From Scenedesmus sp. ARA3 (taxonomy: Eukaryota > Chlorophyta > Chlorophyceae > Sphaeropleales > Scenedesmaceae): a stretch of 64,000 nt of DNA. The stretch lies in NCBI GenBank assembly GCA_004335835.1, contig RWJK01001662.1, positions 4,177-68,176 of the forward strand, written 5' to 3'. A program made the position numbers and the translations under genes. Below, piece after piece: positions 1 to 64,000 of the stretch (positions are counted from its first letter, which is position 1; every line of letters starts with the position of its first letter). The notes under the pieces are model-generated. The model saw only the letters and a program-made list of their open reading frames with translations, did not search any database and had not been told where the DNA came from.

Positions 1-958
1 TGAATTAGTGCCGGACCGGGCCCGGGGCCTCAAGTGCAGCTCAAGCGAGTGCTGCCAGGTGGGAACCAGCGACCTTTGTGGCTGCTGCTACTGCTGCTTC
101 TGCTGCTTCTGCTGCTTATTGATGAGTGCCGCTAGCCCTTATACTGCCGTGCAGCGCTGGGTGAGCGGTTTGCGGGCTAAAAATGTGGCTGGAAGTTGAG
201 GCTGGGGCTTTGAGCTGCTCGTTGGCGGCGTGCTGGCATCTCTGCTGCTCTGCTCAAACGCCCCTGCTCTTGGGCTGCAGACTTCTTCGCGTATGCTGGC
301 TTGTATGCCTGCCCTGCCTGGAGCCGCAGGACCAACCACTCAGTGCCAGCCCAGCTGTCTTGACCCCCAAACGCCTTAAACCTTCTGCTGCTGCTGCTGC
401 TGCTGCTGGATCACCTTGTCATTCGTAGGAGCACCATGCCTGCAGCCGCTGCACCTATCAGCAGCCGACATGGCCACAACAGCCAGCAGTGCAGCAGCAG
501 CAGGCAGCAAAAAGGGCGACAGCAGCAGCAGCAGCGCAGGGCCCTTCATATTCAACCCTTATGCGGCGAAGCGCAAAGGGGCAAGCGCAGCGGCTGCTGC
601 TGAGGCGGCACTGCCTGAGTGGGTGGGTGTTGAGCTGTATTGCTGAATTTTCATGATCTTGCTTTTTGTGCGTGGCTTCGTTACGACTGCTACGATTACA
701 TCAGCATTCACAGATGGGCTATTGCAGCAACATCGTACCAGGCATGCCGAACATGTCTGCCGGCTGGCCTGCAGCCGCGGTTTTCTACGTGTTAGGACAT
801 GTAACATACAATGTAACATGTCATGTAACATACCATGATGTGTTATAACATGTTACACAGGTGTGTGGCGAGGAGGGCTGGGTGGAGGTGCTGCTGGTCA
901 ACCCCTGCGCCACAGCACTCAAGCTGGAGCAGCTGCAGCTGGTGGTGCAGCGGCTGCC

Positions 959-993
<35 letters not shown>

Positions 994-1135
994 GTGATGG
1001 CAGTGCGCCTGCAGGCGGCAGCAGCAGCAGTAGCAAGACTGCAGCAGGCGGGGCGCAGCCACATGATGCTACAGCAGATTCTGCTGCTGCCAGCAGAAAT
1101 GCAGCTGGCAGCAGCAGCAGCAGCAATGCGCCTGC

Positions 1136-1180
<45 letters not shown>

Positions 1181-2288
1181 CAGTGTGTCGGTGTCGCTGG
1201 CAGCTGGCAGCAAGCCTGTGCGTGTGCTGCTGAGCTACAATGTGACCCAGCCCGGCCTGGTGGCTGTCACTGGCATCCAGGTGGGTGGGTGTTGTTACAT
1301 AACACAACATGACATGACGCATATAACATGACAAAACGTAGCGAGCAGCATGCTGGCAGCTGTCGTGTGCTGTATGTCGTGTACCATCCTTTGGTGCTCA
1401 GCCAGCAGGCCATGAAAATTTGGGCTCACATTGCCAGATGCACGCGCCCCTGGTGCCACCAAAGTTGACGCCACTTTTCAGCCCACCTGCCTTTTCCTTG
1501 CTCTTGTTGGCAGCAAACCTCTATTCTGGATCATGCTGGTGTCTATGCTGCTGCTGCTGCTGCTGCTGCCACAGGCGAGCTGTTGGGGTGTGTCGTGGTA
1601 CCAGCCATTCGTGCAGCTGCCGCGCCTGGCAGCAGCAGCAGCGGGCCATGAGGCGCTGTCGCCGCAGGGTGCCTTCACAGTGGATGTGCAGCCGCCACTG
1701 CCGCTGATCAAGGTGGGCTGAAGTGGTGTTAGAGGCACCTACTTTACTACGACTTGTAGTATGGCACTACGACTTATAGTACTACGACTTACAGTACTAC
1801 GACTTGTAGTACTACGACTTATAGAATAAATTATGGCATAGCAGCACTTGGTAAGGTAGGGTGTTGACAAGGCGCGTTCACGGTGGACGTGCAGCCGCCG
1901 CTGTTGCTGATCACAGTGGGTTGCATTCGGTTGCCCAGCGTGCTGTGAGCAGCAGCAGCAGCAGCAGCAGCAGCATGCTCGGCTGCATGCACATGCTAAG
2001 CATGTACGCGAAAAGAGAATGTCAAGCAGAGCATAAGCAGCTAGACCCTGGTGCGCTCCACGCAATCTTTGCAGCACACACGCACATGTGCACGCACCAG
2101 CATTTAAGCTGGTAGCACCTGGTCTGTTGCAAGTCACAACACTGCTGACAATCTTGTGTTCTTGTCCCGTCCTGCTGGTGGCTGCTGTTGCTGCTGCTGG
2201 TCCTCCATCCTGCAGGCTGTGCTGCACGGGCCTGAGGTGCAGCTCACAAAGCTGTCGACCGTATTGCGTTCTCTGTCCCGTTGTGCTA

Positions 2289-2333
<45 letters not shown>

Positions 2334-3501
2334 TTTTACTGCAGGCTGTGCTCCATGGGCCGGAGGTGCAGCTCACAGCACCAGCAGATGAGGAGCTAGC
2401 AGGCCTCACCTTCAGCAGCAGCAGCAGCAGCAGCAGCCAGACACCCGGCAACAGCAGCAGCAGCAGCGCGTCCCCATGGACATCTGCAGGATCTACAGGT
2501 GCCGCTGCTGCGGCTGCTGCCGCTGCTGCTGCTGCTGCTGCTGGTGTGTCGGAGCTTGATAAGAAGGTGCCACCTGTGGTGGTGTTTGAGGGGCAGACGC
2601 TGAGCTGGACCCTAAACCTGAGCAACATATCTGGCCAGGCTGTCACGGGCTGCAAGGTAAATCTTGATGTTGCCATGGAATATGCATGAAACAAGCATGT
2701 TTTGACCAAGTTCAATATACACTGAGCTGGACGCTGAACCTGAGCAACATAAGCGCACCGGCTGTCACGGGCTGCAAGGTGAGGGCCGCTTTGGCACGCA
2801 ACAAGGGTGTCTGACCATGTCACAGCCGCTCTGTGACATGCATACATTCCTGCAATCCGCTTCAACGTGTTGAGACCTTTGTTCACTTTTTTCAACTCCA
2901 CTCCTGCAGATCACTGTACTGAATGCCAAGGGACTAGTGATCAAGCCACTAAGCCCAGCCCCAGCAGCAGCAGCAACAGCCAACCAGCAGCAGCAGCAGC
3001 AGCAGCAGCTTCCCTCCAGTTTCAGCGGAGCCCACATGGAGGTCGGGGAGCAGGTTTTAGCAGCAGGCCTGCCGCTAAACCCTGGCGGCAGCCTGTCACT
3101 GCCTGTGGCTGTTACAGTGGGCAAGCCGCCCGGGGACGCCTTTGATGCCGTCATGCTGCAGGTGGGGTTTTAGCCATGCTTTGAAACCCAGCCACTGAGA
3201 TGTACACCATGACGACACAACAGCAGCTTCATATCTCAGCTGTGAAGAAACTCGTATAGGTTGGGCAAAGTGCTACATCATGGCATAACAGCAGATGCTG
3301 CAGTATTGTTAACCAGCTTAGAACCATGGCCCTGTCACACCTACACCTGCTGCGCGAGCCAACGAACAGCTACTGCCATGTACCTGTCTGCCTGCCGGCC
3401 TCATGCACTGCAGCAACTGTGCTGTTTAGCACTCATCATATGAGTGTGCATTTGCTCTGGGATGCTTGCAGGTGCGCATCACCTACCATGGAACACCCGC
3501 A

Positions 3502-3536
<35 letters not shown>

Positions 3537-4151
3537 GCCGCGCCTGATCGGCCGCCGCCTCACCCTACCCATCCGGCTCTCCATTCAGCCCACACTACAG
3601 ATCAAAAGTGTACACTTTCTGCAGCAAACCCATCCCCTTTTGAACGGCCACAAGCACATAAAGCTACCCAGCAGGCTGCTGCAGCAGCACCAGCAGTTAG
3701 CCAGCAGCCTCACCACACTGAGGCCTGACAGCAGGACCGGCAGCGGCTCAGAATTCAACCCTAAGGGCTTAGCGCAGCTGCATCTGCAGCACCAGGGTTC
3801 AAGCGGCAGTGGTTTAGGGTTTGGGGGCCAGGGCTCCCCAGGGGGTTTAGCCAGCCCGGGGGGTTCAAGCATGCTACGGCGGCACCCATCACACCATGTG
3901 CGGAACAGCAGCGATGGGGCACTGCCGGTGCTAGGTGGGCTGGGGGCAGCAGGTGTGAGTGCAATGCTGCTAGCAGGTACTGCTGCTGGCGGCAGCAGCA
4001 GCCCTGGCAGCAGCCCTACTAAAAGAGGAGGACTAGGGGCCCTGCAGCAGCAGCAGCAGGGGCTGGCTTCACCTGCTGCTGCTGCTGCTGCTGCTGCCTT
4101 GTTGGCCGATGGCACCCAACCCAGCAGCAGTGATGTGCCGCAGCGCGATGG

Positions 4152-4190
<39 letters not shown>

Positions 4191-6872
4191 TGGCAGCTCG
4201 CCAACCAAGCATGACAGCAGGGCAAGGGGTGGTGCTGCTGCTGTTGCTGCTACTGCCGCTGCTGCTGCTGCCGGGTGGCGTGCTGTGGGCAGTGAGCCTC
4301 TGCTGGAGCTGGCAGTGAGGAATGCCAGCGAGCGCTACTTCAGGTGCGGCGCCGTCCTCTTTTTGCTATGCCAATCACTGTACTTGGTGTTTTGTAGTGT
4401 TTTCAGCTGCAGTGTGTGCACCTCAGCCCCCTCCTGCATCCCTTTCACAGCTGTGGCAGTCAGCATGATGCTGGCTTACATGTAATGTTGCCGCCACTGG
4501 TCTAGTCATGTGCCGTTGTTTTAGTCACTTGCCGTGTGGTGAGCCGCTGCTGGAGCTGGCTGTGAGGAATGCGGCGCTGCGGTTTTGCTGCGGCGTGCGA
4601 CTGTGTATTTGGTGCGTTGATTGTGTTGTTGGCTGCAGTGTGTGCACCGGCTGTGAGCTGGCTGTGAGGAATGCCAGCGAGCGCTACTTCAGGTGCGGCA
4701 CCGCTGTTACTGTTACTTCGTCATATCAAGTACTGTACTCGTTGCTTTGTGCTTGGCCAGCGAGTGCTACTTCCGGTTGGTGCGGGAAACAGTTTGCCAG
4801 GCGTTGTACTTGCGGGTTCTGTCATGTTGTCGACGTCAGTATGGACTTTTGGTCCACAGCCTCCTGCTTGTTGGCCTTGTAGAGTCTGGAAACTATATCA
4901 CAGCGCGCATTGTGCAATTGCATTTCTGTGACGTTGCTGACTGGCCGGCATGCTTGATTCCGGTTGTTGCAGGGCATGGCTGGGCTGCCTGCCCGATCGG
5001 GCGAGCTGCAGACCGTGGTGATGGTTGCTTTTCTCATCCTAGTAACATGCGGGGTTGCCACTGTGTTTGTTGTGCAGGGCATGGCTGGGCTGCCTGCCTG
5101 ACTGCCCGGCTGCAGACCGTGGTGACGTTCACTTGTTTCATCCTAGTAACATGCCAGGTTGCCACTGTGTTTGTTGTGCAGGGCGTGGCTGGGCTGCCTG
5201 CCTGACCGCCTGGCTGCTGAGCACGCGCTGTCACTGGTGGCAGTGCTGGAGCCAGGCGACACGCAACGACTGCTGGCAGTGCTGCCAGCAGCAGCAGCAG
5301 CAGCGGCAGCACCTGGCAGCCCCAGCAAGGCCAGATCAGGAGCAGGATCTGTGGCTGCTGCAGCACATGCGCCAGATCTCGGAGCTGGGGTTTTTGGGCT
5401 GGCTGAACCCTCGCGGCTGGCGGCTGCGGAGGGTTTAGTGGAGCGGCTGGTGGTGTGCTGGGAGATGATCACGGGCGCTGCTGCTGCTGGGCAGCTGCCG
5501 CGGGGCAAGGTGCAGCTGGCACCTGTTGATGTGGCTGCAACCCTGACACCAGGTGGGGTGAAGGTGTTGTTATCGTTGTCACTTTGTTGTCACTTTGTTG
5601 TTAGTGGCTGGGCTGCAGGGCAGCTGCCGCGGGGCAAGGTGCAGCTGGCGCCTGTTGATGTGGCTGCAACCCTGACACCAGGTGGGGTGAAGGTGTTGTT
5701 ATCGTTGTCACTTTGTTGTCACTTTGTTGTTAGTGGCTGGGCTGCAGGGCAGCTGCCGCGGGGCAAGGTGCAGCTGGCGCCTGTTGATGTGGCCGCAACC
5801 CCGACCCCAGGTGCGGGAGATGGCTGTCGTTTTCTTGTTACTTTGTTGTTACAGGCTGGGCAGCTGCCGCGGGGCAAGGTGCAGCTAGCGCCTGTGGATG
5901 TGGCCGCAACCCTGACGCCAGGTGCGGCTGGGGGTTGCTATTCTGTTGTTACTTTATTTTTTGTTTTTGTTGTTGTCTTTGTTGTCACTGTTGCAGCTGG
6001 GGACTGTGAATCTGGCTGCAACCCTGATGCCAGGTGCGAGAGGGGGGGGGGTTTACTTTCTTGTCACCTTATTTTTATCTCTGTTGGCAATTTGCTGTTA
6101 CTGGTTTGGTTGCCGGGCAGCTGCCGCGGGGCAAGGTGCAGCTGGCGCCGGTGGATGTGGCTGAACACTGGCGCTAGGTGCTAGGAGGTGGGCATTACCA
6201 TGTTGTTACTGTGTTGTTATCTTTTTTTTCGCTATGATGTCGCTTTCACGGCACTTGCTAACCTGCGTGGTCTGCTTGCACAAACGGTGTCAAGGTTCTG
6301 CTGCTTAGCTGAGCCACCCCCAGCATGCATTCCCAAGTGGCTCTGGCTGGCTGGCCACGCCCTGCTGTTGCTGCTGCTGTCTTTGCTGCGGCACAAACAC
6401 CCTGCTCTTGTCATCTTGCTGTCCTGCAGGGGCTGTGGCAGCGCTGCGCCCCTCCTCGCTGCTGCTGCGCTTCTGTGCGCCTCCCGCTGCTGCTGCTGCC
6501 GGCAGCGCCTGCCCCCCTGAGCTCATCGACCTGGCCAGCCTGGCACTGGCAGCAGCCTCAGGCCAGCTGTCAGGACCTTCAGGCCAGCTGTCAGGACCCT
6601 TAGGACCCTCAGGCCAGGCCTTGAGCTGCTCAGGACCGTCAGGTCAAACCTCAGGCCAGGCTGTAGGACCCTCAGGACCCGCCTCAGGCCAGCCGTCAGG
6701 ACCCTCAGGCCAAGCGTCAGGCTGCTCAGGCCAGCTGTCAGGACCTTCAGGACCCTCAGGACCCTCAGGCCTGCTGCTGTCAGGCCTTGCCAGCCTGATC
6801 GGGGCAGGGCTGCTGCTGCCGGGGCTGTCAGGGCCGCTGTGGGGCCTGCACATGTCGGTGAGTGGGTGGTGC

Positions 6873-6903
<31 letters not shown>

Positions 6904-7822
6904 GGTTACGGAATGGCCTGCAAGCTGGCTGTGATGCTGCAATGACTGGCTTGCTGCTGCTGCTGCATATGTGCTCGCTATGCCGCTATGTTGAGGTGTA
7001 GATTTGAATGTTTCGATTTTTTCCGGCTGCTGGTGCCTCCTGCAGGTTGGCGAGTGGCTGTGTCTTGACCTGGAGGTCACCTACAGCAGCAGCAGCAGCA
7101 GCAGCAGCGCAGCAGCGGCTGCAGCAGATGGCGCTGATTTCACTCAGCAGCAGCAGCAGGAGGATCCACTGCAGCTGCTCGTGACACTGCAAGTGACCGA
7201 CCTGCTCAGCAACGCAGCAGCAGCAGCAGCAGCAGCCGGCGGCTATCAGCAGCCAGGCACTCCTGCTTCTGCTACACCAACAGCAGCATCACTCGCAGCA
7301 TCTGCTGCTGCTGCCGCTGGCGGCTTTGCAGGCAATAGCCCTTTGGTGCGAGGCAGCAGCACTCCCTCTGCCTTTGCTGCTCCTCGAGCTGGCAGCATAG
7401 CAGGCAGCATGCAAGCTGCACAACCAGCAGCAGCAGCAGGAGTTGGGGCTGCTGCTGCTGCTGGGTTTAGCCAGCAGGGTTTGGTGGACCCTGGGGTTTT
7501 CCTTGTGGGGTGCTACAGTGGCTTGCAGGTGAAGGTTGCTGCAGGCAGCAGGGAGAGGGTGCGGCTGCAGGCGCTGCTGGTGCAGCCTGGGCTCTATCAG
7601 TTCAGTGTTGCTGATGTTACGCGCATCGGGGGCAGCAGTAACATCGGCGATAGCGGCAGCAGCAACAGCAGAAGCAGGGTGTCTGTGACTGGTGCAGGTG
7701 CAGCAGCAGCTGGGGTGGCTGGCAGGGGGTCTGCCAGTGGTGCTGATGGCAAAGGCAGCAGCAGCAGCAGCAGCAAGGTGTACTGTAATCAGGACAGGAT
7801 GTACGTGCTAGTGAGCAGCTAG
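1..7822 (+). CDS. TRS120: TRS120/TRAPPC9-like TRAPPII subunit, 5' truncated by window
   Basis: Subunit of the TRAPPII complex, a tether and Rab GTPase exchange factor at the trans-Golgi. The window holds the 3' part. Phase-consistent exons are about 430-622, 861-1280, 1575-1712, 2345-2656, 2910-3161, 3472-4343, 5182-5552, 6430-6857 and 7046-7822; an exon ending near 57 is less sure. Family-like blocks occur in the order expected of plant TRS120: GPFIFNPY, then EVLLVNPCATALKLEQL, a PLPLIK strand, an FEGQTLSWTLNLSN beta domain, GRRLTLPIRLSIQ, and a C-terminal VLVSS after a YCNQDRMY strand. Long Gln, Ser and Ala runs interrupt the beta-sandwich domains and make it longer than plant homologues. 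Introns carry many exon-edge copies. The family is fairly sure; exact exon edges near 430 and the exon at 5182 are inferred from phase. Confidence 0.82.
1739..1822. repeat. 15-bp tandem repeat in TRS120 intron
   Basis: About five copies of a 15-base unit of the form ACTACGACTTRYAGT. The ends of the unit (ACTA and TAGT) are reverse complements, so each copy could form a small hairpin. It lies in the intron after the exon ending at 1712. Confidence 0.85.
1867..1920 (+). repeat. Echo of TRS120 exon 1575-1712 3' end
   Basis: A diverged copy of the end of the preceding exon, encoding a GAFTVDVQPP-like peptide and followed by a degraded donor (ACAGTGGG instead of AAGGTGGG). It lies about 200 bp downstream inside the intron. 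Confidence 0.8.
2205..2790 (+). repeat. Echoes flanking TRS120 exon 2345-2656
   Basis: Upstream, 2212-2250 copies the exon start (AG then GCTGTGCTGCACGGGCCTGA and onward). Downstream, 2721-2780 copies the exon end (TGGAC.CTGAACCTGAGCAACATA to GGCTGCAAGGTGAG), including a better donor than the true one. A CTG run at 2291-2330 separates the upstream echo from the real acceptor. Confidence 0.8.
4292..4780 (+). repeat. Echoes of TRS120 exon end EPLLELAVRNA
   Basis: The exon end at 4292-4343 is repeated at about 4541, 4653 and, more weakly, 4757. The copy at 4653 keeps the AGCGCTACTTCAG|GTGCGG donor context exactly. Confidence 0.8.
4971..5215 (+). repeat. Three tandem copies of the acceptor of TRS120 exon 5182
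   Basis: The unit GTTGTGCAGGGC(A/G)TGGCTGG begins its exon-like part at 4971, 5076 and 5180, a period of 104-105 bp. The last copy is the one whose frame continues into the conserved exon. Confidence 0.85.
5490..6176 (+). repeat. Six-copy exon-end plus intron cassette in TRS120
   Basis: A unit made of the exon end (GGGCAGCTGCCGCGGGGCAA to CCAG) plus the following intron starts at 5490, 5620, 5749, 5860, about 5995 (degenerate) and 6117. The first two periods are exactly 129 bp, a multiple of three, so the array also reads as an open frame. Each copy keeps a GTG donor, and several have a CAG or TAG just before the unit, so it could be spliced as alternative mini-exons. Confidence 0.88.
6556..6776 (+). 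repeat. Coding minisatellite, Gly-Pro-Ser-Gly-Gln type
   Basis: Degenerate repeats built from TCAGG followed by ACC(C/T/G)TCAGG or CCAGCTG inside the TRS120 exon 6430-6857. They encode low-complexity SGQLSGPSG-type sequence of about 70 residues. The frame stays open throughout. Confidence 0.85.
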
Positions 7823-8588
7823 GCAGCTGCAGCTTGGCAGGCCTCGTAATAGGCTTTGGTAGGAACTAACGCAACGGGCACTGTTGTCTCCCGTGGTGTG
7901 TAACACTTACCGTGTGAAGTGTGTAATTGTGCCTCTGGGGGACGCGGCTGGGCTTCAGAGTGTTGCTGTAGCACTGCCTGCTACCCCTGCTTGGTGCAGT
8001 CGCCTTAGGTTTAGATCCAACTGCATATGCGACTTTGCAAGTGCTCTTACTACGCTCGTGTGGTTGCAGGCTGCGTGCTACAGCCCAGCTGGTTACACGT
8101 TTGACCAACGGCTGATTCGCGTCGCCTCAGCTGCACGAACCGACCAATACTCGACGTAGGTATGACAAGGAGAGTAGTTTCAACTCTAAGTGCATCACGA
8201 CGTATTTCATACGCACGCGTGCAGGCACACATGGACGGTCACCAGCAGGGTTGTCACCTTCCGCTGATCTTCCGAAGCAGTAGCAGTGCCCACACGTGTG
8301 AACTTGTGCAAAGGGCATACGCGCCAGCCGGGCTGCTAGTCGATAGTGTGGCTTATGTTTTGTATCCTGGCAAGGGCGGGCATTGTATAGCCAACGCAAC
8401 AGGGGCTAATCGCTTGCAGCGGATGAGGCTGCACCCCTATCAATATCGACCGTTTCTTTGATCAAGCAGCATCAGAATAAGAACAAGGACGTAGCTCAAA
8501 AATGCTGGCTGGCTAGCCACTGCGGAGCAGCTGGTGAAACCCCCGGCCTGCACGCACTGACGCTCCCACGCGTCGTGCGCACAGACAA
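7823..8588. other. Intergenic: TRS120 3' end and M43 protease upstream region
   Basis: A TGTAA motif at 7899-7903, 77 bases after the TRS120 stop, fits the polyadenylation signal used by green algae. I see no conserved reading frame in the rest. Confidence 0.5.
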
Positions 8589-11500
8589 ATGATCGACGTT
8601 CGAATATCATGGCTAGTTTTTCTAGCACTGGCGGCGGGGAGTGCACTGCTGGGACACGCTGACGCTCATCAGGCAGCACACCAGGCAGCAACCCCTTTCC
8701 AGCAGCAGCAACATCATCATCAGCAGCAGCACAGCCGCAAGCTGTTACAGCCAGCAGGAGCTCCACAGCAGTTTGGGTATGTCAGTGGCAGTGAGTTGGA
8801 CCCTGCCGTCGCTGCGCTGCTGGCATCAGCAACGCACCAGCAACCCAAGCCACCCCCAGCAGCAGCAGCAGCTAGTGACAGCGTAGCAGCAGCAGCAGCG
8901 GCAGCTCCTTTACAAGTCAGGCGTTGCGGCACAAAAGAGGGCAGCAGTGCTGACAGGGCTGTAGCGGAGCAGCGGTTCCAGATAAGGCTGCAGCAGCTGG
9001 GGTACAGCAGCCAGGTGCTTGCCGCTGCTGCTGCTGCTGCTGGCAGTGTCACCAGCAGGGACAGCACTGGTGGCAGCATCAGCGTGCAGCCAGTCACTCA
9101 AATTCCGGTGAGTATGCGGCTGTCATGCGCCTGTTTACATCCTGCTTGTTGTTCAGGTTGTCGGGCATGATTTTGTGTGTATACACCTGATCCTGTGATG
9201 CAGCCATCTTTCCTCAGCCAGGCATTGCCAAGTGGCGGTGGATGTGTTGCTGTTGTGCAACTGCTTGCCGTCTGCAATTGCCAGCTTGATGTGTTGTGCA
9301 TACATCAGAACCTGTGATGGAGCATTACATCAGCCAATGAGTTTGCGGATGACATGGACCTACTTGCTGTTTGTGCCGTTAGGCATGACGTGTTGTGCAT
9401 ACCATAAATCCGGTGGAGGAGCCAAGCATTACACAATTGCCTGTGAGTGTGCAGCTGTCATGGACCTGCTTATACTTAGTGCTGTTGGGCATCATGGTTT
9501 GTGTCTAAGGTTTGTCCTGTGATATAGCCAAGCATTATCCAAGTGCCTTGCGCCTGCCCCTACACACGATTCTGTGCATAATGCAAGTACATCTCCGCTC
9601 CTGCTCAACTCCCTTCCCACACCCTCTCACTCACCAAAAGGCACACCAGCCACACCTCCACTGGCACTTGAGGTCGCTGTTGCGGTGGCGCCCTCTGCCC
9701 CCCTTCCTCCCTCCACTCTGGAATAGGGGTAACCATGTTTTCCATCAAGCCATTGCATCATCGCCATTGGCCCCACACCTTCTCATTGTATGTCTCTCCA
9801 GGTGTTCTTCCACATCGTGCAGTACAACGGCAGCAGCGGCAGCAGCAACAGCAGCAGCACGCTCGAGGGCTTCATCCCCCGGCGGCGCATCAACCAGCAG
9901 ATCATGCTGCTAAACCGCGCTTACCGCGGCAGCTTCAGGTTTTTAATCCAGCAAGTAACATGGTACACAACCGAGGACAAAGCCCTGTTTCAGTCAGGCC
10001 AGGACTCTCCCGGTGAAATGCGTATAAAGGATGCTGTCAGGCAGCAGCAGCAGCAGCTCAACGACAGCAGCAGCAGCAGCAGGATTGCGAACAGTAGTGC
10101 GGCCAGCAGCCTACATGTGTACACCTGGGCGCCGCTGAATCAGGTGCTGGGATGGGCCACATTTCCAGAGGCGTTTTACAAGAACCCGAGTAAAGATGGG
10201 GTGGTGGTGATGCATGAGTCGGTCACTGGCGGCAGTTACAAAGATTACAACTTGGGACACACTCTGACACACGAGGTTGGACACTGGTGAGTGCAATGGC
10301 AGGAGGTGGGCCCTGTTGGGGGCTTGACAGTAGCGATTCAGTTCATGCCCGCTGCTGGGGCATGAATGCAGCTGCTGTACAGCTGCAACGGTTGTTTTGG
10401 GATGATAGCGTTGTTCTGATGATCGTTGGCGCGGCAGTCTGCAGCAAGCTGGTTGATGCTGCGTGGGTGCTAACATGAAGGCCCACTTTGCAGAGTGCTG
10501 CTTCAATTTTGCAACAGCAAAAATGAGCAAAAGCATCTTGCATACGTATGTACTTCACGCATGATCACCGACTTATCATAAGCCAAAAAAGGGCGATGCT
10601 GACTGGTACACTTGCTGCCATTTTCCGTCTTTGCTTCCTGTATGCTTTCAGGCTAGGCGCCTACCACACTTTCCAGGTAGGCAGCGCGCAGCACAGCGCA
10701 GCTAGCGATGCAGTCACCAGCAGCAGCGCGGACTGGCCTTGACAATGCAAATACCTGCTATCAAGTCACAGCAGCTAGCAGTTGATATGGTGGAATGAAT
10801 GGAGCAGTCCGGTTGCTGCAGTGCTGTGCAAGCACAAGTTAATTGCTGCTGTTGCTGCCAGCACAACTTCTGCGGCTGCTGCACAGGCGCAGTTGCACTG
10901 CCTGCAGCTACCCTTCACCTTCCCGCAGCAAGCATGCAACCACAATACAGTCCTCTGCAAGTTGCCAGCAGCAGTGCTTGATATTACCACACAAGTGTCG
11001 TAGCACAAACTAAACGCAAACAATTTCTCCGTGTGCAGGGTGGCTGCGCCATGTCTGCAAGTTGCCAGCATCAGTGTGTAAACGTATCGCACAAGTGACG
11101 TAGCGCAATCTGAACACAACTTTCATTCCGTGTGCAGGGTGGCTGCGCCATGTCTGCAACCGATGGCGGGGACTTTGTGGAGGACACGCCAGCCGTGCGC
11201 AGCGCCAACACGCGCTGCAAGAAGACAGACTCGTGCCCCAGCCTGCCGGGAGAAGACCTGATCGAGAACTTCATGGTGGGACATGTTACATTTTGTGTCA
11301 TTTAACAGTTAGGCTACACATGGTTGAATGTTGCTTTGCACCAGGGGAGCAGTTGCAATGTATATCGGTTGCATAGGCCAATGCCCAGCATGCGCAGGAC
11401 GAGCCATGCCTGCATCTCCCAGCATGTGCTACCACAAGCTGTCAGAGCTGGTGCTGGCATGTGCCGCTGCTGATGATGATGCCTTGTCGGTGCAGTGAGC

Positions 11501-11727
11501 TGCAGCTGTGTGCTGGACGAAGCGCCCAGCCCTGCATGCTGCTGGCCGCGCAGCAACAGTAACGTGATGTGCCCCCGATGACATACCAATGTTGCAAATG
11601 ATAACTAAAACTGCTGCGCATGTGTGGCTTGCAGGACTACACACCGGACGCGTGCATGACGTCCTTCACTGCGGGGCAGAAGGAGCGCATGTTGGCTCAG
11701 TGGGCTGCCTACCGCGCTGGCAGCTGA
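8589..11727 (+). CDS. Secreted pappalysin-like M43 zinc metalloprotease
   Basis: Zinc metalloprotease of the pappalysin/cytophagalysin (M43) type, predicted to be secreted. Five exons, 8589-9107, 9802-10286, 10652-10676, 11138-11275 and 11635-11727, join in phase to 419 residues. The ATG at 8589 opens a hydrophobic signal peptide (residues 1-26, ending ADA). A low-complexity Gln/His/Ala prodomain follows. The zinc site HEVGHWLGAYH (His330, Glu331, His334, Gly337, His340) is formed only by joining three exons, one of them just 25 bases long; this is strong support for the model. The Met-turn NFMDY has Met389 at the exon 4/5 junction. The GDFVEDTPA segment is typical of M43. The protein ends shortly after the Met-turn. 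Substrate is unknown; a role in extracellular matrix or cell-wall turnover is inference. Confidence 0.88.
11030..11160 (+). repeat. Tandem copy of M43 exon 4 acceptor region
   Basis: GTGTGCAGGGTGGCTGCGCC followed by ATGTCTGCAA occurs at 11032 and again at the true acceptor (11131 onward), with about 40 bases of shared upstream intron. The period is about 100 bp. Confidence 0.85.
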
Positions 11728-12010
11728 CATGCACTTCTGCACAAGATATGGAAGGAAAGATGCAAGCAGAAGGAGCGCATGTTGGCTCAGTGGGCTGCCT
11801 ACCGCGCTGGCAGCTGACTCATAACATGACATGCTGGCTTATGCTGGCTCAGTGCTGCCTCATGCTGGCTCAGGTTGGCTCAGTGGGCTGCCTACCGCGC
11901 TGGCAGCTGACTCAACACACGACATGCTGGCTTATGCTGGCTCAGTGTTGTTGCATGCTTGCTGGCTCATGTTGGCTCTCTGGGCTGCCTACCGCGCTGG
12001 CAGCTGACAC
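11678..12010 (+). repeat. Echoes of the M43 last exon past its stop codon
   Basis: The final coding segment (AGAAGGAGCGCATGTTGGCT to GGCAGCTGA) recurs at 11768-11818, and its end (TGGGCTGCCTACCGCGCTGG) again near 11883 and 11982, each with the stop codon. Shorter TGCTGGCTCA pieces lie between. The copies sit in the 3' untranslated or intergenic region. Confidence 0.88.
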
Positions 12011-12029
12011 AGCGTATTATGCAAGCAGA

Positions 12030-13459
12030 GGAGGGCGTGTATAGGCATGCATGCAGAAGTAGCCATTCCTTGTACTATTGACTGTTGGACCATCGAACTT
12101 GATTTCGACATGCAAGCCATATGGCCTGCAACGACGAGGCGTGTCTCAGTGTGTTACGTGTGTATGTGTGTATGTTCAATATTCTTGGCCGTATGAGGAG
12201 GCCTGTCGAGGTGTTGCTAGCTGCTCCCAAGAGTGTGCAAGGGTCACATCTTGGGGTTGCATTTTTTGGGCGACTTACCTCGCAAATGAGCCAATGACAG
12301 GTCACAGATCGACCAGTCAGAGACGGGAATGCAAAGCTTTGTCTGTTCCACGATGCAATGCCTGGGGTTCTCCCAGGCTTGATGTTGTTACAATGCCATG
12401 ACTGGCAGCAATGTGAGCACTGCACGGTTGCTACCTGTACAGCATGAGAGAATGTTTCATCTCTTGGAAGCGCTGCAAGTGCATACGCGTATGTGTTGCA
12501 AACGCTGTGCTGCCATTGGAGTAAAGTGTGATTGATTTCATATGCATACTGTCCGACTGTATCAGACAGTCAGACCAGGCTGACTGGACTCCCAGTGGAG
12601 CCCATTGCAGGTGCACTCACAGCCAGCACCATGTGTTCACTGGTTGGATTGGAAGGCTGTATGCGCCAATTCTCGACCAGCATATGCACCGGGTCGCGTT
12701 GTGTTGTTGTACATAAGCGAACAGCAGCCGGGTTGCATCAGCGTCAGGCAAGGCGGGATTATGTGCACTGTTGTCCTGCACTGCTGACGCTGACGTCAGA
12801 ATTCACTGCACAGAATCATCATTCTGGATCAGACAGGTGCAATCGTTGGTAATAGTTGTTGTACTTGCGAAACGGCAGCCACATACGGCATTGCAGCGAC
12901 CAAACCAACTGGCGGAAGGTCACCTGCACACTGACAACACCAGTGACACCTGTGGTACCATTTAAATCCGGAGAGTGCCACAGCTTTACATCATAGTAAC
13001 AACAAGCATTGTGGTTGACAGTTGCAGCAGACACACAGAGCGATCGTGGGACTTTCGCATTGGCAACAAAGTCAAGTGCTGGTTCTGCTGCATCGCAGCA
13101 GCGGAACAAAACACATCCGAGTTCCACCGTTCGTTACGATCATATCCAAGCAGTGAACATGGCGAGCACGAGCTCAGCTTGGCTGGCCTAAAGAATAGTG
13201 CACACACAGAGCCAACCAGTGACCACGCAGCAAGGTGTGGGGCAGCATATCTTGCTAGATAAACATAGTTTTCTTACTTCAAAAACATCGACGAGCCATG
13301 ACCGCATGCAGTCATCGGAACACATGGCAGCAGCAGGAGCGTGACAGCAGCAGCAATAGGATGCCTGCGTGCGCTGTACCCTCCAACATCACTTCAAAAC
13401 CGCACACTTTTCGCTTTTCAATCACGTAACCCAGTTTGATCGTTATTGCACAGGCCAGG
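12030..13459. other. Intergenic region
   Basis: Less CAG/CTG-rich than the genes around it. I see no frame with conserved sequence and no RNA gene. It should contain the promoter of the downstream kinase gene. Confidence 0.4.
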
Positions 13460-15547
13460 ATGGAGCAGCAAGCAAAGGGCTTGGCTGCCCCTATGAACGG
13501 TAAGCACTGCACCCCCTTGTGTACTGATGCTGTGCAGCGGATTTCTTGACCCGCGCTTCTTTTTAAACCACCAATCAATGCGTCTCAGCTGTTGCCAACA
13601 GGCAAAGGTGTATATGCTGACTTGGCTGCACGGTTGCTGTGTCCTGCAGGCGCGCTGGCAGTTGACCCACGAATGGAGAAGTCTGTGGGGCCGCCAGCAG
13701 CAGCTGCCCGGGTGCGTATGAGCCAGCTGCAGCTGCTGCAGCAGCAGAAGCAGCAGCAGCAGCAGCTGATACACTGCATGAGCTGCAGTGACGTTTGTGC
13801 TGGTCGCGCGCACGCGCAGGCGCTGCAGCTGTCAGCTTGCTTGCAGGACAAGCAGCAAGGTCACCACACGCTCTCTGCTGACCTGACATGCCACGAGCTA
13901 TACATGTTATGTTCACATTTTTGAACTTCAAAGTAACAACAGCCGTCTGCAGACATCCAGCTGCGCAGCAGAACTCCACTTACGCAGCCAACTGCTGCCA
14001 GGCACAACTCCAACAAACCAGTCCCGCTGGACAGTCCCGCTTGACAGTCCTACTCAGCAGCACATATGGTACCACAGGTCCACACCTGGCTGTCAAAATG
14101 GAAAATAAAGTTCACTTTATATGATGTGTAGGCAGAGCTGCAGCATCACTGACACCTCAACACTGGCGGCACACTGACGTTTGAATGCACTGCTGTCGCC
14201 TGCAGCAGCCGCGCGGGCCGGTGAGGCGGCATCAACCAGGCAGGGGCAAGAGGCTGTCAAAGCAGCTGCTGCAGCCGCTGCAGCTGGCACGCAGGTGTGA
14301 ACGATCTACAGCAGCAGCAGCAGCATGATTCATTCGAGCAATGCAAGTCTATGGCTGGCAGCTGTTGGTTGTTCTGCAGTGTGCTGCATGTGGCTGACTG
14401 TGCGGCAGTAGTGTGCACACATACTACAGCGCCAGCTGTTGGTGTGGAAAGCCTGCGCAGCTGGCAGCAGCTGCTGATATAAGTCTTCTTTGTGCGATGC
14501 ACGCACTCTTACCGATTGGTCGGCTGCATTCTCGGCGGCGTCACTTTTCTCTTCACGCCTATTGCGCCGCTTCTGCGCTGCTGCTGCTGCTGCTGCTGCT
14601 GGTGGTGCCAGGCTGCTGCGGCGGCTGCAGGCTGTGCCCATCAATGCGCTGCAGGAGGGCCGCACAGGCAGCTGCGCCACACTGCTTGAAGGCAACGACG
14701 CTGAATGGTGAGCAGCACTTTGATCCTGTGCCACTTCTGGCTCAGCCACAGCTGCAGTTCGGTTGAGCCTGTCAGCTTGCGCCACATGCTGGAGGGCAGC
14801 AACGCAGAATGGTGCGCAGCAGCAGCAGCAGCAGCAGCAGTAGCAGTTGAACAATATGCTGACAACTCATGAGCAACAGCTGCAGTGGTAGCTGCAGTAC
14901 AACGTGTAGCACAGTGCTGCTGAATGAAACACAGTTAGGTTCCTGCGCTTCTTCAGGCCCTGCCACAGCCGCAACCCTCTTCAGCCTGTCAGCATGTTTA
15001 GAATCTAATCGCCCTACTCACTACTGCTGCTGCTGCTGCCGCTCCTGCTGCCATGGTTCTGCGGTGACATCTGACTGCTGACTCCATCCCTGCAGCAAGC
15101 GCATGGGCCACGCAGGCTCCCATGTGCGCGCCAAACAGCGCGATGCTTGCTAAGGTTTTGTGGTCAAAAAGCTCAACACACTGTCTTTGCTGCTCTCACT
15201 GCTGCTGCTGCTGCTGCTGTGGTCTGCCTTGCCATCTGCATCCATCCCTGCAGCAAGCGCATGGGCCACGCAGGCTCCCATGTGCGCGGCAGATAGCTCG
15301 ATGCTGGCTCAGGTTTTGTGGTCAAATAGATCGACACACTGCCGCTGCTGCTCTCACTGCTGCTGCTGCTGCTGCTGCTGTGGTCTGCCTTGCCATCTGA
15401 CTTCATACCTGCAGCAAGCGCATGGGCCACGCAGGCTCCCATGTGCGCGGCATGCACATCGCCTTCTGCCCCTCCACGTGCGACTACGAGGTGACGTGGG
15501 CGGTGGGCTGCAACATCCGGCGGGCGGGCGCGATGAGCACGGTGAGG

Positions 15548-15643
<96 letters not shown>

Positions 15644-16063
15644 ATGTCCTTTGCATATGCGCTGCTGCAACAGTTGTCGTGCTGTGAGTGCATTTAACCG
15701 CTGATGCGGCGTACACATGCTGTTGCTGTGAATGGTGTGCAATGCTTGTCCATTGTTGCTGCTGCACTGGGGAGGGTGCGTTAAGCTATGCTGCTGCTGG
15801 TGCTGCTGCCGCTGCCGCTGCAGGCGGCGCGCTTTGCTGCCAGGAACATAGAGGGCATCACATGCCTTGCACAGGACACAGCAGGTGAGCACGCGCCACA
15901 CACACAGCAGACACGCTTCGATTGCTTCATATCGTCTGAGCACAGTGTTGTCAGCATTGCTGCTGCACGGCACCATGCTTTATATATGTATGTGTTGGTT
16001 GAGCCTCCTGCAGCGTAGTAACTGGGAATCTCATCCCCCAAGTGAAGCGCTGCTGCCTCTGCC

Positions 16064-16098
<35 letters not shown>

Positions 16099-17320
16099 AG
16101 GCAATGTGCTGTGGGGTGACAGGGAGGGCCTGCTAGGCCGCGTGCCCCTCAGCAACGCAGCACACAGAGAGTCAGATTATGTGGCAGACTGTGGCATCAC
16201 TGCGCTGGCAGTGCACTTGGATGGCAGCTGCTGCTGGGTGGGGCTGGAGTCTGGGGAGCTGCTGGTCTGCAGGTGCGTCATGTAACAGCCTACCAGTGTG
16301 TTATATAACATGTCACCAACATGGTATCTTGATCTTGTGTCGGCTGGCATGGCTTCCTATTATTTGAATCCTGTGCTACGTTCATTTGTGCTGCTGCAGG
16401 CTCAATGACGCGGCAACTGCAGCAGCAGCTCGCCTAGTTGCAGTACGATTATGTATGTTCACCGTGTGTCAAACAGTGCTGTATTGATGCAGTCCTTGTG
16501 CTGCTTTTCTATGTGCTGCTGCAGGCTCAATGACGCGGCAACTGCAGCCACAGCTCGCCTGATTGCAGATCAGCAGCTGCTGCAGCCGCCTCCAGCAGCA
16601 GCAGGCCCCGGCTGCGCCCCCAGCAGTGCAGCAGCAGGCCGCGTCAGCAGCATCCTGCTGTGCCAGGGGCGGGCCTTTGTGGCGGCTGGAGACAGCGCAG
16701 CAACAGCAACGCTGCAGATGTGGCACGGCGGCAGCAGCGGCAGCAGCAGTGAAAGTGTGCCGCAGCTGCTGGATGTTGTGAGCATTGCGGAGTGCGAGTG
16801 GCTGGGCAGGTGAGATTCGCAGGCAGATTTTGCAGGCAAAGAGGGCTGGTGGGATCTCGGCAAATCATGCAGTGTTGGGTAGCGTCTGCTGTCTGCATGC
16901 ACAGGTGTTACCGGCGGCTGCAATGCTGTGAGCAGTGGTATGCTTGCATGTGTGTTGGCTTAGCGTCGCTGCTCAGCTTGACCCCAGCCATAAGCCACTT
17001 TATATGCACCCTGCGCTGTGGACGCTGCCACGACGTTTTTGCAAGCAACAAACCGGCAACATGTTCTCTTCAAGCACAGCTGCATAATACACCTCAACAC
17101 ATTCAAGTGTACAAGTCTCTCACATCACCTACAATGGATCCAAAGGTTGCAGGTCTCCGGTGACAGGGATGACGCTGCTGTACTCGGACAGCAACCGCTG
17201 TGTTACTGTGCTTCAAAATTAACATATAACATCATTTGGACATTGCAGGTCACCGGTGACAGCCATGACGCTGCTGTACCCTGACAGCATCCAGCCTGCA
17301 CGCTCCCTCAACCTCGGCAA

Positions 17321-17353
<33 letters not shown>

Positions 17354-19287
17354 CCCCAACCCTTTCTCAACCCAAGCAGTACATGCAGCGCTGCTACCAG
17401 AGCTGCAGCACTCCCAGGCAGTGCTGCCTTACCTTGTCACCGGCCACAGCAACGGCATGGTAGTGATCTGGGTGACCAACAGCAGCAGCAGCGGCAGCAG
17501 CAGCAACGGACATGCAAATGCGGCTGCTGCTGCTGCCACACCTAGCAGCAGCAGCAGCAGTGAGGACTGGCTGACGCCGCTGCTGTGTGTGATGCCCAGC
17601 AGCAAGTGCGGCCCCAGTGTGCAGGGCTGGCTGAGGGGCACAGGCTTAGCAGTGAGGGGGCTGGGTGTTGTGGAGGGCACAGGGGTGCTGTGCTGCGGCC
17701 ACGCAAGCGGCAAGGTGAGCAGTGCTGTCACCTGTATAATATACATACTCTTGAGCGCTGCACGCATGCGTAGCAGCAGCACTAGTTTGATGTGTTCAAT
17801 CGATGCTGCATGGCGCTTCCTGTGATCGCACCGCTGCTGCCGGTGTGCTTGCTTTGCTGTTTGTTTTGTCGTTGTCACTGACGCATGTCATGATCCCCCC
17901 CTGCAGATTGCGCTGCACCGGCTCACTCCAAGTGCCTTTCAGAGGGCAGGTGCTGCGCTGGGCTTGCAGCAGCAGCTGCACCGCAGCAGCAGCAGCAGCA
18001 GCAGCAGGCGGCGCTGCGTGCCGGAGCCGGAGCAGTGGTGGCCAGACTCGGCGGTGCTGCAGGATGGTGAGCTAACATGATGGTCAGCCTGTAAGGGTTT
18101 AGTGTTTAGGGTTTTCCACTGAGGGCAGCAATATGCAGTGCCGGAGCAGTGGTGGCCGGACTCGGCGGTGCTGCAGGATGGTGAGCTAACATGCCTGCAT
18201 CAATGCAGCTGCCCAGCATATGTCTCTCTACATGATTCTGAGGGAAAAGCACGCATCTGCCACACACCTGCACTGCACATGCAACGCACGTGACGGCCTT
18301 AGCGCACACGTCGGCATGCTCCGAATGGCATCGTACACGGACGTAAGTCATCACAATATGATCAACTCATTTGCTATGAACTTGCTGCAGCGCATGTTGG
18401 GTGTGGCGCACCTGCCGGCATGCTCAGAAAGGCATGTCATGCCAGCCAGAACCATGACCTATTGTTAGTAATCGACTTCTGATTCTTCATATGCTCTGCC
18501 TGCAGCGCACCTGACAGGCATGGAGCACCTGCTGGCTTGCTCGGAAAGGCATTGTAGGCAAACACAAGGTATCAAATAAAACCTTTGCCATAACCATATC
18601 CTTTGTGCTTGCTGCAGCGCACCTCACGGGCATGGAGCACCTGCTGGCTGCGCCCTGCCTGGTGCGCGACGGCAGCCCCTCGCTGCTGCTCTTCTCCGCG
18701 GGCAGCAGCGGCAGCGTCAAGCGCTGGCGGCTGCGGCTGCCGCAGCTGATGCAGAAGCTGGGCGTGGACGGTGAGGCGTTCTTCTTTGCAATGGAGTTGT
18801 TTATTTGACAGTTGCGAAACGAGTATGCTGTGCGGCTGCTGATCAGATTGCCGCAGCTGCTACAGAAGCTGGGCGTGGACGGTGAGGCGTGCTGACTGTT
18901 AGAGGATTTCAGTTGTAACAAGCTGCTGCTGACTGACTAGATCTAGGTCCTGTGGCACCTGATGGCGAAGCTGCGCGTGGAAAGTCAGGCATGCTGATGC
19001 CTTGGCTATTGCCTTGGCTGCTTAGTAAACTGCTGAATGGACTGCTGCTGCCTCCACCTACAGCTTGCTGACGCCCTGCTTCCTACATGTTGCTGCCTGC
19101 ATTCCACACCCGGCTCTCACCACCAATGCATCACAACAACGTCAGCTGAGTACTACCCCTTCATCACTCGAGACGCATCAGCAGCTAGCGGCTCCCTCAG
19201 CGCCACACAGCAGCAGCAGCTGCTGCTGCAGCCGGCAGCCAGCAGCGGGCCAGCAGGATCAGGCAGCTTCTTGGGCTGGCCAGGCCC

Positions 19288-19319
<32 letters not shown>

Positions 19320-20324
19320 TGGAGGGAGCAGGCAGCCAGCTGCAATCTGGCACGCCTGTGCAAAGCCCTCCAACAGCAGCAGCAGCAGCAGCGGGAGCTG
19401 CGGGTTTGGGAGGGTTGTTGCCTGTGCAGCAGCAGCAGATGTACCCAGGTATGGGCAGCATGACACAGCAGATGATGGTGCCAGGTATGCACCTGCAGCC
19501 GTCAGTGCAGATGCCTGCAGGCTGGTTGCACCCAGAGCAGCAGCAGCAGCAGCAGAATGAGGGCAGCAGGATGCAACAGCAGCAGCAGCAGCAGCTACCA
19601 GATAGCCCGCTGCAGCAGCGCAGCTCATGCGGTGGAGAGCAGCAGGACCAGCAGCAGCAGCAGCAGCCGCCTCACCTGTCTGGTGGGCTTTCCGTTGATG
19701 ATCAGATCTGCATGTACGTGCAGCAGCAGCAGCAGCAGCAGCAGTCGTCAGAGCATTTGTCATCCGACCTGGACGCCCCACCACCGCCGCAGCAGCGGCT
19801 AGACCAGCAGCAGCGGCAGCTGCATGAGCAGGAGAAGCAGCAGCAGCAGCAGCAGCAGCACTGGCCGCCGCACCTAATGCATGCCCGCCGCTCATTCCTG
19901 CGGCGCAACACCACGCTGTGGGCGCGAGAGATCGTGGACAGCCGCTGCAATGTGGACTTGGCGATGCTGGAGGTTGACCCAGGTGGGTCTGTTGTTTGAC
20001 TGCCTTTGACTTTTTCGACTTGGTTTGACCGGGTATCATCACGTCCGACATCTTGGTGCGCAAGACATCCTGGACAGCCGCTGCAATGTGGACATGGCGA
20101 TGCTGGAGGTTGCCCCAGGTGGGTTTGACTGCCTTTGACTGTCTTGACTTGGTTTGACCGCTCTTACCAGGTTTGACAAGTAATGGCGTGCGGGATACCA
20201 AACAGCTACTGCTGCAACGTTGACAACGTTGTGGTGCTTTTGCGATCGCAGCGTGGAGCCACAAAGAGCGCTGCTTAGGGAAGGTCTCATTTGGCTGCGT
20301 GTAGCGGCGCCTGCTTCTCAATGC

Positions 20325-20359
<35 letters not shown>

Positions 20360-21504
20360 TCAGGCACAGAATGGAGCGACACGGAGCGTATGCCGGCTGA
20401 GGTGTCTTTTGACTGCCTGCTGACTTAGTGATTCTGACAAAGTCTTTGTCTTTCTATTGGTGCATGGCTGCGCCTTTTGCCTTTTTTTGCAGACACCAGC
20501 CACAAGCGTGTCCTGGGCGAGGGCTCCTTCGGCTATGTGGAGCGGCGGCTGCTGGGCAGCACCGCAGTGGCGGTCAAGTTCCTCATGGACACCAACAAGC
20601 GCGACGCCAGCAAGTCTTCGTGGGACAGGTGCGGTGCTTGTTGTCGGCTGTGCTGTGTTTCTTGGTTTGTGGTTGTTGCTGTTGTGGCGGCTGCTGGGAC
20701 GCACTGCGGTGGCGGACAAATTTCTTGTACGCCAGCAAGTCGTCGTGGGATAGGTGTGGTGCTTGTTGGATGTGTTTTTTCTATTGATATCCTCCGCGGA
20801 TGGTGGCTGCTGGTGTCGACTGTCGTGGCGGTTAAACTGTTGCATATGCTTGCGGTTGAACATGCGATTTGGGCAGCACAGTGGCAGCACAGTGGTGGCA
20901 GTTGAAGCTTTCCATTGCTTCTGACAAGGATGACGCCAGCAAGACGTCCTGGGTCAGATGAGCACCGCTGTTGTTTCTGGCTGTACTCTGCACGCTGTTG
21001 TTGTGGGTGCTCATTAGCCATCACGGTGATGGCGGGCAGTTCCCAACGGACGCAGCAAGCATGGTGCCAGCAAGACGACCTGGGACAGGTGCACATCCGT
21101 TGTGTAGCTCTTGTGCGCATCAGGTGCATTGTCATGCACGCTGATTCAAGTTTATGACGCCGCCTGATCTCTTGCAACCCCTTGCAGGAGCCAGCTGAGC
21201 GAGCTGCGGCGCGAGGTGGAGTCCCTGCAGGAGCAGCAAGTATCTCGCCGCCCCACTGGCCCTGATGCTGTCTGTTGCAGCACACACTTTGCACATGCCT
21301 TGTAGGAGCCAGCTGAGCGAGCTGCGGCGTGAGGCGGAGATGCTGCAGGAGCCACCCAATAACAACAAAGTTTAAATTTTGGACCCATTGCATTTTCTGC
21401 TTATGCAGGAGCCAGCTGAGCGAGCTGCGGCGTGAGGTGGAGATGCTGCAGGAGCCACCCAATAACAAAGTATAAATTTAATCTAAATAATAATAATAAT
21501 AATG

Positions 21505-21535
<31 letters not shown>

Positions 21536-23094
21536 CAACAATAATAATAATAATCTAAATAATTATAATAATAACAAAATTTAAATTTAATTAGATTTCG
21601 GACCCGTTGCATGTTGTGCTTATGCAGGAGCCAGCTGAGCGAGCTGCGGCGCGAGGTGGAGTCCCTGCAGGAGCAGCGCCACCCCAACGTGCTGCTGTTC
21701 ATGGGCGTGTGCGTGCGGCCCCCGGCAGTCATCACAGAGTTCTGCGAGAGTGGCAGCCTGCACCAGCTGCTGGAAACGGTGAGGTTCAGGGTTTTCCTTT
21801 CCGTAGCGCCGCAAGACACCTTCTGCTGGTGTTGGTTGACCTGTGTGCGTGCGGCCCCCGGCAGTCATCACAGAGGTCTGCAAGAGCGACGGCCTGCACC
21901 AGCTGTTGGAAAGGGTGAGGGTTTTGAGGTTCAGATTTCAGTGCGTCGGGTTTTACTTTTGACGTTTAGTCTTGTAGTGTGTGCGCGTGCGGCCCCCGGC
22001 TGTCATCAAAAAGGTTGTGCAACAGCGGCTCCCTGCACCAGCTGCTGGAGGCGGTGACGGTTCACGGGTGACGTTTATGGCGTGGTTATAGGTGAGGTTT
22101 AGGGTTCAGGGTTTGGTTCAGGGTCCAAGGTATGGTTTAACGCTGCTGCTGCTGCTACTGATTGGAGCCACCAGCCGTCATCGCAGAGTCCTTTGAGAGC
22201 GGCTCCCTTCACCAGCTGCCCGGACGTTGAGTTTCTAGGGTTCAGGGTTCTGGGTTGTTGGGTTTGAAAAGTTGGGGCGGGCGCGCCGCTTCCACCTGCT
22301 GAGCTCTACCCCGGATGCTGTACCTGTATTAACATTTATAACCGGCCTTGCACCTAAACTCATACTGCCGTACGTACGTAATGCGTCCGCAGGCGCGCTG
22401 TCGCGCCCCCCTGGCGCGCCGCATCCTCCCTCTCAACTTCGTGACGCGTGCTTCACATTTCTTAACACTCCTGGCCTCCCCTCAGACTGCCACCTGTTGG
22501 TGCTGCTTCCGCAGGCACGCTGCTGCGCCCCCCTGGCGCGCCGCATCCTCCCTCTCAACTTCGCCCTGGATGCAGCTCAGGGCATGGCCCACCTGCATTC
22601 GCGCGGCCTCCTGCATAGAGACTTGAAGAGCGCCAACCTGTTCTGCAAGGGTGCTCCAGCTTCAGGGCTAACAATCAAGGTCGGCGACCTGGGGCTCTCA
22701 CACCGCCTCAAGCAGGTGAGCAGGCGAGGGTTTTGGGCACGGGCTTTTGGGGGTTAGGGGCAGGGTATTGCAGCATCATGGCTGACCGTTCAGCTTGGCG
22801 ACCTGGGGCTCTCGCATCGCCTCAAGCAGGTGAGGCATCAGCAGGTTTGGGAGTGCCAGGTGCCGTCATGTCAAGCAGGCACGCGAGTCGGCTGCCTCAT
22901 GCTCACACGGTATAGAGCACTGAGCTGTTGCACCCATGTCTGCACCACATGCATCAATGCTGCTGCTGCTGCTCCGCCGTTGCTGCTGCTGCTGCCGCCG
23001 GCGGGCCAGATCGTGACCAGCAAGCAGCTGCAGATCAACCCCTCCTGGTGCGCCCGCGAGGCGCTCTGCTGCAATGCTTGCTGTTGCGCTAACA

Positions 23095-23141
<47 letters not shown>

Positions 23142-23527
23142 AGGGCCAGATCGTGACCAGCAAGCAGGTGGAGATCAACCCCAGCTGGTGCGCCCCGGAG
23201 GCCCTCTCCTGCGACGGCCGCACCCACTATGGCACTTATTCGGACGTCTACAGCTTTGGCATTGTGCTGTGGGAGTTGCTGACCTGGCGGCTGCCCTGGG
23301 AGGCTCCGTATGCATACTGCGGGGATGCGTACTGCCCGCAGCTGCACCTGCACCAGTGGCACATCATCAACGCAGTGCGCGCAGGTGTGTGGGATTGTAC
23401 TTTTCGGTTATTGTATGCTGATTGCGAGGAGCAATGAAAGCTGCATCACCTGATGGTGTGGCAGTTGAGCATGCTGGGCACGCACAAAGTCGTTCAGCGA
23501 GGTGTAACAGCCTACCTGGGGTGTCCC

Positions 23528-23559
<32 letters not shown>

Positions 23560-24250
23560 AGGCAAGCGCCCCAAGCTGCCGGCCGACCCTGCAGACTTTG
23601 CAGCACTGCCAGGTTTGCGCAAGCTGGGAGCAGCAGTGCACGGCTACGTGCAGCTCATGCTGCGCTGCTGGGATGCAGATCACACCAAGCGGCCAACCTT
23701 CGACAAGGTTGTGAAAGAGCTCAAGGCGCTGCGCAAGGCTGCTGCTGCCACCTCCAGCAGCAGCATCGAGGCGTCTGTGGCAGCAGCAGCAGCGGCTGCC
23801 GCTGCTGCCGCTGCAGCAGCAGTGGGGCACCGCGACACAGAGAGTGAGGCTGCAGCAGCTGCACGCGAGCAGCAGTGGCAGCAGCAGCAGCACCAGGAGC
23901 AGCTGCCGCCTGTTGCTGCTGCTGGTGTTGAGCCGTCATTTGTGCACGGGCTCGCGCCACTGCCTGAGTTGGACTCATCAACCACATCAGCTTTCTCGCT
24001 TGACGGTGCAGCAGCAGCAATCGCGGCAGCAAGGCCAGCGGCATGTCCCGCTGCTTATGCGTCCCTGGTGGCAGAGCCACCTGGCAGTGCTGCTGCTGTG
24101 GACACGCCTGCGCCTGCACTGCCGGGTGCCAAGCTGCGCCCAGGTGGCAGCACTGCCAGGTCTCCCTTTGAGATGTCTGGCAAGGTGATGCTGGCGGGCC
24201 TTGGTTTGGAAGAGCTGGGGGCAGGCCTGCCTGCTGGCGCCGCCACATGA
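13460..24250 (+). CDS. WD40-like domain fused to Raf-like TKL protein kinase
   Basis: Predicted Ser/Thr kinase of 1321 residues. Exons: 13460-13499, 13650-13711, 14206-14294, 14612-14707, 15415-15541, 15824-15884, 16101-16272, 16525-16809, 17249-17714, 17907-18066, 18618-18770, 19146-19982, 20493-20628, 21628-21778, 22515-22715, 23144-23384, 23562-24250. All 16 junctions agree in phase, which links the two halves. Residues about 100-560 hold propeller-like strands (ITALAVHLDGSCCWVGLESG; LVTGHSNGMVVIWV; FSAGSSGSVKRW). A Gln-rich linker follows. The kinase domain starts near 853: GEGSFGYV loop, VAVKF lysine, HRDLKSAN (Asp981), DLG in place of DFG (Asp1003), APE, and SDVYSFGIVLWE. The HRDLKSAN form is typical of TKL/Raf kinases. 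The three smallest N-terminal exons are the least certain. Confidence 0.78.
15091..15445 (+). repeat. Three copies of kinase-gene exon 15415 start
   Basis: The CTGCAG|CAAGCGCATGGGCC start, with the next 25 bases, appears at 15096, 15254 and 15415 (periods 158 and 161 bp). Each is preceded by a CTG run and a CTGCAG acceptor. Only the third continues into the full exon. Confidence 0.88.
15550..15640 (+). repeat. (CTG)30 microsatellite
   Basis: Thirty uninterrupted CTG units, the longest pure run in the window. It lies in the kinase-gene intron, eight bases after the donor at 15542. Confidence 0.98.
16385..17270 (+). repeat. Duplicated acceptors of kinase-gene exons 16525 and 17249
   Basis: The exon start GCTCAATGACGCGGCAACTG lies at 16400 (ending in an in-frame TAG) and at 16525, a period of 125 bp. 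The exon start GTC(T/A)CCGGTGACAG lies at 17153 and 17249, a period of 96 bp. In both pairs the downstream copy is the one that continues as coding. Confidence 0.85.
18017..18990 (+). repeat. Echo cluster around kinase-gene exons 17907 and 18618
   Basis: The exon end GAGCAGTGGTGGCC.GACTC to GGATG|GTGAGC occurs at 18030 and 18144. The exon start CGCACCT.ACGGGCATGGAG occurs at 18506 and 18618, with a weaker copy near 18391. The exon end CTGATGCAGAAGCTGGGCGT is copied at about 18855 and weakly at 18960. Spacings are 112-115 bp. Confidence 0.85.
20066..20120 (+). repeat. Echo of kinase-gene exon 19146-19982 3' end
   Basis: ACAGCCGCTGCAATGTGGAC to GAGGTTGCCCCAGGTGGG repeats the exon end, including its donor, 130 bp downstream. 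Confidence 0.9.
20660..20965 (+). repeat. Echoes of the kinase VAVK exon end
   Basis: Diverged copies of GGCGGCTGCTGGGCAGCACC to AAGTCTTCGTGGGACAGGTG lie near 20690-20757 and 20800-20850, with a third partial near 20895-20960. Copy number and edges are approximate because divergence is high. Confidence 0.65.
21188..21470 (+). repeat. Upstream copies of the kinase alpha-C exon start
   Basis: GAGCCAGCTGAGCGAGCTGC plus about 25 further bases begins at 21188, 21306, 21419 and at the true exon 21628. Every copy follows an AG acceptor (CAG or TAG). Spacings of 118 and 113 bp precede the AT-rich insert before the real exon. Confidence 0.9.
21476..21600. repeat. AT-rich trinucleotide microsatellite (ATA/AAT)
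   Basis: Imperfect AATAAT runs with short TAAATTTAAAT interruptions, in strong contrast with the CAG/CTG-rich surroundings. It sits inside an intron between two copies of the alpha-C exon start. Confidence 0.95.
21840..22230 (+). repeat. Three downstream echoes of the kinase exon ending at 21778
   Basis: Copies of GTGCGGCCCCCGGCAGTCAT to CACCAGCTGCTGGAAACG occur at about 21846-21915, 21985-22055 and 22165-22230. Each carries one or more frame-breaking changes and most keep a GTGA donor. TTTAGGGTT-like short repeats fill the spacers. Confidence 0.88.
22393..22840 (+). repeat. Echoes on both sides of the HRD/DLG kinase exon
   Basis: The exon start is copied at 22393-22442 (CGCAG|GCGCGCTGTCGCGCC), 122 bp upstream. 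The exon end is copied at 22790-22832 (TTGGCGACCTGGGGCTCTCG to CAAGCAG|GTGAGG), 115 bp downstream. Confidence 0.9.
23003..23180 (+). repeat. Duplicated start of the kinase APE exon
   Basis: GGCCAGATCGTGACCAGCAA, with the following bases through GGTGCGCCC, occurs at 23004 and at the true start, 23144. The first copy reads CCCGCGAGGC where the real exon has CCCCGGAGGC (Ala-Pro-Glu). A (CTG)14 run lies between them. Confidence 0.9.
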
Positions 24251-24480
24251 AGGGCTGCCCTTTAGCAGTAGCGGCCACTCCTGCAGCAGATTTGAGATGT
24301 CTGGCAAGGTGATGCTGGCGGGCCTGGGTCTTGAGGAGCTAGGTGCAGGCCTGCCTGCTGGCGCTGCCACATAGGTCGTACCACATCATGTCGGGAAGCA
24401 GATGCTGGCAGGCGTAGATCTTGAAGGGGCCTGGAAGGGTCTGGTGCGGGCTTGGCTGCTGGCGCTGCCACATGATGGGC
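24160..24480 (+). repeat. Echoes of the kinase-gene C-terminus past the stop
   Basis: The last coding segment, TTTGAGATGTCTGGCAAGGT through GGCGCCGCCACATGA, is repeated at 24292-24374 with a TAG stop, and in a more diverged form at 24395-24475. The spacing is about 120 and 105 bp. Confidence 0.9.
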
Positions 24481-26311
24481 TGCTGCAGGAGTTTGAGGTG
24501 TGGATTGTGGATGCGCATGCAGGTGATGAGGAAGCAGCCAGTGCTGCTGCAGCGTTGCCGTGGTCACTTCGTGTGTTTCTGCTGGATGCTTTGCTAGCTG
24601 GATTTTGGCCGTCGGTACTGGCAGGTGGTTGCTGTGTTTGGTTGACGTGTGTGTTGGTGTGCAGCTGCAGTGCCACTGTGTGCTAATTTGCAAGGTGGGG
24701 CTTGGTATGCAGCCTTGACAGCTGCTGTGGTGAGTTTGGTTGTTTTGGTTGGTTAGGTGTGTGTTGCAGATGGTGAGGCCAGGCTGCAGGCTAGGGTTCT
24801 AGATGTAGGGTGATTCACCAGCGAGTAGCTCAGTGTCGGGTGCAGCTATTACAGTGAATGGATGCCGCTTCTCCCCCGTGCAAGTGCGTGCGTGCAGGGC
24901 TCAAGCCTGTGTGATATCTGGTTTCGGCTGCTGCAAGCAAATTTGCCGGCTGCTGGAAGCAAATTTGGTGGCTCTGCAGCAGCGTATTCAGCAGTCGGTC
25001 AAGTGTTGTGGGTTCATGCGGAGGTCACCCAGTAGTATATCTAGTGCTACTTGGCACTTCACTGCTTTTCTGGAGCTGGTCAAGCAATATATAATCTAGG
25101 CAGCCAAATTTTTGTGGTCATCAGGTTACCAACCAAGCCATATGATAGCATGGTTGATGTGCAGGACCCTGCCAATGCTTGAGCTGCTTGCCCCATCAGC
25201 CAGCAGACAGCGTGCTATTGATGTGTGTTGCAGCAAAGCGCAGCTTGCAACGCATGCTTTAAAGATCTTGGGCGCCCTTTGCTGGTCAGAGAGTATCAAA
25301 TTGAGTTGATCCTTGGGGCAAATTACAGCAGGGGTCTGTGCAGTTAGTTAGGGCAGGGTGTTAGTGGCTGCTATGCTGCGTAGGTAGGCAGCAAGGCAGT
25401 TGGTTGTTGGTGCATGATGTGCCGTATAAGGTTCTGATTTGGCGCTCATGACAATTGGGAGGGTGCTGTGCTGTTTTGCTGCTAGTTGTGTAGGTGTGTG
25501 CTCTGTGATGATGTCAAATTTCCAGGATGCAACATAACAGGAGGCTGCACTGCAGGCTCTGATGGCTTGTTGAGGGGCTGCATCATTGTGGCAATTTGTC
25601 GCTGCTGCTTAGAGGGTCGTGTTCAGGCGCAAGACGAGCAGATTTGGGTGTGGCTGCTCGCATGAGTTGCTTTCGCAGCGGCTGCACCTGGTGGCCCATG
25701 GGCCAGCTTGAGTTGTCGTCATGCATGCTGGGGAAGGCCTTGCATGTGCTGACGTTGTGTTGATTTGGTTGGCATGTGACGCACGACCTTATCAGAGCTT
25801 CTCATCGCAATAAGGCTGAGGCAGCACTGTGGGGCAGGCTTGTGTGTTGGGTTGTCTGTGGCATCATGCTGGTGCTGACAACTCCTGTTGTGCTCGGTTA
25901 TTTTGCATGGACATGTACACTGTGGCTTGGTGCTACTGTACTGCCAAGCCTGATGTTGTGTAAGGCTGCCAGCGCAGTGCATCGTGGTTCCTGCAAGCCT
26001 TGCAGGCGTGTGGCGCTTGCTGCCAGCACTGCGATTGATGTGTCTTGAAGGCAGCCGGTCTATGGTGCACTCGCTGTTGAACTACAACTCATGGTAGTAA
26101 TCATCTAATCTCGATTTCATTATGCGGTTCAGTGGTTGAGCTAGAGCGTGGCAGCGGATCAGGCATCAGTCAAACTGTGGTACTGATCAGGGCTTTGACT
26201 AGATACTCCCATTGCACCAGGCGTTCCGTGCTGGATCAGATTTCACAACTGCGTACACATACTGAGATATAGCCAGCCTTTGATTACGCTGCTTTGCCGA
26301 ACCTTTTCACC
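24481..26311. other. Intergenic region
   Basis: No frame with recognisable conserved sequence, no splice-linked exon chain and no RNA gene that I can see. CAG/CTG runs are almost absent, unlike the genic parts. Confidence 0.45.
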
Positions 26312-27434
26312 ATGGCACTCTCCACACGCACAGCCAGCTCGGCACCATGCAAGGCAGCCAGCAAGGCTCGCTGCTTTGGCAGCATTGGCCCTAGCGTTCG
26401 TGCTGCTTCTCGCTGCCATGTTGTATCCAATGCGTGCAAGCCTAGCGATGCAGAAGCTGGAGTGACCATGGCTCGCAGGGAAGCACTGCTGGCAAGCATC
26501 GCTCTGCCCCTGCTGATGCAGCAGTCAGCGCAGGCCGATGCAGGTTCGTATCGGAGTCAAGTTTGCTGCGGGATCTGCTATGTTGCTCGACAACGTGGTT
26601 GAGCAATGTGCTGTGCTGTAGCAGTGTGTCCAGCTCAGAGCAGCAATGAGCTTTGACACAGCGCTTTACGACTTGCATGTGAAAGATATGAGTCGTTGAT
26701 TGTTTACTATATGTTCACCAGCAGCTGCAGCGCCAGCAGGTCTCCCTGCATCAGTGCAGCATAAGCAACAACTGCAGTAGCAGCACTGGGGGCTGTAGCC
26801 TCTGCTCAACTTGCAGTCCACCTTGCATCTGCCTACTCAGCAGCTTGTTAAAGAAAACAATTTTGCTGCGCACGCGCCGCAGCAAGGCACCTGCTGCTTG
26901 ACATGCGAAGCAGTCATCCCAGCTAGCAAGTGTGCTGTATATCATGTTGATCATCTTGTTTGCATCGAATGGTACTGCTGTCCACAGAGTATAACAAGTT
27001 CTTTGGCATGGCCTCGCCACCCACCAGCTATGGCGGCTACGGAGGCAATGCCAACGAGAGCCCAAAGTGAGCACCACACCAGCTGCCTGTCCTGCTGTGC
27101 CAGTACTGCAGCGGCAGCAACGCGCGCATCACATCAGCTGCCTTGCCTGCTATGCCAGAACTCACCGCAACGAGAGCCTAAAGGTGAGCGCCACACCAGA
27201 TGCCTCTGCCCCTGCCACGCCAGCACTGCAGCAGCAACACGCAGCAGCAGCAGCAGCAGCAGCAGCGCATGCGCTGCACAACACTAGCTCCCTCGGGAGA
27301 CGCTCTTCTGCTGCGCCAGCACTGCAGCAGCAGCAACACGCAAAAGCACCATTGCACAGCTGGGAATGCTGTGCGTGTGCCAGCTTTGGCTGTGAAGCAG
27401 ACGCACTGCAGCCTCCTGGGTTTTGTTTGGCACA

Positions 27435-27475
<41 letters not shown>

Positions 27476-27774
27476 CTCGCTGCAGGTACACCTTTGAGTA
27501 CCCTGCAGGCTGGAAGCAGGAGGTGCCCTCCAAGGTGGGAGGGACCTGATGCCTGGGCTAGCTGAAAAGCATGGCAGCACACCACTGTACAGCACAGCAG
27601 TTGGCTGGCCATCTGGTTGCGCAGATAGCCCGCACAGCAGCAATGCCGCGCCATCCGTACAGACGTTGTAGGGCTTCATGTGCCTGGCTAGCCGCTTGGC
27701 TGCGCAGTCCCTGGAACTACCCAGCGACTGCGTAAGGAGGATGGATGCATCCCTGCTGCTGCTGCTGCTGCTGC

Positions 27775-27820
<46 letters not shown>

Positions 27821-27894
27821 CTTACGGAGCAGGTTGAGAAGGGCACGCAGGGCATTGACGGGCGCGTGGTCAACCCCCGCAGCAAAGGTGTGAC

Positions 27895-27930
<36 letters not shown>

Positions 27931-29935
27931 AGCACCTGCGGCGTTGCCGATTCAACCGCCTCGACCATGAAATGGATGCAGCAGCCGCAGCTGCCTGCCA
28001 GCTTCCCAGCCTGGGCTGGCAGCAGCAGCAGCAGCAGCAGCACGCCAAGGCACAGTCCTAACAGCACCGCGGCGTGCAGCTGCGCTGTTCTGTGCGCTGG
28101 GCAGCGGCCGTGTGTGTCCGCCCACAGCGAGCAGTACACCAGTCAGGCAGTGCAGCACAGGCTTCGTCTCTGACTGCATGACCACCTCCTCATTGTTCCA
28201 CATACCCTTTCTTCTGCGCTGCGGCGTGTGCTGCTGCTGCTGTGCCGTGCTGCTGTTGTTGCTGATGTCGCTGCAGACCAGCGTGCGTTTGTGATCACGC
28301 TGACTCGTGCTGGCGAGGACAATGCACGCTTCCAGCTGACCGACACAGAGTCCACCTTTGCCAGCTTCGCGGGAGCCGACTACGACCTGCAGGTGCTCAT
28401 ACAGTAATAACACTTTTGAGAGAGGGTACATAAGTTTGTAACAAAGAAATACATGTGTGTACAATTATGAGGCGTTTGTACTTGATGCCATGCCATTTAT
28501 TTGTCCAGCTGGCTGCTGCACCATGAGCACTGACAAGACATAGCTGCAATCCACCGCGCTGCACTACCGTCATCTGGTCTGGCGCAGCCACCATCTCCTT
28601 TCCTAACACCTTTGTGTTGTTACATGTTACTAATCATGTTGTTATTGTCATTAACATCTGCCGCCAGGATGCGCTGAGTGACGCTACCAACACAGAGAAG
28701 GGCGAGTCGGAGAAGGAGGGCATCAAGTTCTTCAACTACAAGATCGACTCACCGGTGAGCTGTCATTGTCATGTGACAGTTTACGTAACATACAAGTAAC
28801 AAGATTTATTCTGATATAGTGCTCGTGACAACCAAGTACAAACGAGTAGGTCAGAGAAGGGCATCAAGTTCTTCAACTACAAGTTCGACTTGCCGGTGAG
28901 CCGACAATGTCATGTGACAGGTGACATAACACTCAACGTTATAACGTGACAATGTGACATTGTGATGAGGTGCTGGAGCTGGATCTGGCCAGCTGCGGTG
29001 GCTGGTTGTATTATGTGCTTTCCGGAGAATCGCACGGGCAGTCTTAGCAGCGTGTTACACATGCGCACCAGGCAGCCAGGTCCCTCAGCTGCGGTGTTCA
29101 CTGTCGACGTCAACATGGCTACTGCTGCTGCTGCTGCTGCTGCTGCAGGCATACGTGTACCTGTCCAGCATTGCGGTCAAGGATGGCAAGGTCTTCGCGC
29201 TCTTCGTGCGCAGCCCAAGCAGGGTGAGCGCAAAGCAGATAGATAGCGTCAAGCAATTGCTGCTGTGCAATGCACTATCGTGTGCTGGCTGCAGCCATCG
29301 TGTCGTTGCGGCTTACGCATGGTGAAGCAGAGCGCGTGTTTTGTGTGCACCCTTGACAGCGTGAGTGCAACCAGTAGCTTGGAACATACACCGTTCTGCA
29401 ATGCACTGCGTGGTGCTAGCTGTGCTTGATTGCACCAGCTGCTTGTTTGTGATGTAGCAGAGTGCGGGCTTTGTGCGCAGCCTGAGCAGAGCGAGTGCGC
29501 TGCCGCTACCAGCCAAGTGCACAACCAAGCATTCAAACTTATCCAATGCACTGTATGATGCTGGCTGCATCAAATGCCAGGTGTCTGCACTGACACAGAG
29601 TTCAGATGCTGCTGCTGGTCAAGGTCCCGCAGCACGTGCTGTGGCGCAATGGTCAGCAGCAGCTCCTGAACTCTGTTGTGAGCAGTGGGCTGTCTGTAGC
29701 AGGCTCCCTTTTTTCATTTGCATGCCTCCTTATGTGCATATGTTTGCTTGCACGTCACAGCACTCTTCTGTGTGGGGTGGTTAATGTGATGCCGCCGCCG
29801 CTGCCGCTGCTGCCGCTGCTGCTGTTGCTGCCGCTGTTGCTGCTGCCGCTGCTGCTGCTGTTGCTGTTGCTTCAGCTGTATGCGGCAGCTGCCAACGACC
29901 TGCAGCACATCGTGGACACCTTCAAGCTGCTGTGA
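26312..29935 (+). CDS. PsbP-domain thylakoid lumen protein
   Basis: Lumenal protein of the PsbP-like (PPD) family, relatives of the photosystem II oxygen-evolving PsbP. Eight exons, 26312-26543, 26988-27066, 27486-27534, 27833-27887, 28277-28392, 28668-28754, 29149-29223 and 29876-29935, give 250 residues. Residues 1-50 are Ser/Ala/Arg-rich, as in a chloroplast transit peptide. Arg55-Arg56, a hydrophobic stretch and Ala75-Asp-Ala77 form a twin-arginine lumen signal with its cleavage site. The mature part shows SPPTSYGGYGG-type sequence, YTFEYPAGWK, KGTQGIDGRVVNP, ASFAGADYDLQDAL and a VDTFKLL end, in PsbP order. Which PPD subgroup it belongs to is not settled here; YGGYGG resembles the PPD proteins rather than PsbP itself. 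Several acceptors follow CTG runs. Confidence 0.9.
28855..28905 (+). repeat. Echo of PsbP-like exon 28668-28754 3' end
   Basis: GGGCATCAAGTTCTTCAACT to CCG|GTGAGC is repeated about 148 bp downstream, encoding KFDLP instead of KIDSP, with the donor retained. Confidence 0.92.
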
Positions 29936-30056
29936 GGCAGCAGCCCACAAGACATGCATGCAAGCTGGCAAAACACGCACTGGCAGAGAAGGGAATCCCC
30001 CTATGAGCCTCTCGTTGGCTCCTGACTGGGGTTCCCACTCCTCGTTGAGTGGAGCA

Positions 30057-30076
30057 TGTAATGTAATGTAATGTAA
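30057..30076 (+). terminator. Four tandem TGTAA polyadenylation motifs
   Basis: TGTAA occurs at 30057, 30062, 30067 and 30072, 121-141 bases after the PsbP-like stop codon. TGTAA is the established polyadenylation signal of Chlamydomonas and relatives. The strand is inferred from the upstream gene. Confidence 0.65.
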
Positions 30077-30134
30077 TGGAATCTGCGGCAAATGCTGGTT
30101 GAGGCCCTGGGCAGATGTGAAGCGGTGTGAGCAA

Positions 30135-30202
30135 GATGTTGGTGTGTTCACACGGTGTGTTCACTGTGTTCACACGGTATGTTCACACGGACACACGGTA
30201 TG
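30135..30202. repeat. GTGTTCACACGGT imperfect tandem repeat
   Basis: Four to five imperfect copies of GTGTTCACACGGT, an element that contains the inverted pair GTGT/ACAC. It follows the PsbP-like gene. Confidence 0.75.
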
Positions 30203-31122
30203 CAGAAGAAGCGGCGAGCTTGTCGTGGATTAATGTGCCGCGTTATGACGGCAGAGGCACCCAGTATTGCATAATGCACAAGCTCAGCGAGTTGTGCTGT
30301 GCACTCTTTTACAGCGCACTTTGGCTGCCGGCCCACGCTGGTGCGTGGAGGGTCCATGACACACTGTAGCAGTTTGAACAAAGCGTCATAACGCTTGATT
30401 GAGCGGCGGCTCCTTGTTTTCAGCTGTAGGCCGCCTGCTTGGCCTCAGGGGGTTGCATTTTTTGGCAATCACTGCAAGCGGATGATGCGATTGGCGCAGC
30501 TGAGTCAGCTGCCATCATGATGGTCGGTGTACAGTCGGACCAGCTTGCCGTGGGCAGATGGCGTGCACTGAGCATTCTGCGGTGGCGGCATCAGCAAGCA
30601 TATCGACTCCATCCATCGGCCTTTCTGATCATGGGTGTTGTAACAAGGTTCTTGTTATTGGCAGCTATGTTGTCAGGCCCAAAGGCAAGCTGTTGCAGAA
30701 TGTACTGTCTTCCATGCAGTCCTTTATAAAGCTGCAGCGTGTAAAACTCGACAAGAAGCGCTTGCTAGCCTGCCAAATGTAATCCCACTTGACAGAAGTA
30801 TCTATTGAAGCCTTACAACAGGCTTGTAGGCTTACTTGGCTTGGTACAACCATAGTGTGCTGAAACCATACTGTATGCCAAATGCCTCACGGGCAGCTGC
30901 ACATGCGTGCCTGGCTACTCAAACACGTTGCATGCAACCCGTTGAAAGCTTGGTAGCTCAACGCCATTTCACATTCCCTTGGATATTTGAGGGATCACAT
31001 CACCCGTTGGCCAAAGCCCCAAAGTGAACTTCAGCGCATGCGTGCACAGTTAGCAAGCAAAGGTCTCCGTTGAACATAGACACACAGCCGCAAGTAAGCC
31101 CCCAAGTTGCAGTGCAGGCTCG
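30203..31122. other. Intergenic region between convergent genes
   Basis: It separates the 3' ends of the PsbP-like gene (+) and the M1AP-like gene (-). I see no conserved reading frame. Confidence 0.45.
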
Positions 31123-31338
31123 TCAGCGACCCTTGCTGTTGCTGAGCCTCAATGCAGCTCTGCCACCTGCCCTTGTACCTGGTGCAGCGCCCCCTGCAGC
31201 AGCAGCAGCCTGACCAGAGGGCCTCCTCCTGCTGCTGCCCCTGCCCTGCTGCTGCACCTCTGGAGCAGCAGCAGCCAGTGCGTCCTGGGCACTCGTGTGC
31301 ACTCCATTGCCAGCAATGGGCCCCTGATCTATGCCCCA

Positions 31339-31375
<37 letters not shown>

Positions 31376-33350
31376 TGTTGCTGGTGCTGCTGCTGCTGCT
31401 GCTGGTGGTGATGTGTGCCAAAGGGTGCTGAAAAGGGTGCTCCTTGTGCAGCTGATGGCAGGGGTGCTGCTGGTGCTGTGTATGTGCCTGCACTGCTGTC
31501 CACCACAGCAGCAACCCACTCATGCAGCCCACACGACAGCAGCAGCGGCAGCGGCCTGCTAATGCTGCTGCTGGCAGCACCTGGCGCTGCTGCTTCATCT
31601 GCGCCTTGCACTGCTAGCAGACCAGCTGCCGCAGCTGTCGGGTGATGCTCAGGTTGTGCTGCTGCTGCAGCTGCAGCTTTACCTGTATCCGATGCAGTTG
31701 CTACTACTGCTGTCGCTGACGCATCACTGATGTCAACCCGAGGCCTTGCTTCAGCCACAAGTGGTGCTCTTGCTGCCGTTAGCTGCATCTGTCCTTCACC
31801 AGCATCACTGCTGCTGCTGCTGCTGCCACCCAAACCCAGTCCAGTCAGGCTGCCCCTCACTGCTTCTAACTGCTCAGCATCAAGCAGCACCACCTGCTCA
31901 CCCAGCCCCTCATCTTCCCGTCCTTGCTGCTGCTGCTGCTGCTGCTGCTGCATCACTCCAGCAAAGCCCTTAGGGGGCAGCAGCTGCTCACGGCTAGCCA
32001 AGCACCGCAGCAGCAAGCTACAGCCGTCGCCGGCCGGCTGTAGCATGTACCAATGCAGCAGCGGCGTGCAGCAGCGCCGGTGTAGGTCGTGGCTGCCGCA
32101 GACCAGCAGCACTTGGCTGTGCTCTAGCAGTAGCTGACACACAGCACGCATCAGCATGCTTGCGTCATCACTGCTGCTGCTGCTGCTGTCCCCTGCTGCA
32201 GCACCTGATGTTGTTGTGTTGTTTGCTGGCGTAACAATCAGGGGCATTCCGTACAACATCATGCTGTCCACCTCATGCAGTCCCACAACATGCCTCACTG
32301 CCAACTCGCACGGCTGCCCAGCTGGCACCGCCAGCGCTGCAGCGAGCTTGCTGCTGCCACATGCTTTGCCACCACCACCACCAGCAGCAGCAGCAGCAGC
32401 AAAGCCAGTGCGCAGCTGCTGCTGCTGCTGCTGCTGCTGCTGATTAGCAATATGGCTGCTGGGTCCTGCTCGCAGCTGAGTATGCCTGCCTAGCTGCAAC
32501 ACATTCGTGTCTGTTTTGCAGCTGCCCAGATCCTGCAACACTGGCTGCCCAGTCACCCTGCAGCTCCAAGGCACCTGCTCCGGCAGCAGCAGCAGCCCTG
32601 CAGCTGTAGCAGCATCAAAATCCGAGCCGCTCAACGTTGCTGCTGTTGCTGCTCCTGCCGTTGCAGCCGCACGACTGCTGCTGGTGGCGGCGCTGCTGCT
32701 TGGTGGGTGCATGGGTAGGCTGTGGCAGGGGCACAAGTGAGCAGGCAGCAGCCAAGGATCTAGCTGCAGGATGTGCTGCTGCAGGTTGCAACGCAGCACC
32801 TGCTGCTGCTGCTCGCCTAGGTGCAGCAGGAGATCTGGCTGTGTACTGCTGCTTTTGCTGCTGCTGCTGCTGCTGCTGGCCAGTAGCTCCCTGAGCCAAG
32901 TTTGGCACAGCAGGTCAGCTACTGCCTCACAGTCTGCAGGTGCAGGGACAGCAGCAGCAGCAGTTCAACAAAGATGAAAATTTCGCTACACTGCCTGCCA
33001 GTCTGCAAGAGCAGCAGAAGCAGAAGCGGCGCAAGTGATAGGTGCCCGTTCACACGCAAGACGTCGCGCTGCTCACCCCCACGTGCGTTACTCACGCCTG
33101 ATTACTGCTGCAGTGGGTCTCACAAAGCATGCATAGTTATGCAGTGCAAGGCATACCCCTTGCCGCAACCGCTGCAGACTCATAGCACCCTGCAATTGCA
33201 GGCGATAGCATCGCATGCACTCCTGCCAGCACAGAGATGCTGCATGCCCCTGCGACACACACTCTCCTGCAAGCAGCCCACCTGCTGTGTACTGGTCAAA
33301 CGTTGCATTTGGGGCACAGGCAGCGATGCACTGCTGCAGTGCACTGGTGT

Positions 33351-33390
<40 letters not shown>

Positions 33391-33583
33391 TGGTGCATCC
33401 AGCTCCGGCCCATCTAGCTGCAGGAAGTGCAGGCAGGCGTGCAGCTGCTTGCAGCACACCTGCACTTGCAGGAACATACAGACAGGGTTGACCAGGCAGC
33501 CGCTACACAGGAGCGACGGCGCATGTTTTGCGTCAACTGTTTAGAACTGTAATTGTCCGCAGGTGCTGCTCTGCGCAACAAGT

Positions 33584-33622
<39 letters not shown>

Positions 33623-34606
33623 ATGCGCCGCTGTTATTGTCAACTGCACACAACACTGCATGGCAGCCCACCTGCACCAACTTGTGCAGCAGCGGGTGTG
33701 GGCCAAAGTGCTGCTGCTGCTGCTGCTATCCAAGCAGAGATACATAACTTGTCAGCGCACCTGCACCACCTTGTGCAGCACCGGGTGTGGGCCGAAGCTG
33801 CTTGACACAATAAAGCAGTGGTTGGTGCAGCCGGCCCCACGGGGCAGGCCCAGCATGAACTCCAGCAGCGTCTTCACTGCGCCGCCTGCAGAAACACAGA
33901 TGCCAGAAGAATTGTGTCAAAAACAATGCACAACTAGCAGTACCATGGCCAGGTGTTGAACTAGTAGGTAGCCGCCCCCGCCACAAACTCTAGCAGCGTC
34001 TTGACTGCGCCGCCTGCAGAAACATAAATAACACAACAGGGGAGTGAACATCACGCAATGCAGGATATGGTGCCAGCTGGCAGGCCCAGCATGATCTCCA
34101 GCAGCGTCTTCACCGCACCGCCTGCAGGTGCGCAGCAAAAACGAAACAAAACTCAGGTGACAGCCATCGACACTATTGCAAGGTATGCACATGCGACGGC
34201 CCCTGGCAGGCCCAGCATGAACTCCAGCAGCGTCTTCACTGCACCGCAAAAAAACGTTGCAGATCAAACGCCTTGAACATGCAGCCTACAAGCAAAGCAG
34301 AGGGTGCAAAAGGGTGCCAACCAACACACGATAACTCTGCACGTGCAGAGTCGATGAATGATGTGCACACAGCTCTGCCAGTGTATGAGGAGGCGGCAAG
34401 CAGCAGCAGCATCAAACCTGCAGCGCAAGGCAAGCACGGGCCGGTGAATCAGGCAGAGAGACAGTGTTAGGTCATGCTGCACCGCTGCCACGGCTCACCT
34501 AGCGTCTTGCCGTCTGCTGCGTTGCTTGGTGGCGCTGCTGTCATGCGCGCGATGCATGCATGGAACTCACGCAGCTGGAAGGAGCCCCCTGGCTTGAGCA
34601 GCACCT

Positions 34607-34662
<56 letters not shown>

Positions 34663-35137
34663 GATGGTGGTGGCAAACATGCAAAGTACAGCGCTGCACA
34701 TCCACCAAGCAGTAATCACAGAGCACAACACGATACCACTTGTTCAATGCAAGGCTGCAAGCTCTTCATGTCTGCCATTGGTGGCAGACATGTTCAGCGA
34801 CCTTGCATTTTGCAGCATGCTCTAATCTCTTCGAAGTCAGGGCTACATGCTCCGCACAAGCAACGAACACAGGGCAGTTGCCTTGCTGACTGCTGCTGCT
34901 CTGATGAGGGCAGCCTATCATGTAGCCGGTTGATTCGCTCCTTGCCTGCAGCTGCGTGCTCTGTTTGGGTCCCTTGCGCTGTAGCACAGCTATGCCGATC
35001 GGTGGGGGCCGCTTCACAGCCAAGGCAAGCGTAGAGCCCAGGTGCAGCAGAGCTTTGCGTGCCCACACCAGGGCTCCCTCGGACAGCGCATCGACGATGA
35101 AGAAAGCTCTAGCTTCGCACAAGACAGATTTATCCAT
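31123..35137 (-). CDS. M1AP: M1AP-like meiosis protein
   Basis: Homologue of meiosis 1 associated protein, which in mammals works with the SHOC1-TEX11-SPO16 crossover factors. Exons from the 5' end: 35137 down to about 34990, 34604-34499, 33885-33761, 33459-33189, 32933-31123. The ATG at 35137 precedes ARAFFIVDALSEG, comparable to the first strand of the vWA-like fold. Further matches recognised from memory of the animal family, in the same order: DLLCQTWLRELL, VLRCNLQQHILQLDPWLLP, an MLYGMPLIVTP block, AVCQLLLEHSQVLLVCG, and WYMLQPAGDGCSLLLRCLASRE followed by QLLPP. Poly-Ser/Gln/Ala insertions and a long Gln/Ala-rich tail make it longer. The donor of exon 1 is not settled: no GT fits well in phase. 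Identification rests on several ordered motifs and needs a profile search. Confidence 0.66.
33655..34250 (-). repeat. Echoes on both sides of M1AP-like exon 33885-33761
   Basis: On the minus strand, copies of the exon start (GCGGTGAAGACGCTGCTGGA-like) lie at about 34245-34212, 34125-34085 and 34015-33985, ahead of the true start at 33885. One copy of the exon end (TTTGGCCCACACCCG to GTGCAG|GTGGGC) lies at 33705-33665 beyond the true end. Spacings are about 110-120 bp. Confidence 0.87.
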
Positions 35138-36802
35138 GTTTTTGAGCTCGTTACGGGCGGTGCCGCTCCAATCACGGCAGCAGGACGAGCTGGCCAACAG
35201 CAGGCCGCGGCATGCAGCGCATCAGGCAGTCTGTCCAGACTCAAAGCAACGATTTAAACAAAACAAGTGAATTGATTTTTTTTGACACAAGAGCTGCCCC
35301 GTTCTACAGCCGGCATCAGGACCCAACAAAGCCCCCAGCCCCGGTTTGAAACTGTTAGGCGGGAACTGTCAAGCTAGGACAGAGATCGAGCAGCTCCTGC
35401 TGCTAGCCTCGTACAATAGTAAACAACCGATCCCAACTGCAGCATGTATGCTCAGATTCATGAGCCTGTTTTTCATGGTGCTTCTGTGCATGCCGAACCC
35501 GGGTGCATGATATGCAGCGCACCCATAAACCTTGGAGACACAGTCAGGCAGCTGCAGATTGTTACAGTCTCCGTTCTCATCCTCATTCGCCCAGGTACAA
35601 GCACCGCATATGTGTGGTTGTTAACAAGTTATACACGCCTCTTCACAAAGCTGCTTTGCCTGGGTCCATGCGTTTGTGTATCGCTTGGCATGTTGGTGTA
35701 GCATTCATCTGACAACATCCATACCCTCAAGCAATTCTTATTGTTAAGGACGGCATTATACAAACCCAGGATTCAGGAGGACGCTGGTAATGCACAGCTG
35801 CTCACCTTCAAGCAGTCATTAAATGGTTGGAGTGTTGGCGTCACCGCCGCTGAGCTGCAGCAGCCGTGGTTGCTCTTTGTGCAGCAGAAGTTGCTGCAGT
35901 TTCTGGCCCATGTGTAAGCCGTATGGTAAGTTTCCGGAGACGGATGCTTCTGAAGAAAAAGGGGGGGGGGTAGGGGGTACTGTCAACCCTGCGTCACCCC
36001 GGTGCGTCACCCACCCCCCTGACAGTCAGAGTGGTTTGTGGTTCACCCAATCCTGCCTCAACCACTCAAAGGCTGCAGCTGCCAAGATGCCACGGCAGAT
36101 TTGTTTGGCCGCTCACTCCTAATCATCTGCAAATTGCGCGCACTCTCCACTTCTTCTCTCTTGGGGTGTGTGCTGTCCGATTGGGTGCTATCGTGCTCAC
36201 TGCAAACCCGCAGCGCGTGTTCTTTCGCCATTTCCCACCTCGGTTTCGGTACTCATTGGAAGCAGTTGCACAGGCCTCAGCACGATGTGTCTCTCCGGCT
36301 GAGGTTGCTGGGCCACTCCGTTCCTGCGAGTAGCCTACTGCTGCAGGAGCCTTGAGAAGAATAGGTGAGTATGCCTATGGAACATGCTATGTTTTGCAAA
36401 GTTTATGCAGGATCTTCTGCTTGCTCTAGGTGGTAAGAGCCGCAGCAGCAAGCAACAAGGGAACTGTTCCTTTGTTGCCCTGGGCAACATCCCACATGTG
36501 TCAGATCAACAGCATATCATATCTGTGGTTGTTTGAAGTAGAGGTCAGCGTTTCGTGTCAAGGCTGCTGGTTTTCCTGTCTTCACGCATCAGTGTGTTGC
36601 TTGCGTAGGGGTGGCCAACAAATTCCTGGCAACAGCAGCTGCACAACAGGATGGAGGCAGACCTTGTGGTCGTGCAGCAAGCGGGCCAGCCTCCATTGAA
36701 ATTTTTGGCAATTATGGGTGTGCCCAGGACATCCTGATGGGTGTAGGCCTCGAATCTGGGGTGCTGCGTGCAGTTGGGTCTGGCATCCGCTTTGCAGGCG
36801 GC
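35138..36802. other. Intergenic region
   Basis: Includes the likely promoter of the M1AP-like gene. A frame from an ATG at 35444 contains CMICSAPINLGDTVRQL, like the first half of a RING finger, but no second half follows. A pure G10 tract lies at 35961-35970. Confidence 0.4.
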
Positions 36803-37377
36803 ATGCAAGTCCCTGCTGGGCAGTGTGAGGTGGTGCCAGCAGGTGGGCAGATCTGTGCCTGTTGTACACCTGTGTTGCTTGTAGCAGCTGCTCTTTGCAG
36901 TTGCACAGCTCCCAGGACATGCTCAATGCTGCTGCATGCGTCTGCTGAGCACCTGGTGGCAGCAGCAGTAGCAACATGCAGAGCGAGCGGCGGCAGGGTG
37001 ACAAGCCCCGTTCCCTGAGAGGATTGCTTGAGTAGTTGTACACCGCCAAGTGCCCTGCTGCCAACAATGCTAGCTGACGTCGGACTTCGGTTGCTGGTGT
37101 CGTTCACAGGCAACTGCCATGCTTCCCCAACAAACTGCAGCCTCTTGTGTTCACGCGCAGCAGCAGCCCACTGAATGCTGCAGAGAGCGTTCTCTGAGGT
37201 TGACAGAGAGTTTGCATATGGCATGTAATGATGATGAGTGCCTTGTCTGCGTGCTGTGCAGGTCGGCCATATCGCACCCCTGCGGACGACGTGGCTGACT
37301 GGTATAATGCGGCTGTGCAGTTCCTCAGGCGGAAAGGATATTTGAGCCATGACCAACCGCATGACAAGGCCAAGTGA
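36803..37377 (+). CDS. Possible 51-residue protein, two exons
   Basis: Not recognised. Exons 36803-36842 and 37262-37377 are linked by a GTGGGC donor and a GTGCTGTGCAG acceptor in matching phase. They give a short protein with a TPADDVADWYNAAVQFLRRK helix-like segment and a charged end, SHDQPHDKAK. The second exon looks more protein-like than its surroundings (balanced composition, amphipathic helix). The frame is also open upstream of 36803, from about 36611, so the true start may be earlier. It could also be a fragment of a larger gene. Confidence 0.3.
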
Positions 37378-37659
37378 GGCGATCAGCATGCCAGATCTTA
37401 GTCCGCTACTCTGTCGTTACGTTCAGTGGAGCTTTCATCTGCTGGTGGTGACCGTCAACAGCAAGTTGCCACAGCACAGCGAGGAGGCCCTCTGCAGCTG
37501 TGGGCGAGGCGTGTATGTCAGGTCAGGCGCCTGCGCTGGGAGCATTTTCATCATCATCATCATCATGTTACCATCAAGACATAGCATCAACGCCACCAGC
37601 CCTGCGCCCCTAAGGAGCATGTCGCAATGGAGGCCGCGGCAAGCTGTGTGTGGCACACA

Positions 37660-37900
37660 TGTCCTGCAGGCGGTGATTTCTGCCTAATGTCTGCTGGAAA
37701 AGGGGGGGGGGTCAGCTCACAGTGCTGCATCGAGTGCCTCTGGTTTGTGTATTCAGCTTCGCCTGCTGCAGTTGGTTGCACCCAGCCAGTAGGACTCTGT
37801 TTCCCTTGGCAACCACAAAAACATGTCCTGCAGGCAGCCGCGTGAAGTTGCGCTGGCCAGTGGTTCCCTTGGCAACCACAAACACCTGTCCTGCAGGACC
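37660..37900 (+). repeat. Triplicated CCTGCAG acceptor-like sequence
   Basis: The sequences ACATGTCCTGCAGGCGG, ACATGTCCTGCAGGCAG and ACCTGTCCTGCAGGACC lie near 37659, 37821 and 37880. The last two are preceded by CCCTTGGCAACCACAAA. They resemble the acceptor echoes of neighbouring genes, but I could not attach a convincing exon. Confidence 0.6.
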
Positions 37901-39473
37901 CATGGGTCCCGCCACTGGTGGTGCAGCCGAATACAGTGGCGCTGCTCTTCATGGCTGCGGGTACGTATGGTTGGTCAATCTTCAAACCCCTCAACCCCGT
38001 GTACAGCCTCTGGGGGCTCTGGGGTGCTTGGGGTGCTGGCACAACCTTGTTGAAGAGGTTTAGCACGCCATGGCAGTGGGTGTGGTGCCCAGTTTGATTA
38101 TTACCTCGTGCACTGTGAACTGCACACTGATCTGAAGCAATGCTGGTTGCTCCATCAACGGCACCCTCATTGTCATCCTGTAACAGTTATCATAACATGA
38201 TGTTGCTACTTGTGCAGCAGTAGGGAAGTTGTTGCAAGCAGCTGCTGGCTCACGTGTGGTCGGGTGTCACCAGGCAGCGCGTGCTATGTTTTTTAGCACA
38301 TGTACATGAACTCCCTGTAGATATGTTGCGCACCCTCAAGCTGTCTGTTCAGATCGCACATTGTTGTGGTGGTGGTGGTGGGCGCCTTGATTGGCGGCTG
38401 CATTGTGTGCGAATGCAGTGCCTTTCTTCTAGGCATGTAAAATAGACTCTGCGGCTGTGCGGCTGTACAGTTGTGCGCCTGTACAGTTCACCTTCACAGA
38501 TCTTGCTTTTTGGTGCAAGTACGACTTGCTTAGTAGGCAGGCTGATGTTTCACTGATACAAGCAAGCACGCTGATGTTTGGGTGTTTTATGAGATCAGGT
38601 CTTTGTCTGGTAGCGCTGGAGATTTGCGTAGCTTGTTGTCTATTTCAGATGCTGCGGTGAAGGTGATGCGGTTTGTGTCGGGTGATGCTTGGGATTTTGA
38701 CAGGATTTTGGTGTTTGGCAGCATTGCTGGTTTCCTTGGAATGGAAGGCTTGGGGTGTGCGCAGTACTTGCAGACATAATATAGCAGTACACTAGTGCTC
38801 CATCCTGTTGCCGCTCCGGTGGGTGGGGCTGATGGCGTTATGCATCACAAAAATATATGCATCATAGGCCTGCTGAGAAGCTGCTGAAGCAGGTGGTGTG
38901 AGACCAGGCAGCGTGCACGCTGTGATGTGTGGTCTATGATGGGTGCTACTGAACACTTCAGGCCATGTGAGTACTCATTACGTTGCATGATGCTTGCAAT
39001 CCTTGACCTGCTTGCACGTCATAACCCTTTGAAACTGAAGCTAGCATTGTCCGTGACCAAAAGTCCCCAGCTTCAGTCACAGACTGGTCGTCGCCGTGGC
39101 GGGTAGTTGCTGGGCCACTCTAGCCGTCCATGTGCTATTGCTGAATGCGGAGCAGCATGCTGCTTTCTCCGAAAGGCCAGGCTGGATTATTCAAGATATT
39201 CGGCTCGTTGCCTTTGAGACCCCTGCTGCCAGCCTGGCGGCGGCCGCCATGCGACACCCTACTGCAATGCACAGCAGCAGCGAAGCCATCACTGATCACT
39301 GGCACTGACAGCCACCTCTAGCCATGTAAGCTAGTGCCGGACGACAAACACCAGCATGGCCGGCATCAACGGATCAACTTGTTACACAATCCCAGCCAAG
39401 CAATGACGGCGTCGCTTTGCATGCCATATGGCTTAAATGGTGACCTGGTGAAAGTGCAATCTCTCTGTCAACA
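37901..39473. other. Intergenic region
   Basis: A frame through 37881-38093 encodes aromatic-rich sequence (TYGWSIFKPLNPVYSLWG) and could be an exon, but I find no partner exon. TTACA at 39382-39386 (TGTAA on the minus strand) may be the polyadenylation signal of the SET gene. Nothing else is supported. Confidence 0.4.
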
Positions 39474-42400
39474 TCACAGCTTACACGCTGCCTGGTCTCG
39501 CAACACCTGCTTCTTGGCACGCCTGTAGTGCACAACAGCCGCCATAAGCCGGTCTGCCTCACTGCTCTGGCCTGCCTGCTGCTGCTGCTGCATCAGCCAC
39601 GCATCATCCTGCTCTATGCTGGTAGGGAAAGCCTCAAGCAGCTCCTGGCAGCGCATCTGCAGCAGCTGCTGCAGCAGCGCTGGCAGCTGCTCACCGACAA
39701 GCCCTGCTTGCTGCCCTGCACTGCTGCTGCTGCTGCTACCAGCTGCTGCTGCTGCTGCATCCAGCAGTGCTGCCATGACAGCAGGAAGCCGTACATCTAT
39801 GCAGCCGTCGCAGCGCAGCACTAGCTCAGGGATGGTTTGGGGGCACTCGGGGGTGCCCCAAGAAGGACTGCAAGCAGCAGCAGCAGCAGCAGCAGCAGAC
39901 AAGGAAGCTGTAAGTGCTGCAAGCACAGCAGCCATTGCACACAGCATGCAGGGCAGATGAGAAAGGAAAAGGGCAGAGAGACGGCTGTAGCCACTTTCCT
40001 TGGTCTTGACCAAAGACTAGCATGCTTGCGGATGCACAAAAGGATGAGAGACTGCTCGTCCGCTCAACGCTAGGCGCCCGTACCTGTGTAACCTACACGA
40101 TGCCAGCCTGCGGTGCAGCTGCAGGTACTTCATGCCTGACAGCACCGCCGCCTCACACACTGCACTTCCACATGCCGCATGCAGACAATCACACTGCTGC
40201 GATATTTCGCCTGCAGGATAGTCGCCGAGGTCCACAACCAGAAAGCGACTGCTCCTGCGGCCTGAGCATCACGGCACACCATGCGTGGATAATCACATAA
40301 CAAAGCGCACCATGCTGTGCCCCAAAAGCCCTTAGGTATGCATGAACAACACACGTACCTGTGCAGCCTGCATGACGCCAGCCTACGGTGCAGCTTCAAA
40401 TACTTCATGCCTGACAGCACCGCCGCCTCACACACCGCACCACTGCCGCCGTGCCCCAGCTGCTGCTGCCACTGCTGCTGCACCTGCTGCTGCAGCCTGC
40501 TGGGTGGCTGCTTCAGCTGCTGCGACAGGCTGTGCAGCGGCAGCAGTGTGCTGCTGCTGGTGCCCTGGATAGCACCTGAGGAGCCGAAAGCTGAGGCCTC
40601 CTGAGCAGCGCGTGTGGCAGCAGCCTCTGCAGACAGCAGCAAAAAGCAGCAACATAGATGTTGCATGTCAATTGTGTGTACCGTGCGGATGGCAACCGAG
40701 GAGCAGAAAGCTGAGGCCTCCTGAGCAGCACGGGTGGCAGCAGCCTCTACAGACAGCAGCAGAAGGCAGCAACACAGATGATGCCTTCCGATTGCGCACA
40801 ACATGTGGATGGCAGCTGAGGAGCAGAAGGCTGAGGCCTCCTGCGCTGCACGCGCAGCTGCTGCCTATGCAGAAAAGTGCACGCAGCAACACAGAATTGC
40901 TTGTTGATTGCGCATAACATGTTAACATGGAGTTTGCAGAGTTTTTTTTTTACATGTGGATGGCAGCTGAGGAGCAAAAGGCTGAGGCCTTCTGAGCAGC
41001 ACGTGTGGCAGCAGCCTCTGCAGACAGCGATCACGCAATTGATGTGGTGCTGATTGCGCGCGCGCGTGCATGACGAATGGCTCGCGGGTACATGAAAGCT
41101 CCGCGCTTGGAGCAATGTTTGTTTACACGCGCCGTGCCTGGGCCACATGTGATGCCCATTGGTGGACAGCAAAAATGAACGACACCCGCAACCATGCACC
41201 AGCCACCACCCAACAGCACCCACATGTGATCTCTTGGTTAGTTTCGCACATGTATCACCGACTCTCACCTGCTACAGCTGCCAGCTGCTGCTGATCCCAG
41301 CCAGCCGCCGCCAGCGGCTGCAGCTGGGGCAGCCGCTGCAGCGCCCAGGCCAGCAGCTGCTGCACATCTTCAAACAGCACCACATCCTCATCGGGGTTGT
41401 TCGGCAGAGCAAAGCCGTGGTACACAAAGTAGTCGTCATTGCCGCGCGTGCCATAGCTCCACAGCACCTGGAGAGGGGAGTTGCAATGCATAGCGTGTCA
41501 GAGCACATTGTTACACATCGGACGATTAGGATGCACAGCAAGTCCACCACATGTGATGCAGCGCACGGCGAAGCACAGTGCGCAGGGCAGGCAGGACAAG
41601 GAGTTGCAACAGCGGTTTCACAAGCTGCTGCTTGTGCCCAGCCGGCGCTGTGGCCACTCCTAATCTGGTGCGGCTGCATGCAGGGGACAACACCACAGCA
41701 TGACCAGCGTCCTTCGGGATCCTGGCTTTGTGTAGAATTCGTCATGTTACAGCAGCAGCCTCTCCATCCCTTTCCAAGCATGGCACGCGGTTGAATGCAG
41801 GTATGTAGATACAAAAGTCAGCAGCACCAACCCTGCTTGGCAAGATCACCCGCTGACCCGCTGCAATGTAACACTGCATGGCATGCGGGCACATGGGACA
41901 CACAGCCAGCAGTTTGCTGTTCACATCCGTGTTTCTAGCTCACCTGCTGTCCCGCTGCGATGTGGCTGCTGGTGACAAAGCACACCGCTGGCTCCCCTTC
42001 CAGCTGCCAGCTGGCCTTGCCTAGCACCAGCTGACCGTTGGCTGCTGAGCCGCCGTGGTTCAGCAGGTCGATGCCTGCAGGGCAGCACGCATCAGCGAAG
42101 ATGAGCACGTATCAGCTGCAAGCAAGGTCCTAGTCAACACACACCATCAACTGGCCTTGCCCAGCAATGGCTGCCCATTTGCTGCTGAACCATGGCGGTT
42201 CAGCACGTCGATGCCTGCAGGGCAGCAGTAAGCATGCGGAGTTTGCGTATGCAGTTGCATCATGCAGCTGCCAGCTGGCCTTGCCCAGCACCAGATGACC
42301 ATTAGCTGCTGAGCCTCCGTGGTTCAGAAAGTCGATGCCTGCAGGGCAGCAAGCGTTACATGGTTTGGCATAGAAAGACAGGCAGCAGCAGCACCAGCTG

Positions 42401-44160
42401 ACCGTTGGCTGCAGCACCGCCATGATTCAGCAGGTCGACGCCTGCAGGGCAGCAGAGGCGTGACGTGATGGTAGCAGCATGCATGGCCCGTCAGCAAACA
42501 ACATCAAGTACCTTTGGGCTGCTGAGCCCCCGCCATTCAGCATGTCCATGCCTGCAGGGCAGCGCACGTACATGACGTTTCAGCATCAGTTTCAGCATCA
42601 CGCAGGACGCTTCAGCAGGTCTTTGCCTGCAGAGCAGCAGGCGCCGTACAAGAGGAGTGTGCATGCCAGTCAACAGCCAGCTGGCACCAGCAGCAGCGCC
42701 ACTGTGTTGAATCATTGGTGTGGTTGGCGCTCAACAAGCACCGCAGCAAGGGCAGCTGACATCTTTGCACTGCCACACAGCACATGCAGTACCTGCTGCG
42801 TTTGTCACTGCCGAGGCATGACTTACAGGTGGGCTTATGCCTGCAGGACTGGCACTTCAGGCACCGGCTGATAAACATGCCTACCTGGGATCATCACTTT
42901 GCAGCCCGTAATGGCCAGCCGTATGCTGCGCGACTGCACCATGTGCACCGCCCACGCCCACTCCTGCCAGGAGAATTGCTGCTGCCCCGCCGCAGCACGC
43001 ACAGCGCACCAGCTGTCGTATGCAGCACGCACAGACTGGCGGTACGCTGCGATTGCGTCCATGGCTGGGCTGTACTGCACCTCTGGCAGTTGGTGCTCTT
43101 GCAGCAGCAGCGGGCTGCAGCAGGATTCTGGCAGCGTCTGCATGGGCACAGCATCAGCGGCCATACAATATCATCAGCCTGGCATGAGGCTGCAGCAGCA
43201 AGCATGGCTGGTAGCTGGGTTGCAGCATACCCGTCACCCACAATACATGCGAGGATCAGGTGTGTGATGGATCAGCAGGTCAAAACAACTCAATTGCCAC
43301 CTGCTGTTGACGTCCTCACACTGCACTGCAGCAGCGTCTTGCACCATATTTGCATGCTGTGCACCCAACCGTTGAGTGTTGTTGTGGCTTACGGCAATGT
43401 ATGGCGCGAAGGCGCTGGCGCTGCCCTTTTCCCGCTCCTGCAGCAGCTGTGCAGCCAGGTTGGCATTCCAAGGGGCCCCTGGGTAGGCCTCGGCCGCCCT
43501 GTCATCACGCAACGTGCTGTGGCAGCAGCGGCAGCAGCAGCAGCAGTAGAACGTCCACTGCTATCAGCAAGCAGCAACGCAGTGGCTAGTGCCTGAAAAC
43601 TGATGCTGTTTGAAAGAGGCAGGAGTGTGCTGGCCATCCTGCAACTTTGCCAAGCCCGCACACTCCTGCAAAGCATGTAGGCAGTACTAGGCAGCCTGTG
43701 CATGGCAGCAGCTTTCTGAAAAGCTGCACATTTATCATCAAGCAACCTAGCAACAGTGCATGTTTGCTTAATACCGTTACGCTTCATCTACAACTACTAG
43801 GTATGCTTCAGCTCACCTGCTAACTGGCACTGAAAGGATTGGCGTGCTAGGAGGCAAGTCTTGCACTGCCACCAGCCCCCGCACAGTCACATCGCCCATC
43901 GGGCAGTCTCCTGCAGTTATGCTGCCCACGCTGCCGCCATTCTGCGTCAGCCAATTGCTGAGTGCGGCGAAGGGTGCGTTGACTGCTGCGCCTGCCTCTG
44001 CTGCTGCAGCACGCAGTGGTCTGCATTGCGGCTGCCGCCTACGTTGCCTGCTAGTGCATTGGTTTAGTACTGTTGCTGTTATACGGTTGAGAGCCTTGTT
44101 TGTGTGGGTTGTTGCTCTGCTTGCATGTGCAGCATGTGCAGGGTGAGGTGGCAGCAGCAT
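39474..44160 (-). CDS. Plastid Rubisco-LSMT-like SET-domain lysine methyltransferase
   Basis: Protein-lysine methyltransferase of the split-SET group that includes Rubisco large-subunit methyltransferase and SETD3. Exons in gene order: 44160-43817, 43516-43393, 43137-42885, 42074-41944, 41467-41269, 40626-40359, 39867-39474. All phases agree, giving 570 residues. The N-terminus (ATG at 44160) is Ala/Thr/Arg-rich, as in a chloroplast transit peptide. APFAALSNWLTQNGG starts the SET region. LLNHGG (Asn246-His247) and SYGTRGNDDYFVYHGF (Tyr300-x-Gly-Phe303) are the cofactor and catalytic-Tyr blocks, followed by LPNNPDEDV. The C-terminal helical substrate-binding part ends with LMAAVVHYRRAKKQVL. 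The substrate (Rubisco, aldolase or other) cannot be told from sequence alone. The start lies 359 bases from a divergent gene. Confidence 0.87.
40080..41030 (-). repeat. Echoes on both sides of SET-gene exon 40626-40359
   Basis: On the minus strand the exon start (AGGCTGCTGCCACACG to GAGGCCTCAGC) is also found at about 41025-40965, 40862-40800 and 40748-40685, ahead of the true start. The exon end (GTGTGAGGCGGCGGTGCTGT to CAG|GTAC) is copied at 40160-40082 beyond the true end. Spacings are about 110-160 bp upstream and about 275 bp downstream. Confidence 0.9.
42060..42640 (-). repeat. Five-copy acceptor array before SET-gene exon 42074
   Basis: The motif CTGCCCTGCAG|GCATCGAC followed by a (C/T)TGAACCACGG-like start recurs on the minus strand with acceptors near 42214, 42342, 42442, 42552 and, more weakly, 42628, before the true one at 42074. 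Spacings are roughly 75-140 bp. The copies at 42214, 42342 and 42442 also match further into the exon (LNHGGSAANG). Confidence 0.9.
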
Positions 44161-44519
44161 CAGGCTGTGCTGTGGCAGATGCAGCTATCAGAGCAAGGGT
44201 GTGACCTACAACAACAAATCATCAAGTTGCAGTTTAAGAAGTGATAATGGGCAGCAATGAGGCATTTCTTGGGCTGTAGGGCTTCTATGACAGATGACTG
44301 TTGAGCTCCCTCAGTGTGACGACCCCGGGTGACGATGCAGACGAATGTCACGATTCATACAAGTGCTTCCACCATTGCTTACTGCTGTAGCGTCTTTTCG
44401 CCTATGCTCATCACAGCCTGAATCACCTCGCCCACCACCCACGCGCACATCTCACCTCTCGCCAGCTCAACTGAGATCGTCTGTTGCAATTTTACTGAAA
44501 GTGCACAAGACCTTCAAAC
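44161..44519. promoter_or_regulatory. Shared divergent promoter region
   Basis: 359 bases between the ATG codons of two divergent genes for probable plastid proteins. It must hold both 5' untranslated regions and both promoters. No specific motif is claimed. Confidence 0.55.
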
Positions 44520-46283
44520 ATGCAGGCGGCAAGCACATCATGCAGGCTGGTGCGCCGTGGGCACAGCAGTGGTGTTGCTTCTGCACCATCTCTGCAGCAA
44601 CGAGTGCAGCCAGGCAAAGCACGTAGGCACGTGTGCAGAGCTTTCAACAAGGTATGCGAGTGCCTCCGTCACATTGCAAGCAGGTGTACAACAATGTTGT
44701 GTATGCATGCGGCAACCTGATGGCATGCGTGGTGTCCATGCTGCTTGCAGGATGGCGAGCAGAGGGCTGCTGGCCTGCAGCAGCAGGTTGCTGCGTTCGC
44801 AGCGTCAGCAGCCATCACAGCTGCCGCTTTGGTCAACCCGCTACCAGCTGCTGCAGACCTAGTTCAGGTGGGTGCCGTGCCAGCACCTCCTGAGGCCCAT
44901 CAACAGCAAAGCAGGGTTGCAGGAAACATCTGCTCAGTTTGGAATGCCAGTGCCTGCTACCAACACAATGCCATGCAAACTTGCCTCGCCGTTACTGTTG
45001 ATCACACTTGCTGGCAGCTGTTGTATGAAGAGGTCGCCATGGAAGTCGTGGCGTAGTAGCAAGCAGAACATCAAGCTGCAGCAGGTGCACGTGTAGCATT
45101 GCATTGCACCTGGACATGTGCTAGTGCTGCTTTGAAATCCTCGTCAGGGAGCCGCGAGGCTTCCTGCTTCGTGCATAGTGCTGTGCCATCACATCAACCA
45201 TTCATTGCTCCTCTGCCTTGCCTGCAGACCGTGCCAGTCAGCCAAATGACACAGATGGCAAAGCCGCTCCCAAAGCAGTACATTGACAAGAGCAAAGTCT
45301 GGACTGTCTTCATCGGCAGCGCAGCATCGCTGTTCATCCTGACAGTGGCTGCGGAGAACAACGGCGCGTGGTTCCCCGCCATTGCGCGTGCAAATGCTGC
45401 CATGGCGGTAGCCAGGAAGAGGGCAGAGCAGGTGAGCCTGTAGGCCTTGCAGGAGAGCAGGATCACAGTTGCCTTCATGTGGGAGAGTGTGCTACTGCAG
45501 CAATGACAATGTGCATTTGAATGCTTGCGCTTGGGACGTGTCGCTTGTTCATAAGATGCAATAGCTCTCATCCTAGCATGCTGCACCGTGTGATGCGAGC
45601 TTTCTGCAGACAACAGACTGTTTAAGAATCTATCCGCTTGGATTGCTGCAGGTGCGCATCACTCCACAAGCATTGCTTGTAACAGCAGTTCCATAATACT
45701 GCTGCTGCTGCTGTCGCTGCTGCTGCTGCTGGCTGCAGGCTGAGAATGCTCCACAGGCCCCAGCAGACATAGAGGCAGAGGCGGATGATCTGCCTCCCCT
45801 GTCCATTGAGTCAGCTGCGCTGGAAGCCGAAATCGAGCGCCGCAATGCAGCAGCAGAGGCAGCTATGTTTGCAGCAGCAGCGGAGAGGGCAGAGCAGGAG
45901 CGGCAGGCAAAGCTTGTTGAGGAGGGGCTGTTTGCTGCAAAGAAGAAGGTGCTGCAGCAGCAGCCTGAAGAGCCAGCAGCAGCAGTTGCAGAAGCAGCGC
46001 CTGCTGCAGCAGCCAGCAGCAGCAGCAGCAGTGAAAGCCCTGAGAGCAACAGCCACAGCAGCAATGGCAGCAGCAGCAGCAGCAGCAGTGCAGCAGAGGC
46101 TGCTGGGTACACCGTTGTCGCAGACACGGGTGCAGCGCCGCAGGCAGTTGCATGGCAAGGCAGTTCGGAGCCTGCTCCTGCAGCAGCAGCAGCAGCAGCA
46201 GCAGAGGACAGCAAGGCCCCTGCAGTGTCTGCTGCTGCACTGGCTGGTGTGATGGAGAGCCGGGAGGTCCTGCAGCAATATCG

Positions 46284-46314
<31 letters not shown>

Positions 46315-46326
46315 GTGCGGTCGTAA
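44520..46326 (+). CDS. Probable plastid membrane protein with coiled coil
   Basis: Function not recognised. Exons 44520-44651, 44751-44867, 45228-45431 and 45739-46326 join in phase to 346 residues. Residues 1-45 are Arg/Ser/Ala-rich without acidic residues, like a chloroplast transit peptide. An Ala-rich hydrophobic segment (about 55-80) could be a second targeting signal. A single strong membrane span lies at about 107-126 (VWTVFIGSAASLFILTVAAE), followed by ARANAAMAVARKRAEQ. Residues about 160-215 are a charged, Ala/Glu-rich predicted coiled coil (IERRNAAAEAAMFAAAAERA). The C-terminal 130 residues are Ser/Ala/Gln low complexity. The head-to-head pairing with the SET methyltransferase may mean coordinated expression. 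This gene shows no exon-edge echoes. Confidence 0.72.
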
Positions 46327-47507
46327 CTGAGGACTTGCATAGGTTTTTGTGACAGCACCCACAGCAGAGTTTGCTCATGTAGAGTTGTAGGTTGGGAATG
46401 TGTGTTGAACGGGGTTTGTGTGCGACTGACAGCAACAGTGTATGTGCAGTGCACGCCGCAGAAGGCGTGTGTGTTCAAAAAGCCTTGACGCGGGCATGCC
46501 ATTTGGAGTCCAAAGCGCATGCCCGCAGGTCTAGCGTGGCTGACCGCTGCAGTACTGTCGGGTGCAGTGCCGCTGGGTGCACCGATGCGTACTGCCACAT
46601 GGATGTATCAGCTCTGGTTGGTATTGCAGGAGGCGGGTAACGCTGTTCCACCTATGCGTAAATACACCGCATTGTTGTCGAAGGACTGCATGTGGATGCA
46701 TGCAAGCAATTGCGAACATGCACAGGCAGGTGGCACGCAAATGAGGGCAACGTGTAAGCGGCCTTGTACGCGAGCTGGCCGTCTGATATGGTGTAGCAGT
46801 AGTACGTGCGCACAGCCTGTGTTCAGCATGATGCTGAAGCTCAACGCAGGCTGAACATAGCGCATCCCAAGACCATGCTGTCAGCAGGTACTGAGTGGGG
46901 ACATCATTTGTTACCAGAGCCCCAAAGCTGCCCACTGCAACAAAGTGATGCTGAAAGAGCAAACCAAACGACTGCTTGTAAAAAGCCCATTGAAACAGAC
47001 CCGCTCGCGGTGACGCACTCCTCAGGCGCTATGAGGATCACAGCACGACGCGTCCCAGGCGCATCAGAAGCATGCAATTCCAGCATGCAAGTTGTATGCA
47101 AGTGCGGGAGTGCAACAAAAGGTCGCATCTCCTAGCGCACATGCTCTACCGGCCTGCGGACGGCCCTCTTTCTCACATACATCCTCTCAAATATCTGCAA
47201 GCGCCAGCGATCATGCCAACCAGGCCAGCCACTTAGCAGCCTGCTGCAATAATCACTGCTGCGCTGGCCACTGCAGCATGCATGCTCTGCAATGGCACAA
47301 GCAAACACTAGCACATACCCAGTACAACCTCGCTGCGCAACCACCGACATGCTGCAGAATGTCACTCCCTGTTGGACAGATGCAGCCTGATGCTAACTCT
47401 CAAAACGGTTAAGCCTCGCCCCGACTGCTTGCCCCTCTTACTGCCTGCGTTTGCAAGCTAACATCATACGCCAGCTGCAGCTGCAGTTGACTGCCACTGC
47501 AGCTTCT
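46327..47507. other. Intergenic region
   Basis: No conserved frame or RNA gene seen. Low in CAG/CTG repeats. Confidence 0.4.
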
Positions 47508-47756
47508 ATGGCCTCGCTGCAACAGCACCTGCTGCTGATACTGCTGCTGCTGTGCTGCTGGCAGTGTTGCAGGTCGGCTGAAGCAGCTGAGCCTTTGCTG
47601 ACACGACATCAGGCACCGACAAAGCTGGACCGTTGGATGCTTCAATTGTCCCCAGTCCTGGCCTGGACTGCTGATGCAAAGAGAAGGTTCCACAGCACCA
47701 ACGGACGGTCAGCTGTTGCCCTGCGCGCTACCAGCAAGGCATGGCGTATCGCATGA
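47508..47756 (+). CDS. Possible small secreted protein
   Basis: An 82-residue frame from the ATG at 47508. It opens with a classic signal-peptide pattern (MASLQQHLLLILLLLCCWQC, then SAEAAEP) and continues with a basic tail. Its stop lies only 24 bases from the end of the SERF gene on the other strand. No family is recognised. The hydrophobic part is partly made of CTG-type repeats, which produce Leu runs by chance in this genome, so it may not be a gene. Confidence 0.25.
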   Translation: MASLQQHLLLILLLLCCWQCCRSAEAAEPLLTRHQAPTKLDRWMLQLSPVLAWTADAKRRFHSTNGRSAVALRATSKAWRIA

Positions 47757-47780
47757 CACGCCATGCAAGCGGTCTCTGCC

Positions 47781-48077
47781 TCAATTGCCGCCTCCTGCTG
47801 CTGCCTTCTTAGCCTGCTTCTCCTGCAGTGCCTTGGCATCGCGCTCCTTGCGCTGAGCGGCTGTCAGGCCATCCTTCTCCTTTGCAGTCTTTCCCTTCTC
47901 AGCTGCACGCTTCGCAGCCCTGGCACGGTCCGTCTACGAGAACAAGAAGTCACAGGCAGGGCAGCAAGTGGGCACATACGTGTGCAAGCCTAGACATAGG
48001 TACGGTGTCTATCACAATTAATAGCGTTTAGGCTACAAATTATAACCACTCACGTCGCGCTGGTTGCCCCTAGACAT
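47781..48077 (-). CDS. SERF: SERF/4F5-family small basic protein
   Basis: A 58-residue protein of the 4F5 (SERF) family, small disordered proteins that bind acidic partners and modify amyloid assembly; the cellular role in algae is unknown. Exon 1 (48077-48054) encodes exactly MSRGNQRD, the family's hallmark start, with a GTGAGT donor. Exon 2 (47933-47781) continues TDRARAAKRAAEKGKTA and ends in a Lys/Ala-rich helix (RKERDAKALQEKQAKKAAAG). The 8-codon first exon is easy to miss in automatic annotation. The 5' end is divergent from the FPP synthase gene about 730 bases away. Confidence 0.9.
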
Positions 48078-48810
48078 CGTGCTGCTTGATGTGCTGTTCA
48101 GATAGTGAGAGCTCTGTCGTTGCTTGGTTTAGTGCTCTAGTGGCGTGCCACGCGTCCCTTTGCTGCTGTTGTCACCATCAGCTGCATGGTGGCACGGCTG
48201 ACCAGCTTCAAGAGGCTGCATGAGCAGGTGCTGCAGTCCCAATGTCAATGTGGCGGGGTTGAGGGTCTGGACAGGCGTCCCAAACATTTGAACAGGTGTT
48301 TGCTTCCAGCAGCTGTTCCCGGCAAGATGGAGGCGTCCCAAAGAACATTTGATAACAAAAGATTATCCGCCATGATAGGTGCCTGATATATGTCAAGGAC
48401 ATTGCGGCACAGGCATAGTCACCCCCCTCATTCATCAGCCTTCACTGGAAAGTTTCCTGCGCCCTCTGCCAGCAGAAGTTGAATGCATTGTCAAGCTTGA
48501 AGATTATTCTACAGACAATTGTGCGTTCGGTTGTTGAATTATCTTTCAGGACTTGCCAAACAAGATGACAGCGGCAGCAGCAGCAGTGCGTCCTCCCCAG
48601 GGCTTTCAAAGGAACACTGTTCAGCGGTGCCATATTCACCGGACATTAAAGCAGCACATGTGGCTCTTTCCCTCAATGATGCACTCATGTGCAGTTACTA
48701 CCATGGTTCGTAACTGGCATAACCGTGGAGCTCAGCACAGGCTAGCGCCAAAAGGCGTCAGCTGGCATGATCGCTGATCTTGCGTATATGCGCCTACAAC
48801 GAGGCGTCTC
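48078..48810. other. Divergent intergenic region, SERF and FPP synthase
   Basis: Presumed promoters for both genes. No further gene is supported. Confidence 0.45.
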
Positions 48811-49772
48811 ATGATATACGCGCGCTCTTTGCGACACCAGATCCCCAACCTTCGGGCATTGAGTTCTCTGTGCTGCCAACAAGTGACCCAGCCTGAGGCA
48901 CAGTTCAGCACCATGGCAGCCGTAGCAGAGCCCCAAACGAAGAAAGCAAAAACTGAGTACAACCACACACGCGAGGTTCGTCGTGCAGCTCAGAAACAGC
49001 AGCAACCTGCAGCAGCGACCTACAATCGATTGCTGCAAGCTCGTCCGCAGCCGGAGGCTCCTAGCTGTGCTGCCCTGATTGGTTCGATCATCCTTAGCTC
49101 AGTAAGCGACGACGCATCTCAGCCGCGCAATGTGCTCTCTGCTGTCGACAGGCGTTCCTTGATGTGTATGCCACCCTGAGGCAAGAGCTGCTCGATGACA
49201 AGATGCTGGAGGGGCAGCCGCAGGAGGCCAAGGACTGGCTCAAGGAGGTGAGACAGTTGTTACTTTAGGGCGCTACTGCTGCAGAACATGTTGGATGATA
49301 GCGATGACACCAGTTTGGTGGCAGGACAGCTGGCCAAGCAGTACACCCCCACTCACAGCACTGGCACAATGGCAGCTGAATTGAATGTGTTTCAAGGACT
49401 CCTGACATGCTAACATTCTGATATCACTGCTGTTGCTGCTATCGACGCAGATGCTGGACTACAACGTGCCAGGTGGCAAGCTGAACAGGGGCATGGCAGT
49501 GTATGATGTGCTGGCATCCATCAAGGGCGCTGAGGTGGGCAGCTGCAGCAGTGCAGCCGGCTGTATCAACAGCTGCAGTCGATAGACAGTTGCTACCTGT
49601 CACTGAATGTGCAGCAGCAGCAGCCACGGCTTGCTGCGGAGGCAGTACATCGGAGACGAGCACACCATTGGACGAAGGCAGTGCTGTTTCGGTGTGTTCG
49701 CAGCTGCTGGTGATGGCCTGTAGCCTTTGCAAAGCACACCCACGCACACATGCAGCTCCTTATCATTGCTGC

Positions 49773-49819
<47 letters not shown>

Positions 49820-50279
49820 GCAGAACTTGAGCAAGGACGACATCTTCAAGGCCAACGCGCTGGGCTGGTGCATCGAATGGGTGAGCAGCAGCAGCAGCAG
49901 CAGCAGCAGCACACACCAGGCGCTGTTTGGGGCACAGCGGCAGCACACACATGAGGCGCCGTATAGGGCACAGCAGCAGCAGCAGCAGCAGCACCCAGGC
50001 ACGCTGTGTGGGGCACCAGGACAGCAGCAGTGGTCGCAGATCAAGCTGCTGATCGCAAGCCACATAGGTGCAGCAGAGCATCAGCGAAAGCAAAGGGTCA
50101 GCCCTGGATCAGCAGGCTGCGGAAGCAGCAGAAACCGTGCAGCACATGCAGCAGTGCGTCAGTGCCTGGTGCATGCAGGGTCGGGGTCAGCGCCCCCATC
50201 TCCGAGCCAGCATCAGCACAGTGAATGATGGTGGTGCAAAGCCGCGCTTCTTGCCGGCCGCCTGAGCTGTGGTCTGCTT

Positions 50280-50311
<32 letters not shown>

Positions 50312-52953
50312 TGGTATTTGTCTTGCTTAAGCCGCAGTCTGCAGATTCAATCGCTCAAATCACTGCAAGCTTGACAACATCAGGTGCACTTTTGCTGTCT
50401 CAGCTTCTGACAAAACAACAAATACGCGGTGTCACCTGCGCTGCAGCTGCAAGCCTTCTTCCTTGTGGCTGATGACATCATGTGTGATACGCTGTCTCAG
50501 CTGTGTTTGAACAACACAATCGTGCTGTGCCTGCCCTTTCGTGCAGCTGCAAGCCTTCTTCCTGGTGGCTGATGACATCATGGACGGCTCCATCACGCGG
50601 CGGGGGCAGCCCTGCTGGTACAAGCAGCCCAGGGTGAGGCGCGGGCGGCAGCAGCAGCAGCAGCAGCAGCAGTGTATGTGACAGACTGCAGCTGAGGCAG
50701 AGCTGCAGCCAAACATGTGGCACCGCTGCTTGATCACTATCAACAGTGCTGCTGCCATGACGTGATGTGGACAGCTGCTTGCTAGGCGCTCTGACATGGC
50801 TCAGCTGCCGCACTGCTGGCTTGGGGTCCTGCATATGCTTGCACATGCTTCGCCGCCATGTCTTGCATGCTCGCCGACACCTTTGCGCTAAATCACCTGC
50901 TGGGTTGGTGTGCAATGTGCACCGCCTAGGATGAACATCCCTTTCCACACACTGCCGCTGCTGCTGCTGCTGCTGCTGCTGCAGGTGGGCATGGTGGCGT
51001 GCAACGACTACATCCTGCTGGAGTGCTGCATCTACCGCATCCTCAAGTTCCACTTTGGCGGCAGCGCAGCATACGGCCAGCTGCTGGAGCTGTTCCTGGA
51101 GGTGAGGGGGTGTTATAACTGTTATTTGTTACATGTTAAACAGTAGAAACATTTCTTTTGGGCCTTGGTGCCGTTTGCAGCGTGTGTGCTGCAGCGCATG
51201 GGCTGCTGCTTGTCTGTCGTCACAACACCACCTCTGACAGTCCGCGCTGCACACACTGCTGACGACCACCTACCAGACCAGCCACAGGCAGCTGCTGGAC
51301 CTCACCACCGCACCATGCACACGCACCCAAACACAACCTCAACGTCTATGTCCTGCACATGCTGCTTCCCGCAGACCACCTACCAGACCAGCCCCGGCCA
51401 ACTGCTTGACCACAGCATCATTGCATTCGAACCAACATTGCTGCTGCTGCTGCTCACCGCAGACCACGTACCAGACCAGCCACGGGCAGCTGCTGGACCT
51501 CACCACCGCACCCCCGGGGCACATCGACCTGTCCCGCTACTCCATGGACGCCTACCTGCGCATCGTGACCTACAAGACGGCCTTCTACACCTTCTACCTG
51601 CCCGTGGCTGCTGGGCTGGTGCTGGCTGGCGAGGCACGGCCGGCTGCCTTTGAGCTGGCCAAGTCCATCTGCGTGGAGATGGGCCAGTACTTCCAGGTGC
51701 GGTGGGGTTGTTTGGTGTTGTGGGTAGTTGCTGTTGGCGCAGATGTGTTGGCGCAGTTGTGAGCTGGCCAGGTCCATCTGCGTGACGATGGGCCAGTACT
51801 TTTAGGTGGGGTGGCATGTCGAAATGGGTGGATTGTATTGAATTGCTATCGTCATGAGATGTGTTGTAGCTGCCTCTGAGCTGGCCAAGTCCATCTGCGT
51901 GGAGATGGGCCAGTACTTCCAGGTATGGTGTTGGCTTGGATTCTGTATGTCCTGCTGTTATTGGGCTGCCGCGCAGTGTTGTTGATGTTGTTGGGCTGCC
52001 AGTGGCAGGGACGTTGGCGCGCCGAGTCTATCTGCGTAGAGATGGACTGGTACCGCGTGGTGTTGACGGTCAAGATGTGTCTGCTCTTTGATTTGGTGGT
52101 GCTCCCCGGCCGAGTCCATTTGCGTGGAAATGGGCCAGTAATTCCAGATGGGGGCCGTGTGGTGTTCACAGGTTGTCTGCTGCGCTGTTTGTTATCGCCT
52201 GGCCCAGCATTATATGGGATATTGCTGTGCTGTCATTGCAGTGCATTCTGCGGCTGCTGTATGGCTCAACTCGTGCCTGCCTTCGCCTGCAACGATGTTG
52301 ACGCTGGCTCTGCTGGGTTGCTGCCGTCTCTTTCCGTTGCTTTCAACACCCCATTCCAACCGACAGATACAGGACGACTACCTGGACTGCTACGGCGACC
52401 CTGCTGTTATCGGCAAGATTGGCACCGACGTGGAGGACGCCAAGTGCTGCTGGCTGGTGTGCACCGCACTCAAGGAGGCCAGCGAGGAGCAGAAGGACGT
52501 CATCAAGGTGCGGGGTTACGCCGCCTGTAATCCTGTTGGGTGATCATGCTTCGGCTGATCAATGGTGTTGTGGCGGCGCATTCGGCAGCAGGTCGCAGCA
52601 GCTCGTGCATATGCTGCTGAACAGCAAGGATTGGGGCAGCTGGCATGCCGCACGCCGCCGTAAGCAGCACCACATCTTGCTTGGCCGTCAACTCACGCGC
52701 TCTGTTCAAATCCTGCAAACATTCCTGCAAAAACATTCCTGCAAACAACTCGCAGGCCAACTACGGCCAGAAGGATCCCGCTGCTGTGGCCAAGGTGAAG
52801 GAGGTGTACGCGCAGCTGGACCTGGCATCCAAGTTTGAGGCTTATGAGGCACAGAGCCACGCACAGCTGAGCGCCACAATTGAGGAGCAGAGTCTGCTGC
52901 CCAAGCAGGTCTTCACCAGCCTGCTGGCCAAGATCTACAAGCGCCAGAAGTAG
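48811..52953 (+). CDS. FPS: Farnesyl diphosphate synthase
   Basis: Condenses isopentenyl diphosphate with DMAPP and then geranyl diphosphate to make FPP for sterols, dolichol and quinones. Exons: 48913-48975 (or from 48811), 49152-49247, 49451-49534, 49824-49880, 50547-50633, 50985-51101, 51463-51696, 52367-52507 and 52756-52953. Every exon is a whole number of codons, giving 358 residues from the ATG at 48913. Motifs: [11 protein letters not shown]; the first Asp-rich motif DDIMD (Asp109-Asp113) preceded by Phe104-Phe105, the two aromatic residues that set FPP length in eukaryotic enzymes; the second motif DDYLD (249-253); and the KIYKRQK C-terminus. An in-frame ATG at 48811 adds 34 residues rich in Arg/Ser/Leu, a possible organelle presequence. 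Green algae are reported to lack the mevalonate pathway, so the substrate should come from the plastid MEP pathway. Confidence 0.95.
50432..50475 (+). repeat. Upstream echo of FPP synthase exon 50547 start
   Basis: GCTGCAAGCCTTCTTCCT.G to TGATGACATCATG, the exon that carries DDIMD, is copied about 104 bp upstream with its own CTGCAG acceptor. Confidence 0.92.
51235..51480 (+). repeat. Upstream echoes of FPP synthase exon 51463 start
   Basis: ACCACCTACCAGACCAGCC followed by a CAGCTGCTGGAC-like segment occurs at 51268 and 51375 (the latter after a CCGCAG acceptor), before the true start at 51463. Spacings are 107 and 88 bp. Confidence 0.9.
51757..52150 (+). repeat. Four downstream echoes of FPP synthase exon ending at 51696
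   Basis: Copies of GAGCTGGCCAAGTCCATCTG to CAGTACTTCCAG|GTG start near 51760, 51876, 52023 and 52109. The second keeps a perfect exon end with a GTATGG donor. The others carry substitutions such as TTTTAGGTGG and AATTCCAGAT. Confidence 0.9.
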
Positions 52954-53195
52954 GGATGTTATTTAACATGTTATAACATGGCACTGGTGAGTGAGGTGCT
53001 GGCGGCGGCGGGTGGCGAGGCAGGGTGTGGGTCGTCTTCACCAGCCTGCTGGCCAAGATCTACAAGCGCCAGAAGTGAGGTTGTTACATAACACGTTATG
53101 ACGTGTTGTTCAGGTTAGTGTGGTTGCTGATGGTAGCTGGTGGCGAGGCAGGGTATGGGAGGTCTCTGCTAGCCTGCTGGTTAGGTACACAAGCG
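52954..53195 (+). repeat. Echoes of the FPP synthase C-terminus past the stop
   Basis: GTCTTCACCAGCCTGCTGGC to AAGCGCCAGAAGTGA is repeated at 53034-53078, with a weaker third copy near 53160-53204. The TGTTA.ATAAC-like inverted sequence that follows the stop is copied with it. Confidence 0.9.
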
Positions 53196-53204
53196 TCAGA
53201 AGTG

Positions 53205-54904
53205 ACTGCAGGAAACTCCACAGTGGATTGGTACATTCTAGTGATGGCCAGTGGAAAGGCAACATGTGGATGTGACGGGAGGGTTGGCGCCATTATGTTG
53301 CATCAAGAGTGAGGCCGGGCGCGGACGCGCTTTGCCTGGACCGTGCAGAGCAATTTGCTGTCTGAGGTGGTGTGAGCGGGTTGCCAAGGGAGAATTTACA
53401 GTTGAAAATGTACAAGCAGTGGGCTAAAGCTGGCGCTGGGTTGCCATGTGGCATGGGCAGTGTCCACAGCCTGGCGGCGGCTGAGTGGCGGTGCGGGGTG
53501 CGCCTAGCCTTTGAGAGGGACAGAAGGCAGGTGCTGGTGCAGAGCTCTGCATATGGCTGTGTTCAGTGCATGCTGCTGGCAGCTTGGCGCCACACGTCAT
53601 GTGGTTCGATGTGGGGCGGCTGCTGCTGCTGGTACTACTGTGTGCTCCTTGTGGAGCATTGCCAGTGGTGGTATTCAACACATGTGATACTTTTGCTGCG
53701 GCAAAGTGTATGTCACTGTTGGACTTGCAGTTGCTGCAGCAATGCAACGCCTGCATGCTGATGATGGCTTTGATGGTGCAATGCCTGCTTGTGCTGGTTG
53801 TGGTGTTCTTGTCACGCTTGGTAGCAGTTGGTTTAGTGCAAATTGTGGATTGTGCATCGTGCAGGTGCGGGGCAGTCACTGCTGCATTATGGTGCATGCA
53901 TTGGCGTCAGTGTGCAGAGGAATAAGTGAGCATGAGCAACAGCTGTATCCTGTATTCACCGGTGCCATCGGCACAGCCCTGCCTTTCAGCAGGCTGCAAT
54001 AGCTGCCATAGGCAGTGCAGCCTGTGCTTGATTGTTTGGATACCGCAGACAGTGCTGTGGGGACAGGAGGGTCTCTGTGGCTATGGAGCACCACCGGCAA
54101 GCTGACCGGCTGGTACGTACAGTTTAACTGCAGTACTGCTGTCTTGCCATATAGTTTCACTTTGTGCACTTGCTTACGCACCAAGTGGTTCAAGTCTCCC
54201 GTGGGACGTAGGAACTGATTGATTACAGTATTGACCTGTCCTGCAGCATCTGGCACATTACTGTTGGCGCGTGTGGTAGTGGTCAGAGTTGGTGTTGGCA
54301 CACTGACAGATCGGTAACCACACTCAGGGCCTGCAGCATGTAGTGCGCCATCACTGCACGCCGTGTGCCTTGTGGCTACATCATACTTTGCAACTCTTTT
54401 TATCATACTTTGGGAGTCCAAATTCAAATCATGGCATGTGGCTGGCATCCAGGCCCTGGAGGGGGTGTGATGATGCCAGAGCTCGAGCATAAAGTTTTTG
54501 CTGCAATGCTGTGCAGTACGCAGCTGGGTGATCGCGATCAGGGGCCCTCGGGTAGCAGCGCAACATGTGCACACAGGATCTTGGAGATGAGACGGAAAAT
54601 GGAAGATGATCCGTGTCAGGAGTGACATAACACCAAGGTTCCTCGTGACACGTGGCAAGCCACCCCGTTTGACCGGCAAGAGTGACTGACCTGTCATGAC
54701 AGTCTATCTTGTGGCCGTTATCGTTCAGAATCTGCTCGCTTTACTACGATTCCGCTTCGCCCGGCAGTGCCCCGGCCTGCCCTTGCTCCCAACAGTGTCC
54801 CACCGCCTTCCGGTGGCCTGCGGCAAGCTATTTAACCAGCGGATAGGCTAAACGCTCCGCCCGAAACATTATTACTACAACATCATATACATTGAACCGC
54901 TGCC
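53205..54904. other. Intergenic region with one long open frame
   Basis: No gene is identified with confidence. A non-repetitive minus-strand frame is listed separately. The upstream region of the first lipase gene is here. Confidence 0.4.
53876..54697 (-). CDS. Unassigned 273-residue open frame
   Basis: An uninterrupted frame starting with ATG (54697) that is not built of trinucleotide repeats, unlike most long shadow frames in this window. I recognise no domain. Composition is Thr/Ser/His-rich without a clear hydrophobic core. Splice-site filtering cannot be applied to a single exon. It could be a young or lineage-specific gene, a transposon remnant or chance. Confidence 0.2.
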   Translation of the reverse strand: MTGQSLLPVKRGGLPRVTRNLGVMSLLTRIIFHFPSHLQDPVCTCCAATRGPLIAITQLRTAQHCSKNFMLELWHHHTPSRAWMPATCHDLNLDSQSMIKRVAKYDVATRHTACSDGALHAAGPECGYRSVSVPTPTLTTTTRANSNVPDAAGQVNTVINQFLRPTGDLNHLVRKQVHKVKLYGKTAVLQLNCTYQPVSLPVVLHSHRDPPVPTALSAVSKQSSTGCTAYGSYCSLLKGRAVPMAPVNTGYSCCSCSLIPLHTDANACTIMQQ

Positions 54905-57893
54905 ATGGCTTCGACAGGCGCTGCATATCAGCTCGCCCCCTTCAACAAGCAGTGCTTGCTGCTGCTGGCTCTGCTGTGCTTAGCTGTCCTGCAAGCAACC
55001 GCTGCAGACGATTTTCCTGATCCTATGTGCTCAGTGTCAGCCCAAACACCTCCTGCACTCTACAATACAAGAGGCAAGTAGCGCCCTTGCAGCAGGCAGA
55101 AGCTCGAGCAGCAGCACGTGTCAGCATGTGCTGCTGTGCAACGCCATGCAGTGCAGAGCTCATAGCCAGCTGGTTGTGCATACATGCTCATCCTGATTGC
55201 TCAGTCTTGGAACCTTGTCTGTGCAGGCCAGCTTGTGCCGCAGCCCCTGGCCAGGAGGGCCCAGCTGCCCGCGCAGCTGCCAGTTAACGCCACACTGCAG
55301 CGCGAGGGAGCCTCCTACAGCTGGCTGTACACACAGATCTTCAACCTGCTGGGGTGGGCGCCCTGCCCGCTGTCAACAACGCCAAGTGAGCTGGTGGCAA
55401 GCGCTGCAGCTGCGCACATGTATTATTGTGGATGCAGCGCCACCTGTTGCGGCAGCAGGCGCTTGTAGGCCATGCTGCTGGGCAGGCAGAGCTAAGTCAA
55501 CACAGTCGACTTGTGGTCAATGCGCAATGAGCAGGTAGTTACTTCGATACACTGCAGCAGGTGCTGAATGAGGCGGCTGGTTGGCTGGATGGATGGATGG
55601 ATGGATGGTGGTCGGCAGGGCGCACTGGGGGCGGAGCCACATAAGAGCTCTGGTTACACATGTGACATGCGCCTTGCTGCTGCACCTTTTTTGCGCTGCA
55701 GAGCCGTACCAAGAGCCTGTTGGCTGGAAGCTGGAGGCAGTGCTCAACATCACCTCACTGTACGGCAACAAATTCACACAGGTGCCAACAGCAGCAGTGC
55801 TGCGGCCTGCCAGCACTAACATATCACGGCAGCTGCTGGTACTCATCCGGGGCTCAGCATTTGCTGGCGAAGAAGACCGCATTGGTGAGCTGAACAGTAA
55901 CATGGGCCAATACGCATGCTGCCTCCTTTGCTGCTACTGCTGCTGCTGCTGCAGTGTGGCGGGGCGGCTAACTGTACAGCAGCCGACGACTGTCTGAGTG
56001 ACTGGACAGCGCGTGCTTTTGCATGCCAGGCAACAGCATCAAGCTTGAACCGCATCAAGAGCTTTCAAACAACAGCTGCGCATCCAGCACAGCCGCAGCA
56101 GCTGCTGCAACTGTGCATTGCCCAGTCGGCATGACGTATTTCACTCTTCGATTGTGCAGCTCCCTTCTGGTCCTGCAGTACAGCTGTGCAGTGGCCTGTC
56201 TGCACATAGAGCTGACAAGGGATAGCCAACTGTACTCACCTTGCTGCCTTTGCAACTGCTGCTGCCGCTGCTGCTGCTGTTGCTGCTGCTGCAGACTATG
56301 ATTACTCGCAGATCGCCGCCCCTGCATACGGTGACGGCCTCATTCACCGCGGCTACCGCAACGCATCAGATCACCTGTGGGGCAGTGACAGGGCAGGCCT
56401 GCAGGCAGTGCTGCGCAAGCTCATTGTGAACGCCACCGGTGGCCGCATCACCAGTGTGCTGTTTGCCGGGCACAGCATGGGGGGAGGCTTGGGCACACTG
56501 CTTGCTGCCAGGACAGAGGTGGGTGAGGTGGCAGCTGGCTAGTGCTTTGGGGAAAATGCAAGTTATGGATGTTGCACTCCATCACCAGCGGCAACAGCAG
56601 CAGCAGCGGCGGCGGCGGCGGCGGCAGTGTCAGCATCACAAACCAGCAGTCATGTGTTTAGTATCCTGCACGCAAGTTCAGGCTGCTCAGTTCAGGCTGC
56701 TTGCCCTGTCCACCACTCTTTTCCCCGCAGAAGTATCTGGCAAAGGAGTGCAACAGCACAGCCAACAGCACAGCCAACCCAGGAGCCTGCAAGTTCCTGC
56801 CTGCCTCGCTGCGAGCCAGGCCATTTGTGTCTCTGGTGGGCTTTGCAGCCGCCAATGCAGGCAATCCTGCCTTTGCTGCCAACTTCAACAGGAGGGTCAA
56901 CGCGCGCCTAATGGACTTTGCATTTGACAGAGATACAAAGGTGGGCAACACCAGCAACGCAGCATATGCTGCATATCAAACAGCACCCAGCAGCTTGCGG
57001 GTGCAAAGCGAAAGGTTGGGGTTGTTGTTCCTGCATGTTTTTGAATCTGATTGTATGCTGGGCCCTGGTACTTGCTCACGTAGCAGGGCATTGTATGGGG
57101 GGCAGTTTAGTTGAAGCTTCAACTAACCGCCCCCATGGATCTGACCGCGACTTATGATGTTTGTCAGCAGCGTGCAATGCCATGCTGCTGAATTGCAGCT
57201 TCATGGGTACCTGCTTGCTGGACATCTTTGAAAACACAGCTGCGCTGCTGCACGTTGATGCTGTTGCCTGCCAACTGGACTGGTGATGTCTCCACTGCTG
57301 TTACTGCTGTGGAGTTCCTCACAGCCAACTGAGTCCAAAATTTGGCTTCGCCGACATGTGCTGGCCTGTTGTCTCGCCGCCACGCGCTGCAACCACTGCT
57401 GCCTTTGTCTGCCCACTAAAAAGTTGTTGGTGTTGCTGCTCTCACTGCTGTGCAGTTCCTGACAGCCAACTTTGCTCCTCCAGGCTTGCCAGTGCCTGCC
57501 ACACCTGTCAACTACACACGCGTGGGCGGTGTCATTCGCTTCACTGCTCAAGACATGCCATTTCAAAGCTCCACATGGGCCAAAATTGGCAGCGGAGTAG
57601 AAAGCATCGACCCTACTGCAGCAACAGGAGCAGAAGCGTTCCAAGCGTGGGAAAACGCACAGCAGTACACAATCGCGCTAGGGTTGCCATATCCCCGTGG
57701 GGACGTGTACTCTGCTGGTGCCCACATCTGCAGCTACAGGTGCATGCTGAGCCAGTTTGTGGCCAATGCAACGGGCGATTGGTGCCTGCTGCATACTGGC
57801 AATGCTGCAGAGCTGGCTAAAGCCTCCTACTGTGGCAACTTCCCGCCTTACGCCATTGCAGCGGTGTTCCCCACTAAGCCAGCTTACCCCTAG
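54905..57893 (+). CDS. Secreted class 3 lipase, copy 1
   Basis: Alpha/beta-hydrolase of the fungal-type class 3 lipase family, predicted extracellular or in the secretory system. Exons: 54905-55073, 55227-55385, 55702-55884, 56295-56518, 56731-56940, 57456-57893; phases agree, 460 residues. Signal peptide: residues 1-34, ending ATAA. Nucleophile elbow: AGHSMGGG with Ser231. A GFAAANAGNPAFAANFNRRV block matches the strand leading to the catalytic Asp, for which Asp311 in FAFDRD is a candidate. GAHICSY provides the candidate His405. Several NxT/S sites (NATL, NITS) and numerous Cys residues fit secretion. The first intron starts with GC (GAG|GCAAGT), where copy 2 has GT. The gene is a tandem duplicate of the one at 59865. 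Substrate, acylglycerol or other ester, is not determinable. Confidence 0.88.
57300..57340 (+). repeat. Upstream echo of lipase 1 last exon start
   Basis: GCTGTGGAGTTCCTCACAGC followed by CAACTGAG copies the acceptor and start of the exon at 57456, 150 bp upstream. It has GAG instead of CAG and an in-frame stop. Confidence 0.8.
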
Positions 57894-59864
57894 CAGCAAG
57901 TGGGGAGTAGGTGCAGCTACAGGCAGGATGGGAAGCTGATTTAGGTATTGCTGTGACCAGATTGTCAGTGATCAGGCTTGAAAATGATTTGATATGAGCA
58001 TTGTGATGTGTTCGACTGGTGAACACCTTTCAAATTTGGCGCCACTTTTATGATCTTTACTGTGCACATGCCGTTGACCATGACTTTAGTGATCTGTCAT
58101 TGGTGCTCATTTTTGTGTTACACTGCGCCGTAGCTATATTATTGGTGCCAGCTGTCGAACACAGCTACATAATTAAGGCGCACACAGTGTGCAGTGAATC
58201 TTGGTGCGTCAGCTTTTTCTGTTTGTATGTAGATAAGAAGCCTGAAATGGCTTGCCGAAGATTGGCCAGTGCAGGTTGCTTTGGGTTTTCTGGGTCACAT
58301 AATCATGCCTACTGATGAGAAGGGTTGTTTTTTAAACAGAAGGTCCAGGCACAGGCGAATCTGCATGGCCAATGAGCAGTGCACCGCTCAACGTGGTGCG
58401 GCAGGCAATGCAAGCATGCTGCTTGCCAATGAGTGGCGGCAATTGCTGAGAGCTCTCCTGTGGCGGGTGATGGACATGGGTTGTGCTGTGGGAGCAATAG
58501 CTGCTGTGTTGCTGTTGGGGGCCGCTGCCAGCACTTTTACATGATGGCTGAGGAGGCATGGTTGCAGTTGCAGTATCCATGATTGCATTGATAGTGCACA
58601 GCTGCCGCTCCGCTGCCAAAAGAGCAGGGTGAGGGCCTGTGCTGGCTGCATTGCTGCAGTGCTTGCTGCACAGGCAACCAGCAGCTGCACGGGCTGTTGC
58701 TTGGATGTGCAGCAGCATCGCCTATGTAGCTGTTCTCGGCTTGACCTGAAGACCTGCTGTATGCACAGTCGTGCGGCAGGCTTCAAAACTGAGTTGAAGC
58801 TGCCGTGCGAGTGCAAGATCATGACAATGATGCTATTTCAAAGTCTGTTTCTGGCTGTGCTGGCTGCATGTTGCTTGTAGCTGGCAGGTCCTTGTTGGGA
58901 CAAGTTGAGGGTGGCCAGCAGGGCCTGCTAAAGTGCATTGCTGCATGCTCATTGTGGAGTGCTGTCAGTGGCGGTGGCTGACATTTTCTTTTGCAGCATG
59001 TGGCTTGTTCGTTGAGCCTGCCGCGTGGCGGCAGCCATCGTGCGCAAGCCATGCCATGTCCTGCATACTGGTGGACTCGATTGAGCAGCATCATGATCAT
59101 GGCTTTGGGGCGAACTTCTCCCGTCATGAAGCCATGCATCATGCATAGTAGGAGCTGCTGCAGCGCGCACTTGTGCAGTCTGCAGTACCATGATGGTGAT
59201 AGCTGTGTGGGCGGTGGTTACACCCAGTGTCGGTGGCACCCACACCGGAGCACGGGATGGTGCCAGTGCTCAAAGGATTATTCAAGCATGAGCAGCAGCT
59301 GGGAGCTGCACTTGTAGCTGTGGTTGGTACAACCCTGCTGCAGAGGTTATGGCCGAGCAGCTGTGTAAGAAATGAAAGTTGAGGTGGCTGGCAGTGTGAA
59401 CAGCACAGGCAGCTGGGCTGCTCTGCGGTTGCATGGAGTCTGCAATCATGCCAGGGCCCTGGCTTACACGTATTGTTGCGAATTGGTTTAGTTTTTCATA
59501 GAGATCATGTGGCATCCCATATAACGCGCATCATGTGCAAGAAGGACACGAGATGCAACGCCAAGATAACAGTATCCTTGCCTTGTCAAACTGCCATGCC
59601 TGTCACCAGCCATAGGCCGGGCAGTACCCCGCTTCGAACGTCATGTGACTCACCTCAGGGCAATGCCAAAACAGAATAAACTCATATGGTCGTACACGAT
59701 TAGCTGCTGCCTGTTTCAACTACCGCTACGACCAGCAGTGCTCCGGCAAGCCCTTCGCTCTCACTACTTCCGGCACCCTGCTGCTAGCTGCAGAGCCAGT
59801 GCACGGCTGATTCCTCCGCTTGAATTTAGAACAATCACTATAACCTTCAGCTTCAAGCGCTGCA
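57894..59864. other. Intergenic region between the two lipases
   Basis: No conserved frame or RNA gene seen. It includes the promoter of the second lipase copy. Confidence 0.4.
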
Positions 59865-61181
59865 ATGGCAATCGCAGGCGCTGCAGCGCTGCTCGCAACC
59901 TTCAAACAGCAGTGCTTGCTGCTGCTGCTGGCTGTGCTGTGCTTGGCTCTCCTGCAAACAGATGCTGTGGACGTCCGACCTGATCCATTCTGCTCCACTC
60001 CAGAACAACCACCTCCGGCGCTCTACAACACCAGAGGTAAGCGCTACTCCTTCCAGCAAGCAGGCGGGAAGTTGAGCAGAAGCAGCGCCTGCATGAGCTG
60101 TTCAACGTCGTGCAGCACACAGCTGGCTGACTAGCCAGCACACAATGTGAGCTTAACTATTGTAATATGGTGCTTTTTCCTGCAGGCCAGCTTGTGCCGC
60201 AGCCCCTGGCCAGGAGGGCAAAGCTACCCGCGCAGCTGCCAGTCAACGCCACACTGCAGCGCGAGGGGGCCACCTACAGCTGGCTGTACACTCAGTTCTT
60301 CAACCTGCTGGGGTGGGCACCCTGCCCCCTGTCAACAACGCCAAGTGAGCCCAGTACAGTCAGCGCAGCGCTGCAGCTGCCAGCTGCCAGCAGCTGCAGG
60401 CACCTGTGGCGATGCAACACCGTTGCACGCAGAGCTATAGCTCATGTAACAGGCACGGCGTGCGCCTGCAGCCATGCTTCTATGAGCATCGTCATGTTGC
60501 TGAACAGTTGACAACGAGCTTGCTGTGCATTTTGCACCCGCAGAGCCGTACTCTGAACCAGCTGGTTGGAAGCTAGAAGCAGTGCTCAACACTGAGTGTA
60601 TGCCTTGTGCTGTGCCTGTTGCGCTGCAGAGCCGTACCCAGAGCCTGTGGGCTGGAAGCTGGAGGTAGTGCTCAACATAACCTCCATGTACGGCAAGGAA
60701 TTCACACAAGTGCCAACAGCAGCAGTGTTGCGGCCTAACACCACCAATGTATCCAGGCAGCTGCTGGTGCTCATCCGCGGCTCAGCGTTTGACGAGAACC
60801 GCATCAGTGAGTGCAGCCGCAGCTGGACGGCGAGCACACCGTGTGCAGCAAAAGCAAATGCAGCAAACGGGTGAAATTTGGCGGTCGTCAGCCCGCTGTC
60901 ACTTGCGGTGTGTCAACAACTTGTGGTGTGTCACTTGCGGTGTGTCACTTGTGGTGTGTCACATGCGGTGTGTCACTTGCGGTGTGTCACTTGTGGTGTG
61001 TCACTTGCGGTGTGTCACTTGTGGTGTGTCACTTGCGGTTTGTCATCAGCTCGCTGTCGCTTGCGGTGCAGCTGCGCAGCGAGCGGCCTGCACGCAGCTG
61101 CTGACAAGGGCCGGCAAGCCCTCCTCAGCCTTGGAGTATAGTAGCAGCCAGTCGACATGCTGCTGCTGATGATGATGATGC

Positions 61182-61241
<60 letters not shown>

Positions 61242-62763
61242 AGACTATGACTACTCGCAGATCGCCGCCCCAGCGTATGGTGACGGCCTCATTCACCGCG
61301 GATACTACAAAGCATCTGAGCAGCTTTGGGGCGATGAGACAGCAGGCTTACAAGCGGTGCTGAAGAAGCTCATTGTGGATGCGACCAGTGGCCGCGTCAC
61401 TAGTGTGCTGTTTGCCGGGCACAGCATGGGGGGAGGCTTGGGCACACTGCTGGCTGCCAGGACAGAGATGGGTGTGATGTGATGTGATGGCAGCTGACTG
61501 ATGATGGATGGCTCAGGCCCTGGCCCGGGACGGTATGTGGTGGATGCCATGCTGCAAGCAGCGACAGCAGTAGCAGCAGCAGTGCCGATTGCATCAGCGG
61601 TCGCATAGGTGTCCACAGGGGATGCACCATTGGCGAGGATTGCGGCTGGTTGCTGTTGGCAGTGGCAGCAGCGCCCATCACGCATGCACCCTGGCAGCTG
61701 TTGTGTTTCCGGCATGCAAGAACTGAAGTGACTCATGTTTCTCATGTGACACCCACTTGGCGCCTTCCTCACCTTTGCACTGCTTGCCCGCCTATCTCCC
61801 TGCGCGCCGCAGAAGTACCTGGCAAAGGAGTGCAACAGCACAACCAACCCAGGAGCGTGCAAGTTCCTGCCAGCCTCGCTGCGAGCCAAGCCCCTGGTGT
61901 CTCTGGTGGGCTTTGCCGCGTGCAATGCTGGCAATCCTGCCTTTGCTGCTGACTTTAACAGGAGGGTCAACGCGCGCCTAATGGACTTTGAGTTTGACAG
62001 GGTCAGAAAGGTGAGGCGTGCCAGCATTGAAACACAATTCACGTGTGCATGTACATGTATGCTGGCGTTCGCTGTGTGTAGTCTGTGTTGCCTGCAGCAG
62101 CGACAGGCGCTGGCTGGCAGTCATCGGCTGATACATTTCATGCAGCAGGTGTACCTGATGCGTGTCTTCTCAAGTGCTCTGCGCGGCATACAGCAGTATG
62201 CTGCCAAATCTGGCCATCATCGGAACTACATGCTGGCTTGGAACCACTTGTTTCACTGCTACACTGCACCTTGCTGCCTGCTCCTGCGTATCTGCCTGAC
62301 ATGCTTTCCATCTGCTGTGCAGTTCCTCACTGCCTACAACACTACATCAGACTGGCCAGCACCCGCCACCCCTGTCAACTACACTCGCGTGGGCGGCATT
62401 GTGCTGCTCCCTGCCAATGGTATGCCATTCCAAAGCTCTGTGTGGTCCACCACTGGCAGCACAGTATCAAACCTCGACCCCACTGCACCCCAAGGGGCGC
62501 AAGCGTTCAAAGATTGGGATAATGCAAAGCAGTACAAGATAGCGTACTTTGGGCTGACATACGCCCGCGGGACGCTGTACTCTGCTGGTGCCCACATCTG
62601 CAGCTACAGGTGCATGCTGAGCCAGTTTGTGGCCAATGCAACGGGCGATTGGTGCCTGCTGCATACTGGCAATGCTGCAGAGCTGGCTAAGGCCTCCTAC
62701 TGCGGCAACTTCCCGCCTAATGCCATTGCTGCTGTGTACCCCACCACACCAGCTTACCCCTAA
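59865..62763 (+). CDS. Secreted class 3 lipase, copy 2
   Basis: Paralogue of the lipase at 54905 with the same six-exon layout: 59865-60036, 60186-60344, 60630-60806, 61244-61473, 61813-62010, 62323-62763; 458 residues. Signal peptide with the core LLLLLAVLCLALLQ. AGHSMGGG, GFAACNAGNPAFAADFNRRV, a FEFDRV Asp block and GAHICSY are all kept. The donor of intron 4 has changed from GAG|GTGGGT to GAGATGGGT; the next GT, six bases downstream, keeps the frame and adds Met-Gly, and I used that one. Exon 4 is entered through a (CTG)19-TAG acceptor. The last 150 bases of coding sequence are almost identical to copy 1. If the shifted donor is not used, this copy would be broken. Confidence 0.85.
60538..60600 (+). 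repeat. Upstream echo of lipase 2 exon 60630 start
   Basis: GCAGAGCCGTAC.C.GA.CC to GTGCTCAACA copies the acceptor and first 50 bases of the exon 88 bp upstream, then runs into a TGA. Confidence 0.9.
60897..61063. repeat. 14-bp minisatellite GTGTCACTTG(C/T)GGT
   Basis: About eleven copies of a 14-base unit, alternating C and T at one position, in intron 3 of lipase 2. Lipase 1 lacks it, so it arose after the duplication or was lost from copy 1. Confidence 0.92.
61184..61240 (+). repeat. (CTG)19 immediately before a 3' splice site
   Basis: Nineteen CTG units run directly into the TAG acceptor of lipase 2 exon 4. Lipase 1 has a shorter, interrupted CTG tract at the same place. Confidence 0.97.
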
Positions 62764-64000
62764 AATGAGAGTTCTAGGCCCAGCAGTGCATACTGAGGAG
62801 GGCCATGAAGAGGCTGGTGGGGGTCTGTTTGAGGGTTTGTTACTGAACTTGACAGAGATGAGATGTGCATGTGTTGTGACGTGTTGTGATATACAGTTTC
62901 CGCTGTGATCCATGGGGGGTGGCTACCCTGCAAGTGGAACGGGGCCTGCAACACTGCATTGAAGGCTCAGCAAAGAGTTGTACTGACATGGCAACATTGT
63001 GTGGTGCTGCGTTTGGCGACGGCTGCTGTGGTGGTTGAGCTTCACCTGGCGAATGTGCATGATCAGCGCAACTGCACGCGCAATAATCGGGGGACACATT
63101 ACGTCAGCAGTCGGACGTTTTCGGCAATGCAACATCTTGATGCACCTGGATGGAAACCTGGGCCTGCTGAGGGTGGCATATTGTCATACTAGACAGCTGC
63201 ACACTCTGCGCTACAACCTACGTATGCATGATGTGATGTTTGCCATGTGTGCATCATTACAAACACGGCGTGATTCTGGTGCTGTCCTGTGACCTGTTCT
63301 GAAATAGGGTGTAGGGTTTTCAGCTGCGGGATGGCAACATTGTGGGGTTGAGGCAATGCGTTGCGCCATGTGCCATGGCAGCCATGTCAAATGTGTTGTA
63401 CAACTGCATGTTGCACCTGCTTCTTACATCTTCCGTGCACTCGCATGTGCGCCGGCTTGTTACATCTGCATGTTGCACCTGCATATTACTTCTGCATGAT
63501 GCACCTGCATACCACATCTGCGCATCACATCTGCATGTCACATCCGCATGTGCGCCTGCCTGGCGTGCGCGGCAGCTGCATTGGACACCCTGCATCGCTG
63601 CATCGCATCAAAGAGGTACACATCGAATCGTGGGACGACCAAAGCTGTTACATCAGCCTCACATGTGTGCTGCGTAGCACAACATCAGTTTGCTAGTTCA
63701 GGAAGCACTGCGGATGGGTGAGCCTCAACAGCAAGGCTGACGCATGTGCGCACTGTTCCTTCTGCTGTTGCGGCTCGAGACATTGCCGCTAATATGCTGC
63801 TGGCCGGGCATCACACTGAGCTGCCAGCAAGGCGCAACGCGCCTGAGCTTGCCACTAAGCTTGCCCTTTTTTGGCGGCTTTGGCTAGGGCCAGGTTGCAC
63901 AGACATGGCGTGCACCTCTTGCATGATAACGCACCTGGTGATGTGTATGGTGCACCTCGGTGGTCGGCACTAAAAAGTTGGGTTGCATTGCTCTGCTCGT
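62764..64000. other. Gene-poor end of window
   Basis: No conserved reading frame seen. At 63400-63560 there are imperfect repeats of the type ACATCTGCATGTTGCACCTG. Confidence 0.45.

Follow-up and report, generated by a model that had tools for sequence, protein, structure and literature searches.

A 64,000 nt stretch of Scenedesmus sp. ARA3 DNA (GCA_004335835.1, contig RWJK01001662.1, positions 4,177-68,176, forward strand; hereafter the window) raises the question of why the first or last bases of many exons recur in the adjoining introns, and even beyond a stop codon. The host genome is Tetradesmus obliquus or that of a near-identical strain. A sequence-only reading of the window had described these copies, which we call echoes, as the product of repeated events over time, and the test it proposed implied breakpoints enriched at exon borders.

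Extent and geometry of the echoes

The coding exons of FPP synthase were confirmed by tblastn of the T. obliquus protein P0001, and its echoes were read directly (Table 1). The first downstream echo of exon 51463-51696 (at 51760) contains an in-frame TAG, and the last (at 52108) has lost the GT; two echoes past the final exon carry the stop codon, as had been claimed for last exons, this being the only stop-codon case checked. Protein-checked arrays in the window are those of FPP synthase and of a gene previously called "TRS120", whose public protein match is annotated simply as hypothetical; the remaining arrays rest on the exon model. The lipase-like stretches had repeat cores at 57295 and 60540, yet no final array.

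The exon borders behind all counts were obtained with a home-made HMM built from codon usage; as it called echoes as exons and never ended genes, counts were restricted to exons with a coding score. Among 792 model exon edges (a total including edges skipped for short or masked flanks), 141 had a copy of their own last or first bases at most 1 kb outward, some of these sources being themselves echoes called as exons, and the phenomenon was not confined to the window; when edges were compared with another gene's intron as a matched control, only 7 of 776 had a match. The nearest echo was found at a median distance of 128 bp (quartiles 112, 128 and 203 bp). In the window, the exon model gave 19 source edges and 29 echoes on both strands, along with 60 non-redundant repeat cores at 70-300 bp spacing, thus the earlier count of about 30 arrays was a fair one. 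Also in agreement with that reading, echoes were placed downstream of right exon edges (47 of 53 pairs) and upstream of left edges (36 of 38), an outward direction that is expected from any tandem duplication. Unit size was narrow: among cores spaced 70-200 bp, the 71 at exon edges had a median unit of 122, against 126 for the 13 inside exons and 111 for the 66 lying away from any confident exon.

Table 1. Echo-bearing exons, echoes and arrays located in the window.
Feature	Position	Strand	Details	Basis
FPP synthase, best-studied echo exons	50985..52950	+	exons 50985-51101, 51463-51696, 52367-52507, 52756-52950; earlier exons from 48913	tblastn P0001 and sequence
Two upstream echoes, start of exon 51463-51696	51265..51417	+	51265-51314, 51375-51417; nearer keeps CCGCAG, farther CTGACG	
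Four downstream echoes, end of exon 51463-51696	51760..52147	+	from 51760, 51869, 52021, 52108	
Two echoes of last 45 coding bases and stop codon, beyond FPP synthase stop	53034..53205	+	offsets about +125, +250	
Upstream echo, start of FPP synthase exon 50547	50447..50482	+	100 bp	tblastn protein and exon model
Echo of end of exon ending 1712 ("TRS120" gene)	1868..1913	+		public protein and exon model
Echo of start of exon 2345-2656 ("TRS120" gene)	2216..2248	+		public protein and exon model
Echo of end of exon 2345-2656 ("TRS120" gene)	2719..2778	+		public protein and exon model
Echo of end of exon ending 4343 ("TRS120" gene)	4655..4692	+		public protein and exon model
Array of exon-bearing units ("TRS120" gene)	5483..6229	+	units 111-129 bp; first units 0.99 identical over whole unit	
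Echo of start of exon 11138-11275	11039..11060	+		exon model only
Echo of start of exon 16525-16809	16400..16443	+		exon model only
Echo of end of exon 17950-18066	18140..18180	+		exon model only
Upstream and downstream echoes of exon 18618-18763	18506-18537, 18849-18874	+		exon model only
Echo of end of exon 19736-19982	20058..20118	+		exon model only
Three upstream echoes of exon starting 21628	21188..21455	+	farthest (440 bp) identical over 50 bases	exon model only
Three echoes of start of exon 40436-40626	40687..41017	-		exon model only
Four echoes of start of exon 41944-42074	42148..42551	-		exon model only

Birth and survival of the duplicated units

Dinucleotide counts at repeat-core edges, made before exon modelling, gave no clear signal. 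With exons modelled, a core edge coincided with an exon edge in 11 of 60 cores in the window (null 4.0, maximum 11 in 500 shifts), 55 of 152 in C953 (null 11.4, maximum 23) and 9 of 15 in C1435 (null 1.9, maximum 6); pooled, 75 of 227 did so (null 17.2, maximum 27), mostly 2-8 bases outside the exon. However, the enrichment of breakpoints at exon borders expected by the sequence-only reading did not hold for recent events. Arrays with at least 80% identity over the whole unit (39 of 150) overlapped exon edges no more than by chance (15 of 39; null 16.9, sd 2.8), whereas the old arrays were enriched there (68 of 111; null 48.0, sd 4.9); both classes consist of repeat cores, several per array, and not all of them are independent. 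Since young arrays are placed at random and old ones are enriched, unequal survival explains the exon-edge pattern: breakpoints show no preference for exon borders, birth is random and survival is biased.

The filler, that is, the rest of the unit, was homologous at p<0.02 in 32 of 65 nearest-copy pairs and above the null median (p<0.5) in 58 of 65, with 68 pairs eligible, which indicates that whole units were duplicated, in adjacent head-to-tail copies as in internal tandem gene duplication. With a 50-base window, a first test had detected homology at p<0.05 for 17 donor pairs and 19 acceptor pairs, out of 45 each, which hinted at copies limited to the exon edge; the longer filler test overturned that reading.

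Divergence, codon signature and competing explanations

Mismatch between source and echo changed sharply at the splice site: it was 5.5-12% within the exon part, 7% at the GT/AG, 13-24% at +2 to +4, 46% at +6 and 61-69% beyond +31. For the codon-position counts, 51 of the 141 arrays were removed because their source was an echo too or did not clearly exceed the echo in length; the array-level codon test and the comparison of spliceable with unspliceable echoes used the same 90 arrays (153 echoes). Differences at positions 1, 2 and 3 were 145/2644, 153/2653 and 424/2627 between source and echo, 78/1053, 70/1059 and 214/1046 between adjacent echoes, and 41/757, 44/758 and 127/751 in FPP synthase, branching enzyme and helicase alone. 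The share of third positions dropped as divergence rose (77, 66, 63, 53 and 49%). If each echo recorded the exon as it was at a different time, third-position differences could equal the sum of first and second; under this stricter bar, 49 source-echo arrays were above, 27 below and 14 tied, and 18, 12 and 3 echo-echo arrays, respectively. Of 62 comparisons, 32 showed the farther echo to be closer in sequence to the source, 23 the nearer one, and 7 were ties.

Plain neutral decay, in which a unit duplicated at random decays while the source exon stays frozen and both intron parts drift, is unlikely. It fits the random birth of arrays, the modest loss of splice sites (207 of 242 echoes retain the dinucleotide near the edge), and the overall divergence and gap counts, which neutral settings with few indels reproduce; the stop codons (5 in 2550 codons) and frameshifting gaps (12 of 17) also speak against strict coding maintenance, and a subset of 70 of 82 edge pairs (the direction count took 91 pairs) had 3 stops where 4.2 would be expected for a neutral echo. 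However, under the same detector all 12 simulated parameter sets missed both the step at +6 (maximum 0.30) and the excess of third-position differences, which occur 2.85 times as often as others in the alga and 1.55-1.69 times in the simulations, where the third-position share was moreover flat. Third positions of echoes were 16% diverged, far below the 46% of adjacent filler, and echo-echo differences exceeded a uniform third-position expectation in 29 of 33 arrays (1 below, 3 ties). Against the exchange reading preferred below, a filler mutation rate several times that of exon-like DNA would account for the splice-site step, though not for the codon pattern; where filler was strongly homologous (34 of 153 pairs), its substitution divergence was 13.6% against 5.9% in the exon part, only about twice, and among the more diverged of these pairs it was lower.

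That echoes are real cassette exons of alternative transcripts, and hence under coding selection, we consider rather unlikely. The third-position bias within echoes would agree with it, and so would would-be cassette lengths that are multiples of 3 in 23 of 37 (one echo per array), outer splice sites near source strength (median 5.74 vs 6.0) and two public SMC1 models of T. obliquus, P0241 and P0242, which each include one echo, a different one. This inclusion may be real or an error of gene prediction. Nevertheless, inner-end splice sites scored above 3 in 0.32 of echoes, against 0.37 at the same place in the source exon and 0.25 at random intron places; taken as a whole, the echoes are not bounded by two splice sites, although SMC1 echoes at 11335-11403 and 11458-11526 (C1435 sample coordinates) do have AG at the inner end, and the excess of multiples of 3 could be due to CAG, GAG and AAG codons that lie in frame within the echo. 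The proteins of FPP synthase, branching enzyme and Prp22-type helicase contained the source copies and no echo, and most of the gaps break the frame. At matched identity, the codon signature of echoes with the capacity to be spliced as exons resembled that of echoes lacking it (0.70/0.71, 0.69/0.60 and 0.53/0.51), an indication that it derives from the working exon, although the overall third-position share was slightly higher in the spliceable ones (0.629 vs 0.568). The cassette reading is thus disfavoured. Duplication or templated insertion that begins or ends at exon borders, for instance by RNA-templated copying, would account for the pooled coincidence of core and exon edges; nevertheless, the chance placement of young arrays and the filler homology of most arrays make it very improbable. 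Repeats close to exons are known to mislead assembly, and some algae do have introners, yet an assembly artefact or a mobile intron element spread across genes hardly deserves credence: copies have decayed to different degrees, supporting the earlier view of repeated events over time, exon edges match their own gene's introns rather than one sequence family in many genes (141/792 vs 7/776), and an echo peptide occurs in a T. obliquus SMC1 model on an 11 Mb contig, which thus belongs to another assembly.

We therefore favour, by a narrow judgement, random tandem duplication followed by exchange with working exons that refreshes the coding part, the exchange step and its molecular route being inferred. 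A generic process would create head-to-tail duplications of about 90-150 bp, in places unrelated to exon borders. Copies within an exon that alter the protein would mostly be purged by selection, while border-spanning ones would be harmless because the exon body keeps one intact splice site attached. The half derived from the intron would then diverge fast, and the exon-derived half with its splice consensus would remain near the working exon through continued exchange (by gene conversion or unequal recombination, with different alleles probably also taking part), as selection holds the working exon fixed; introns would gain about one unit per event and accumulate echoes, which the three checked proteins do not include. 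Since same-allele conversion alone cannot exceed the stricter codon bar, this allelic part has to be assumed in addition. In concerted evolution, copies within repeat arrays stay more alike than linked sequence implies, owing to gene conversion or unequal exchange; the exon part of the units likewise diverged less than the filler linked to it and equally old, a result that faster-mutating filler could also produce, but here homogenisation appears confined to the exon-derived half. Direct conversion tracts were not found: a run-length test, without power, put 3 of 97 echoes below p=0.05, and a four-gamete test, equally without power, 7 incompatible of only 29 informative site pairs, against 10% in simulation.

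Related systems and consequences for intron growth

Internal gene duplication was reportedly treated by Gao and Lynch in 2009. As outlined in PMC4974935 and PMC3443670, internal (tandem genomic) duplication, including intron gain by the Rogers AGGT model, resembles our case in its short head-to-tail copies within genes, doubled splice signals and altered introns. In the alga, however, copies occur at existing borders, lengthen introns, affect 141 of 792 edges, have a narrow unit size, and the exon part outlives the rest. The AGGT model takes GT from one copy and AG from the other, and the unit is then removed as a new intron; inner ends of echoes had no better splice site than the source or random intron places, and echoes are at existing borders or past the stop codon. 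Fill-in of staggered breaks by CST/Pol alpha-primase with end joining gives small tandem duplications and is a plausible molecular source, although PMC8355091 concerns 43-50 base overhangs in mouse cells, whereas the units here span 90-150 bp. Tandem exon duplication with mutually exclusive splicing, as summarised in PMC9013439, also sets repeated exon sequence beside its source, but the alga copies the exon edge only, and a second splice site is usually lacking. Among the matches listed, judged by titles and abstract starts, none dealt with exon-edge echoes, whether in T. obliquus or in another alga, which does not show their absence from print.

Echo arrays offer a direct, testable route for intron growth, at least one unit of 90-150 bp being added at many borders. 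One table in PMC5966456 gives introns averaging 462 bp in T. obliquus against 230-302 bp in four other algae; a putative link connects the arrays with these long introns. Of the claims of the sequence-only reading, the carriage of a donor, acceptor or stop codon by the copies and longer introns are borne out, mini-exons are unproved and new inner splice sites are near background. Gene predictors may take echoes for exons, as our HMM did and as two public SMC1 models differing by one echo each warn.

Tentatively, and as more likely wrong than right, we suggest that introns form a genome-wide reservoir of exon-edge back-ups: exchange among copies and alleles would spread the effect of selection on the working exon and so keep many untranslated copies coding-like and recruitable as new exon edges or cassette exons, for which the two conflicting SMC1 models may be an example. 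The arrays separate where duplications arise from where they survive, and the genome of this alga would lend itself well to measuring how coding and non-coding copies exchange sequence.

Exon-edge echoes in the window and in two further samples

The DNA analysed comprised the window together with contig C953 1-200000 (10371 N) and contig C1435 100001-150000, the latter two not picked for repeats, making 314 kb examined out of 87 Mb; the source assembly is eukaryotic, with 87.3 Mb in 1567 contigs. Over 229 compared residues the window FPP synthase shares 99% identity with a protein of Tetradesmus obliquus, and the C953 branching-enzyme gene reaches 98-100% to a T. obliquus protein in its main exon matches; from these matches we take the organism to be T. 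obliquus or a near-identical strain. Helicase and SMC1 are names found in public records, TRS120 and lipase are names given by the sequence-only reading, and the branching enzyme was identified from the Pfam domains listed for P0138. The exon borders behind all counts come from a home-built HMM derived from the sequence itself, which placed the four later FPP synthase exons at most 6 bases off and also calls echoes as exons.

The sequence-only reading had described partial copies of exon edges, splice site or stop codon included, beside their source exons, a description borne out by the printed FPP synthase sequence and by counts in the genome sample. Read directly, one FPP synthase exon of the window has its end repeated four more times downstream and its start twice upstream, while the last 45 coding bases with the stop codon occur in two further copies past the stop. 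An echo was found within 1 kb outward of 141 of 792 model exon edges, versus 7/776 in mismatched introns. Of 227 repeat cores, 75 had an end at an exon edge, where local shifting gave 17.2 (maximum 27), cores of one array not being independent. Self-comparison showed many spacings at 90-150 bp, very few at 40-80 and more matches at multiples; tandem-repeat periods left the same 40-80 gap. Removal of arrays whose source was itself an echo or too short left a filtered set of 90 edges and 153 echoes, 19 and 29 of them, respectively, within the window.

Coordinates of exons, arrays and other repeats (C1435 positions are local to the sampled stretch)
Feature	Sequence	Position	Unit or period	Remarks
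FPP synthase exon	window	51463-51696		echoes on both sides
L017	C953	81022-81629	99 bp	tandem array
L025	C953	160151-160573	100 bp	tandem array
L027	C953	189055-189526	128 bp	tandem array
L029, SMC1 gene	C1435	9275-9876	108 bp	young array, six 57-base model exons
Minisatellite	window	60897-61045	14 bp	10.4 copies, near second lipase-like gene
Open frame	window	~56662-57111		contains QKYLAKECNST...
Open frame	window	61750-62760		nearly same stretch

The two open frames, which share nearly the same stretch, appear to be two lipase-like genes in tandem. CAG/CTG-type triplet repeats are very dense throughout the window, many being poly-Q, poly-S or poly-A in open frames, and masking of repeats with a period of up to 12 covered 8.8% of it.

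Public proteins served as a check on five genes; aligned to the DNA, they gave single source copies plus extra partial matches inside introns. In P0138, the branching enzyme of T. obliquus, residues 552-575 have matches at two places upstream and residues 660-680 at two places downstream; in the Prp22-type helicase P0127, which comes from a relative's transcript, residues 771-800 match two downstream places and residues 576-600 three. Some helicase echoes have changed protein sequence (source GRKMAEFPLEPPMSK, one echo ARKMAEFSLEPRMSK). The window gene called TRS120 was confirmed by Scenedesmus protein P0319, named only hypothetical. P0009, a relative's FPP synthase whose source name looks transcript-derived, has at its N terminus a stretch that sets it apart from other FPP synthases, lying just before the exon with echoes in the window.

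The opposite outcome was obtained for SMC1, where two public T. obliquus models include one echo each, and not the same one: in P0241 it is a repeated hinge stretch, in P0242 a repeated coiled-coil stretch. P0241 sits on an 11 Mb contig and thus belongs to another assembly, so that at least its echo is no fault of the present one; these inclusions may be real transcripts or prediction errors. P0242 includes one 57-base piece of the L029 type.

Origin of the duplications

Copying took in whole units, filler included: among 65 nearest-copy fillers, 32 showed homology at p<0.02, and the number rose to 58 at a threshold of p<0.5 (empirical values; pairs of one array are not independent). For cores spaced 70-200 bp, unit sizes were similar, with a median of 122 at exon edges, 126 inside exons and 111 elsewhere. 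The expectation that breakpoints would be enriched at exon borders found no support: among 39 young arrays (at least 80% identity over the whole unit), 15 overlapped an exon edge against a null of 16.9 (sd 2.8), and only older arrays exceeded their null (68/111 versus 48.0, sd 4.9, maximum 67). Thus the 39 young arrays gave no sign of duplication sensing exon borders, and the exon association, which emerges with array age, is best read as survival, not birth. Donor copies lie downstream and acceptor copies upstream because any tandem duplication across a border gives that direction.

Arrays L017, L025 and L027, with 0.85-0.99 identity over the unit and without a well-supported exon edge, may have arisen recently through this same duplication process.

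Persistence of the exon part

Mismatch to the source, taken over the 153 echoes, was 5.5-12% for bases of the exon part and 7% for the splice dinucleotide; it then climbed to 13-24% in the next three bases, to 46% at +6 and to more than 60% past +31. A neutral model with a frozen source and doubly drifting filler, run in 12 simulations with the same detector, was able to match overall divergence and gap counts; it missed both the step at +6 (at most 0.30) and the third-position ratio (2.85 observed versus 1.55-1.69). Faster-mutating filler may account for part of the step at the splice site; in 34 pairs with strongly homologous filler, divergence was 13.6% in filler versus 5.9% in the exon part, only about twofold. 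Differences between neighbouring echoes also concentrate at third positions (78, 70 and 214 by codon position). The third-position share drops from 77% to 49% as divergence rises. On a stricter bar, third equal to first plus second, source-echo arrays split 49 above, 27 below and 14 ties, and echo-echo arrays 18, 12 and 3, so the echo-echo excess over this bar is not secure array by array.

Such a codon signature could reflect translation of the echoes, and some may be used as exons; as a general cause translation is unlikely, given inner splice sites at background level, frame-breaking gaps in 12 of 17 cases and a like signature in unspliceable echoes at matched identity. With neutral drift and general translation disfavoured, we infer that the exon part is refreshed periodically from working exons by gene conversion or unequal exchange, in which working exons of other alleles would perhaps also be donors. 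Conversion tracts were looked for in the echo arrays and none was resolved.

Relation to known duplications and introns

Internal tandem duplication and its part in intron gain are described in PMC4974935 and PMC3443670, and a molecular route to small tandem duplications, fill-in at staggered breaks, in PMC8355091 on mouse cells. Apparently unusual here are the echo density, the narrow range of unit sizes and the uneven survival. PMC5966456 gives a mean intron length of 462 bp in T. obliquus versus 230-302 bp in four other algae, and introns of this length would fit growth by duplicated units.
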